Origin: Allacma fusca
Lineage: Eukaryota; Arthropoda; Collembola; Symphypleona; Sminthuridae
Length of the DNA stretch: 64,000 nt
Assembly (NCBI GenBank): GCA_947179485.1
Contig: OX359248.1
Span: 32,497,378-32,561,377 of the forward strand
Reading direction: 5' to 3'
Made by a program: the position numbers and the translations under genes. This document shows, piece after piece, positions 1 to 64,000 of the stretch. The notes under the pieces are model-generated. The model was not told the DNA's origin and made no database searches. It worked only from the letters and a program-made list of their open reading frames with translations. Position 1 is the first letter of the stretch. Each line of letters opens with the position of its first letter.

Positions 1-3000
1 ATGCATTGATTCTGATAAGCATGAATAGCATCACTTGAGAAAAATCACAACAAAGTTGTCCAGCAGAGCAGTGTTCAGTGTAAATATAAACTATGCAGAT
101 ACATGTGCCGTAGTAGTGCTAATAATTACATATAATCTTATATATTATATATATATATATATATACTCCTTAATGAGGCAAAATTAGGCCACTACACAAC
201 CTCCTCCATAAAATTCAATTATTACGAAACTGGGAAGCTTTATGGAAATCCAAGTCTCAATCTTAACCCTACACGATACAGTCTTTCCCCCACAATCCGA
301 GCCGTTCCATCCACTTCAAATCAAAAATATAATTTTTAGTTATACAAACACCGATAAAATCCTCATATAAAAGTAATTATATTACACACACACACACACG
401 AATAGAGCAGGCTGCAGGATTACAAAAAAAAATCCTCCAAATTATACTCCCTAAAAATCCTTTCCTCAAGACATGTGTGAGTCAAATTAAATTCGCTCTT
501 CGGAAAAACGGCTGGCTAGATATTTTTTAGGTACATTTGGACATGACCTTAGATATGGAATTTAAAATTAATGATTAGACCTTGTCATTGACAAGCGATT
601 ACTTACTCGGAGCCTATATCTTATCGGAACGAGTATGCATCCCGATCATGTATATTGTAACTGTCGTACGAAATGTTTTTTTTTTCTTCTTGTAAGTATA
701 TCTGCAGCGAAAGAATTGAATATGGCTTGAATTATTCCTAGTCTTGCAAAATTACAGAAAAATAAGGAGTAAGGCAGGATTTCTCACGGTGTAATGTTGC
801 TTTTGAAGGCAACCTTCTTAAAATGTTCAAACCTCCAGTGTCACAATCACAGCACAACAGTCTTGGTCTTTCATAGTAGTTTTAAGTCAAGTAACAAAAC
901 TCAACAGAAACTCCTTAGCCTTTTTAGTGTTCCTTCTTCTCTGGGAGTTGAAGAAATAAGTAGTTACGTGTAATTATATGTATAGTTCTTTCTATACTAT
1001 ACCTTTTAAGTATACACTACGACTACACACACATAAATGGAGCTCCACTACTTTACTTACTTACAAACTCCACTCTCCATCTCCATACACACACACAGCA
1101 TATCCACAAATCCACACAACACACACACACACACACACACTGACACACCACTGCTCGACAACAAGCACAAGCAAGCAAGCCTTTTCCTTCACTACTGTAG
1201 CTTACCTATATTTTAATGTAGCGCCCATATAGGCAGAGACTACTGGCTGTGTGGCTGCTGAACTCTCCAAGTCTGACTGTGAGTGAGAGCACTGAAGTTT
1301 CTGAACACTGACTCTCTTCTATATGATACGAAGGCGGAATGTGAGATTGAAGGAAAGAGAAAGTTTGAATTTCCATCGTGGAGTATAGGAGACCATGTGG
1401 CTGCCAGCCGCTTCCTTCAATCTCGTATATATAATTTACCATGTAATTCCTATCGCATTTTTAGAATCCCTCTGGCTTGTAAATGTGCTTATTTACTTAT
1501 GCACTTAGAAAAAAAAAGTAGGGAGATCCGTTATGCACATAAGGGTGAGTGTACTAAGTACTTGCAGTAAATCTCACTCATGACCCTCAAAATGTCTCCA
1601 AGTCTGCACTTGTATTTTATTGCTGAACATGGAAGGAGGACTGAATAGCCGGAAAAAATAAGACTACTGTCAATGTCAAATGTGAACGGAGAAGCGGCTG
1701 TGGCTGTGGCTGTGGCTATTAGTAAATATCCAAGATGAAGGATAATATTTTTTAGGACGAAATAATGCACATGTTTAGAATAAGGATAAGAATCTAAAAC
1801 TGGGGGGGGGGGCTAAAGCTATATGGACGGGTAGGAGGGGAAGGAGGAATGAGAAAACAGCAATTTAATGCAATTGGCAATAATAAATTATTATTATTGT
1901 TACAAAATGTACAAGAAATAATAGTAATGGTTTCACGTATTGCATTTCATACTTTATTTTACTGATGACAGCAAAAACAGTAATGATGATAACGCTATAC
2001 CTTGGGACAACTACAGTTAGCACAGTTTGTTTTCTTTTTTTTTTTGAGTGTATTACTAAAAACCCAATAAACTATGAAGGAGTAAAACATTTAACCTGGT
2101 ACAGTTTGTGAACCTCAAGAAACTAGGACGTCATAAATAATGGAGCATTACACTACGGAAATCTTAGTCTCGATTATGTACCTGGTATTTGTTCTCATCA
2201 TTTATCATTAATAATAATAATTCTCCGAAACCAAATAATAATAATAATTATTGACAGAAGTAAATATTTTTGTTTGGACTTTCAAAAAAAAAAACTTTCT
2301 GGGAAACATCCTGGACAGTCCATATTTTTAAATCAAAATAAATATACGAATACTTCAGAAATTATTCGATCTGTCACATTAACTATTGTACCATGTCGTT
2401 AGAGTTCAATTATACTGAATGATTAGAACGTAACATGAAGTGATTTTATAAATAATTATGAGATACTACTTGAGAACAAGGCCCTGCTAGGGTTCCATGT
2501 GGATTCTTTGAAGAAGTATTACATAGGTTATAAATTAGACACAGAATTACTACTAATCCGTGTGTAAAAATTAACAATTTGAATGAGATTATTCACGGAG
2601 CTAACAATATATAAGTTTAGGTGATTTTACACTCAGTAACCGTAGGTTCGTGCTTTAAAGAAACAATTATTATTAGTTTGTTACAATAATATTTTTGTAA
2701 TGCGAAGTTATTTGTGTGTAGGTGTAACATACACTGTGAGGGTAATCTTCAAATTGCTTGATTAGTATCTAGCACAAACAAAATATTGGGGTTCAATAGA
2801 AAGCTATAAATTCAAGTCAACCAACTTTGATTGTTAAACTACACTGCTAATCATAAAATTATTGTTAACATGTAAATTAGGGATAGAGTTAGATTTGGAT
2901 GTACACACAAGACTTGAATCTTATTGTTGAAACTCTATAGCAAAAAGTCAATTAATCACTTATTACAGGGATTACAGATTATTTTATGTCACAAAATCAA

Positions 3001-3691
3001 AACAGTACATACATGTAAAAATCTAATCTAAAAATAAGCTAGTCACTAATACGCTCCTAATTTTCGTTAGGAATATTTTTTGGCTCCGACCAAATTAAAG
3101 CACTCAAACAGGAATTTTTAAGACACCGCATACATATACATACGTAACTAGAGTTCAGTATACATACATACCAACGCTACAGAAATTACTTTTATATATT
3201 CATCTAAATTTTAAAGAAGTTTGTGTAACTTTAAACCGTACATACCGCACCTTTAATCCATGCAGACGAAGAGTCCGCAATAATTTGTAGGATATAAAAT
3301 TATGAATCGATATTATACACTAGGGACTATGATCTTCAGCACTCGATATTTTACGTACGTTAAATAGTAATAGCTGCGGGTATAGAAGGGGTAAAATTCC
3401 AAATTAAATTAAAATTAAAATTTGCAAACCGGGATCTACTTATATCAATTGATAACAAAGCGGTCTTTTGGATTTTATTTCACACTGGGTTAAATGGTAA
3501 AGTTGACTGACAGCAAATAATTGAATTGTATTGTTATTTAAAACTTACACTGTTGCTAATATCCGGGATTGCTTGTTTTTCAGTATGGTGAAGAACTTCT
3601 TTTATAGTTGTAGTAATAATAATAATTTATTATTATTGGATGTAAATTTTAAACGCCATCATAAACATGACATGCTAATATTGAATCAAGA
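1..3691. other. AT-rich intergenic region with microsatellites
   Basis: No convincing coding exon was found on either strand; the open frames here are short and match no family I know. The region holds a TA run at about 145-165, CA runs at 384-399 and 1119-1140, three tandem TGTGGC units near 1695-1716, a G homopolymer near 1802-1812 and ATA/AAT-rich tracts near 2210-2250 and 3615-3640. A TTTATT at about 3626-3631 would read AATAAA on the minus strand, 60 bp past the RCHY1 stop codon, and could be that gene's polyadenylation signal. Confidence 0.7.
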
Positions 3692-5276
3692 TCATATTGA
3701 TGATGGGACGTCATTCTCGTCTGCAGGTTCATCTTCCGCCCTCATGTTCGCATCTTCAGTTTCATTAGTACTAACAGGTCCGTGACTCTCAATGCAAGTA
3801 TTATAGCCTCCACAGTGACCACACTTGAGACCCATGAAGTGAAATAAAATTGTGCTGAGCTGTAAAACAAATGTCGCTTACAGATTATACTGGTTTTGGA
3901 AACCTTCCGGTTCTTTTATGGTACCACCTATGAAAATACTAAATATAAAATTATCGCGAAGAAAATTTTTGCAAGCAAAAGAATACCTTATGGCAATCCC
4001 GACATAATATGCGTACTGTTGTCTTCTCGTACTCGACAGGCATGGGAGACTTTTGAATTTCTGTATCAAAGTAACTCCACACCTGCAAAGAAAGGATAGA
4101 TTATACGAAATGTAACGATAAAATTGGGGAAGAATAAAATGAAAAATATTCACTCACCGCTTTCATATCAATCATTGAGGCATTGCAAATGGGACACGTG
4201 TAGTGAGCCTTGTTGATGAGTTTCTCAAAGCAAGGTTGGTGAATTAGATGACCGCACGGAGGAATGTGAGATGCCGTCCGAGCTGTATGGATGTCTTCGT
4301 AACAGACAGCACATGGACATCGAGAAGCTCGCTCAATACACTGTAACCAGGATCAATTTTTTTACAACAATCATATAGCACAGGAAACGTACTCTAAGCT
4401 GCTTATTAGTCGAGTACAGTAGTACACAACAATACATTAAAAAGGACTTTTACTTTATGCTTTCCTTGTAGCTTGATAGGGAAACACATGTCACATCTGG
4501 GGCAGTGAAAGAAATTTTCCGCTGGCCCGACTCGGCAAAGTCCACATCCTTCGCAATGATATTGATGCCTGTCTTCATCGTTGAACAGATTGCAAATCGA
4601 GCAGAAGTACTACAACAACAAGTCAGATGAACACAGACTTAACAATGAAATCAGCCAAGGTGAAAATAGCTCATCAAGTCGTATCTTTGAATATAGTCAC
4701 AGCTTTTAAAAATACAAATTCGTTTCCAAAAGTCACTCCGACGCTAATTTCCTAAATTCCACGGATTTGTAATTTGTTACCTTTCCAAAAACAACGCAAC
4801 AGCTGCGACATTTTGCTGCGACGGGCTGTCGCTCCTTGCAGAGTAAACACACAACTTCCTTCACTTGGTATCGATTGAATTCATGAGATGCTTCTGTTTC
4901 GTCATGACAAAATCTACATGTATAGACTTTGGCGCAAGATGCATCAGGACACTAAAATAGTATTCTACACTTTAATAATTAAGTCCAATTAGTCATGTTG
5001 CATCACTCATTTACACAATTAATTACCACAAGTTGACATTTTCTCCTGTAGTGACTGCATCCAAAACTTGCTTCATCGGATGACTCCGACTCTTCGCTAT
5101 CCTGAAAAATAAACAACAAAAGTTTACACATCCTGTTTACAACCCAAATAATTATACTACCAATTATCCAAGACCCTAAGTGACGTGACACCACATACCG
5201 AGATTATTTTAGCGGCAACATTGATTTGACCTGCTACTTCATCCACCTGAATAATACCCACGGTTTCATCAGCCAT
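3692..5276 (-). CDS. RCHY1: RING finger and CHY zinc finger protein 1 (Pirh2-type E3 ubiquitin ligase)
   Basis: Spliced gene with seven exons: 5199-5276, 5027-5101, 4781-4951, 4454-4609, 4158-4340, 3987-4082 and 3692-3859. All have GT-AG introns, every intron is phase 0, and the product is 308 aa. In this family the protein is an E3 ubiquitin ligase whose RING recruits an E2 enzyme; vertebrate Pirh2 targets p53, which is family knowledge and not shown here. After an acidic Ser/Glu N-terminus comes the CHY zinc finger (GCSHYRRKC at about 40-48, then Cys/His pairs to about 108). A CTCHY finger follows (about 109-160, starting YFCSIC), then a RING-H2 with ligands C170, C173, C189, H191, H194, C197, C209 and C212. 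A C-terminal zinc ribbon uses C248, C251, C266 and C269. Human RCHY1 is 261 aa; the extra length is mainly the N-terminal extension and an acidic tail. Domain order is complete and I see no break. The first in-frame ATG before the CHY domain was chosen as start. Confidence 0.93.
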
Positions 5277-6542
5277 TCCCCCACAAGCCGTGTAGATTTT
5301 GTCAAAATAAAAATGAAATTTTGAAGTCCGGAAAGGAATTTCAGTAGATCAAGGTCAGATTGGAAGATTGAAGGAGTAAAGAAAATCCGAATGTGGAATA
5401 GAGTGTCTAGTAATTGTTTTCTAAAGAGCCATGGCCACTGCAGTCCGAATTGCTTCTTTCCGATTTAAGATGAGGTATACAGAAGTATATCTGCAACACA
5501 TTATCAAATATTCACAGTATGTTACAATAATGACCACCATTCACAAGCTCCACGGTCACAGCCTCAGCACACAACAATATCCACATGAATTCCCACTGAC
5601 TTTCCCCTAAAAAAAATATGTGGGACGAGGATCCCTTTCGTGAGGAACTCCAATACTTGTGCAATATCTGAATGTGGCAATTTATGGCACGGAATTTTCA
5701 AAAGCTTCAAACTTACTTCTTGTAGCTGTTAGATGTCTACTGGATTCTTTTTACAGTAAAAATCCGTCCGTTCCCTTCACGTCAGCATTCTGCCGTCTGT
5801 ATAAGTCATAATAATTATTACTATCTCAAAAAGATTAATTCCATACTTAAGTTACATCACGCAATACTTAAGGGAAAGATGAGCTATCTAGAATAGAAGG
5901 AAGATGCTATATGGGAATTCGTAAATACGTACAATAATTTAATAATAGGACTAGCAATAAGTAGACTCAATTATCTTCTTAACCTATAATATACTTTCAG
6001 CATCATTTTATCTCTACGTACTTTCCAGGAGACAAACCAAAACTAAAATAGCAGAGAGATTTCAAATCAACCTTAACTTTCATTTCACTTAAAATATCAA
6101 GTTTTGTCCTTACTTACCTTGGAAGTTTTGGATTTCCTATTCACATACACTCGGTTTTCATATTGATGCAGTAAAATATCTCTTTTTTAAGAGTTATTTC
6201 ATCAGAGTTTTCACGTTTCAAACTTTTATATTTTCAAGTCTTATCTATATAGCAGCAAAAGAAGCATACGGGCTTTTTAAACACTATAACGATGGGAAAC
6301 TTACAAAAAGCGAAGTCCTACGGCTACAGCTAGGAAAAAGAAAAACGAACCTGTTCTTGCAAATTGCTAAACGTTGCGTTACAATACGCTCAATTGCAAA
6401 AGTACGCAAAGGAAGGATAGCTGCGCCTCAGCTTTCGAGATGTACATGCATACTTATGTATACTTATACATACATACGTATCTCTCCATATATGTAGCTC
6501 ATGTATTAAAATACACACACACACACACACACACTGCCACAC
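5277..6542. other. RCHY1 upstream region, no gene seen
   Basis: This holds the probable 5' UTR and promoter of RCHY1 (minus strand) and otherwise AT-rich sequence with stops in all frames. A CA microsatellite at 6511-6534 abuts the MITE insertion site. No TATA box or initiator could be assigned with confidence. Confidence 0.5.
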
Positions 6543-6971
6543 TAATGTTAGGGAAATCCCGAGTAACTCACAGGACGGACTGACAAAAACATCAGTCCGG
6601 ACGGATTGGGAGTGGGATTGGGATTGACTATTTGAATGTACAGAGGGATTGAGACGGAGTGGGATTGACGCAAATATGTAGAAAACTGAGTGGGATTGAT
6701 GTTCAGAAATTATTCCACATTAACTTAATTAATTTAGTTAATTTAATTTAATTTAATTAATTAGAGGCGCTTTTTAAAATTGGCGCGGTATGTACGCATG
6801 CGCGCGCAGCGCGTGAGATTGAGTGGGATTGACTATCAGGATTGTGTGTGTGCATCAGAGGGATTGGGAGTTTTCTCTATGGTACATAGAGTGATTGGGA
6901 CGGAGTGTGAAATGAGGTATCGAGATTGGATAGGGATTGGGATTGTAAGAAGAGGGATTTCCCTAACATTA
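6543..6971. mobile_element. hAT-like MITE with GGGATTGGGA motif array
   Basis: A 429-bp non-autonomous element. Both ends carry the inverted repeat TAATGTTAGGGAAATCCC, and the insertion is flanked by the perfect 8-bp direct repeat TGCCACAC (6535-6542 and 6972-6979). The terminal TAATG fits the hAT end consensus YARNG, and an 8-bp TSD is typical of hAT. The subterminal sequence is filled with variants of GGGATTGGGA and GGGATTGAC in direct orientation. It has no coding capacity. Confidence 0.85.
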
Positions 6972-6979
6972 TGCCACAC

Positions 6980-8649
6980 TCACGAACAGTGTCTCACAGG
7001 CACAGACTCTATATACGCTACAGGATGATTCTATATACGCTGCAAGGTCGCGTTCCCTATGTATGCATGGCTTCGGCATGTGAAGTGAAACCAGTGCGAC
7101 ATGCGAATCCCTTAGCCTTAGTTTCTGCCTATGGGCTCGATCACATATCACGGTCAGGGAGCGTTCATAAATCATGTCAACCAAACGTTTCAATTGTTAG
7201 GGCTCATAGGTATGTCAGCTCGTGGTACCCACCTTAGTTGACGGCGAAAACCTTTCGAAATCAAAGCTTTCATGCAGATTTGGGTTGAACTATAAGATAG
7301 CTGCTAAAATTTAAAATCGGAATAATAAGGACGGAGCAATTAATGAGAGCTTCTGTGTGAATATGTGTGTAAATACCAAGATTAGGGAAAAATTGAAATT
7401 GCCGAAGAAAAAATGCGTTTAGGGGCAAATAAAGGGCAAAGTTGGCTTCAAAGAGGATTCACATCTGTATAAGGTCAGGTCCAGACTGAAAAGGAATCAG
7501 TCGGTCCTGAGCGGCCGAGGCAGGAGGACCTGGAGAGGGCGGCGTGAGCGTGGGGCTCACACGGAGAGGTCCCTAGGAGGGTGGCCGGGTTTGACCACTG
7601 TGATCCGTGGGCTTGACAGTTGACCATGGCCAGCTACACCTGCCGTGGCCAAAAATACTCATAGGTTGAAACTGGAAATTCTAGAAGAACGGATGTTTTA
7701 CAAAATTCGTAATAATTTAGAATTTTTAAGAACTGATATTCAATTTTATTGTAAATTGGGTTAATAGTACAAACGTTGGGGAAGCTTTTCCAACTGATTG
7801 CGAATGCTTGATTATTTCTTAATTTGTCATATATTTTAAATTTTAAAACAATTCTGTGAGCCTGGCTGAAGGACATTTGAATATATTAGATAACGTTTTG
7901 TGAATGGGGTTATAACCCGATACCCACGGGTAGTTGTTTCAGAGTTCGATATAGTGGTTTTTGAAACTCTAAGAGATGCACATTTTTCTCATTTGTGGTT
8001 TTTAGATATTAATGATGTCGATAACTATAACTGCAGCACTTATGCATATCAATAAGCTGAATTTTTAGGGCACACATTGTGGGCGAGGGTTGATTTGGGT
8101 TAAATGTCCCATCATCACATAATATTAATGGCATACATGTTTGTATGTCTGGACCGGATGTTACATATTCAGTAAAATATCAGTATAAACGTCTCTGTAT
8201 AAAGACCAGCCCGGAAACATTTAGTTGGTCAAAGTTAATCTCTTGCTCTGACGATGATGCCAAGGAGTACAAAAACGGAAGAATATTATCTAAAAAAGTG
8301 TATTTCAGTTATAAAAAATACAGCAGTAGGAATTATAAAGCAAAATAAACGTGTACAGTGTGAAATTAAAATGAATTGTGAATGCCACTAAAGTTGAGTA
8401 CAAATAATTTGTCCCGGTCTGTACCACTGGCTAGTTCCGAAGACTGAAACAAAGGTTTTGAAAGTTTGCCTAGAAATTATTAATTTGCCAAATGGTCTGT
8501 CATTTTCAAGCACAATTAGTGTAACTCTCACGGACCAGGTATCATAGAATTACGCATTTGGGATAGCCAATGGCGATAGTAAGTAGGACGAAGAGAAGAA
8601 GGACGACGGCCGCGCTGTTGGGCTTGGGCTCTTGTTTGCGGATCGCTAC
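6980..8649. other. Intergenic region with a GC-rich block
   Basis: No recognisable gene. Open frames near 7634-7876 (minus) and 8145-8348 (plus) match nothing I know and lack supporting signals. A short, distinctly GC-rich stretch at about 7490-7645 stands out from its AT-rich surroundings; its function is unknown. Confidence 0.5.
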
Positions 8650-9809
8650 TCAACTGACAATTACGACGACTTTGGGAATTGACCCAGGAAAAATCATTCT
8701 CCAACAATGGAAGTAGCTGAACAGTAGAAGAGCAGCTGTGGTGAAGAAACTGAGCAACATAGGACAGAGCTCTACAGATAGGAGGTGTCTTCTCAATGTT
8801 GGATTGTTTCTACCGTACACAAAATTCCATCTCCCAGGGATTCGAAGCAAACACCCCTATCAAGTCGATGTTACTCATCAATTTAATTTTTTTGTCAGGG
8901 ACGTTCAAGTCAGATTTCTTACCTGTGTGGCAAGCGACGCATTTTGGATGCAGGACTGATTACTGCAACATGAAGCTGGTAAGGGATAATAGCTACCTGC
9001 AGATGATTTGTAATCACTCAAGCCGTAAGCACCGCAGCATTGCTAAAAGTAGATTTACTTGAGTAATTATTACCTAATTCATAAACATTTGAAGACCAAT
9101 TTACAAGGCAACGCTTGATATAGTAGTCTTACACCGTGTCTCTGAACATATTCAATAAACTGAGATGGTTTCCCGGTTCTACGCAAGCTATTACGAAGGG
9201 TTTTCGATGCAGACTTAGCATCGGGTGACCAATTAAACAGGGCTGCGCATAGCATGCTTCCCAGTAGAAGAAACACCAGGGAAATATAGATCTAATTCGC
9301 AACGAAAATACATTGTATTGCATACTGTAAAATCAAAATCCTTAAAATATGCTTTTGCAAACGTATGTAGCCACATATGTAAAAGTACATTCAATGTAAA
9401 AATAAACTACGTAAAATATCTGTACCCCTCCAATGAATCGATTCCCCCCATATCCAACCAGGACAATAAAGAACGCCACCAGGGATACTAATACCAGTCC
9501 AGAAGTCACTGCAAATAAAACCACGTACCCTATTTCCTGTACCCTGTCCGCTGGCCCTATTCTGACAAATGCAAATGCATAGCCGATTAATACGCCAATA
9601 AACATGAGCTGAAACATAAAAGCAAAACACAGTATAGAGATTTGGCAAGGACAAAAAATGGGGTAGCCTAAAAATAAATGCGTCAATTCTAGGATCAGGA
9701 TGTATTCAATTATTTAGAGCTTAGAACTTACAGCAACAAGTAGAAACCCATATTTGCCAGCGCTCGCAGTCCTCCTCTTCACTACAATTGATGGTGTTGA
9801 GGAATCCAT
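8650..9809 (-). CDS. Tetraspanin, 253 aa
   Basis: Five exons: 9732-9809, 9411-9608, 9133-9291, 8923-9042 and 8650-8856. All introns are phase 0 and the predicted protein is 253 aa. Tetraspanins are four-pass membrane proteins that organise other membrane proteins into microdomains. TM1 spans exons 1-2 (KYGFLLVA joined to LMFIGVLIGY), TM2 is in exon 2, TM3 in exon 3 (IYISLVFLLLGSMLC) and TM4 in the last exon (ELCPMLLSFFTTAALLLF). The large extracellular loop has the hallmark CCG (QCCGAYGL at the start of exon 4), a second CC (PASCC), a further Cys and the closing GC (GCLLRIPG). The exon 2 donor could instead be 9425, which would drop five residues between TM2 and TM3. The subfamily could not be assigned. 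It lies 478 bp downstream of another tetraspanin on the same strand, so the two form a small cluster. Confidence 0.85.
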
Positions 9810-10287
9810 ATTTTATATTTTATAGTTTTTATAATTAGGATATTTAGGATGGTTGTGCATCCATGCATTTTAATTTGCCACAGCCTTCACCTTCACGATA
9901 CGCAAGGAGTCAATAATAATTTACCATCCGAACCGAATCAATCACTGATACCTGAATGCGAGTATATAACTCGGCGACGGAATTATTATTGCAGTCAAAA
10001 ATGGCTGTCTTATTCTGTGTGGTTATCAATATTTTCTTCATTAGATGCTATTTGTTTATTTAATTTTTGGATTCCTTACCGAGAACGGAGATCAAAAACT
10101 TTATGAATCCTTAAAATGAATGGTTCTTTACGAAATAAGCTTCCGAAAAAAAATTATTGTTGAAAATTTTTATTGGTTGTATTGTTCAATAAAATCGTGC
10201 TTTTCATTTTCTAATTTTAAAAATTAATGGCTTATTAAACCACGTTTTTTTAGTAGTTAGTGCATGTTATTTTGTTACACACCATAA
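9810..10287. other. Spacer between two tetraspanin genes
   Basis: AT-rich sequence lying between the start of the 253-aa gene and the stop of the 317-aa gene, both on the minus strand. It presumably contains the promoter of the former and the 3' end of the latter. The repeated segment shared with 57751-61119 begins inside it, at 10137. Confidence 0.6.
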
Positions 10288-11596
10288 CTAATGTTGAGCA
10301 GCTCCGTTGCCAGTGGAAGTACCACTGAGAACCCCATCCTCAGCATCTCCGAAACCTGGCCCAACAGTGTCCGTACTTCCAATATCCCTGGTGGAGTTCA
10401 CCTTGTCAGCATCTCCCGAATCCGCAGCCTCAACCACGGAATTGGGCTCCTTTTGCCGGCGGAAAAACCCTTCCAAAATCACATCCTCGCCCTCACTACA
10501 GAAGTAGAGGATGTTGAAGGAAGCCATTGAGGCCAAGGCGCAGAAGAGAACCGTGAGGACCGTGTAAGCAATATAATGGTAAAAACCGTAGGTGAGGTAA
10601 TCCAAGCGTTTCATGAAGTTGTCAATCCCACCCTCCAAACATCCCTATTTACAAAACATTTAGCTTATTCCGGCAAAAATAAAGTGTCGTTAAAACAGTA
10701 AATAGATGTCATGTTAATATTTCAAAGTAGTGAGTGCTACTACCTTCTGGTGAATCTTGTTGTCTCCTAAGGCATGCGGGCGGGGATAGTCCAAGTTCTT
10801 CCCGCAACCAGGTGTGATATGAACGCAGCAGGTGTCGGGGACATGGATATGGGTCACGTTTAAAAGACTCCCATCATGATTGGAAACGGTGTAGTCTAAG
10901 TATCCCATTACTCCGCAACAACCCTATGGACAACTGACATTTTAATTGGTAAACCAACTGGTTAACGCTGCAGGAGCAACGAGGCAATATTCTTATTATA
11001 GAAGAAAATATAAATGAGCTACCAAAACCCCCAGCTCATCATCTTCATGGTCCTGTAATCTGTCCAGCAGAGGCGTGTTCTCATTCGATTCGATAAACTT
11101 ATGAAGAACGTAGGTTTGCATAGAAGGTGTTTCTGGAGGATTATCGAAGAAGAGAATTGCAGAAGCGAGGATGAGGGCTGATGCAAGTCCAAAGCCCAAA
11201 TTAAACTATTCGGGCAGATGGAATCTTGTGAAAATTTTAATGTTTTTTTTTAAATAAGAGAGTACCTCAAAATAAAACTTACGAGGCATGGAAGGTAAGC
11301 CCGACGACCTTCAGCACTCAGAAGCATGGTGGAACTTAAGCATACGACTACTATAAGGGAGTTACCCGCAAAGGACATGTAGTAGCCATTTTCTTGACCA
11401 AGTGTCATGGGGCCGTAGCTTATGAAATAGTTGACTTGCATAATGAGCACTCCTAGCGCCACAAACTAAGAAAAACGTATTAGTACTCATTTTAGTTATA
11501 ATAATTCAGTTGTTATTTAGCTTGCATAAACATGTAGAATTTTACTGTAATAAAGACGAAGATGAGAAGAGCGGGCTGCCGGTAGTTGTAGCACAT
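10288..11596 (-). CDS. Tetraspanin, 317 aa (copy A)
   Basis: Five exons: 11546-11596, 11283-11465, 11023-11205, 10744-10923 and 10288-10644. All introns are phase 0; 317 aa. TM1 is split over exons 1-2 (ALLIFVFIT joined to FVALGVLIMQVNYF). TM2 is in exon 2 (SLIVVVCLSSTMLL), TM3 in exon 3 (FGLASALILASAILFF) and TM4 in the last exon (YTVLTVLFCALASMASF). The large loop shows GCCGVMGY, then DTCC, a further Cys and the closing GCLEGG, the tetraspanin signature. Loop exons 3 and 4 carry an unusually acidic stretch, and the cytoplasmic tail after TM4 is long (about 70 residues), rich in Ser, Gly, Asp and Thr. The product is identical to that of 57902-59210. No subfamily name is assigned. Confidence 0.85.
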
Positions 11597-13505
11597 TTTG
11601 TTTCGGATCGATGTGCAGTTTAAATTTTACTAATTATTATTGTCTTGATTCTTTGTAAGATTCAGAAACGTTTTAATTTCTATTGGAGCTATATGAGATA
11701 ATGAAGCCTAGTAGTAACAAAGTATATGATTATGATATCGTCAGTGGTTCTGTTCAGATGATTCTTGAGTGCGGATGTGGTATCCACCAGGGGGATTCTA
11801 AACTATTGAGAAAGTTATGGCTGGCGAGCTGAATTTTTTTTACAGCTGAAAATTTTTTCACCTATTGCTTTAGACTTTTTCCGTAAATTATATTGTTCGC
11901 GGAAAAAAGCATGAATTTAAATTGTATCAACTAATCATTGATTTCATAGTAGTCTTTATTTTTTTAAAGATTTTTTGGCAACCAACAATTTAAATTAATG
12001 AATTTTCCCTTCTGTATCTGATGCGGCTCTTCCTATAGCGACACTTTCTTGATGTCCAATTACCCACTGAAATACCATTATTTGCGTGTGTCTTGGTCAA
12101 CATGATTTTGAAAATTAGTAAGTTATTAGTCCCCGGCCCGGGAGGGTTAAGGTCCCAGATAATTATTTCTTGTTTGATTACGATTTGTAAATTTTGGTTC
12201 AGATTTTGTTTTATGTAGGGCAATTAAATAGTTTTTGAATGAGGTATTTTGGTATTTATGACCGAGATGTGAGAAATATTTTGAGTCTTAGGGAGCCCCA
12301 AAATCGGTTTATGGGCATTTTAAACAATAAAGTCTGTATTTTTTGAAAAACTAAGTCCCTGGTACGCAGGTCTTACGTTAATATTTTTATACTTGTGGAA
12401 ACCCTGAATGCACTAGCTCCACTTGGATTTTTGCACAGGAAATTGTTTTGTAATTAATTTTACTTGGACTGCATTTTCGTTAGCAATTAGATAAATTCAT
12501 GGGAAAATTCTGCAGGAGCAGACTCATACTTAGTAAACTAAATCGCGCAGGAGAGATATTGAGAAAAGGAATGTACCTTCAGAAAATTGTGTCGTTGAAT
12601 TTAAGTTCTTAATACTGTATTTCGAAAGTTTTAAAGTTTGTGAATCAGTTTCAGTTCAGAGTTTCTACCTGCCCCAACATGTTGTATTTGAACGCACCCT
12701 AAATATTAAGCACAAGGGAACACATGGGAAGAGTACAGGGTTAGTGCAAACATTTCCCTCCCATGTTGAGTGCTTCATTGATGATTATTTACTTGACTAT
12801 AAATAATAATTATTTACTATTATTACGTAACATATTTACAGTACTTTTTCTTAATGTTGTCAGTTATTATAGCCCTTTACTATTATAATTTGGTTGTTGA
12901 CTCATTGCGACTTGTGGCTTAACCAAAAGGTCACATTGTATTATCTCCATCCAGAAATTATGTAATTGGCAGGGATAATCCATGCAATTGTTGGTTAACC
13001 TTGAAGGAATTAGATAAAAATATGTGAGAATTATCCATCACATTACCACAGAAAGACAAAACCAGGCGTTTCTTATTTTGTTCAAAATTGCTTTACAACA
13101 AAAAAAAAAGTGATTGTTATAGTACTGAAATTTGCGTTTAACCCCTCAGAGATTTTTCATATAGATACCTCTGCTTAAAATGTAATCGTAAAATAAAACA
13201 TAACGTTTGCCCCACTCAGGCTATCTTGGAATTCTCGGAGAACAATCAGTTCAATGACGATTACCAAGCAAAGCCTGCTGTGAGCTGTGACATAGATTCA
13301 GCCTTACTTATTCAGGGAATGAATATGGATGCAAATGTTCATGAAGCCAACTTCGTTGGGAAGATTTCGTGCAAAGCTGGTGAAGAGTGACAAATCTGCT
13401 ATGCTGATATTATAATCTAACCTCAGCAGTAACCACATGTACTGGATGATTGAATGTTTGCTGCATCTGTATATATACATGGAAGAAATATGTGGGAATG
13501 CCAAA
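11597..13505. other. Upstream intergenic DNA of the tetraspanin, no confirmed gene
   Basis: Promoter side of the 317-aa tetraspanin, then AT-rich sequence. One plus-strand open stretch at 13220-13390 follows a CAG acceptor-like site and ends in TGA, but the 56-residue product matches nothing known; it recurs at 60834-61004 as part of the duplication. Confidence 0.5.
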
Positions 13506-13705
13506 NNNNNNNNNNNNNNNNNNNNNNNNNNNNNNNNNNNNNNNNNNNNNNNNNNNNNNNNNNNNNNNNNNNNNNNNNNNNNNNNNNNNNNNNNNNNNNN
13601 NNNNNNNNNNNNNNNNNNNNNNNNNNNNNNNNNNNNNNNNNNNNNNNNNNNNNNNNNNNNNNNNNNNNNNNNNNNNNNNNNNNNNNNNNNNNNNNNNNNN
13701 NNNNN
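13506..13705. other. Assembly gap (200 N)
   Basis: A run of exactly 200 unknown bases, a common placeholder for a gap of unestimated size. The sequence to its right begins in the middle of a repeat unit (13706 corresponds to 20555), so the tandem array probably continues into the gap. Confidence 0.99.
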
Positions 13706-13899
13706 CATACAAATTATAATTAAATTATAAAAAATCACATTTGATCAGCACGTTATCCTGATCCACTAAGGGGCGAAGCACCATACAGTGTTGCAACAGC
13801 AAGATTTAATAACAATGGAATGTTGGTATTAAGTTGATTAAGCGATTATTTAAATTTTCCGTGTATAATATTGAGTTTGGGATAGAACCTAGGTGAGCC
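13706..13899. repeat. Truncated end of an L unit
   Basis: The last 194 bp of an L unit (equivalent to 20555-20748), cut by the gap. It shows that at least one more L unit lies to the left. Confidence 0.9.
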
Positions 13900-15369
13900 G
13901 TCTTAAATTGTTGTGTCAAATATAATCTCGTATATATCTCGTATATAGAAGGTTTATAATAGGTTGTCTATTTCTCGGAGGAAGAGTAAATTTTTTTGCC
14001 TTTAATTAGATTGACGGAAGCCGCGAGGGTCTATTCAACTGCAGTCGGATTTCGGATTGTGATTTTCGTGACTGCACAACATGACCTGATTAAAGTAGTA
14101 AGCTTTCGGGACCGTCTTAAATTGTTGTCAAAAATAATCTCTGAGGATAAGAAAAATGGTCCTGATGCATTCGAGATGTGAGCGAAAATTCGTACATACA
14201 CTTGTACTCGTGGCAAAGTTGACCACGTCCATTACTGATTATAGGTAGTGACGCCAATGGTCTGGTCTGATCCAGATTTTATGAAACTGTCTAATAAAAA
14301 GCTCACACCAGACCATTGGGCTGGTCTAGTTTATCGGACCAGACCAATGGTCTGATCCACTCGTTCGGATCAGACCAGACCAAAGACCATGGTCCAGAAA
14401 ATCATTAAGAGCAAATAAATAGTAATAAAATTATAAATCTGAATCTGAAATAAATAGTAATCACATTTTATGCAGTCAAATGTTTCTTTTATCCCCAGAA
14501 ATGTCAGTTTTAATTGGTTCCATTCGATGGGATTTCCTTAACTCATAAATTTTTATTTTGCGAACTTTTGAGACCATGGTCCTGTGGTCTGGTCTGGGCC
14601 TGAAGCTGGACTAATGGTATCTGTCCTGGTCCAAGTTTTGGATCAAACCGGACCAGACCAAAAATGAACCATTTATAATGTTCCGGACCAGACCATTGGC
14701 ATTCCTAATTATAGGTATACCCCTTGCTATTTGTCCACTACGTGTCTTCACAAATTAGTTAGTTACAAGTTTCTCTCGACTGTTGGTTAAACTAGTATTA
14801 GGATATCACTCCTAAAATATTTCAATATATGAAGGTAAGCAATTGTAAGCAAAGATTCCATGAGAAAATCGTCAATGAAGACGCAAAATGATTCAGATTC
14901 ATCTTCGATTAATTCAAAATGGTTTACTAATCTTCTTGCTGTTAGGTCTAATTACATAAGTGGCTGCTAGTCACGTTCAATTTAAAATGGGTTACTTGCA
15001 ATTTTAACAAAAATCAATATAAATTACATACATACATATTTTAATCGCATCATCATGTAGATCCCTTTGATTGATTAGAAACTGCATGTAGACCATTTTC
15101 CCTTACATTTTGAAACCAGGCAGTCCACTTTGAATCTTGATAAGATTTGGCCCACGCAATTGTCGCTTTGATCAACAAATCATCTATACTATTGTGGTTA
15201 TTCTATAAGGATATTTTTTTCGTTTTAGTCAAATCCGTTTCTCATGACATTCCAATCAAATCCGATGGGACAGTAAAGAATGCCGGGGCAGACAAAATTA
15301 TTTTCACAGTGGGACCATGCAAAATAAACTTGCATGACCTGATATGACCTGTATGAAGCTTTCGGGACC
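13900..15369. repeat. S unit 1 (1470 bp)
   Basis: S head with the long form of the MITE (14246-14707) followed by the S-specific tail. Confidence 0.95.
14246..14707. mobile_element. hAT-like MITE of the GGTCTGGTC family (amplified within the array)
   Basis: Ends TAGTGACGCCAATGG and CCATTGGCATTCCTA form an inverted repeat, and the perfect 8-bp TSD ATTATAGG flanks it (14238-14245 and 14708-14715). The interior is dense in GGTCTGGTC/GACCAGACC in both orientations. All units share this insertion and its TSD, so insertion preceded amplification. Other copies: 15716-16177, 17186-17612, 18621-19047, 21095-21556, 22565-22991, 25039-25500, 26509-26935, 28983-29444, 30453-30879, 32927-33353 and 35401-35827. 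The 427-bp form lacks 35 bp. Confidence 0.88.
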
Positions 15370-16839
15370 GTCTTAAATTGTTGTGTCAAATATAATCTCG
15401 TATATATCTCGTATATAGAAGGTTTATAATAGGTTGTCTATTTCTCGGAGGAAGAGTAAATGTTTTTGCCTTTAATTAGATTGACGGAAGCCGCGAGGGT
15501 CTATTCAACTGCAGTCGGATTTCGGATTGTGATTTTCGTGACTGCACAACATGACCTGATTAAAGTAGTAAGCTTTCGGGACCGTCTTAAATTGTTGTCA
15601 AAAATAATCTCTGAGGATAAGAAAAATGGTCCTGATGCATTCGAGATGTGAGCGAAAATTCGTACATACACTTGTACTCGTGGCAAAGTTGACCACGTCC
15701 ATTACTGATTATAGGTAGTGACGCCAATGGTCTGGTCTGATCCAGATTTTATGAAACTGTCTAATAAAAAGCTCACACCAGACCATTGGGCTGGTCTAGT
15801 TTATCGGACCAGACCAATGGTCTGATCCACTCGTTCGGATCAGACCAGACCAAAGACCATGGTCCAGAAAATCATTAAGAGCAAATAAATAGTAATAAAA
15901 TTATAAATCTGAATCTGAAATAAATAGTAATCACATTTTATGCAGTCAAATGTTTCTTTTATCCCCAGAAATGTCAGTTTTAATTGGTTCCATTCGATGG
16001 GATTTCCTTAACTCATAAATTTTTATTTTGCGAACTTTTGAGACCATGGTCCTGTGGTCTGGTCTGGGCCTGAAGCTGGACTAATGGTATCTGTCCTGGT
16101 CCAAGTTTTGGATCAAACCGGACCAGACCAAAAATGAACCATTTATAATGTTCCGGACCAGACCATTGGCATTCCTAATTATAGGTATACCCCTTGCTAT
16201 TTGTCCACTACGTGTCTTCACAAATTAGTTAGTTACAAGTTTCTCTCGACTGTTGGTTAAACTAGTATTAGGATATCACTCCTAAAATATTTCAATATAT
16301 GAAGGTAAGCAATTGTAAGCAAAGATTCCATGAGAAAATCGTCAATGAAGACGCAAAATGATTCAGATTCATCTTCGATTAATTCAAAATGGTTTACTAA
16401 TCTTCTTGCTGTTAGGTCTAATTACATAAGTGGCTGCTAGTCACGTTCAATTTAAAATGGGTTACTTGCAATTTTAACAAAAATCAATATAAATTACATA
16501 CATACATATTTTAATCGCATCATCATGTAGATCCCTTTGATTGATTAGAAACTGCATGTAGACCATTTTCCCTTACATTTTGAAACCAGGCAGTCCACTT
16601 TGAATCTTGATAAGATTTGGCCCACGCAATTGTCGCTTTGATCAACAAATCATCTATACTATTGTGGTTATTCTATAAGGATATTTTTTTCGTTTTAGTC
16701 AAATCCGTTTCTCATGACATTCCAATCAAATCCGATGGGACAGTAAAGAATGCCGGGGCAGACAAAATTATTTTCACAGTGGGACCATGCAAAATAAACT
16801 TGCATGACCTGATATGACCTGTATGAAGCTTTCGGGACC
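15370..16839. repeat. S unit 2 (1470 bp)
   Basis: Near-identical to S1; one visible difference is ATGTTTTT in place of the T-run near 15459. MITE at 15716-16177. Confidence 0.95.
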
Positions 16840-18274
16840 GTCTTAAATTGTTGTGTCAAATATAATCTCGTATATATCTCGTATATAGAAGGTTTATAAT
16901 AGGTTGTCTATTTCTCGGAGGAAGAGTAAATGTTTTTGCCTTTAATTAGATTGACGGAAGCCGCGAGGGTCTATTCAACTGCAGTCGGATTTCGGATTGT
17001 GATTTTCGTGACTGCACAACATGACCTGATTAAAGTAGTAAGCTTTCGGGACCGTCTTAAATTGTTGTCAAAAATAATCTCTGAGGATAAGAAAAATGGT
17101 CCTGATGCATTCGAGATGTGAGCGAAAATTCGTACATACACTTGTACTCGTGGCAAAGTTGACCACGTCCATTACTGATTATAGGTAGTGACGCCAATGG
17201 TCTGGTCTGATCCAGATTTTATGAAACTGTCTAATAAAAAGCTCACACCAGACCATTGGGCTGGTCTAGTTTATCGGACCAGACCAATGGTCTGATCCAC
17301 TCGTTCGGATCAGACCAGACCAAAGACCATGGTCCAGAAAATCATTAAGAGCAAATAAATAGTAATCACATTTTATGCAGTCAAATTTTTCTTTTATCCC
17401 CAGAAATGTCAGTTTTAATTGGTTCCATTCCATGGGATTTCCTTAACTCATAAATTTTTATTTTGCGAACTTTTGAGGCCATGGTCCTGTGGTCTGTTCT
17501 GGGCCTGAAGCTGGACTAATTGTATCTGGCCTGGTCCAAGTGTTGGATCAAACCGGACCAGACCAAAAACGAACCATTTATAATGTTCCGGACCAGACCA
17601 TTGGCATTCCTAATTATAGGTATACCCCATGCTATTTGTCCACTACGTGTCTTCACAAATTAGTTAGTTACAAGTTTCTCTCGACTGTTGGTTAAACTAG
17701 TATTAGGATATCACTCCTAAAATATTTCAATATATGAAGGTAAGCAATTGTAAGCAAAGATTCCATGAGAAAATCGTCAATGAAGACGCAAAATGATTCA
17801 GATTCATCTTCGATTAATTCAAAATGGTTTACTAATCTTCTTGCTGTTAGGTCTAATTACATAAGTGGCTGCTAGTCACGTTCAATTTAAAATGGGTTAC
17901 TTGCAATTTTAACAAAAATCAATATAAATTACATACATACATATTTTAATCGCATCATCATGTAGATCCCTTTGATTGATTAGAAACTGCATGTAGACCA
18001 TTTTCCCTTACATTTTGAAACCAGGCAGTCCACTTTGAATCTTGATAAGATTTGGCCCACGCAATTGTCGCTTTGATCAACAAATCATCTATACTATTGT
18101 GGTTATTCTATAAGGATATTTTTTTCGTTTTAGTCAAATCCGTTTCTCATGACATTCCAATCAAATCCGATGGGACAGTAAAGAATGCCGGGGCAGACAA
18201 AATTATTTTCACAGTGGGACCATGCAAAATAAACTTGCATGACCTGATATGACCTGTATGAAGCTTTCGGGACC
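16840..18274. repeat. S unit 3, hybrid (1435 bp)
   Basis: Carries the L-type MITE (17186-17612, lacking 35 bp and with the L-specific substitutions) joined to the S-specific tail. It is therefore a recombinant unit with its breakpoint between about 17630 and 17672. Confidence 0.9.
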
Positions 18275-20748
18275 GTCTTAAATTGTTGTGTCAAATATAA
18301 TCTCGTATATATCTCGTATATAGAAGGTTTATAATAGGTTGTCTATTTCTCGGAGGAAGAGTAAATGTTTTTGCCTTTAATTAGATTGACGGAAGCCGCG
18401 AGGGTCTATTCAACTGCAGTCGGATTTCGGATTGTGATTTTCGTGACTGCACAACATGACCTGATTAAAGTAGTAAGCTTTCGGGACCGTCTTAAATTGT
18501 TGTCAAAAATAATCTCTGAGGATAAGAAAAATGGTCCTGATGCATTCGAGATGTGAGCGAAAATTCGTACATACACTTGTACTCGTGGCAAAGTTGACCA
18601 CGTCCATTACTGATTATAGGTAGTGACGCCAATGGTCTGGTCTGATCCAGATTTTATGAAACTGTCTAATAAAAAGCTCACACCAGACCATTGGGCTGGT
18701 CTAGTTTATCGGACCAGACCAATGGTCTGATCCACTCGTTCGGATCAGACCAGACCAAAGACCATGGTCCAGAAAATCATTAAGAGCAAATAAATAGTAA
18801 TCACATTTTATGCAGTCAAATTTTTCTTTTATCCCCAGAAATGTCAGTTTTAATTGGTTCCATTCCATGGGATTTCCTTAACTCATAAATTTTTATTTTG
18901 CGAACTTTTGAGGCCATGGTCCTGTGGTCTGTTCTGGGCCTGAAGCTGGACTAATTGTATCTGGCCTGGTCCAAGTGTTGGATCAAACCGGACCAGACCA
19001 AAAACGAACCATTTATAATGTTCCGGACCAGACCATTGGCATTCCTAATTATAGGTATACCCCATGCTATTTGTCCACTACGTGTCTTCACAAATTAGTT
19101 AGTTACAAGTTCCTCTGGACCTTTTTGTATTTAAGGTCACTTGCTTGTATGGTTCTTTTTTCATAACGGTTGGAGCTTCTGTGGGGAACTAGTTTTGTGT
19201 TCCGCAGAAGGTTACGTCACGTCGCGATATCCTCGGAAGAAAAAAAAACCTCCTTGTAAACTAAATGCAAATGAATTTCCAATTTTTCCTCCACGTTCGA
19301 GTCAAATGTTTTAGAGTAAACTTATTTCCGGGCTGACCGGAAAAAATCCATGAAGTCGGAAATGTTTTGGAATTTTCCCTGGCGGGGTTGCCGAAAAAAA
19401 TCGACGCAGTCGGAAATATTTTGGAATTTTCCCTGGCGGTTTCGCCGGCAAAAATAGACGCAGTCGGAAAATGTCCGAAAATGTGGCTGGTGGGGTCGTC
19501 GGGAAAGTCGATGAAGTCGGTTTTTTTGGAATTCCGTCATGGTCGGAGATTTTAGATATCGGGGAAGTAATCAAATTTTTGGAAATTTGGCTGGAGGGGA
19601 CGTCGGGAAATTCCGACGCAGTCGGAAAATTTTCGCAGATATGGCTGTCGGGGTCGTCGGGAAAACACGGTGAAGTCGGATTTTTTAAAGCAAAATTTCG
19701 CAATTATTTGAGGTATTCTTGTAGAAATAAAGGAATGTGGAGCATTTCATAAGACTGGGATTAAAACCGGGACGTCCCGTCCCGAGGTTTTCGGGACGGG
19801 ACCGGGATTGGGACAGTTTCGGGACAAAAGTTTTGTCCCCATGTAATTTCGGGACTGAATCGGGACGATTTTTTTGTCCAGAGGATTTCGGGACGGGACA
19901 GAATTGCCACCGGGACAAAAATATTGTCCCCAGTAGAAGCCCTACTTCCAGTAGACTTCCCAAGTCCAATTTCCTCTAGTAAATCCAGAACGTCGTGTCT
20001 CTGTCTGTGTGTCGATATTCAAACCCACAGCGAATGCTATCTACTCATGTGTTATGGTTATGGAATTCAATCTCCATGAATTAATTGCAATCTGATTATT
20101 TTGTCAAATCGAAGCCGAAAGGTCACAATGCTCTATCAATCAAACTAAATGTACTTTCTTATTTTCCAGACCTTAAGAATTTGAGGAGAGGAGAAATATA
20201 GTGACTGAACTTTGTGCCCATAAGTGTGGGTTTCCTATGAGGGAAAATCAAATGGAATTGAAAGTACTTATTGTAACACTATATTTACGTCAGTTAATTT
20301 CTCAAATACTGTATTGCTGAAGTTATTTGCTCACTATTTTTTAATTACTAGTCCTAACATGCACATTTGATCTTTATATCCCCTAAAATACCATTAGGCA
20401 ATAAGGATTGATTTGTAGGAACCATGAATTTTAGTGATTGTAGCACGTGAAACGTGTTGCGCTTCTATCAATTCCTGTCATTTTTCCTATTTTAAATAAT
20501 CAGTGCGTCCAGTGTTGGAGACATCAGTCACATTATTAGGGTACAACCGAGCTACATACAAATTATAATTAAATTATAAAAAATCACATTTGATCAGCAC
20601 GTTATCCTGATCCACTAAGGGGCGAAGCACCATACAGTGTTGCAACAGCAAGATTTAATAACAATGGAATGTTGGTATTAAGTTGATTAAGCGATTATTT
20701 AAATTTTCCGTGTATAATATTGAGTTTGGGATAGAACCTAGGTGAGCC
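18275..20748. repeat. L unit 1 (2474 bp)
   Basis: Head with short-form MITE (18621-19047), divergence from S after 19111, minisatellite 19345-19680, GGGAC-rich block, then the segment shared in inverted form with 47291-48352. Confidence 0.95.
19345..19680. repeat. GACGCAGTCGG minisatellite inside L units
   Basis: Roughly 55- to 65-bp degenerate units, each with GA(C/T)G(C/A)AGTCGG, a GGAATTTTC-type spacer and (T/C)GGCGGGGTTG or TGGGGTCGTCGG. It recurs in every L unit (23289, 27233, 31177 and 33651 onward) and is longer at the array edge (36110-36625). The open frames through it are by-products of the repeat. Confidence 0.85.
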
Positions 20749-20749
20749 G
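19680..20749. mobile_element. 1070-bp L-specific segment, probably mobile
   Basis: The distal part of each L unit, containing a GGGACGGGAC-rich block (19760-19925) followed by about 800 bp without motif repeats. A diverged inverted copy of exactly this segment sits alone at 47291-48352, outside the array. Its edges there (next to ATTTTTTAAAGC and GGTGAGCCG) coincide with unit-part boundaries here. No clear terminal inverted repeat or TSD was found, so the element class is open. Confidence 0.6.
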
Positions 20750-22218
20750 TCTTAAATTGTTGTGTCAAATATAATCTCGTATATATCTCGTATATAGAAG
20801 GTTTATAATAGGTTGTCTATTTCTCGGAGGAAGAGTAAATTTTTTTGCCTTTAATTAGATTGACGGAAGCCGCGAGGGTCTATTCAACTGCAGTCGGATT
20901 TCGGATTGTGATTTTCGTGACTGCACAACATGACCTGATTAAAGTAGTAAGCTTTCGGGACCGTCTTAAATTGTTGTCAAAAATAATCTCTGAGGATAAG
21001 AAAAATGGTCCTGATGCATTCGAGATGTGAGCGAAAATTCGTACATACACTTGTACTCGTGGCAAAGTTGACCACGTCCATTACTGATTATAGGTAGTGA
21101 CGCCAATGGTCTGGTCTGATCCAGATTTTATGAAACTGTCTAATAAAAAGCTCACACCAGACCATTGGGCTGGTCTAGTTTATCGGACCAGACCAATGGT
21201 CTGATCCACTCGTTCGGATCAGACCAGACCAAAGACCATGGTCCAGAAAATCATTAAGAGCAAATAAATAGTAATAAAATTATAAATCTGAATCTGAAAT
21301 AAATAGTAATCACATTTTATGCAGTCAAATGTTTCTTTTATCCCCAGAAATGTCAGTTTTAATTGGTTCCATTCGATGGGATTTCCTTAACTCATAAATT
21401 TTTATTTTGCGAACTTTTGAGACCATGGTCCTGTGGTCTGGTCTGGGCCTGAAGCTGGACTAATGGTATCTGTCCTGGTCCAAGTTTTGGATCAAACCGG
21501 ACCAGACCAAAAATGAACCATTTATAATGTTCCGGACCAGACCATTGGCATTCCTAATTATAGGTATACCCCTTGCTATTTGTCCACTACGTGTCTTCAC
21601 AAATTAGTTAGTTACAAGTTTCTCTCGACTGTTGGTTAAACTAGTATTAGGATATCACTCCTAAAATATTTCAATATATGAAGGTAAGCAATTGTAAGCA
21701 AAGATTCCATGAGAAAATCGTCAATGAAGACGCAAAATGATTCAGATTCATCTTCGATTAATTCAAAATGGTTTACTAATCTTCTTGCTGTTAGGTCTAA
21801 TTACATAAGTGGCTGCTAGTCACGTTCAATTTAAAATGGGTTACTTGCAATTTTAACAAAAATCAATATAAATTACATACATACATATTTTAATCGCATC
21901 ATCATGTAGATCCCTTTGATTGATTAGAAACTGCATGTAGACCATTTTCCCTTACATTTTGAAACCAGGCAGTCCACTTTGAATCTTGATAAGATTTGGC
22001 CCACGCAATTGTCGCTTTGATCAACAAATCATCTATACTATTGTGGTTATTCTATAAGGATATTTTTTTCGTTTTAGTCAAATCCGTTTCTCATGACATT
22101 CCAATCAAATCCGATGGGACAGTAAAGAATGCCGGGGCAGACAAAATTATTTTCACAGTGGGACCATGCAAAATAAACTTGCATGACCTGATATGACCTG
22201 TATGAAGCTTTCGGGACC
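20749..22218. repeat. S unit 4 (1470 bp)
   Basis: Long-form MITE at 21095-21556; first half of the first full 3944-bp S+L period. Confidence 0.95.
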
Positions 22219-24692
22219 GTCTTAAATTGTTGTGTCAAATATAATCTCGTATATATCTCGTATATAGAAGGTTTATAATAGGTTGTCTATTTCTCGGAGG
22301 AAGAGTAAATTTTTTTGCCTTTAATTAGATTGACGGAAGCCGCGAGGGTCTATTCAACTGCAGTCGGATTTCGGATTGTGATTTTCGTGACTGCACAACA
22401 TGACCTGATTAAAGTAGTAAGCTTTCGGGACCGTCTTAAATTGTTGTCAAAAATAATCTCTGAGGATAAGAAAAATGGTCCTGATGCATTCGAGATGTGA
22501 GCGAAAATTCGTACATACACTTGTACTCGTGGCAAAGTTGACCACGTCCATTACTGATTATAGGTAGTGACGCCAATGGTCTGGTCTGATCCAGATTTTA
22601 TGAAACTGTCTAATAAAAAGCTCACACCAGACCATTGGGCTGGTCTAGTTTATCGGACCAGACCAATGGTCTGATCCACTCGTTCGGATCAGACCAGACC
22701 AAAGACCATGGTCCAGAAAATCATTAAGAGCAAATAAATAGTAATCACATTTTATGCAGTCAAATTTTTCTTTTATCCCCAGAAATGTCAGTTTTAATTG
22801 GTTCCATTCCATGGGATTTCCTTAACTCATAAATTTTTATTTTGCGAACTTTTGAGGCCATGGTCCTGTGGTCTGTTCTGGGCCTGAAGCTGGACTAATT
22901 GTATCTGGCCTGGTCCAAGTGTTGGATCAAACCGGACCAGACCAAAAACGAACCATTTATAATGTTCCGGACCAGACCATTGGCATTCCTAATTATAGGT
23001 ATACCCCATGCTATTTGTCCACTACGTGTCTTCACAAATTAGTTAGTTACAAGTTCCTCTGGACCTTTTTGTATTTAAGGTCACTTGCTTGTATGGTTCT
23101 TTTTTCATAACGGTTGGAGCTTCTGTGGGGAACTAGTTTTGTGTTCCGCAGAAGGTTACGTCACGTCGCGATATCCTCGGAAGAAAAAAAAACCTCCTTG
23201 TAAACTAAATGCAAATGAATTTCCAATTTTTCCTCCACGTTCGAGTCAAATGTTTTAGAGTAAACTTATTTCCGGGCTGACCGGAAAAAATCCATGAAGT
23301 CGGAAATGTTTTGGAATTTTCCCTGGCGGGGTTGCCGAAAAAAATCGACGCAGTCGGAAATATTTTGGAATTTTCCCTGGCGGTTTCGCCGGCAAAAATA
23401 GACGCAGTCGGAAAATGTCCGAAAATGTGGCTGGTGGGGTCGTCGGGAAAGTCGATGAAGTCGGTTTTTTTGGAATTCCGTCATGGTCGGAGATTTTAGA
23501 TATCGGGGAAGTAATCAAATTTTTGGAAATTTGGCTGGAGGGGACGTCGGGAAATTCCGACGCAGTCGGAAAATTTTCGCAGATATGGCTGTCGGGGTCG
23601 TCGGGAAAACACGGTGAAGTCGGATTTTTTAAAGCAAAATTTCGCAATTATTTGAGGTATTCTTGTAGAAATAAAGGAATGTGGAGCATTTCATAAGACT
23701 GGGATTAAAACCGGGACGTCCCGTCCCGAGGTTTTCGGGACGGGACCGGGATTGGGACAGTTTCGGGACAAAAGTTTTGTCCCCATGTAATTTCGGGACT
23801 GAATCGGGACGATTTTTTTGTCCAGAGGATTTCGGGACGGGACAGAATTGCCACCGGGACAAAAATATTGTCCCCAGTAGAAGCCCTACTTCCAGTAGAC
23901 TTCCCAAGTCCAATTTCCTCTAGTAAATCCAGAACGTCGTGTCTCTGTCTGTGTGTCGATATTCAAACCCACAGCGAATGCTATCTACTCATGTGTTATG
24001 GTTATGGAATTCAATCTCCATGAATTAATTGCAATCTGATTATTTTGTCAAATCGAAGCCGAAAGGTCACAATGCTCTATCAATCAAACTAAATGTACTT
24101 TCTTATTTTCCAGACCTTAAGAATTTGAGGAGAGGAGAAATATAGTGACTGAACTTTGTGCCCATAAGTGTGGGTTTCCTATGAGGGAAAATCAAATGGA
24201 ATTGAAAGTACTTATTGTAACACTATATTTACGTCAGTTAATTTCTCAAATACTGTATTGCTGAAGTTATTTGCTCACTATTTTTTAATTACTAGTCCTA
24301 ACATGCACATTTGATCTTTATATCCCCTAAAATACCATTAGGCAATAAGGATTGATTTGTAGGAACCATGAATTTTAGTGATTGTAGCACGTGAAACGTG
24401 TTGCGCTTCTATCAATTCCTGTCATTTTTCCTATTTTAAATAATCAGTGCGTCCAGTGTTGGAGACATCAGTCACATTATTAGGGTACAACCGAGCTACA
24501 TACAAATTATAATTAAATTATAAAAAATCACATTTGATCAGCACGTTATCCTGATCCACTAAGGGGCGAAGCACCATACAGTGTTGCAACAGCAAGATTT
24601 AATAACAATGGAATGTTGGTATTAAGTTGATTAAGCGATTATTTAAATTTTCCGTGTATAATATTGAGTTTGGGATAGAACCTAGGTGAGCC
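22219..24692. repeat. L unit 2 (2474 bp)
   Basis: Short-form MITE at 22565-22991. Unlike L3 and L4 it has the T-run rather than ATGTTTTT near 22308, so its 5' part resembles units that follow an L unit. Confidence 0.95.
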
Positions 24693-26162
24693 GTCTTAAA
24701 TTGTTGTGTCAAATATAATCTCGTATATATCTCGTATATAGAAGGTTTATAATAGGTTGTCTATTTCTCGGAGGAAGAGTAAATTTTTTTGCCTTTAATT
24801 AGATTGACGGAAGCCGCGAGGGTCTATTCAACTGCAGTCGGATTTCGGATTGTGATTTTCGTGACTGCACAACATGACCTGATTAAAGTAGTAAGCTTTC
24901 GGGACCGTCTTAAATTGTTGTCAAAAATAATCTCTGAGGATAAGAAAAATGGTCCTGATGCATTCGAGATGTGAGCGAAAATTCGTACATACACTTGTAC
25001 TCGTGGCAAAGTTGACCACGTCCATTACTGATTATAGGTAGTGACGCCAATGGTCTGGTCTGATCCAGATTTTATGAAACTGTCTAATAAAAAGCTCACA
25101 CCAGACCATTGGGCTGGTCTAGTTTATCGGACCAGACCAATGGTCTGATCCACTCGTTCGGATCAGACCAGACCAAAGACCATGGTCCAGAAAATCATTA
25201 AGAGCAAATAAATAGTAATAAAATTATAAATCTGAATCTGAAATAAATAGTAATCACATTTTATGCAGTCAAATGTTTCTTTTATCCCCAGAAATGTCAG
25301 TTTTAATTGGTTCCATTCGATGGGATTTCCTTAACTCATAAATTTTTATTTTGCGAACTTTTGAGACCATGGTCCTGTGGTCTGGTCTGGGCCTGAAGCT
25401 GGACTAATGGTATCTGTCCTGGTCCAAGTTTTGGATCAAACCGGACCAGACCAAAAATGAACCATTTATAATGTTCCGGACCAGACCATTGGCATTCCTA
25501 ATTATAGGTATACCCCTTGCTATTTGTCCACTACGTGTCTTCACAAATTAGTTAGTTACAAGTTTCTCTCGACTGTTGGTTAAACTAGTATTAGGATATC
25601 ACTCCTAAAATATTTCAATATATGAAGGTAAGCAATTGTAAGCAAAGATTCCATGAGAAAATCGTCAATGAAGACGCAAAATGATTCAGATTCATCTTCG
25701 ATTAATTCAAAATGGTTTACTAATCTTCTTGCTGTTAGGTCTAATTACATAAGTGGCTGCTAGTCACGTTCAATTTAAAATGGGTTACTTGCAATTTTAA
25801 CAAAAATCAATATAAATTACATACATACATATTTTAATCGCATCATCATGTAGATCCCTTTGATTGATTAGAAACTGCATGTAGACCATTTTCCCTTACA
25901 TTTTGAAACCAGGCAGTCCACTTTGAATCTTGATAAGATTTGGCCCACGCAATTGTCGCTTTGATCAACAAATCATCTATACTATTGTGGTTATTCTATA
26001 AGGATATTTTTTTCGTTTTAGTCAAATCCGTTTCTCATGACATTCCAATCAAATCCGATGGGACAGTAAAGAATGCCGGGGCAGACAAAATTATTTTCAC
26101 AGTGGGACCATGCAAAATAAACTTGCATGACCTGATATGACCTGTATGAAGCTTTCGGGACC
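24693..26162. repeat. S unit 5 (1470 bp)
   Basis: Long-form MITE at 25039-25500. Confidence 0.95.
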
Positions 26163-28636
26163 GTCTTAAATTGTTGTGTCAAATATAATCTCGTATATAT
26201 CTCGTATATAGAAGGTTTATAATAGGTTGTCTATTTCTCGGAGGAAGAGTAAATGTTTTTGCCTTTAATTAGATTGACGGAAGCCGCGAGGGTCTATTCA
26301 ACTGCAGTCGGATTTCGGATTGTGATTTTCGTGACTGCACAACATGACCTGATTAAAGTAGTAAGCTTTCGGGACCGTCTTAAATTGTTGTCAAAAATAA
26401 TCTCTGAGGATAAGAAAAATGGTCCTGATGCATTCGAGATGTGAGCGAAAATTCGTACATACACTTGTACTCGTGGCAAAGTTGACCACGTCCATTACTG
26501 ATTATAGGTAGTGACGCCAATGGTCTGGTCTGATCCAGATTTTATGAAACTGTCTAATAAAAAGCTCACACCAGACCATTGGGCTGGTCTAGTTTATCGG
26601 ACCAGACCAATGGTCTGATCCACTCGTTCGGATCAGACCAGACCAAAGACCATGGTCCAGAAAATCATTAAGAGCAAATAAATAGTAATCACATTTTATG
26701 CAGTCAAATTTTTCTTTTATCCCCAGAAATGTCAGTTTTAATTGGTTCCATTCCATGGGATTTCCTTAACTCATAAATTTTTATTTTGCGAACTTTTGAG
26801 GCCATGGTCCTGTGGTCTGTTCTGGGCCTGAAGCTGGACTAATTGTATCTGGCCTGGTCCAAGTGTTGGATCAAACCGGACCAGACCAAAAACGAACCAT
26901 TTATAATGTTCCGGACCAGACCATTGGCATTCCTAATTATAGGTATACCCCATGCTATTTGTCCACTACGTGTCTTCACAAATTAGTTAGTTACAAGTTC
27001 CTCTGGACCTTTTTGTATTTAAGGTCACTTGCTTGTATGGTTCTTTTTTCATAACGGTTGGAGCTTCTGTGGGGAACTAGTTTTGTGTTCCGCAGAAGGT
27101 TACGTCACGTCGCGATATCCTCGGAAGAAAAAAAAACCTCCTTGTAAACTAAATGCAAATGAATTTCCAATTTTTCCTCCACGTTCGAGTCAAATGTTTT
27201 AGAGTAAACTTATTTCCGGGCTGACCGGAAAAAATCCATGAAGTCGGAAATGTTTTGGAATTTTCCCTGGCGGGGTTGCCGAAAAAAATCGACGCAGTCG
27301 GAAATATTTTGGAATTTTCCCTGGCGGTTTCGCCGGCAAAAATAGACGCAGTCGGAAAATGTCCGAAAATGTGGCTGGTGGGGTCGTCGGGAAAGTCGAT
27401 GAAGTCGGTTTTTTTGGAATTCCGTCATGGTCGGAGATTTTAGATATCGGGGAAGTAATCAAATTTTTGGAAATTTGGCTGGAGGGGACGTCGGGAAATT
27501 CCGACGCAGTCGGAAAATTTTCGCAGATATGGCTGTCGGGGTCGTCGGGAAAACACGGTGAAGTCGGATTTTTTAAAGCAAAATTTCGCAATTATTTGAG
27601 GTATTCTTGTAGAAATAAAGGAATGTGGAGCATTTCATAAGACTGGGATTAAAACCGGGACGTCCCGTCCCGAGGTTTTCGGGACGGGACCGGGATTGGG
27701 ACAGTTTCGGGACAAAAGTTTTGTCCCCATGTAATTTCGGGACTGAATCGGGACGATTTTTTTGTCCAGAGGATTTCGGGACGGGACAGAATTGCCACCG
27801 GGACAAAAATATTGTCCCCAGTAGAAGCCCTACTTCCAGTAGACTTCCCAAGTCCAATTTCCTCTAGTAAATCCAGAACGTCGTGTCTCTGTCTGTGTGT
27901 CGATATTCAAACCCACAGCGAATGCTATCTACTCATGTGTTATGGTTATGGAATTCAATCTCCATGAATTAATTGCAATCTGATTATTTTGTCAAATCGA
28001 AGCCGAAAGGTCACAATGCTCTATCAATCAAACTAAATGTACTTTCTTATTTTCCAGACCTTAAGAATTTGAGGAGAGGAGAAATATAGTGACTGAACTT
28101 TGTGCCCATAAGTGTGGGTTTCCTATGAGGGAAAATCAAATGGAATTGAAAGTACTTATTGTAACACTATATTTACGTCAGTTAATTTCTCAAATACTGT
28201 ATTGCTGAAGTTATTTGCTCACTATTTTTTAATTACTAGTCCTAACATGCACATTTGATCTTTATATCCCCTAAAATACCATTAGGCAATAAGGATTGAT
28301 TTGTAGGAACCATGAATTTTAGTGATTGTAGCACGTGAAACGTGTTGCGCTTCTATCAATTCCTGTCATTTTTCCTATTTTAAATAATCAGTGCGTCCAG
28401 TGTTGGAGACATCAGTCACATTATTAGGGTACAACCGAGCTACATACAAATTATAATTAAATTATAAAAAATCACATTTGATCAGCACGTTATCCTGATC
28501 CACTAAGGGGCGAAGCACCATACAGTGTTGCAACAGCAAGATTTAATAACAATGGAATGTTGGTATTAAGTTGATTAAGCGATTATTTAAATTTTCCGTG
28601 TATAATATTGAGTTTGGGATAGAACCTAGGTGAGCC
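26163..28636. repeat. L unit 3 (2474 bp)
   Basis: Short-form MITE at 26509-26935. Confidence 0.95.
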
Positions 28637-30106
28637 GTCTTAAATTGTTGTGTCAAATATAATCTCGTATATATCTCGTATATAGAAGGTTTATAATAGG
28701 TTGTCTATTTCTCGGAGGAAGAGTAAATTTTTTTGCCTTTAATTAGATTGACGGAAGCCGCGAGGGTCTATTCAACTGCAGTCGGATTTCGGATTGTGAT
28801 TTTCGTGACTGCACAACATGACCTGATTAAAGTAGTAAGCTTTCGGGACCGTCTTAAATTGTTGTCAAAAATAATCTCTGAGGATAAGAAAAATGGTCCT
28901 GATGCATTCGAGATGTGAGCGAAAATTCGTACATACACTTGTACTCGTGGCAAAGTTGACCACGTCCATTACTGATTATAGGTAGTGACGCCAATGGTCT
29001 GGTCTGATCCAGATTTTATGAAACTGTCTAATAAAAAGCTCACACCAGACCATTGGGCTGGTCTAGTTTATCGGACCAGACCAATGGTCTGATCCACTCG
29101 TTCGGATCAGACCAGACCAAAGACCATGGTCCAGAAAATCATTAAGAGCAAATAAATAGTAATAAAATTATAAATCTGAATCTGAAATAAATAGTAATCA
29201 CATTTTATGCAGTCAAATGTTTCTTTTATCCCCAGAAATGTCAGTTTTAATTGGTTCCATTCGATGGGATTTCCTTAACTCATAAATTTTTATTTTGCGA
29301 ACTTTTGAGACCATGGTCCTGTGGTCTGGTCTGGGCCTGAAGCTGGACTAATGGTATCTGTCCTGGTCCAAGTTTTGGATCAAACCGGACCAGACCAAAA
29401 ATGAACCATTTATAATGTTCCGGACCAGACCATTGGCATTCCTAATTATAGGTATACCCCTTGCTATTTGTCCACTACGTGTCTTCACAAATTAGTTAGT
29501 TACAAGTTTCTCTCGACTGTTGGTTAAACTAGTATTAGGATATCACTCCTAAAATATTTCAATATATGAAGGTAAGCAATTGTAAGCAAAGATTCCATGA
29601 GAAAATCGTCAATGAAGACGCAAAATGATTCAGATTCATCTTCGATTAATTCAAAATGGTTTACTAATCTTCTTGCTGTTAGGTCTAATTACATAAGTGG
29701 CTGCTAGTCACGTTCAATTTAAAATGGGTTACTTGCAATTTTAACAAAAATCAATATAAATTACATACATACATATTTTAATCGCATCATCATGTAGATC
29801 CCTTTGATTGATTAGAAACTGCATGTAGACCATTTTCCCTTACATTTTGAAACCAGGCAGTCCACTTTGAATCTTGATAAGATTTGGCCCACGCAATTGT
29901 CGCTTTGATCAACAAATCATCTATACTATTGTGGTTATTCTATAAGGATATTTTTTTCGTTTTAGTCAAATCCGTTTCTCATGACATTCCAATCAAATCC
30001 GATGGGACAGTAAAGAATGCCGGGGCAGACAAAATTATTTTCACAGTGGGACCATGCAAAATAAACTTGCATGACCTGATATGACCTGTATGAAGCTTTC
30101 GGGACC
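28637..30106. repeat. S unit 6 (1470 bp)
   Basis: Long-form MITE at 28983-29444; the last S unit of the array. Confidence 0.95.
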
Positions 30107-32580
30107 GTCTTAAATTGTTGTGTCAAATATAATCTCGTATATATCTCGTATATAGAAGGTTTATAATAGGTTGTCTATTTCTCGGAGGAAGAGTAAATGT
30201 TTTTGCCTTTAATTAGATTGACGGAAGCCGCGAGGGTCTATTCAACTGCAGTCGGATTTCGGATTGTGATTTTCGTGACTGCACAACATGACCTGATTAA
30301 AGTAGTAAGCTTTCGGGACCGTCTTAAATTGTTGTCAAAAATAATCTCTGAGGATAAGAAAAATGGTCCTGATGCATTCGAGATGTGAGCGAAAATTCGT
30401 ACATACACTTGTACTCGTGGCAAAGTTGACCACGTCCATTACTGATTATAGGTAGTGACGCCAATGGTCTGGTCTGATCCAGATTTTATGAAACTGTCTA
30501 ATAAAAAGCTCACACCAGACCATTGGGCTGGTCTAGTTTATCGGACCAGACCAATGGTCTGATCCACTCGTTCGGATCAGACCAGACCAAAGACCATGGT
30601 CCAGAAAATCATTAAGAGCAAATAAATAGTAATCACATTTTATGCAGTCAAATTTTTCTTTTATCCCCAGAAATGTCAGTTTTAATTGGTTCCATTCCAT
30701 GGGATTTCCTTAACTCATAAATTTTTATTTTGCGAACTTTTGAGGCCATGGTCCTGTGGTCTGTTCTGGGCCTGAAGCTGGACTAATTGTATCTGGCCTG
30801 GTCCAAGTGTTGGATCAAACCGGACCAGACCAAAAACGAACCATTTATAATGTTCCGGACCAGACCATTGGCATTCCTAATTATAGGTATACCCCATGCT
30901 ATTTGTCCACTACGTGTCTTCACAAATTAGTTAGTTACAAGTTCCTCTGGACCTTTTTGTATTTAAGGTCACTTGCTTGTATGGTTCTTTTTTCATAACG
31001 GTTGGAGCTTCTGTGGGGAACTAGTTTTGTGTTCCGCAGAAGGTTACGTCACGTCGCGATATCCTCGGAAGAAAAAAAAACCTCCTTGTAAACTAAATGC
31101 AAATGAATTTCCAATTTTTCCTCCACGTTCGAGTCAAATGTTTTAGAGTAAACTTATTTCCGGGCTGACCGGAAAAAATCCATGAAGTCGGAAATGTTTT
31201 GGAATTTTCCCTGGCGGGGTTGCCGAAAAAAATCGACGCAGTCGGAAATATTTTGGAATTTTCCCTGGCGGTTTCGCCGGCAAAAATAGACGCAGTCGGA
31301 AAATGTCCGAAAATGTGGCTGGTGGGGTCGTCGGGAAAGTCGATGAAGTCGGTTTTTTTGGAATTCCGTCATGGTCGGAGATTTTAGATATCGGGGAAGT
31401 AATCAAATTTTTGGAAATTTGGCTGGAGGGGACGTCGGGAAATTCCGACGCAGTCGGAAAATTTTCGCAGATATGGCTGTCGGGGTCGTCGGGAAAACAC
31501 GGTGAAGTCGGATTTTTTAAAGCAAAATTTCGCAATTATTTGAGGTATTCTTGTAGAAATAAAGGAATGTGGAGCATTTCATAAGACTGGGATTAAAACC
31601 GGGACGTCCCGTCCCGAGGTTTTCGGGACGGGACCGGGATTGGGACAGTTTCGGGACAAAAGTTTTGTCCCCATGTAATTTCGGGACTGAATCGGGACGA
31701 TTTTTTTGTCCAGAGGATTTCGGGACGGGACAGAATTGCCACCGGGACAAAAATATTGTCCCCAGTAGAAGCCCTACTTCCAGTAGACTTCCCAAGTCCA
31801 ATTTCCTCTAGTAAATCCAGAACGTCGTGTCTCTGTCTGTGTGTCGATATTCAAACCCACAGCGAATGCTATCTACTCATGTGTTATGGTTATGGAATTC
31901 AATCTCCATGAATTAATTGCAATCTGATTATTTTGTCAAATCGAAGCCGAAAGGTCACAATGCTCTATCAATCAAACTAAATGTACTTTCTTATTTTCCA
32001 GACCTTAAGAATTTGAGGAGAGGAGAAATATAGTGACTGAACTTTGTGCCCATAAGTGTGGGTTTCCTATGAGGGAAAATCAAATGGAATTGAAAGTACT
32101 TATTGTAACACTATATTTACGTCAGTTAATTTCTCAAATACTGTATTGCTGAAGTTATTTGCTCACTATTTTTTAATTACTAGTCCTAACATGCACATTT
32201 GATCTTTATATCCCCTAAAATACCATTAGGCAATAAGGATTGATTTGTAGGAACCATGAATTTTAGTGATTGTAGCACGTGAAACGTGTTGCGCTTCTAT
32301 CAATTCCTGTCATTTTTCCTATTTTAAATAATCAGTGCGTCCAGTGTTGGAGACATCAGTCACATTATTAGGGTACAACCGAGCTACATACAAATTATAA
32401 TTAAATTATAAAAAATCACATTTGATCAGCACGTTATCCTGATCCACTAAGGGGCGAAGCACCATACAGTGTTGCAACAGCAAGATTTAATAACAATGGA
32501 ATGTTGGTATTAAGTTGATTAAGCGATTATTTAAATTTTCCGTGTATAATATTGAGTTTGGGATAGAACCTAGGTGAGCC
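30107..32580. repeat. L unit 4 (2474 bp)
   Basis: Short-form MITE at 30453-30879. Confidence 0.95.
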
Positions 32581-35054
32581 GTCTTAAATTGTTGTGTCAA
32601 ATATAATCTCGTATATATCTCGTATATAGAAGGTTTATAATAGGTTGTCTATTTCTCGGAGGAAGAGTAAATTTTTTTGCCTTTAATTAGATTGACGGAA
32701 GCCGCGAGGGTCTATTCAACTGCAGTCGGATTTCGGATTGTGATTTTCGTGACTGCACAACATGACCTGATTAAAGTAGTAAGCTTTCGGGACCGTCTTA
32801 AATTGTTGTCAAAAATAATCTCTGAGGATAAGAAAAATGGTCCTGATGCATTCGAGATGTGAGCGAAAATTCGTACATACACTTGTACTCGTGGCAAAGT
32901 TGACCACGTCCATTACTGATTATAGGTAGTGACGCCAATGGTCTGGTCTGATCCAGATTTTATGAAACTGTCTAATAAAAAGCTCACACCAGACCATTGG
33001 GCTGGTCTAGTTTATCGGACCAGACCAATGGTCTGATCCACTCGTTCGGATCAGACCAGACCAAAGACCATGGTCCAGAAAATCATTAAGAGCAAATAAA
33101 TAGTAATCACATTTTATGCAGTCAAATTTTTCTTTTATCCCCAGAAATGTCAGTTTTAATTGGTTCCATTCCATGGGATTTCCTTAACTCATAAATTTTT
33201 ATTTTGCGAACTTTTGAGGCCATGGTCTTGTGGTCTGTTCTGGGCCTGAAGCTGGACTAATTGTATCTGGCCTGGTCCAAGTGTTGGATCAAACCGGACC
33301 AGACCAAAAACGAACCATTTATAATGTTCCGGACCAGACCATTGGCATTCCTAATTATAGGTATACCCCATGCTATTTGTCCACTACGTGTCTTCACAAA
33401 TTAGTTAGTTACAAGTTCCTCTGGACCTTTTTGTATTTAAGGTCACTTGCTTGTATGGTTCTTTTTTCATAACGGTTGGAGCTTCTGTGGGGAACTAGTT
33501 TTGTGTTCCGCAGAAGGTTACGTCACGTCGCGATATCCTCGGAAGAAAAAAAAACCTCCTTGTAAACTAAATGCAAATGAATTTCCAATTTTTCCTCCAC
33601 GTTCGAGTCAAATGTTTTAGAGTAAACTTATTTCCGGGCTGACCGGAAAAAATCCATGAAGTCGGAAATGTTTTGGAATTTTCCCTGGCGGGGTTGCCGA
33701 AAAAAATCGACGCAGTCGGAAATATTTTGGAATTTTCCCTGGCGGTTTCGCCGGCAAAAATAGACGCAGTCGGAAAATGTCCGAAAATGTGGCTGGTGGG
33801 GTCGTCGGGAAAGTCGATGAAGTCGGTTTTTTTGGAATTCCGTCATGGTCGGAGATTTTAGATATCGGGGAAGTAATCAAATTTTTGGAAATTTGGCTGG
33901 AGGGGACGTCGGGAAATTCCGACGCAGTCGGAAAATTTTCGCAGATATGGCTGTCGGGGTCGTCGGGAAAACACGGTGAAGTCGGATTTTTTAAAGCAAA
34001 ATTTCGCAATTATTTGAGGTATTCTTGTAGAAATAAAGGAATGTGGAGCATTTCATAAGACTGGGATTAAAACCGGGACGTCCCGTCCCGAGGTTTTCGG
34101 GACGGGACCGGGATTGGGACAGTTTCGGGACAAAAGTTTTGTCCCCATGTAATTTCGGGACTGAATCGGGACGATTTTTTTGTCCAGAGGATTTCGGGAC
34201 GGGACAGAATTGCCACCGGGACAAAAATATTGTCCCCAGTAGAAGCCCTACTTCCAGTAGACTTCCCAAGTCCAATTTCCTCTAGTAAATCCAGAACGTC
34301 GTGTCTCTGTCTGTGTGTCGATATTCAAACCCACAGCGAATGCTATCTACTCATGTGTTATGGTTATGGAATTCAATCTCCATGAATTAATTGCAATCTG
34401 ATTATTTTGTCAAATCGAAGCCGAAAGGTCACAATGCTCTATCAATCAAACTAAATGTACTTTCTTATTTTCCAGACCTTAAGAATTTGAGGAGAGGAGA
34501 AATATAGTGACTGAACTTTGTGCCCATAAGTGTGGGTTTCCTATGAGGGAAAATCAAATGGAATTGAAAGTACTTATTGTAACACTATATTTACGTCAGT
34601 TAATTTCTCAAATACTGTATTGCTGAAGTTATTTGCTCACTATTTTTTAATTACTAGTCCTAACATGCACATTTGATCTTTATATCCCCTAAAATACCAT
34701 TAGGCAATAAGGATTGATTTGTAGGAACCATGAATTTTAGTGATTGTAGCACGTGAAACGTGTTGCGCTTCTATCAATTCCTGTCATTTTTCCTATTTTA
34801 AATAATCAGTGCGTCCAGTGTTGGAGACATCAGTCACATTATTAGGGTACAACCGAGCTACATACAAATTATAATTAAATTATAAAAAATCACATTTGAT
34901 CAGCACGTTATCCTGATCCACTAAGGGGCGAAGCACCATACAGTGTTGCAACAGCAAGATTTAATAACAATGGAATGTTGGTATTAAGTTGATTAAGCGA
35001 TTATTTAAATTTTCCGTGTATAATATTGAGTTTGGGATAGAACCTAGGTGAGCC
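32581..35054. repeat. L unit 5 (2474 bp), no preceding S
   Basis: Follows L4 directly, breaking the S-L alternation. MITE at 32927-33353; carries a private C-to-T change near 33227. Confidence 0.95.
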
Positions 35055-36650
35055 GTCTTAAATTGTTGTGTCAAATATAATCTCGTATATATCTCGTATA
35101 TAGAAGGTTTATAATAGGTTGTCTATTTCTCGGAGGAAGAGTAAATTTTTTTGCCTTTAATTAGATTGACGGAAGCCGCGAGGGTCTATTCAACTGCAGT
35201 CGGATTTCGGATTGTGATTTTCGTGACTGCACAACATGACCTGATTAAAGTAGTAAGCTTTCGGGACCGTCTTAAATTGTTGTCAAAAATAATCTCTGAG
35301 GATAAGAAAAATGGTCCTGATGCATTCGAGATGTGAGCGAAAATTCGTACATACACTTGTACTCGTGGCAAAGTTGACCACGTCCATTACTGATTATAGG
35401 TAGTGACGCCAATGGTCTGGTCTGATCCAGATTTTATGAAACTGTCTAATAAAAAGCTCACACCAGACCATTGGGCTGGTCTAGTTTATCGGACCAGACC
35501 AATGGTCTGATCCACTCGTTCGGATCAGACCAGACCAAAGACCATGGTCCAGAAAATCATTAAGAGCAAATAAATAGTAATCACATTTTATGCAGTCAAA
35601 TGTTTCTTTTATCCCCAGAAATGTCAGTTTTAATTGGTTCCATTCCATGGGATTTCCTTAACTCATAAATTTTTATTTTGCGAACTTTTGAGGCCATGGT
35701 CCTGTGGTCTGTTCTGGGCCTGAAGCTGGACTAATTGTATCTGGCCTGGTCCAAGTGTTGGATCAAACCGGACCAGACCAAAAACGAACCATTTATAATG
35801 TTCCGGACCAGACCATTGGCATTCCTAATTATAGGTATACCCCATGCTATTTGTCCACTACGTGTCTTCACAAATTAGTTAGTTACAAGTTCCTCTGGAC
35901 CTTTTTGTATTTAAGGTCACTTGCTTGTATGGTTCTTTTTTCATAACGGTTGGAGCTTCTGTGGGGAACTAGTTTTGTGTTCCGCAGAAGGTTACGTCAC
36001 GTCGCGATATCCTCGGAAGAAAAAAAACCTCCTTGTAAACTAAATGCAAATGAATTTCCAATTTTTCCTCCACGTTCGAGTCAAATGTTTTAGAGTAAAC
36101 TTATTTCCGGGCTGACCGGAAAAAATCCATGAAGTCGGAAATGTTTTGGAATTTTCCCTGGCGGGGTTGCCGAAAAAAATCGACGCAGTCGGAAATATTT
36201 TGGAATTTTCCCTGGCGGTTTCGCCGGCAAAAATAGACGCAGTCGGAAAATGTCCGAAAATGTGGCTGGTGGGGTCGTCGGGAAAGTCGATGAAGTCGGT
36301 TTTTTTGGAATTCCGTCATGGTCGGAGATTTTAGATATCGGGGAAGTAATCAAATTTTTGGAAATTTGGCTGGAGGGGACGTCGGGAAAACTCGGTGAAG
36401 TCGGATTTTTTGGGGAGTTTTCCCTGGCGGGGTTGCCGGAAAAAATCGACGCAGTCGGAAATATTTCGGAATTTTCCCTGCCGGGGTTGCCGGAAAAAAT
36501 CGACGCAGTCGGACAATTTCCGAAAATGTGGCTGGTGGGGTCGTCGGGAGTCGATGAAGTCGGTTTTTTTTGGAATTTTCGCAGGCGGGTTCGTTGGGAA
36601 AACTCGATGAAGTCGGAAAAATTTTGAAAATTATAGTCGGTAAATTTCGT
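35055..36650. repeat. L unit 6, truncated edge unit
   Basis: Head and MITE (35401-35827) as in other L units, but the minisatellite part is longer and more diverse, and the 1070-bp terminal segment is absent. This is the right edge of the array. It has GTTTCTTTT near 35602, as S units do, within an otherwise L-type MITE. Confidence 0.9.
36110..36625. repeat. Expanded edge copy of the GACGCAGTCGG minisatellite
   Basis: About eight units against five or six in internal L units. Sequence after about 36385 is rearranged relative to internal copies, with extra GACGCAGTCGG units. Confidence 0.8.
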
Positions 36651-36897
36651 GTTTGAGTCCGGGAAGTCCCAATGTTTGTTTGTCGGGTATTTGGAACTTT
36701 TTCGAGACCCGCCAGATCCTGAGGAGAAAAATACTAGGCTCCCTAATTTTCATCGCAAGATTTATTCTTGTATTTAAATTATTTTGTCTAATCTCACATT
36801 TGGCACTTTTAAAGTGATCATGGAATTATTAATATTTTTAATAGTCATTTCTTTGAAAATAGCCGCACAACCTGCTAATAGATTTAACCGTATAACA
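36651..36897. other. Unique spacer, nothing recognised
   Basis: AT-rich single-copy DNA between the array edge and the next minisatellite. Confidence 0.5.
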
Positions 36898-37445
36898 AGG
36901 TCACGTCCTGACAGCCTAGGTTAACTGGGGTCTGCCCGGACACCCTAGGACACATGGGGTCTGTTCGAATTCATGTGTCAGGTCTTTTCAGACTCCTGGA
37001 GAAGTTGTAACAGGGAGACCCCGGTCAACTTTGGGCTGTCCATAGACCTGTGAGAGCTGGGATCATATCTTAACACTCTGGATCAGCTGGTTTCTTTCCG
37101 GGCACTCTAGGTCAGCTGGGATCTTTCCGGGCACTCTGGGTCAGCTGGGGTCTTTCCGGAGACCCTTTGAGAGGATCATATTCAGACACTGTGGGATTGC
37201 TGGCATCTCCGGTCACCCTGGGTCAACTGGGGTGTGTCAGGACACCGTGGGAGAGCTGGGGTCTCTTTCGGGACACCCCAGGTCCCTGTTCGGACCCCCA
37301 GTGTCAACTGAGGTCTGTCCGGACACCCCAGGGTCAACGGCGCCTGTCCGGACACTGCAATAGAGCTGGTGTCTCTTTCGGGACACCCAAGGTCCTTCTC
37401 CCGACATCGTGGGAAAGCTGGGGTCGTTCGAGGCACTCTGGGTCT
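36898..37445. repeat. GGTCAGCTGGGGTCT minisatellite
   Basis: Degenerate units of about 26-34 bp built from GGTCAGCTGGGGTCT, then TTCCGGACACCCT or similar. GC-rich against its surroundings. An open frame of about 90 codons runs through on both strands, as expected from a repeat with few stops; it is not a gene. Confidence 0.8.
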
Positions 37446-38022
37446 TAAATGAGACCCTTAATGAACGCCTCGCATCACCCTGTAAATTAGTGCCTATTAG
37501 AGTTGTCAGTAAATTATCCTGTTTTACTTATGTTTTTGTTTGCGGCGGGACAGTTCCCTTACTCAATTATATTCCCAGTGTTTTCGGGACGGGGACGCAT
37601 ACTTTTGTTCCGAGATTTTAGGGACAAAGATATAACGTTATGCAAAATGTACTACAAGCAGTTACCTTGAAGGCAAAGTGGTCTAGAGATTAATTTGTGA
37701 AGACAGATATTTATGCGTCCCGAAATAACACGGACATTTAGGTCCCAGGATTGTCCCGTGGTGACCAATTCAAAATCGTACACCGAGAATGAACTATTTA
37801 AAGTGTCAAAAAAATGTGTAGTCTGATAAGGAAATAAAAATTGGTTTGAATGGAATGGTCCCATTGTGAAAATAATTTCGACTGCCCAGACATGCTTTAC
37901 TGTCCCATCCATACATGTACAAGGCGTGTTTTCCAAGGGGGGTCAAAATCCCCAAAAAAATGAAATTTCAGGGGGGTCAACTGCATTTCACGGAGGGTCA
38001 AATTTAGCTACTCACTGTCTTA
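37446..38022. repeat. Decayed repeat fragments
   Basis: A GGGAC-type fragment (about 37540-37625) is followed by a degenerate inverted copy of S-unit sequence (about 37680-37915, including a match to GGGACAGTAAAG and the TTTGTGAAGACA region). After that come three GGGGGGTCAA-like motifs (37938-38002). Confidence 0.6.
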
Positions 38023-39436
38023 TAGAGCATAACCCCGTGGGATATTTTAGGCCCGTACCCGCCCATGGCCCGTAAATGTTTACCCATGCCCGCCTGGCCC
38101 GAAATTAAACTTCAACAATAAAGCCCGGCCCGGCCCGTAAAATTTAAAAAAGCCCGTAGACCGCCCGCTAATACCAGTCCAGCTTGTAAATCCGTAGCTA
38201 TAGACCCAGAACAATTTTCTTATTCAATTTTTAATTTTCGCCTTTGTTTGAATGAAATTGGTAGGAGCTGTGGTTACTTCCACTGCAGAATTCTTACAAT
38301 TATGTTAGGCGTTTGACCAGAGTTGATGGACCTCCTTGGCGCGATTGCCTGCTATAAGGCTTCCATCCGATCGGATGATCCTCGGATATCCGAAGATCGG
38401 ATATCCGAAATTTCGGATCGGATACATACTTATCCGATCCGAACACAATCCGATCGGATCGGATACGTACCCCTTATCCGGTCATCGGATTCGGATCGGA
38501 TCGGATTTGGAAAAGACTATCCGATCGGTTCGGATCACAAATAATAAATATCGGATAATCCGACGGATATCCGAAAATCAAATTTTTAGCGCGTTCGAGC
38601 GACCAATAAGAACGAAGTGTGCAACAACAATTTGTCCAAAGAGTAACTGTGCCGCTTTTTACTTGTTTTCTTCTTAATTCTGTGCTTCACATTTACAGCG
38701 TTGTTTGTAAAGTTTTTCTTCAGTTTGTACATATGACGTAATGCATGCAAAAATTATTAATATTGTGATGTAGCAAAAAGCTAATGCATTTTTGCAGTGA
38801 AAATTCCTAATACTTTTTTTTATCACCCAATGGTATCAATTCGGATAATTTCGGATATCCGCGGATCGGATCGGATACTGCACTTATCCGATCCGAAAAT
38901 TTCGGATCGGATACGGATGAATAAAATTTTTATCCGAATCCGTAACGGTCGGATCGGATATTAAGAAAACTTATCCGAAAATTTCGGTTCGGTTCGGATT
39001 CGGATCGGATATTCGATTTATCCGGTCGGATGGAAGCCTTAGCCTGCTAAAATATCCCTGCATTCGTTGCACCTCACATAATTTATAGACACCTATGTTC
39101 AACTAGTATCTGTTTAAATGTTTTCCAACCTGGCAATCTTCCGACTATTTCATGTAATAAAGTCGTTGACATTGAATGTCAAGGCTTTGTTTTGAAGGTA
39201 AAATTGCAAAAGTTTGAAAATCGTTCCAAGTATTCAAGTTAATGTACTTTTACAACCCCCGATCCAGCATGCACCACACATGAATTTTTTCACGGGCTTT
39301 TTTAACCGCATTGAAAAAACCGTACCCGCCCGTAACCCGTCAAGTGGAATAAATTTTACCCGTACTCGCCAGAATCCCGGGCGGGCCGGGCTTTTTACGG
39401 GCTTACCCACAAATTTTAACCGCCCGAGGTGCTCTA
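38023..39436. mobile_element. hAT-like element of the GCCCGTACCCG family, interrupted
   Basis: Ends TAGAGCAT and GTGCTCTA are inverted, and the perfect 8-bp TSD CTGTCTTA flanks it (38015-38022 and 39437-39444). The subterminal parts are rich in GCCCGTACCCGCCC and GGCCCGGCCCG. Without the nested insertion (38355-39041) it is about 720 bp. Relatives are at 50335-50669 and, decayed, at about 46380-46697. Confidence 0.85.
38355..39041. mobile_element. Nested hAT-like element with GGATCGGATATCCG motifs
   Basis: A 687-bp element inside the previous one. The TIR TAAGGCTTCCATCCGA is mirrored at the other end by TCGGATGGAAGCCTTA. The 8-bp TSD GCCTGCTA is perfect (38347-38354 and 39042-39049). Both ends are packed with the partly palindromic motif CGGATCGGATA/TATCCGATCCG, with about 250 bp of ordinary AT-rich DNA in the middle. 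The protein-like open frames at 38323-38677 come from the motif repeat. Confidence 0.87.
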
Positions 39437-39444
39437 CTGTCTTA

Positions 39445-40112
39445 CTATGCGTTTCTCATACAATGCACCTCTGCAACATTTTTTCCTCTTCTAAAATAAG
39501 TTTTTTGTAATTCCTGCCATATTTTGAATGATTTTCAGGTTTTTCGGCTTTACAAATTTTCAAACTACCGTTTAGCCTATTTTATTCCACATAACTTTAA
39601 CGTACAAGGTCATGACATTGATTTTGACCCCCGTCCCGGCCTCAGGACGGGCCGGGGGGTCAAAAAGTGTTATACAGAGATTTAACTGTACACAATAGGC
39701 TGGACTGCTGAAGGCCGGAAACTCACGAAAGGGCCATTGGGCTAGAGAACTCACTAATGGTAATCTGGAATGTTGAGGCAGGAGCACTTACTATTGGGCT
39801 GGAGGGAGAGAAATTATAATTGGGTTGATTGCCCGGAATTAGAGCTGGGGCCGGCTGCTATTCTTTTCGCCTGACCTATTCCGTTCCGCTAAGGGAGACT
39901 ACTAGGATGCCAAATACGATAATGCCGAGACGATATTCTCGGAAATATCGCCATTTTACCACCGATACAACTTGCGATAAAAATCGCCAAATGTGTCGAG
40001 AATATCGGTGTCTCGCAAATATCAATTTCCATACATTGGGGCCTGTTTCTACTGTGCCTTCTATAGCGCACTAAATGAGAATTATACAAAGGGATCCGTC
40101 TACATGGCTTAC
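39445..40112. other. Repeat-derived spacer, no gene
   Basis: Contains inverted GACCCCCGTCCC / GGGGGGTCAA motifs near 39625-39665 that may pair with 37938-38002 as the ends of a still larger host element. Also contains TATCGGCG-type motifs near 39920-40025. No TSD could be settled. Confidence 0.4.
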
Positions 40113-40515
40113 TAGTGATGCCAATGGTCTGGTCTGATCCAGATTTTATGAAACTGTCTAATAAAAAGCTCACACCAGACCATTGGTCTGGTCCAGTTTT
40201 TCGGACCAGACCAGACCAAAGACCATGGTCCAGAATACTATTGTGAGCAATTAAATAATCACATTATATCCTGTCGAATTCTTCTTTTATCCCCAGAAAT
40301 GACGTTTTTAAGTTGTTCCATGGGATTATTTTAACTTAACTTTTTTGAGACCATGGTCCTGTGGTCTGGTCTGGTCCTGAAGCTGGACCAATTGTATCTG
40401 GTCTGGTCCAAGTGGTGGATCAGACGGGACCAGACCATAAAAATCTGGGACCAGACCGGACCAGACCAATAACGGACCATTGTAAATGGTCCGGACCAGA
40501 CCATTGGCATCCCTA
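40113..40515. mobile_element. hAT-like MITE, GGTCTGGTC family, solo copy
   Basis: A 403-bp relative of the array MITE at an independent site. Ends TAGTGATGCCAATGG and CCATTGGCATCCCTA; perfect 8-bp TSD TGGCTTAC (40105-40112 and 40516-40523). Confidence 0.9.
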
Positions 40516-40523
40516 TGGCTTAC

Positions 40524-43191
40524 AAGCATTATTGGCTTAACCAGCGCTCCCTGTGCAAGCTCCTTCACTAGAAACATAATTTGTATGCACATTCCATCTA
40601 TACAGTATGCACAATTGCGCACATGTGTTACCGCCATCAACAATAATTGTGGGTGCAGTCTTCATGTCATTTCTCACCTGCGCATTTCCGGTTTAATAAT
40701 GTATATAAATGAAACAGCAATCATTTATAATAAATAGTGAAAATAACGGAATCGATGGAGGCGGTAAAAAGCATAGAATTAAAAAACTAGATGAGATCTC
40801 ATAAGTACTGGAATTGTGCAAAACAGATCCAGTACTTGTACCAACTATAGAAAATGAAACTTTCGATACGAAATACCAACTCAAAACAGTGCTTAGTATC
40901 AAATTAGTCACCGAATTCGATTGTTCAAGATTTATACGTGTGAGACGATGCCCACTTGAATGAGAACGGTAGTTTCGTCACCGCAGAATCTGATTTTGAG
41001 GATTGCTCGGATAACCCGCTGTTTTCATTAATTAATTATTATTATTATTATTATAATTAAGTAATCTGTGTTTTTACCCGGTCTGTTAATTTCTATGTTC
41101 CTAAATTATTCGCCTATTGCCCATGCCTTCCAGTTAGTAAGTTGGCTGTGCCTACCTGCTTTGTAGGCCTGGTTTAGCGCAAATTCGCTTACTTTATTTT
41201 TCGTACAATGCCCTTCAAAAAAATATTTCCACCCTACAAATAGCTAACAGTAAGCCTACATATGTAATAAGCAGAAACCTTTGCTGGCAATCCTGGCTAG
41301 ATCTTATGTGTGAAGTTAAAATAGTGTATATTGCGAATGTCTTGGCGTGTACTTGCCTACCCTGACGGTAACTACCGTACTATCCAGTTAGCACTGGAAG
41401 AAAAATTATTTCAAACTGACTTCAGTGGCACTGTAATGTACTATTTATTATGACAACAGCACTTTTTCAATATGAAATCAAAATCTTACAATTATGATCC
41501 TGAAATGCCTGCTTATTCGGTTCATTAAACTGTCGTAATTACTTGAACGATATCTCGGGCGTGCGGGACAATTATGACTAGATTATGAGGCAACAGTGCT
41601 TCCCTTTTAACAATAAAATAATTTATTTTACAGTGCTGACAATACCTCTTGTAAGGCATGTACAAATTCTGACAGTAATTATTATTGACAGTGCAAGCTC
41701 TAAATGCAACAGTATGTATATAAAATTGAAGTAAAGCAATATAGAGATTTTCGATTCTGTATTCCCACAATTCTCCCTAAACCATACGCCCAGTCCAAAC
41801 GTTATGTAATGAAGTCCTTCAATACAACTGGTTACTATTAGGGAAGCATTATTGTGTACTAAAAATGAGCGTTGTGTACTCCTAGAGCTATGTAGAATAC
41901 CTTGTCTTCGCAACATTATGTAATTATTACAGTATTCTACAGTTACAAAATAATATTCCGTTGTAAAAGTAAACTTTCTTTAGGTGTAAAAATATTTGAA
42001 AGCATTGTCATTTTAACGAAATGTTGTTTTCTCATACTAAAAGCACACGAGAGTCAATGCAGCTTTCGTTACTGATCTTTTGTAGTGAGAGTACACTATA
42101 AATACACATACTGGCTACCAACTGATTAATTTATTCGTTTCATTCTGGGCCAAGTTGGAACGTAGCTTATGCAGGCTTTTTTTTATTTATTTCTAAGAAA
42201 CAGCTACCACTAACTACGGGTGGTCAACATCGTTTCTGAGATTGTAGTGACTTTAGTTAACTAAATACCCAAGATGATATGAAACGTACTATACATATTT
42301 TCCGTCTAGGTGCCCCGTTCCCGTCACGATTATTCAATACTTATGTAGTGTACTCTGGTTATAAGAGACACCCGAACATACAAGAGATGAATTGTCTCTG
42401 CGAAGACGAAAACATGAGCAAATTCTCTTACCAGTAATATTTAGAGTAAAATGTAGAATACTAGAAATGTGTAATGGGAAAGGCTTTTGGCTACCTCCTT
42501 TATACCCTAGAGGTATCACACCCGGCCCTTTAAAACTTAAGGAACGTGTGGCCAGGGGTTTTTGTTTTCCGGGTGTGAGCCACTTCCCCGGCATTCCTTA
42601 AGTATCAAGGGAATTAACCAAGAAAGTTATGTGGCACTTTTATTATTATATATAAATAAACAAAAAGCAAATAAGTATCATGAATAGTTCAATTATGTAT
42701 ATAAGTAGATACAAATTTAACATGGATTAGTAGACTGCATCCAGGTCGTGCGTTCCCAGTTCAAGCCAATCAGCCAACCAACAGCCCCACCTATAATCAT
42801 CCCTAACATAGTGACTGGTACCCACCCATAAGGTTGGTACCGTATACCTTATGTTAGGGCTATTGGTTGGCTGATGGGCGTACACTTCCTGTTACACATT
42901 TCGTACCAACAATATGGGTGGGTACAACAAGTCAAACTTGTCCAACAAATTCAACAATCTAGATTATTTCTTGATTAAATAGTTTTAAACCCGAGAGAAA
43001 AAAATGATTTACATTATAATAAATTATCTAGGTACAGCGATATACCTGCTTGCGTTACCACATTATTTTAATGATTTTTGATAAGCATTCTAAGAAGATC
43101 AAATCATCTGTTCGCGTTTTGTGTTTTGTTTTAACATGAACCTGGATTTTTATTCCATTAACAAATGAATAAACATCAAACTAATTTAATC
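40524..43191. other. Non-coding region downstream of the transposase-like gene
   Basis: No exon recognised. Contains two small inverted repeats: 42515-42580 (TCACACCCGG against CCGGGTGTGA) and 42769-42875 (ATCAGCCAACCAA against TTGGTTGGCTGAT), both likely foldback remnants. Confidence 0.5.
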
Positions 43192-45370
43192 TTAAATATA
43201 ATCATGATCATCTTGTGCTCTTCGCGATTGAGCGGAGTAAGAATGATCCTCGACTGCCCCTGGTCGTGGAGTAGGGGTTTGTACCTGCGGTAAAGCAGGC
43301 AAGAGTCGATTCCACTCATTCCGGTCTTCTATGCTAAGAAACCTAAGCAACGATCTCACGTCATCTGCGTTTCTTTCTGGAACCACGAATTCAGCAATAT
43401 ACGCAGGTACAAAGCGTAAATTTGCAAGACTAGTCAAGCTAAAATTCCCAGTTTGGATGATATTATGAAGAGTTGGATTCTGATCATCATGAGACCTTTT
43501 AGTGAAGTACAGGTTCGGTCTGGTAATATCGGAAGATATTACGTGAAACTGGGTCACCTTTAGAGAGTCAGGTTTTGGAAGCCGGGTTTTCAAAATTTCA
43601 AAGTCTAAAAAGTCTTGATACGTCAACTTCACAATGGGAAATGGTGATTGTGGCCGACAATTTGCAATCACTTTCATCCATTCACTTGGTACCGCAATAC
43701 TGGCCTTTTTATACTTGGCATACCTTTCAATCACCGCGAAATCGCGGTCACAAGGAAGGAAAGAGTGTCCCGTTACCAGAAATTTTTGATGCACTTCCGT
43801 GAAGTAACGCATCAGCGTAAGGTATTTAAACAGGGCTACTATTTGGTAGTTGTTATTCTGCGCAACACATCTATCGGACCAAAAATTCAGTTTTCTGGTC
43901 TGTCCAGGTTCTAACGGAGTAAAGTGTCCAATAATGTGTTTGTAAATAATTGACGCAATTTCGATTTGTCCACGCCGACCATCCGTCTGATGCCAGAAAT
44001 ACATATAGGAATTCTCGGCAGCGGGATCAGAGACTGCCACATTGTAACTTGAGAACTTTGTCCTATAATAGGAATCCGATGCTGAAATTTTAGGCGATAA
44101 CATCACCTTTCAAATAAAGCAAATACTCATGAGCAAAAATACTACAAGAAACTAAAAAATCTAACCATTAAAAAAGTTAAACCATAGCTTCATGATACAA
44201 ACAGGCATGCAAAAATGCTATGAAATAAAGATAATACAACTATAAAACATTAGTTGATAATATACCTTTTGCATATCAATGCATAGTGTCACAACATGAC
44301 TTGAAGCTTTTGCTAATTCCGTATCAATGCGGAGATGGGTGTATGCTGAATCAGCCTTCAAATGATGCTCCTCAATTTCAGCTTCTATTTGACGAATTGC
44401 GATTAAGTTTGTGTTCGAAACTTCACGGAGCCGTCGATGTAAGCTATCGCATCTATCGCAAGTGTCGGTCTTTGGTAGACCAAATTTTAGTCCTGTCTCC
44501 AAAAAGATACTTCGGTAAGTCGACAAGCACTCCGGCTCAGAATTGCTGTCAATAGCTGCGAAAAACATCTCAGAATAAAGAGCATGCATTTTGGACACAT
44601 TCAGTTCAGCATCGAGATACTTCCGCTCAGGGTCTCCATTCTGTAAAACAAGGGTCATAAAATAATCTCTGTAATGTATTTTTTTAACATCGCTAAAGTT
44701 ATCCATAGTGAAAGACTGACTGCTTCCACAAGTGTAAGAATTGTATAATAATTACAGCTCGACAATAGTGGCTGATATATGTGGGAAAGGAATTGATATG
44801 CTCCAGAATTGTAGCTCTTTTTTCTGTTGTAAGCTTTCGTGGGTTTGGCTGTAAACCTCGCTTGTCTTCGAAGCTTAGGTGGCCCAACCGAATACGTTTT
44901 TGGAGATTCTCGATACGACTTCTAGTAACCTTGAAAATCTCCAAAAACGTCCTGTAGCAACATTGAACCTTTCTTCCATCACTGTTTTTTAGGAAGTACT
45001 TCCAGTTGTAATTATCTTTATTAAATGCGGCTACTTCGTCGCTATCTCCCGCCAAATCCATCAAACTGGATAGAATACTTTGCTGACGGTTGTAATTGTC
45101 AACTTGTTCTTTCCAGAAATCTTCCCACAATTCCAGTTTGCGTGCAGGGAGTAGCCAACAACCGTCAAATCTGCAACGTTTGCCACAGATTCGTTCAGCC
45201 AGAGGTGTGCTGATAGCAGAATGACGCTGCCCGTTTCGTCCTTCGTAAGGCAGTCCTGATTGACGATTGTGTTTAGCTTTGTTATCACTCCAATCTGTAA
45301 TATTCAAATTTCTCTTTCTGGAACTGTTTAACGTCTTCAGCTGCGAATCCGATATTGCGATTTTAGGCAT
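43192..45370 (-). CDS. Intact spliced transposase-like protein, 634 aa (RNase H-like DDE fold suspected)
   Basis: Three exons (44756-45370, 44266-44640, 43192-44106) joined by two short phase-0 GT-AG introns give 634 aa without a stop or frameshift. The N-terminal part has a Cys/His cluster (CGKRCRFDGC) and basic residues. The middle has a CxxC pair (TDTCDRCDSL). The C-terminal half looks like an RNase H-type catalytic core with candidate acidic residues in LCIDMQK, NFWSDRC and DRDFAVIE. Proteins with this layout (SHY..., KTDTC..C, WSD.C..QN, GH.F.PCDRDF) recur in arthropod genomes as multi-copy genes, consistent with a cut-and-paste transposase. I cannot name the superfamily with confidence. 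It does not look like a hAT transposase, so it is not an obvious source for the MITEs. ATG at 45370 was chosen because upstream in-frame sequence has no ATG. No TIRs were found around it. Confidence 0.65.
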
Positions 45371-45893
45371 TGTAGTAGCTCCAAAATTCAACGAAAAGCA
45401 GTTCGAACACTTTTTACAATCAAGTTTTCAAATTCGATCGAACCAGTCGATCGTTTCACCACCTAAAATAAACCTCTAAATAAATTAATATCCAATTTTT
45501 TCCCATTAAAATGCTCCAAACTCAGCACCCCACTGAAGTTATTATCAGCTATTCGCTTAAATTAAAAATTCTCAACTCGTCTTGTGGTATGGAACTGTAA
45601 CCCGGAGGACAGTTATGAGTTAACCAGGGGTTTGGATAAAATGTTGGATCGGTGGGATGAGATCTTTTGTTTTTAGTTCTCATAAAACAGTTAATTTGTA
45701 AACGAAAGCAAAATGTAAACCAAAATAATGAAGAAAAATCTTTAGGAATACAAATTGATGAGATCATTAAATGATTTCTTCAGCACTTCTAGTTGCATTC
45801 ACCAAACATATAGATGAATAAAGGACACGAATTACTGGACAAGAATACGGAGCCTATCAACCCAGTGGGTTAATTGGCCTGTGATTGGTGCAC
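45371..45893. other. Spacer upstream of the transposase-like gene
   Basis: AT-rich, with no exon recognised. It presumably contains the promoter of the minus-strand gene. Confidence 0.4.
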
Positions 45894-46379
45894 TAGTGCT
45901 GCCATATGTTCAGGACTGATCCAAACTGCCCCGGAGGAAGGAAAGCGTATTGGTTGATACAAACAGTTTGGGAGGCGCATAGATCATTTGTAAGCAGTCC
46001 TTTAAATACTTCGACTCCTTTGCCACCACCGCGTGTGTTCCACCTTAGTCTATAAATACCAGACTTGATTCTCATGTTGTAGACACTGTTGAATGACTTT
46101 GGTAATCACTTGAACCTTCGTTGTATTTAAACGTTAATGCAATGAAAACATGCTTAGACTCCTCGCGGCAGGCAAGAGAACTTGTTCCAGCTGAAATCAC
46201 AATGAAAATACAATCCCGTCTTGCAATTAATGTCAGGCTTGCTTAATTCCCTAAAAGATCGAAATACCGATGGATTTACCCTGTAAGTTGAAAAATATTT
46301 TAAATTGCTGAAGCAGATATGTTTTTTCGACAAAAAACTTCACTAGAATGATTCTTTCATCATTACAAACTACTTTTAA

Positions 46380-46697
46380 AATTTGCGGGTAAGCCAAGGC
46401 TTTGAGCGGGTTAAATAGAGTCGTCAACTATGGCAAAGCATAATTGTAAGAATGGAAGCAATCTCAACTATTACCAATTTCATTTTTAAAAGTCGGAAAT
46501 GCAAAATTGCATTAGATAGATGATTTAGCTCTAGCTGTAAGGATGTACAAGCCGAACTGGTATTTACGGTCCTTCTTTGCTTCTGCATGCCAAGCGGGCT
46601 TTATCGTTGAACTTCACTTTCGGACCGGGCTGGCAAGGTGAAATTACGCACCGCGGGAGGTCACATGCCTAAAGTATCCTACTGGGTGATGCTCTAC
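46380..46697. mobile_element. Decayed MITE of the TAGAGCATC family
   Basis: Clearly related to 50335-50669 in the same orientation (GCGGGTAAGCC near the left, GATGCTCTA at the right) but heavily diverged; left terminus and TSD not recoverable. Confidence 0.6.
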
Positions 46698-46868
46698 CTT
46701 GGAAGTGAAGTAGACCCAATTGAAGGACACACCCATCGCATCGTCGATCTTCCACGATTAAAATAAATTATTAAAACAAGTTACACTGCATAACTAGGTT
46801 TAGACTTTAGCATTCTTTACATTGTAGATTCTTGGTCCAACCCTCAAAGTTATGCTAATAACTAATAC

Positions 46869-46976
46869 GGTGAGCATTGCGAGTCCAAAATTATCGAAAT
46901 TTGTGATTCCGAAGTTCGGACCTTCCCAGCCATACATACAGTTATAAAATTCCATACATTTGCATTGGAAGTCCCC
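46869..46976 (-). pseudogene. Isolated exon of a voltage-gated calcium channel alpha-1 subunit (domain I pore loop)
   Basis: A 108-bp open exon with a TTCTTGTAG acceptor and a GTATTA donor, reading [13 protein letters not shown] then [14 protein letters not shown] and DNFGLAMLT. The GW[19 protein letters not shown] pattern is the domain I selectivity-filter approach of Cav1/Cav2 channels; the next exon should begin VFQC with the EGWTD motif. No such exon was found downstream on this strand, nor convincing S5 sequence upstream. A possible upstream exon (about 47048-47096, GLFGLAYNELRYTGQR) does not resemble Cav S5. It is either a captured or duplicated gene fragment or one exon of a gene with very long introns. 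The reading frame is intact. Confidence 0.6.
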
Positions 46977-47290
46977 CTACAAGAAATATGATCGTCCATC
47001 AGTTTTCCTGTTAATAAAAATGTCAAACTATTTTCCCATACGCTGACACTTACCCTTTGGCCTGTGTATCGGAGTTCGTTGTACGCAAGACCGAATAAAC
47101 CGACTAATTTTTTATTTTATTTACAAGCTAAACTTTGCACTTCAACCGTCATTTTGAGAATAAAAATTTCTCGTCGGTAAAGACATGTGTTCAAGCGGAA
47201 TGTATAACCCCAGAAAAGAGTTTCAACCCATTGATAGTGTAGATGGCAATAACAAACATTACATCATCACAAAATTATGGTACAACGGTC

Positions 47291-48352
47291 CGGCTCACCT
47301 AGGTTCTATCCCAAACTCAATATTATACACGGAAAATTTAAATAATCGCTTAATCAACTTAATACCAACATTCCATTGTTATTAAATCTTGCTGTTGCAA
47401 CACTGTATGGTGCTTCGCCCCTTAGTGGATCAGGATAACGTGCTGATCAAATGTGATTTTTTATAATTTAATTATAATTTGTATGTAGCTCGGTTGTACC
47501 CTAATAATGTGACTGATGTCTCCAACACTGGACGCACTGATTATTTAAAATAGGAAAAATGGCAGGAATTGATAGAAGCGCAACACGTTTCACGTGCTAC
47601 AATCACTAAAATTCATGGTTCCTACAAATCAATCCTTATTGCCTAATGGTATTTTAGGGGATATAAAGATCAAATGTGCATGTTAGGACTTGTAATTAAA
47701 AAATAGTGAGCAAATAACTTCAGCAATACAGTATTTGAGAAATTAACTGACGTAAATATAGTGTTACAATAAGTACTTTCAATTCCATTTGATTTTCCCT
47801 CATAGGAAACCCACACTTATGGGCACAAAGTTCAGTCACTATATTTCTCCTCTCCTCAAATTCTTAAGGTCTGGAAAATAAGAAAGTACATTTAGTTTGA
47901 TTGATAGAGCATTGTGACCTTTCGGCTTCGATTTGACAAAATAATCAGATTGCAATTAATTCATGGAGATTGAATTCCATAACCATAACACATGAGTAGA
48001 CAGCATTCGCTGTGGGTTTGAATATCGACACACAGACAGAGACACGACGTTCTGGATTTACTAGAGGAAATTGGACTTGGGAAGTCTACTGGAAGTAGGG
48101 CTTCTACTGGGGACAATATTTTTGTCCCGGTAGCAATTCTGTCCCGTCCCGAAATCCTCTGGACAAAAAAATCGTCCCGATTCAGTCCCGAAATTACAAA
48201 ACTTTTGTCCCGAAACTGTACCAATCCCGGTCCCGTCCCGAAAACCTCGGGACGGGACGTCCCGGTTATTATCCCAGTCTTATGAAATGCTCCACATTCC
48301 TTTATTTCTACAAGAATACCTCGAATAATTGCGAAATTTTGCTTTAAAAAAT
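47291..48352. mobile_element. Inverted solo copy of the L-specific 1070-bp segment
   Basis: Reverse complement of 19680-20749 with scattered substitutions and small deletions (total 8 bp shorter), including its GGGAC-rich block (about 48105-48270). It shows that this segment moves or was copied independently of the array. Confidence 0.88.
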
Positions 48353-48429
48353 ATTTATATATAGAATAACAAATTTTAAAAGGAACAATTCCCATACATA
48401 TTCATTTTTACAGCAATAGTATACTGTAC

Positions 48430-48496
48430 AAGAATATTTTTCCGTCCCGTCCCGAAACTGTCCCGATCCCGGTCCCGTCCCGAACAGAAACCCTAA
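48430..48496. repeat. GTCCCGTCCCG fragment
   Basis: A short block of GTCCCGTCCCG / GGTCCCG motifs ending AGAAACCCTA, related to the end of the GGGAC block in the neighbouring segment (GAAGCCCTA). Confidence 0.6.
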
Positions 48497-48672
48497 CTGG
48501 AAGCTCAGTAGAGCTTGAGCGTGCATTATTAAGCTATTTTCGTAGTTACGAAAATTGCTTAATATTGTACACTATTGAGCTTCCAGTAGACTGCAAGCTT
48601 TAGGGATATAGCCTAGAAGCACAGCGAGCTGAAAAAGCTCTCCTCTGCTACAGAATTTCAGCTCGCTGTGCT
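48497..48672. repeat. Two adjacent hairpins
   Basis: The first, 48497-48585, has CTGGAAGCTCA inverted at its ends and an inner stem AAGCTATTTTCG / CGAAAATTGCTT. The second has a perfect 17-bp inverted repeat, 48618-48634 against 48656-48672, with a 21-bp loop. They are likely foldback elements. Confidence 0.75.
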
Positions 48673-48693
48673 ACTCGGTTTGCTTGCTGTATA

Positions 48694-49228
48694 TACCAGG
48701 ATCCACCAGTCCCTACCTTTTTCAGTCCAAGTCAAAATCAGTCTTAAGTTCCTGATCAGTCAGTCAGTCCTTAAGTCTGTTTGCAGTTTCCTATGAGTCT
48801 CAGTCAGTCACAGTCATTATAAGAGTCACTCGAATAAGTCACAGTCTCAGAGGACAATGTGAAAATTTCAAAAATACCTATTTTTTGTAATTTTCTTGTG
48901 CTGCATTTCAATACGATTGATGACCTGGAATCTGCTTTTGTAAAATACTACGAAAATCTCCAATATTTTCAATGTAGATTTATATCATAGATTTTACATA
49001 GCTCCGCTAGGTACGTTGTGTACGCTTTATGATTTTCTTGATTCCTACATTGTTTTAAGCGTTCGTCTCAGTCTCAGTCAGTCCCGATGATTCAGAAATA
49101 AGTCTAAGTCAGTCAAAGTCTTGAGCTGCAGTTAGATTTATCAGTCGCAGTCTCAGTCAGTCATCAGTCAGTCACTCAATGTTGCAGTCAGTCCTTCACC
49201 ATCAGTCTAAGACTGGTCTATCCTGGTA
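48694..49228. mobile_element. Non-autonomous element with CAGTCAGTC motif array
   Basis: Ends TACCAGGATCCACCAGTC and GACTGGTCTATCCTGGTA are inverted repeats. About 535 bp, dense in AGTCAGTC / GTCTCAGTCAG near both ends with an AT-rich centre. No clear 8-bp TSD; short TATA-type flanks are present on both sides. Same architecture as the hAT-like MITEs, but assignment is uncertain. Confidence 0.65.
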
Positions 49229-49876
49229 TATACCACCGGCTTGTTTGGCTATATAGTTAAATAGTATACGGCATACGATGATATTGGTTCATTCATGGCA
49301 TAATTTACTCACTTTCTTTCTGAAATCTCAAACAACATGCGGAAGGTGTTTTCCATTTCCAAGAAAAAGAGCAATCGTTGCTTGGGAAGTAACAAAAATG
49401 ATAACACCAGCGTAGTAGGTAGGTTAAACCCGCGGATATACTGACAGTAAGTGACAGAATGGGTGGATAAATTTTTCGTTACATGATGTCATCTGTATTT
49501 CGTCAAATACATCTATACTCACTACAATAAATTATTAACAAACATTTTCAGGAAATAAAATAATGCCCTAATGTATTAACTATAATGAAAACAAAAATAA
49601 TTCCATAAGTTGTTTTCCTCGTTCATGATGAACTTTGAGCCGATCAATCGTCACTGGAGTATCTGTCTTTAACTGTGATGATGTAATTTGTGTCACTCCC
49701 CCTTCCGTCGCGCCCGTCTCTTTTTGACTTAGAGGGCTGCCCCCAGAAGTTTGTGCCATTCTGGGGACTATAGCTCCTCACGATTCGAGTAGTTATCCAT
49801 ACCGCACTTGTACTTGGAAGCGTACTCGAATAGTCGGGGCCAAATTCCCGCTTGACCCGGACTTGTGTCTTCAAGT
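49229..49876. other. Spacer with a possible small exon, otherwise unassigned
   Basis: A plus-strand ATG at about 49338 opens 27 codons beginning MRKVFSISKKK before a GTAGGT; with no continuation found it cannot be called a gene. Sequence at 49740-49876 has TACTTG/CGAGTA motifs that continue beyond 55866, so the composite element interrupted another repeat. Confidence 0.3.
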
Positions 49877-50161
49877 CAGTGCTGCCCGTTCGCTTTCTCA
49901 TCTAGTCAATTCTAGTCCGCTACGTTCACCAACTGTACTATTCTATTCCTATTCTATTCATATCTGGTTGTGACGAGTCTATTCTAGTCTGTTCCAATTC
50001 CCTCAATAAAATCCGAGTCTATTCCAAGTCTATTCACCTATTCATAATACACCACAAACAAATGCAGGTTCAAGAAATGTGACGTTGCTGAGAAAGAAAA
50101 GCTGCGTTTCTTTGAGCTTCCATGTATAAATAGAAAGGAACTTCCATCACGCATTGTTAGG

Positions 50162-50925
50162 TAGGGATGCCAATGGTCTGGTCCGGTCTGTTTCCAGATT
50201 TGTATGGTCTGGTCCGGTCTTGTCCCATATTTGTATCTGGTCCGGTCTGATCCAACACTTGGACCAGACCAGATTCAATTGGTCCAGCTTCCTGACCATG
50301 GGCCCAAAAGTACGCAGAATTAAAATGTATGAATTAGAGCATCTCGAGCGGTTGAAATTTGCGGGTAAGCCGGTAAAAAGCCCGGCAATCGCGCTAAGGA
50401 GGTACATCAACTCTGGCCAAACATAATTGTAAGAATTCTGCAGTGGAAGCAACACCAGTTCTTGCCAATTTCATTCAAAAAAAGGCGAAAATGAAAAATT
50501 GAATAAAAAAATTGTTCTGGGTCTATAGATATGGATTTACAAGCTGGACTGGTATTAGCGGGCGGGCTACGGGCTTTTTTAGATTTTACGGGCCGGGCTT
50601 TATTGTTGAACTTTAATTTCGGGCCGAGGGCGGGTACGGGCCTAAAATATCCCACATGGCGATGCTCTAGTATGAATTAGCAAAATCCTATGGGACAAAT
50701 TAAAACTGTCATTTCTGAGGATAAAAAAAGAATTTGACTATTGAATGTGATTATTTAATTGCTCTCAATAGTTTTCTGGACCATGGTTCGGTCTATGGTC
50801 TTTGGTATGGACTGGTCAGACCATGGGTCTGGTCCGAAAAACTGACCAGTCCAATAGTCTGGTCTGGGCTATGGACCAGACCAGTTTCATGAAATCTGGA
50901 TCAGACCAGACCATTGGCATCACTA
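50162..50925. mobile_element. hAT-like MITE, GGTCTGGTC family, interrupted
   Basis: Ends TAGGGATGCCAATGG and CCATTGGCATCACTA; perfect 8-bp TSD TTGTTAGG (50154-50161 and 50926-50933). Contains a younger insertion at 50335-50669. It is absent from the homologous position of the inverted relative at 52956-54802, which gives an empty-site comparison. Confidence 0.9.
50335..50669. mobile_element. Nested hAT-like MITE of the TAGAGCATC / GGCCCG family
   Basis: A 335-bp element with ends TAGAGCATC and GATGCTCTA and perfect 8-bp TSD GTATGAAT (50327-50334 and 50670-50677). GGGCCGGGC and GCGGGCTACGGG motifs lie towards the right end. Same family as 38023-39436. Confidence 0.9.
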
Positions 50926-51901
50926 TTGTTAGGTAAATTCTTAAAGCATCATTATTACTCAGGTAGCTGAATTGGAAACAGCCCTAAGCTGCTCGTTCAG
51001 AATCGGAATCTGGTTTTTAAAGGAGCAAAATCAAAATATTTAACGTTATTTCGATGAAGCTTGAGATCGTTGAAGTACTGGTAATAGCATCTTTCTTGAC
51101 AAGGTTTGGTTCATTCGGCTGTGGCTTGGGAGCTGAGTTACTCAATTTTTTCGTCTTTGGTTTTGACAAACTCGACGGAGGGTTGTTAAGTTCAATATTA
51201 TTTAAAAAATGATATCTGATGTGGTTTTAATGGCAATTGGCGACATATCAGCTTTAATCATGGAGTAAGTTTCGCTAGTGTGGGGGGGGTTTCTATTTGT
51301 TCTCCCCGTTTTGGGGGATATTAATAACAAAAATCTAGTCTTTTGTGACTGTCACACATCAGTTTTGAAAACTTCCCTTATTCGAAATCCCCAAACTCCG
51401 CTCGTGTAACAAAAATCTAGTTTTTTGTTACAGTTCTGGTTAAATCAAAGGATTTAAGGGGATAATGCTGAAACTTAAAGGGTAATTTGGTTAAAAGTGT
51501 CTTAATAAACCAAATGCAAGTGTGGGAAGAATTTCCATGTAAAAAGAAAAGCACAGCATGGTAATATGACTGACATGCATTGCAGAAGTATGCAGAACGG
51601 ACAAAATGTGAAACTGTATAAACGCAAATTTTAGCCTGTGTGTCAGCCCAAATGTTTGCTTGTCCCCGTAGTGCAGTTGAAAGGCTCACAGTCCTCCTTA
51701 CATAAGGGAATAGTTATATCTCCATAGTAAATTCTATATCCCTTCTATGTTGACATTCTGAGTATTCTGGTCAACTCTATTCCTTTTTAAATTGCAGCAA
51801 ATCTATACAAGTCTAGTCTATTCAATTTGCTCCTACACCCGGGCTATTCTATTAAATTTCCCTAGTCGGGGCATCCCAAACATAGGCGCCTGCCTAGATT
51901 C

Positions 51902-52746
51902 TAGAGCTACTTTTGGGATCGGGATACACCCGGGAATTGGGTTCGGGATTGGGAACGGGTTCGAGTTCGGGTGTCTAATTAATGTTCCCAAATACTTTGG
52001 GACCAGGTTCAGGAACATGCTCAGCAGACCCGGGATTTCGGGATCGGGACCGGGTTTGGGAACGGGTTCAAGATTGATGTAGGTATTTGTGTTCCCGTCG
52101 GGAACTGGGAACATCTTCGTTCCTACACCCGTTACACGCTTCACGTTCCCGGGAACTACGCATCCATCTAGCGGAGAAAAAAATACCCTCGGCATCCCAC
52201 GTTAAAGTGTTGAGATAATAATTTTGCGTGAGCGACTTGAGCATATTGTCAGTTGGGATCGCATAGTAGTGATTTCCGCCTACTCTAACTTGCAAGATGA
52301 AAGTCATTGCAAAACCCATAGTGGGAATCGTTTAAGCAGTCTTCCTGCAGCTTTTTCGGCAACGCAGACCAGACGTTTAGTTTGATGACCATTTTTAATA
52401 GTGCCTAAATCTATTGTTGCATGGTACGCATGCATAAGTATTGCGAAATCAATAAAAATGTGAAGAAAAAATTTGATTTACACTAACTGTACTGGTCCCG
52501 GGAACGAGTCCGGGTTCAAGGGATTTGGGATCGGGATTGGGAGCAAATTTTATCTGATTTCGGGTTCGGGATCGGGATCGGGTTTGAGTTCAACGATTGA
52601 AGTATATTTAATATTTGGGTTTTTGTGCACCCGATCCCAGTATTTCGGGAACGGGTTCGGGTTTGAGTCCGAAAATATTGATGACTCGATTTTCGGGATC
52701 GGGTTCGGGAATGGGATCAAACTTTTCGTTCCCACAAGTAGCTCTA
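51902..52746. mobile_element. hAT-like element with GGGATCGGGTTCGGG motifs
   Basis: An 845-bp element. Ends TAGAGCTACTTTTGGGA and TCCCACAAGTAGCTCTA; perfect 8-bp TSD CTAGATTC (51894-51901 and 52747-52754). Motif blocks at about 51913-52065 and 52495-52730 flank a roughly 400-bp ordinary centre that may itself contain a fragment of another insertion. Confidence 0.88.
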
Positions 52747-52955
52747 CTAGATTCTAGGCCTTATAATAGGCTAAGGCTCTAGGATGCCGCAAGTTGGCAT
52801 AAAGATCTAGGCGAGGTTCTAGGCTGGGCAATCACCACTACAATATAGGCTTAGGGAAAATCTAGGCCATTCGGATATTTCCGAACAAGGGACTGGGCTA
52901 TTCAGGCGGGCTTTAAATTTGTTCAAGTACAGGCTAGGCATTAGTGGTGAGCGGA

Positions 52956-54802
52956 CAGTGCTGCCCTAGTCTAGTCCGACCAGACTAGGAAACTAGGGAA
53001 TTGAATAGAATAGCCGGGGTTTAGGAGCAAATTGAATAGACTAGACTTGAATAGCCTTGCTGCAAATTAAAGAGGAATATAATAGACTAGAATACTCAGA
53101 ATGTTAACATAGAGGGAATAGACTAGAATTGACTAGGGCGATAGCACTATTCCGTCGTCTAAGGAGGAATGTGAGAATATCAAACATATGACTAAAAGAC
53201 TTTATCCACAAGGACATATTGTGGTGCTACGCATTTTTTTATAATTGTGAAAACTCACCTCACACTTGCCATTTCATTAAATATTTTGTGTTTATTATGG
53301 CACTTTAACCAAATTACGCTTTAAGTTTCATCAGTATCTCCTTACTTCCTTTGATTTAACCAGAACTGTAACAAAAAGCTGATTATTGTTCCACGAGCGA
53401 AGTTTGGGGTTTTCAGAACTGAAGTGTGGCAGTAACAAAAGACAAGATTTTTGTTATTAATATTCCCAAAACGGGGAAAACTCCCCTCACATTTCCGAAA
53501 CTTATTCCACGATTAAAGCTGTTCTGTTGCCAATTGCCATTAAAACCAAATCAGGTTCTTGCACGCCAGCAGTAGTTTTAAAAAAAGATCTGAACTTAAC
53601 AACACTACGTCGAATTTGTCAAAACCAAAGACGAAAAATCATCGCTCTGCGATTATTTAGGGATGTCGCGTAGGCGGGTGTGGAAAAAGTTCCCAATGGT
53701 CAACGATCCTGACAACAGTAAATGGTCTACTAACCCGCTGGGGTAAGATGGCCAACAACCCGCCGAAAATTTTTGGTCAACTACCTGGGTATCGCAAAAC
53801 AAATTTGGCCAACTATCAAAAATTTTTGGTCAACTGCGTGGGTATCGAAAAAAAATGTTGGCCAACTACCAAAAAGTTTTGGTCAACTACCTGGGTATCG
53901 AAAAAAAATTTTGGCCAACTATCAAAAACTTTTGGTCAACTACCTGGGTATCGAAAAATAATTTGCCCAACTACCAAAAATGTTTGGCCAACTACCTGAG
54001 TAACCAAAATTTTTTTACCCAACTACCTGAGTAACCAAAAATTGTTTGGCCAACTACCTGGGTATCGAAAAATAATTTGCCCAACTACCAAAAATGTTTG
54101 GCCAACTACCTGAGTAACCAAAATTTTTTTACCCAACTACCTGAGTAACCAAAAATTGTTTGGCCAACTACCTGGGTATCGAACAATTTTTTTGGCCAAA
54201 TAACCCGCCAGTGTTTTTCAAAATGGCCAACTATCCCGCCGTTCAATGTTGCCCAACTAGTTTGCTCATTGGAAAGAAGCTCATTTGGAAAATAAATATG
54301 AAAATTTGTAACAGTTTTAAAAAAAAATAAAGGTAGTAGTACACGGAACAAGATGTTATTCAAAGTACTTCAACGATCTCAAGCTGCATCGAAAAAACTT
54401 CTATTAAATATTCTGAGTTTGCTCCCTTGAAAAACCAGATTCCGATTCAGAACGAGCAGCTTAGTGCTGTTTCCAATTCAGCTACCTGGGTAATAATGAT
54501 GTTTTAAGAATGTACCTAACAAGCGAGATACAAGTTCCTTTCGATTTTTACATAGAAGCTCAAAGAAACGCAGTTTTCCTTTCTAAGCAAAGTTACATTC
54601 CTTGACGCTGCTGTTGTTTGTGGTGTATTATGAATATGAATAGACTAGGAATAGACTAGGATTTTGTTGACTTGGAGGGAATTGGAATAGACTAGAATAG
54701 CCAAGCCACAAGCAGATAAGAATAGAATACGAATAGAATAGTACAGCTTTAGTACGTAGTGGACTAGAATTGACTAGACTAGAAAGGGAACGGGCAGCAC
54801 TG
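52956..54802. mobile_element. hAT-like element with GACTAGAATAG motifs (1847 bp)
   Basis: Ends CAGTGCTGCCCTAGTC and GGGCAGCACTG; perfect 8-bp TSD TGAGCGGA (52948-52955 and 54803-54810). GAATAGACTAG motifs fill both subterminal regions. The interior is non-coding and includes a minisatellite (53755-54190). An inverted relative forms 49877-51866. Confidence 0.88.
53755..54190. repeat. GGCCAACTACCTGGGTATCG minisatellite
   Basis: About eight imperfect units of roughly 55-60 bp, each made of two half-units (GGTCAACTACCTGGGTATCG, then GGCCAACTACCAAAAA). The left-arm relative lacks the block, so it arose within or was inserted into this copy. Open frames across it are low-complexity artefacts. Confidence 0.85.
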
Positions 54803-54987
54803 TGAGCGGAACATTCTCAAAGCACGGATTGGTTAGGCTAGGTTTACAAGGTCTTTGGAACAACGTTTGCAGAGACGGACAGCCAATGAGGCGGGAATTA
54901 GTTGATACCAGATACAAGTAATTACCAGAGTATATGCACATGTATACCGCAGTACATGCATAATCGTCCATATTTATTACCACTGGA

Positions 54988-55486
54988 TAATGTGTTTCAA
55001 AATCCCTATAGGGATCGTTCATATCTCTTGTACGTCTTTTACCACATGTAGCTATCCCGTCCGTATCTATTCAAATGAGCTCCCGCTCAAGTCCCCTCCG
55101 TTCCATATCTTATTTGTAGCTCATAAATAACGTCCCTATCCGTTTCTGGTCCCTCACCTATCGCATATCTCTCCGTACCACACAAAATGCATGAATGACC
55201 CCCGAGTTTGTGCACGCAGTAACAGCCGGTCGAAGCCACTTTTAGAAATAAAAAGGAAACATCGTTTAGACTTAACTGGTCTCGTCTAGCCTAGTCTGTT
55301 CTAACTAAGTACTAAGTATTTTTTGTAACCGTTTGCGTCCGTCTTATGTCATTTGATCAGCCCGTCCCGTCCGTCTGTATCCACTATTCTTGCATGAATT
55401 TTCCGTCCCGTCCTACTCATTTTTATCTATCCCGTCCTGTTTTTTATCGTCCCGTCTTAGGACGTATCTCGTTTTGATACACATTA
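54988..55486. mobile_element. hAT-like MITE with CCCGTCC motifs
   Basis: A 499-bp element. Ends TAATGTGTTTCAAAA and TTTTGATACACATTA; perfect 8-bp TSD CCACTGGA (54980-54987 and 55487-55494). The CCCGTCC/CCGTCCCG motif is dense near the right end and sparser at the left (TATCCCGTCCGTATC). Confidence 0.88.
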
Positions 55487-55873
55487 CCACTGGATACTAT
55501 GTATAGGTTACTTTACTCCTGCAAATCAAACCCCTACGTTGATATTCCAAATTCCAACTGCATGTGATCATTGCATACGGTTTGCACTTGCACCTTTGCA
55601 CTATCTAAAACTCACAATTATATCGCCTATATAGGCTGGGAACGCGCTGTCAGAAGCTATACAGTAAATATAGGCAGGCAAGCAATACACATTAGGACAG
55701 GTATGGGCTAATAGGCAGGCAGTTAGAGTACTTGACCCTTGGTATTAAGGCTCTTCTTTTCGTGGAAACATCCTATTGGCCTATATAGGATGGCGATATT
55801 TTTTGAAAGAAAATAGGCAGGCTATAGGCTTAGGCGCTTCATTTGCCCATCTTTGGGCAGCACTGCTTCAAGT

Positions 55874-57230
55874 ACGAGTAAAAAATCCTTAACTCGGAGG
55901 ACGGTATTACATTTCTTCATTATTGACCGTACTTAGGTGTTTGAAACGTTTATACCGACCGACCCGTACTTGAACTCGTACACTGGAAAGTTTGTAGTTT
56001 TGTAGGCTTCATTTTTGGCTAAAGAGATGGAAGGAGAAAACAAGTAGTAAGTTCAACTAATTTCCTCCAACGAGGTTAAAATGCTAATGAACTGATTGAG
56101 ATTTGATGCTGCCTGATTGATCGACTGGATTCTATTCAGTCAGGTCAATCTCATACCCAACCTCCTTTAATTCTGCACTATTCTCCTGTTCCATGTCATT
56201 TTACAGCGATAGATACTTAATAACTACAGTTGTACTCCATTCGGACAATGACTTCAACCGCTTTTCCTTTTACGCTTCGAAATAACAACTTTTTCGTAAT
56301 CAAGGATATAAGAATGTGAACTTTGTATTATAGGAAATAAATCGAGTATCGCGTATAAATCCAAGTATGGGTTCAAGTACTTTTGAATTTATGTCCCGAG
56401 CTCGTGCAATTAACTTTAAAATAATTTTTTCGGCTTACTGGATAAAGAAATTGCATGTATCTTTCAGGGAATTAAGCAAGCCTGACATTAATTGCAAGAC
56501 AGGCTTGTATCTTTCTTGTCATTTTAGTTGAAACAATATCTCGCCTGCAGCGAGGAGGAGTCCAGTCTGTTTTCATTGCATTGACGTTTAAATGTAACGA
56601 AGTTTCAAGTTATTACCAAAGTCATTCAACAGAGAGAATACGACATCAGAATCAAGTATGGTATTTATGGACAAATGTGGAACATACGCGGTGGTGGCAC
56701 AAAGAGCCAAAGTATTTAAAAATATTTTCTTCCTGGAAAAACGTATCAATTCCGGGGCAGTTTGGATCAATCTTGAACATGTGGTAGCACTGGAGCACCA
56801 AACCGTTATTTTTCATCTCTTTCATTGATCTATTTATTCGGTGAGTGCAATCAGCAGTGCTGAAGAAATAAATATAGGGTAAAAAAATATTGCTGAATGT
56901 TTTCATTTGTTAATTTTGTATTAACCGTTTGAAAGCACATACCGTCTTTACGACCCTTAATTTATTTCTCAACGAGCCATGCGGCCGGTTTGCTCTTCAT
57001 CCAATCCCCTGGTGCGCTCGTTGTGTAACTCGTTCGAAGTCAGGTCCATTTTTTGCTTCAGTGAGGCATTGGTGTCAATGAGATTTAAGTGTGCATTTTA
57101 TAAGGACCTTTTGCCGTCACAGTTTAAATTCTTAGCGTAGTTAAATATTCCTTGCAATGCACGGATGATAATGGGTTCAGCCCGAAAAGAATCCAGAATA
57201 AAGAAAGAAATAAGATATTAAAGAAAGTAT
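55874..57230. other. Repeat flank, right TIR of the 10.9-kb element and unique DNA
   Basis: Continuation of the TACTTG/CGAGTAC-motif repeat to about 56400, then the inverted arm at 56459-56792, then AT-rich DNA with no exon recognised. Confidence 0.5.
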
Positions 57231-57232
57231 AT

Positions 57233-57886
57233 AGCTGTATGGCATGTTGTGAAGCTTTAATTTTTCAATAATATTAAAATTGTCGAAACTTTATTATGTT
57301 AAAAATTAAATTGAATTAAAAAGATTTCATGATTTGAAATAAAAATAATTTGATAGGGAAAAATAGCCATGGTAACTGTAAATTTTATTTTTCCGTTCAC
57401 GTTTTACTATGTTACAGCTTATTAAGCTTCCAAAAAAAAATTATTGTTGAAAATTTTTATTGGTTGTATTGTTCAATAAAATCGTGCTTTTCATTTTCTA
57501 ATTTTAAAAATTAATGGCTTATTAAACCACGTTTTTTTAGTAGTTAGTGCATGTTATTTTAGCTGTATGGCATGTTGTGAAGCTTTAATTTTTCAATAAT
57601 ATTAAAATTGTCGAAACTTTATTATGTTAAAAATTAAATTGAATTAAAAAGATTTCATGATTTGAAATAAAAATAATTTGATAGGGAAAAATAGCCATGG
57701 TAACTGTAAATTTTATTTTTCCGTTCACGTTTTACTATGTTAAGCTTATTAAGCTTCCAAAAAAAAATTATTGTTGAAAATTTTTATTGGTTGTATTGTT
57801 CAATAAAATCGTGCTTTTCATTTTCTAATTTTAAAAATTAATGGCTTATTAAACCACGTTTTTTTAGTAGTTAGTGCATGTTATTT
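57233..57886. repeat. Tandem duplication, period 328 bp
   Basis: 57233-57560 is repeated at 57561-57886 with a 2-bp deletion and almost no other change. Its second half is the sequence present once at 10137-10275, so copy A lacks one unit and the start of this tandem. Confidence 0.92.
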
Positions 57887-60800
57887 TACTACACACCATA
57901 ACTAATGTTGAGCAGCTCCGTTGCCAGTGGAAGTACCACTGAGAACCCCATCCTCAGCATCTCCGAAACCTGGCCCAACAGTGTCCGTACTTCCAATATC
58001 CCTGGTGGAGTTCACCTTGTCAGCATCTCCCGAATCCGCAGCCTCAACCACGGAATTGGGCTCCTTTTGCCGGCGGAAAAACCCTTCCAAAATCACATCC
58101 TCGCCCTCACTACAGAAGTAGAGGATGTTGAAGGAAGCCATTGAGGCCAAGGCGCAGAAGAGAACCGTGAGGACCGTGTAAGCAATATAATGGTAAAAAC
58201 CGTAGGTGAGGTAATCCAAGCGTTTCATGAAGTTGTCAATCCCACCCTCCAAACATCCCTATTTACAAAACATTTAGCTTATTCCGGCAAAAATAAAGTG
58301 TCGTTAAAACAGTAAATAGATGTCATGTTAATATTTCAAAGTAGTGAGTGCTACTACCTTCTGGTGAATCTTGTTGTCTCCTAAGGCATGCGGGCGGGGA
58401 TAGTCCAAGTTCTTCCCGCAACCAGGTGTGATATGAACGCAGCAGGTGTCGGGGACATGGATATGGGTCACGTTTAAAAGACTCCCATCATGATTGGAAA
58501 CGGTGTAGTCTAAGTATCCCATTACTCCGCAACAACCCTATGGACAACTGACATTTTAATTGGTAAACCAACTGGTTAACGCTGCAGGAGCAACGAGGCA
58601 ATATTCTTATTATAGAAGAAAATATAAATGAGCTACCAAAACCCCCAGCTCATCATCTTCATGGTCCTGTAATCTGTCCAGCAGAGGCGTGTTCTCATTC
58701 GATTCGATAAACTTATGAAGAACGTAGGTTTGCATAGAAGGTGTTTCTGGAGGATTATCGAAGAAGAGAATTGCAGAAGCGAGGATGAGGGCTGATGCAA
58801 GTCCAAAGCCCAAATTAAACTATTCGGGCAGATGGAATCTTGTGAAAATTTTAATGTTTTTTTTTAAATAAGAGAGTACCTCAAAATAAAACTTACGAGG
58901 CATGGAAGGTAAGCCCGACGACCTTCAGCACTCAGAAGCATGGTGGAACTTAAGCATACGACTACTATAAGGGAGTTACCCGCAAAGGACATGTAGTAGC
59001 CATTTTCTTGACCAAGTGTCATGGGGCCGTAGCTTATGAAATAGTTGACTTGCATAATGAGCACTCCTAGCGCCACAAACTAAGAAAAACGTATTAGTAC
59101 TCATTTTAGTTATAATAATTCAGTTGTTATTTAGCTTGCATAAACATGTAGAATTTTACTGTAATAAAGACGAAGATGAGAAGAGCGGGCTGCCGGTAGT
59201 TGTAGCACATTTTGTTTCGGATCGATGTGCAGTTTAAATTTTACTAATTATTATTGTCTTGATTCTTTGTAAGATTCAGAAACGTTTTAATTTCTATTGG
59301 AGCTATATGAGATAATGAAGCCTAGTAGTAACAAAGTATATGATTATGATATCGTCAGTGGTTCTGTTCAGATGATTCTTGAGTGCGGATGTGGTATCCA
59401 CCAGGGGGATTCTAAACTATTGAGAAAGTTATGGCTGGCGAGCTGAATTTTTTTTACAGCTGAAAATTTTTTCACTTATTGCTTTAGACTTTTTCCGTAA
59501 ATTATATTGTTCGCGGAAAAAAGCATGAATTTAAATTGTATCAACTAATCATTGATTTCATAGTAGTCTTTATTTTTTTAAAGATTTTTTGGCAACCAAC
59601 AATTTAAATTAATGAATTTTCCCTTCTGTATCTGATGCGGCTCTTCCTATAGCGACACTTTCTTGATGTCCAATTACCCACTGAAATACCATTATTTGCG
59701 TGTGTCTTGGTCAACATGATTTTGAAAATTAGTAAGTTATTAGTCCCCGGCCCGGGAGGGTTAAGGTCCCAGATAATTATTTCTTGTTTGATTACGATTT
59801 GTAAATTTTGGTTCAGATTTTGTTTTATGTAGGGCAATTAAATAGTTTTTGAATGAGGTATTTTGGTATTTATGACCGAGATGTGAGAAATATTTTGAGT
59901 CTTAGGGAGCCCCAAAATCGGTTTATGGGCATTTTAAACAATAAAGTCTGTATTTTTTGAAAAACTAAGTCCCTGGTACGCAGGTCTTACGTTAATATTT
60001 TTATACTTGTGGAAACCCTGAATGCACTAGCTCCACTTGGATGTTTGCACAGGAAATTGTTTTGTAATTAATTTTACTTGGACTGCATTTTCGTTAGCAA
60101 TTAGATAAATTCATGGGAAAATTCTGCAGGAGCAGACTCATACTTAGTAAACTAAATCGCGCAGGAGAGATATTGAGAAAAGGAATGTACCTTCAGAAAA
60201 TTGTGTCGTTGAATTTAAGTTCTTAATACTGTATTTCGAAAGTTTTAAAGTTTGTGAATCAGTTTCAGTTCAGAGTTTCTATCTGCCCCAACATGTTGTA
60301 TTTGAACGCACCCTAAATATTAAGCACAAGGGAACACATGGGAAGAGTACAGGGTTAGTGCAAACATTTCCCTCCCATGTTGAGTGCTTCATTGATGATT
60401 ATTTACTTGACTATAAATAATAATTATTTACTATTATTACGTAACATATTTACAGTACTTTTTCTTAATGTTGTCAGTTATTATAGCCCTTTACTATTAT
60501 AATTTGGTTGTTGACTCATTGCGACTTGTGGCTTAACCAAAAGGTCACATTGTATTATCTCCATCCAGAAATTATGTAATTGGCAGGGATAATCCATGCA
60601 ATTGTTGGTTAACCTTGAAGGAATTAGATAAAAATATGTGAGAATTATCCATCACATTACCACAGAAAGACAAAACCAGGCGTTTCTTATTTTGTTCAAA
60701 ATTGCTTTACAACAAAAAAAAAAGTGATTGTTATAGTACTGAAATTTGCGTTTAACCCCTCAGAGATTTTTCATATAGATACCTCTGCTTAAAATGTAAT

Positions 60801-61119
60801 CGTAAAATAAAACATAACGTTTGCCCCACTCAGGCTATCTTGGAATTCTCGGAGAACAATCAGTTCAATGACGATTACCAAGCAAAGCCTGCTGTGAGCT
60901 GTGACATAGATTCAGCCTTACTTATTCAGGGAATGAATATGGATGCAAATGTTCATGAAGCCAACTTCGTTGGGAAGATTTCGTGCAAAGCTGGTGAAGA
61001 GTGACAAATCTGCTATGCTGATATTATAATCTAACCTCAGCAGTAACCACATGTACTGGATGATTGAATGTTTGCTGCATCTGTATATATACATGGAAGA
61101 AATATGTGGGAATGCCAAA
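57751..61119. repeat. Duplicated segment, copy B (pairs with 10137-13505)
   Basis: The contiguous version of the duplicated block: its right flank runs without a gap into single-copy DNA and towards the farnesyltransferase gene. Confidence 0.95.
57902..59210 (-). CDS. Tetraspanin, 317 aa (copy B)
   Basis: Exons 59160-59210, 58897-59079, 58637-58819, 58358-58537 and 57902-58258. Protein and splice sites are identical to 10288-11596. Domain layout: four membrane segments, large loop with GCCG, TCC and GC motifs, then a long Ser/Gly/Asp-rich cytoplasmic tail. No 253-aa tetraspanin follows it downstream; instead the 328-bp tandem repeat and the transposon nest lie there. Since copy B has intact upstream continuity and copy A has the tetraspanin neighbour, the two may be halves of one locus split by the inserted repeats. 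Confidence 0.85.
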
Positions 61120-62513
61120 GCAAGTGTTATTTGGAAGTTACCTGAAAATAACTCTCACAGATACATATAGTAATTTACTAATGCCAAACTCTGAGCGGAA
61201 GAATCGGATAGTCGTCACGCTGAGGGTTTACAGCAGGAACTTCGGTACCAAGAGGCAGGTGTCACTTGTTCTTCATGAAAATAGCTGGCACAAGGAGCGA
61301 ATCATAGTAATTGTCCTGTCCACTTTCTGGGATATAATTTAAAATTACCGTTAATTTTTTTCTACATGCCTTACAAGAATCATGGGAATGAAAATCACAC
61401 CGATTTTAAACCAAATGGCATTAAATGCTTACTAAAAATTCATAACTTGGGTTTAAGTGGTAATGCACATCATGTTTTTACCCAATTGTAACATAAACAT
61501 TTATACGAAAGTGGAAGAGTAGCATGTGAGTAGCATTTCAATACATGCCCCCACTTTTGTTCCTTCCGGAGGGCCGAGCTCAAAGCAATGCTCACTTGTG
61601 AACGTGCACGTGCAAAGTGAAAACGTTATTAGACAATTATACCGACCAAACGTAAGTATACAATGTAGTTCTCAGAGACGTACTTAAGTACATAGAATGG
61701 ATAAACTGATTAGACATGAGACAAGCATAATGATCAATCTTCTAGTTGGTAGGCATACAGAAATTATCCTTTTGCTCAAAATTCAGCACGTTATGTTTAT
61801 AGCTACGACAAAAGGTGAATGTGACTAAATTCTTCCCAAAACGTTCGAAAATCTGCGGGAGTAGGTACTATAGATACTTAGGTTGTAAAAATACCAAGTA
61901 TAAGCGACTCCTATAGAATAATCACGATAGTAATTGATAATATCAGTACAGAGATAAGATTATAGACCTCTGTAAGTTTAAACTAAACAAAACGTTTTCA
62001 TCACTGACCGAAGCATACCAAAAGCAACTTAATTATGCATGTTGGCTCTGTAATAAAAACAGGTGAAAGAGTCCAGTATAAGTAGTGTTTTATATAAATA
62101 TATTTTGAATGAAAATTTGTTCACAGGCACAAAACATAATTTTAGCTAAAACGTTAAGAAAAAACTTCAAATCGGTAAGTGAATACTTGTACACATAGAA
62201 TGTGGGGCGTGGAAATCGTGGGGGCAATAAAATACAATATTTTTCAGAACTGATGAAACAATTGCCCTACAACACAGAAATCCACACTGACTGTGAGTGA
62301 ATAACTTCAAGAGCCAAAGGGTTTCGTTGCATAAGTATCTAGGAGTAACATCAATTCTCATTTAACCTGTTGTTACAACTTATAGTTACGCGTACTTCGT
62401 CAGGTCGGCTTACAATGCGGAGACCATTTGTTGTTCACGTAAATGAAGGTTTTTGGCGTTAAGAAAATGTGGGCAACCGATGATAATCAAAATAAATTCA
62501 AGCAATAAAACAT
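59211..62513. other. Intergenic region, no confirmed gene
   Basis: Upstream DNA of tetraspanin copy B, then single-copy AT-rich sequence to the 3' end of the farnesyltransferase gene. Short frames at 61064-61342 (plus) and 62167-62361 (minus) match nothing known. Confidence 0.5.
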
Positions 62514-64000
62514 TTATGACGAAATGGAAATACTCTCGATGATTTCTTCAGAATCAATTTCTTCTACTTCTGCTGACGAACCATAGAAAAATGCTTCTGC
62601 TGTTTGAACAACTTCAGTCGTAAGGTTAAAAATAGAATGGATAGGTTCCTAAAACATTTATGGAAAACAGTTAATATTTTTATACATTAAATGTGGTAAT
62701 TCATTTAATGCCATGATTTTAATATCACTTGGAATCGTGCCACATGCATCTTACCAATAAATTTCTTTGTGGACCAAGAACAATTTTAGAAGCTCCTGCA
62801 TAGTGCTGAGATGCTGCCAACCCACTCAATGTATAGCATGTGTGGTAAAAATCTCGAGGTCTGGAACATCCAGAATAAACGAATAAAATAAGATACCGCA
62901 AGAATAATACATACGACATTAATGTGTCTATAGGTTATATTCCAAATTTAATTAAACTGACTTTCCAGGTTTATCAATTAAACCCCCCAGAGAATGTTGA
63001 CAGCAGAGGAGTATATATTCTTGAAGAGCAATGGGGTTGTACAACCACTCTTTCTCGAGCACCTCACTATCATCTTCTCGTTCCAGAGGCAACAAGAGTC
63101 GTTTGGTGAGGAGTGAGAAACAAGCGCCTTGCCAAAATGAATAGCAGCCATCCACTAACTTATTCGTTCGACCCTATCGGATTCGAGACGACACATGTAA
63201 ATCTAATAAAAGCGAAATTTCAATGCAGATAAAATAAAAGCTAGTGTTCATCCGACATACTTGAAACCCGCCTTCCAACGACATTTGTCTGAATGCAAGC
63301 CACCGGACAAGCGATTTACTATTCATAAGTTGTTCCCTTTTAAGTAGCAGCAATGTCGCCAGTGCACAGAAGGAGTATCCGCCATGGGCTTCCATACCCG
63401 GATATCCACTAAATCCACCCTCGTACGTTTGACATCTGTGACGAATAACAGCAAACGATGAGTATCATGGGAGAAGATTAGAACCTCAATTACTATTTAT
63501 AAAACATGTTAAGACAATATATCTTAAAAATGTTCTCACGTTACAACCCACTCCGCCGTACCCTCGAAAAGTTCTGGGCTATATATATTAGTTAATTTCG
63601 CAGCGACAATAGCACAATAAGCTGCCCTTACATCTACTTCCCCGCCTCGGTGCATTCGGAAGGATCCATCCTTAAGCTTCATCGACTTAATAAATTCCAA
63701 TAATTTCTCTCTGCAACACCCGAAACCACATAATTTCCTTTTAATTGGTCCCAAATGATTCTCATTATTAACCATGGACAGGAAATCTCCTTAAAAACCT
63801 CACCTGTTAATAATTTTTAAAGCGTCCACAGAATTCAAACAAACGATAGCATTAATGGCAGCATAGGTTGCTGCTAAATGAGCGAATTGACCAGGACCTC
63901 CACCAAAACCTCCTTCAGTAATACTTTGGCATCTCGCTAAGAAATCACTGATTGCATGTGTTTCCTCACGCGCTAGCTTCACATTCAGAAGATTCAGTGA
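62514..64000 (-). CDS. FNTB: Protein farnesyltransferase subunit beta, C-terminal part (5' end outside window)
   Basis: Six exons visible: 63804-64000 (enters from the right edge), 63540-63710, 63261-63435, 62962-63173, 62755-62860 and 62514-62648. They give 331 codons plus stop. FNTB forms a heterodimer with the alpha subunit and attaches farnesyl to CaaX-box cysteines in the cytosol. Visible hallmarks are the repeated Gly-rich barrel motifs (EGGFGGGPGQFAHLAATYAA, DGSFRMHRGGEVDVRAAYC, EGTAEW, GMEAHGGYSFCALA). The zinc ligands are the Asp and Cys of VDGCYSFWQ and the His of RDFYHTCYTLSG. LQEYILLCCQ and LIDKPGKPRDFYH complete the family pattern. The junction at 62962/62860 uses a GTCAGT donor and restores KPRDFYH. 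Human FNTB is 437 aa, so roughly 100 N-terminal residues are missing beyond the window. The acidic C-terminal tail (EVEEIDSEE) diverges from the human one. Intron phases are mixed. Confidence 0.95.

Follow-up and report, generated by a model that had tools for sequence, protein, structure and literature searches.

Which mobile elements filled the window (the whole 64,000-nucleotide stretch of the Allacma fusca genome analyzed here) with insertions, and what are the short words repeated near their ends? Short terminal inverted repeats (TIRs) and 8-bp target site duplications (TSDs) typify the hAT superfamily, whose end consensus is YARNG, and hAT transposases comprise a BED part, an RNase H fold, and a C-terminal dimerisation part. 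At least nine hAT families have very probably left 13 or more insertions in the window, mostly short and non-autonomous elements moved in trans by hAT transposases, which would read the words with BED fingers (Table 1). The TSDs, the recurring ends, and transposase-bearing relatives of the same plan identify the elements as hAT, mostly non-autonomous.

Perfect 8-bp repeats had been claimed in an earlier note for eleven intervals, and identical flanks were found at all 11 with exact coordinates. All 11 insertions are real, but the list was incomplete: two more occur at 48096-48495 and 48697-49225, and the single insertion to which 14246-14707 belongs is present in 12 tandem copies. An interval search required YARNG at both ends, TIRs differing at no more than 4/11 positions, and 8-bp TSDs without mismatch. 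It was run on the window after most of the tandem array had been cut away, leaving the first part. It returned 11 intervals: 48096 and 10 of those in the earlier list. In 100 block shuffles the mean was 0.11 and the maximum 2, so TSD identity is well above chance. With TSD lengths of 6, 7, 9, 10, and 11, the same rule gave 1, 3, 0, 0, and 0 intervals; length 5 gave 12 in the real window alone, which we judged to be chance. YARNG, claimed for every terminus, holds at 21 of 22 and fails at the right end of 14246-14707 (TAGGA). Other ends outside the consensus are CAGGA (family J), TAGAC (an insert in locus L042) and, beyond the window families, CATAC/CATGC (AZ3, AZ5) and CAGTC (AZ2). An Rfam scan gave no match at the gathering threshold, and no transposase matched in the window parts scanned, the Pfam scan covering six frames of 50900-55600.

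Table 1. Insertions and related features of the window.
Feature	Position	Strand	Details
Family G hAT MITE, 429 bp	6543..6971	+	TSD TGCCACAC, TIR TAATGTTAGGG
Family A hAT MITE	14246..14707	+	TSD ATTATAGG, ends TAGTG/TAGGA; first of 12 tandem copies
Tandem array	13898..36000 (bounds approximate)	.	Unit spacings 1435, 1470, 2474 bp
Family F hAT element	38023..39436	+	TSD CTGTCTTA, TAGAG ends; split by family E element
Family E hAT MITE inside the F element	38355..39041	+	TSD GCCTGCTA, TIR TAAGGCTTCCATCCGA
Family A hAT MITE	40113..40515	+	TSD TGGCTTAC
Decayed family F copy	46376..46696	-	About 67-68% identity
Family H hAT MITE, newly found	48096..48495	+	TSD ACTGGAAG, TAGGG ends
Family J hAT-like element, 529 bp, newly found	48697..49225	+	TSD GTATATAC, ends CAGGAT
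Probable composite insertion	49877..55865	.	TSD CTTCAAGT, CAGTGCTGCCC at both outer ends
Inverted family C copy, left part of probable composite	49877..51866	-	Right boundary inferred
Family A hAT MITE nested in C copy	50162..50925	-	TSD TTGTTAGG
Family F hAT MITE inside the family A MITE	50335..50669	-	TSD GTATGAAT
Family B hAT MITE	51902..52746	+	TSD CTAGATTC, TIR TAGAGCTACTT
Family C non-autonomous hAT	52956..54802	+	TSD TGAGCGGA
Family D hAT MITE	54988..55486	+	TSD CCACTGGA, TIR TAATGTGTTTC

The ends of seven families (A, B, C, D, E, G, and H) have tens to hundreds of matches across the genome. Family G has 51 matches, 43 of them full-length at 417-431 bp, which fits a MITE (short, non-coding, uniform, and in many copies); among copies fetched from BLAST matches with identity above 90%, all eight, including 6543-6971, carry different perfect TSDs. 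For A, B, D, E, and H, MITE copy numbers are counts of end patterns: 992 matches for A, 431 for E, and 578 for H (reversed controls 0 in each case), 218 for the left end of B (control 1), and 27 for D (control 4). All five fetched copies of D have perfect TSDs, one being the same insertion in another copy of the segment; four are 499 bp long and one 1316 bp. For family C, all 62 zero-mismatch left ends (from the best 100 of 544 matches) were paired with all 84 right ends. A convergent right end lies within 15 kb of 46 of the 62, a same-strand neighbour was found for five and a divergent one for none. Lengths range from 247 to 5873 bp, with one pair at 11269, so C is not a strict MITE family. 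It also has an internal minisatellite, unrelated to its ends.

Unoccupied sites record individual insertions. The family B element is absent, with a single CTAGATTC, from all three other copies of its segment, and the family C element at 52956-54802 is a paralogous site that lacks the A insertion of 50162. An 808-bp insert in L042 (TSD CTTTTAAC) is absent from the window. Nested and repeated structures are also present. Perfect terminal repeats and a perfect TSD bound the interval 49877-55865, whose left part carries the C array and whose right part carries a TAGGC array; it is probably a composite with a boundary near 51866, which suggests that the same array is not required at both ends. Its right part was considered as an independent multi-copy family and rejected: the exact right end occurs at four places only, which are the four copies of this same segment, and one further match has three mismatches. 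Remnants of the C coding copy survive in the left part, itself a C copy, as 51 codons at 51059-51208, and in the element at 52956 as two short pieces. In the tandem array, at about 13.9-36 kb, every one of the 12 copies of the family A insertion is flanked by ATTATAGG, and a family H end occurs five times (19680-19944 and four more).

Arrays of short words lie near the ends of the elements. The claim that most families are filled with their own motif largely stood: summed repeated 7-mers exceeded all 200 dinucleotide shuffles in 13 of 14 element sequences and equalled the maximum in the F element at 50335. The commonest single 7-mer merely equals the shuffle maximum in this element, in the F element at 38023, in D, and in O_right. 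The motifs were also said to point inwards from both ends; instead, one strand runs through both ends in six of nine families (G, B, D, H, C, and J). With words picked by eye, plus and minus counts are 9 and 0 for G (GGGATTG, 6543-6971), 17 and 0 for B (CGGGWT, 51902-52746), 6 and 0 for D (CCGTCC, 54988-55486), 14 and 2 for H (GTCCCG, 48096-48495), and 10 and 1 for C (TAGAMTAG, 52956-54802), while J (CAGTC, 48697-49225) has 10/0 at the left and 13/1 at the right. Families A (GGTCTGG, both orientations) and E (TATCCGATCGGATA) are mixed, and F (ACGGGC/CCCGTA) is partly mirrored. Under a fixed word rule, with J left out, D gives no word, and E, AY, and B fail; A and AZ3 are mixed, F is partly mirrored, and AZ4 is mirrored, so one-strand arrays are not universal.

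Architecture is shared where sequence is not, as had been proposed: the words differ, and a pitch of 5-6 bp recurs in 12 of 15 families (duplicate-family rows C_52956 and AZ3b dropped). This pitch is about half a helical turn. Words picked by eye were counted in eight elements, five of the transposase-bearing ones described below and three from family C: of 127 copies, 123 are within 400 bp of an end, and the other four are deeper than 800 bp. Arrays are concentrated at the ends of the long elements tested, and they are spread over much of the short ones.

Transposase-bearing elements elsewhere in the genome support the hAT assignment: their ends are similar, their TSDs are equally long, and their arrays follow the same plan. 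The hAT dimerisation domain (PF05699) scored above cut-off at 150 places of 860 first-look candidates, of which 30 were taken as loci and 12, picked for array signal and variety, were read on both sides. Matching ends and a perfect 8-bp TSD surround the transposase at eight of these 12 (a raw count), and the same eight carry a repeated short word at both ends, in seven different combinations of word and end. A TIR and TSD pair was not found at the other four (L013, L023, L028, and L027). A looser end search at L013, L023, and L031 added nothing, the ends of L031 having already been found by the earlier search. Array scores of at least 15 occur beside the transposase at 21 of the 30 loci, which include copies of the same family, and in none of 16 control segments (maximum 12), the threshold having been set after both sets were seen.

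Pairing of window families with coding elements, as the earlier note proposed, succeeded for family C, with the same ends and motif, but the 30 transposase loci held no convincing window-family end. The search for a coding partner by pairing ends covered family C alone; A, B, D, E, F, G, H, and J have no known exact partner. The coding member of C (L049) is 5873 bp long, with the family's own ends and word and TSD ACGGAGAC. It has a BED zinc finger (21.3 bits, cut-off 20.6) and hAT transposase pieces that match other hAT loci; PF05699 gave no match in it, and a PDB search with one exonuclease-side piece gave none. Because the coding pieces fall in different frames, through introns or decay, this copy may be dead. 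Families E and C have cousins with similar, non-identical ends. PF05699 is present in cousins AX, AY, and AZ2. Among five elements scanned for BED, it was found in L049 and, at 20.1 bits, just below cut-off, in AY, and it was not found in AX, AZ2, or L050.

By analogy with Hermes and Ac, the catalytic domain of a transposase would act at the short terminal repeat, while the several BED fingers of the multimer would bind private 5-6 bp words just inside it, and short non-autonomous members would be moved in trans by cut-and-paste. Each word is plausibly a binding site for its own transposase. One transposase for each motif, and fast co-diversification of the two, may be inferred. With words on one strand, an array read inwards from the left tip differs from one read inwards from the right, and this difference could help pair left with right. 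We tentatively suggest that the layout is conserved while its letters are free: a 5-6 bp pitch within roughly 200-400 bp of the tips and a polarity, usually of one strand through both ends, that would mark left and right in place of sequence, with new families perhaps arising by change of BED and word together.

Similar systems are described in the excerpts available of three papers. Maize Ac/Ds elements have 11-bp terminal repeats, 8-bp TSDs, copies of the hexamer AAACGG that the transposase binds within the terminal 200 bp, and numerous non-autonomous members, among them short ones and deletion types (PMC3260210). The window families resemble Ac/Ds in their terminal repeats, TSDs, short subterminal repeats, and non-autonomous members. 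However, the 64-kb window alone contains nine or more families with other words, and seven further transposase-bearing families in the genome carry others again, all known here from sequence. Hermes of Musca domestica has 8-bp TSDs with an nTnnnnAn preference and BED sites (AAGT/C) that cluster near the tips, with an orientation that differs between the left and the right end. According to the excerpt, activity showed no dramatic drop when inner putative BED sites at the left end were mutated, which speaks against our reading of the words (PMC10368747). Our elements are like Hermes in TSD and in the layout of the words, as putative BED sites, near the tips, but the words differ in sequence and often fill much of a short element. 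The hAT-19 and CGG-binding proteins combine BED domains with DNA-binding domains of the Hermes type and prefer a variety of 8-mers, often CGG; the motifs of four hAT proteins match the subterminal regions of their own elements, and the coelacanth has at least eight distinct motifs in one genome (PMC8097297). These proteins are mostly domesticated, whereas here the words belong to elements with TSDs.

This kind of element is already known, and what is noteworthy is the number of different words and their frequently shared direction and spacing. Neither hAT elements of springtails nor arrays sharing strand and pitch appeared among the matches listed in open-licence literature. In this one genome, numerous hAT families, each with its own putative recognition word, stand beside transposases with words of their own, and near-identical copies of one segment differ by insertions. 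It offers material to test joint change of BED-finger specificity and end recognition, and to learn whether hAT elements in general have polar ends or Hermes alone does.

All families could instead be mobilized by one or a few promiscuous transposases acting on the YARNG end, in which case the words would have no role in specificity. YARNG is common to most window ends, the probable composite has unlike arrays together with perfect terminal repeats and a perfect TSD, and in the Hermes right-end complex, as described in the excerpt, no BED contact was seen (PMC10368747). We consider this explanation unlikely in view of the 150 hAT dimerisation matches and the seven combinations among eight loci; the terminal 200 bp of Ac, with its hexamers, is also needed for wild-type transposition (PMC3260210, excerpt).

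The arrays could also be by-products, tandem duplications produced by slippage or aberrant gap repair and family-specific since each family had one founder sequence. In its favor, the words are near-tandem at a 5-6 bp lag, tandem growth within one end would give one orientation, and family C has its internal minisatellite, which is unrelated to its ends. Some Ds1 elements move without Ac hexamers, and the Ds-l elements with hexamers that were tested showed no excision (PMC3260210, excerpt). By-product growth is nevertheless improbable, as it sits poorly with the concentration of the words near the ends and with the recurrence of one word, frequently with its strand unchanged, at two ends that lie kilobases apart; the binding of hexamers by Ac transposase (PMC3260210) and the four protein motifs that match their own subterminal regions (PMC8097297) also argue against it. 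Chance pairing of 8-mers and inverted repeats we take as refuted: a looser rule (any end, at most 2/11 mismatches) does yield 1 to 5 intervals in each of 20 shuffles, but under the stricter rule shuffles gave almost none, the ends recur genome-wide with independent TSDs, and unoccupied sites exist.

The TSDs themselves have a base bias. In the pooled set, T at position 2 or A at position 7 occurs in 32 of 68 cases (p=0.006 against 0.31), and both occur together in 6 of 34 TSDs against 3.3 expected, which is in the direction of the Hermes nTnnnnAn preference.

The insertions in the window, with their directly observed ends, target site duplications (TSDs), arrays of short repeated words and families, and the transposases seen elsewhere in the genome, are mostly ordinary hAT biology, and the observation in the earlier note is real and well described. 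The strand and pitch of the words are the part worth following up. Perfect 8-bp TSDs had been claimed for eleven intervals, and identical 8-bp flanks were found at 11/11. A scan requiring YARNG (the hAT end consensus) at both ends, at most 4/11 end-to-end mismatches and a perfect 8-bp repeat, with most of the tandem array removed, recovered 11 intervals, whereas 100 block shuffles averaged 0.11, placing the TSDs well above chance. Ten of these were already listed, and 48096-48495 had been overlooked. The claim that YARNG occurs at every terminus holds for the ten recovered intervals and fails at the right end of 14246-14707, which is TAGGA and was therefore missed by the scan. Families were assigned from end sequence, motif and BLAST.

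hAT-type families in the window (A-H, J) and transposase-bearing elements elsewhere in the genome (AX-AZ5), with genome-wide end-pattern matches (reversed-pattern control in parentheses)
Family or element	Window position or length	Repeat sequence	Genome matches (control)
A	14246; 40113; 50162		992 (0)
B	51902		left end 218 (1)
C	52956; inverted copy 49877-51866		left end 544 (0); right end 84 (0)
D	54988		27 (4)
E	38355		431 (0)
F	38023; 50335; relic 46376-46696
G	6543
H	48096		578 (0)
J (thirteenth insertion)	48697-49225	ends CAGGAT; TSD GTATATAC; CAGTC array
AX	4900 bp	TACGGTAA
AY	3339 bp	ATTGTACT
AZ1	5125 bp	GTAAGGAC
AZ2	3574 bp	GTCTAATG
AZ3	4640 bp	TTTGAGGC
AZ3, second copy	4645 bp	GTATAAAA
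AZ4	4206 bp	CTTCCGCT
AZ5	4452 bp	GTTTGAAC

Genome-wide searches covered an assembly of 392,743,791 bases in 91 contigs; end patterns of families A, B, C, D, E and H were counted on both strands with 1 to 3 mismatches allowed. Family G has at least 43 full-length copies among 51 matches, and the eight copies fetched all had perfect, mutually different TSDs. All five fetched family D copies had perfect TSDs, one of them being the window's own insertion in another segment copy. A convergent family C right end lies within 15 kb of 46 of the 62 exact left ends (divergent, 0; same-strand neighbor, 5), and the pairs span 247 to 5873 bp, plus one of 11269. One D copy (L058, C1:72450867 region; perfect TSD CCGCAAAG) is 1316 bp instead of the usual 499, and therefore probably contains a nested insertion.

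In long elements, repeated words are concentrated at the ends. Summed repeated 7-mers exceeded all 200 shuffles in 13 of 14 window element sequences; when only the most frequent single 7-mer is counted, four sequences tie the shuffle maximum. Array scores of at least 15 occurred beside transposases at 21/30 loci, which include several copies of one family and perhaps a few arrays outside the element, compared to 0/16 control segments. In eight long elements (AX, AY, AZ1, AZ2, AZ3 and three from family C), 123/127 copies of the words lay within 400 bp of an end. For AX, 13/17 words lay within 200 bp of an end and one was more than 800 bp deep; for L049, a long family C member, 12/12 lay within 200 bp.

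PF05699, the hAT C-terminal dimerization domain, was scored at 150 places among 860 candidates. At 8 of the 12 transposase loci read on both sides, the element was bounded by repeats at its ends and by a TSD of 8 bp without mismatch; none were found at L013, L023, L028 and L027. The commonest terminal words in transposase-bearing elements are GTAGAG, CGGATA, GTAACG, AAGGCA, GAACTC, CCTTCA and ACTGAA. PF05699 is present in AX, AY and AZ2, and AY has a BED match of 20.1 bits, slightly below cut-off. The suggested pairing of families with autonomous elements succeeded in part: L049 (5873 bp, TSD ACGGAGAC) is a coding copy with family C's own ends and words, while AX (for C) and AY (for E) resemble the window families in ends and words only as cousins. 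L049 has a BED match at 21.3 bits and pieces resembling other hAT loci, including AX; a search of it for PF05699 gave no match. The window C copies retain short remnants of its coding region. Another long member of family C, L050 (3906 bp, TSD CTTAAAAT), matched nothing in Pfam across the three reading frames covered. In L049 (C10:56249300-56255360), a + strand frame that runs opposite to the transposase pieces also encodes PF01612 (3'-5' exonuclease domain; E 3.9e-16) and may be a captured host gene.

In most families the words had been described as pointing inwards from both ends. Instead, words picked by eye run on one strand through both ends in G (9/0, +/-), B (17/0), H (14/2), C (10/1), J (23/1) and D (6/0, with a single copy at left); A and E are mixed, and F is partly mirrored. 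When the word was instead defined as the most frequent 6-mer of the last 300 bp at each end, and at least a 2:1 same-strand bias was required at both ends, AX, AZ1, AZ2, AZ5, C, G and H passed. AZ4 was mirrored, D yielded no word, and AY, B, E, A and AZ3 fell short at one or both ends. The top word of F is also same-strand, but its five top words pooled run opposite (12:30). Seven same-strand families against one mirrored is only suggestive (two-sided sign test, p about 0.07). The words also have a pitch: compared to dinucleotide shuffles, lag 5 or 6 ranked in the top three at z of at least 2.0 in 12/15 families, and mean z was highest at lags 5 (2.78) and 10 (1.58). Element interiors had this pitch in 1/7 (C, lag 6, z 2.2). 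Family J, analyzed separately, peaks at lag 6.

By analogy with Ac (PMC3260210) and Hermes (PMC10368747), a transposase multimer would hold the words through BED fingers and would cut at the terminal repeat. hAT-type proteins have diverse binding preferences, and four matched their own subterminal regions (PMC8097297); the natural reading is therefore that different words are putative recognition sites for different transposases. However, the simple view is countered by passages describing some Ds1 elements that are mobile without hexamers and Ds-l elements that have hexamers and no excision (PMC3260210), and by a passage in which left-end inner BED sites of Hermes can be mutated without dramatic loss (PMC10368747). 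In section 8 of the latter paper, left-end STR2-7 are antisense and right-end STR1-5 sense, which would be the same one-strand layout as here if each end is drawn from its tip, as the legend suggests. No paper on springtail hAT elements was found among the open-licence papers listed.

The segment 49700-55000 occupies four genome sites, with hAT insertions partly shared and partly private. Its three other copies (L041, L042 and L043) include sequence beyond 49877 and are 93 to 99.8% identical to the window, counted in pieces above 90% identity only. The C insertion and its TSD are present in all three, with one base altered on one side in L043. Family B is absent from all three, each having a single CTAGATTC, whereas in the window two copies of it flank B. 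The A element with F inside it is also in L042, and L043 lacks that stretch; the C element at 52956-54802, a paralog of the C copy that A entered at 50162, shows this site unoccupied. Because B is absent from the other copies and A and F, nested in C, also occur in L042, B is probably younger, and A and F probably older, than the spread of the segment. L042 has a private 808-bp hAT-like insert (TAGACATGT ends, TSD CTTTTAAC, ACGGTA words), absent from the window and L041. Family E ends lie about 10 and 13 kb from the segment at its two sites on contig C8, suggesting that it is longer than 49700-55000.

The interval 49877-55865 is a probable composite whose two ends have CAGTGCTGCCC and TSD CTTCAAGT in common. 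Its left part is the inverted C copy, to about 51866; its right part carries TAGGC words (15 on +, 3 on -), and its right-end sequence occurs genome-wide only in the four segment copies plus one weak match. We infer that a C copy and other sequence with a C-type end moved jointly on one occasion, in which case transposition tolerated a foreign array at one of the ends.

Several minor features were also observed. In the tandem array 13898-36000 (spacings 1435, 1470 and 2474 bp), a single hAT insertion is multiplied 12 times, with 12 copies of a 300-bp core 100% identical; this is either a short non-autonomous element (MITE) turned into a tandem-repeat component or an assembly effect. The sequence missing from the short F copy at 50335 begins within about 5 bp of the E insertion point in the long F (38347-38354; 50384), and GCC is common to the join; this could be a trace of imprecise excision, or chance. 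A minisatellite with CCAACTACC words (53766-54192; periods of 21, 31, 53 and more bp) lies inside the C element at 52956, distant from its ends. On the minus strand, 43192-45427 holds three neighboring open frames; DUF7869 (E 6.3e-8) matches one of them, which may be a transposon protein of a different type.
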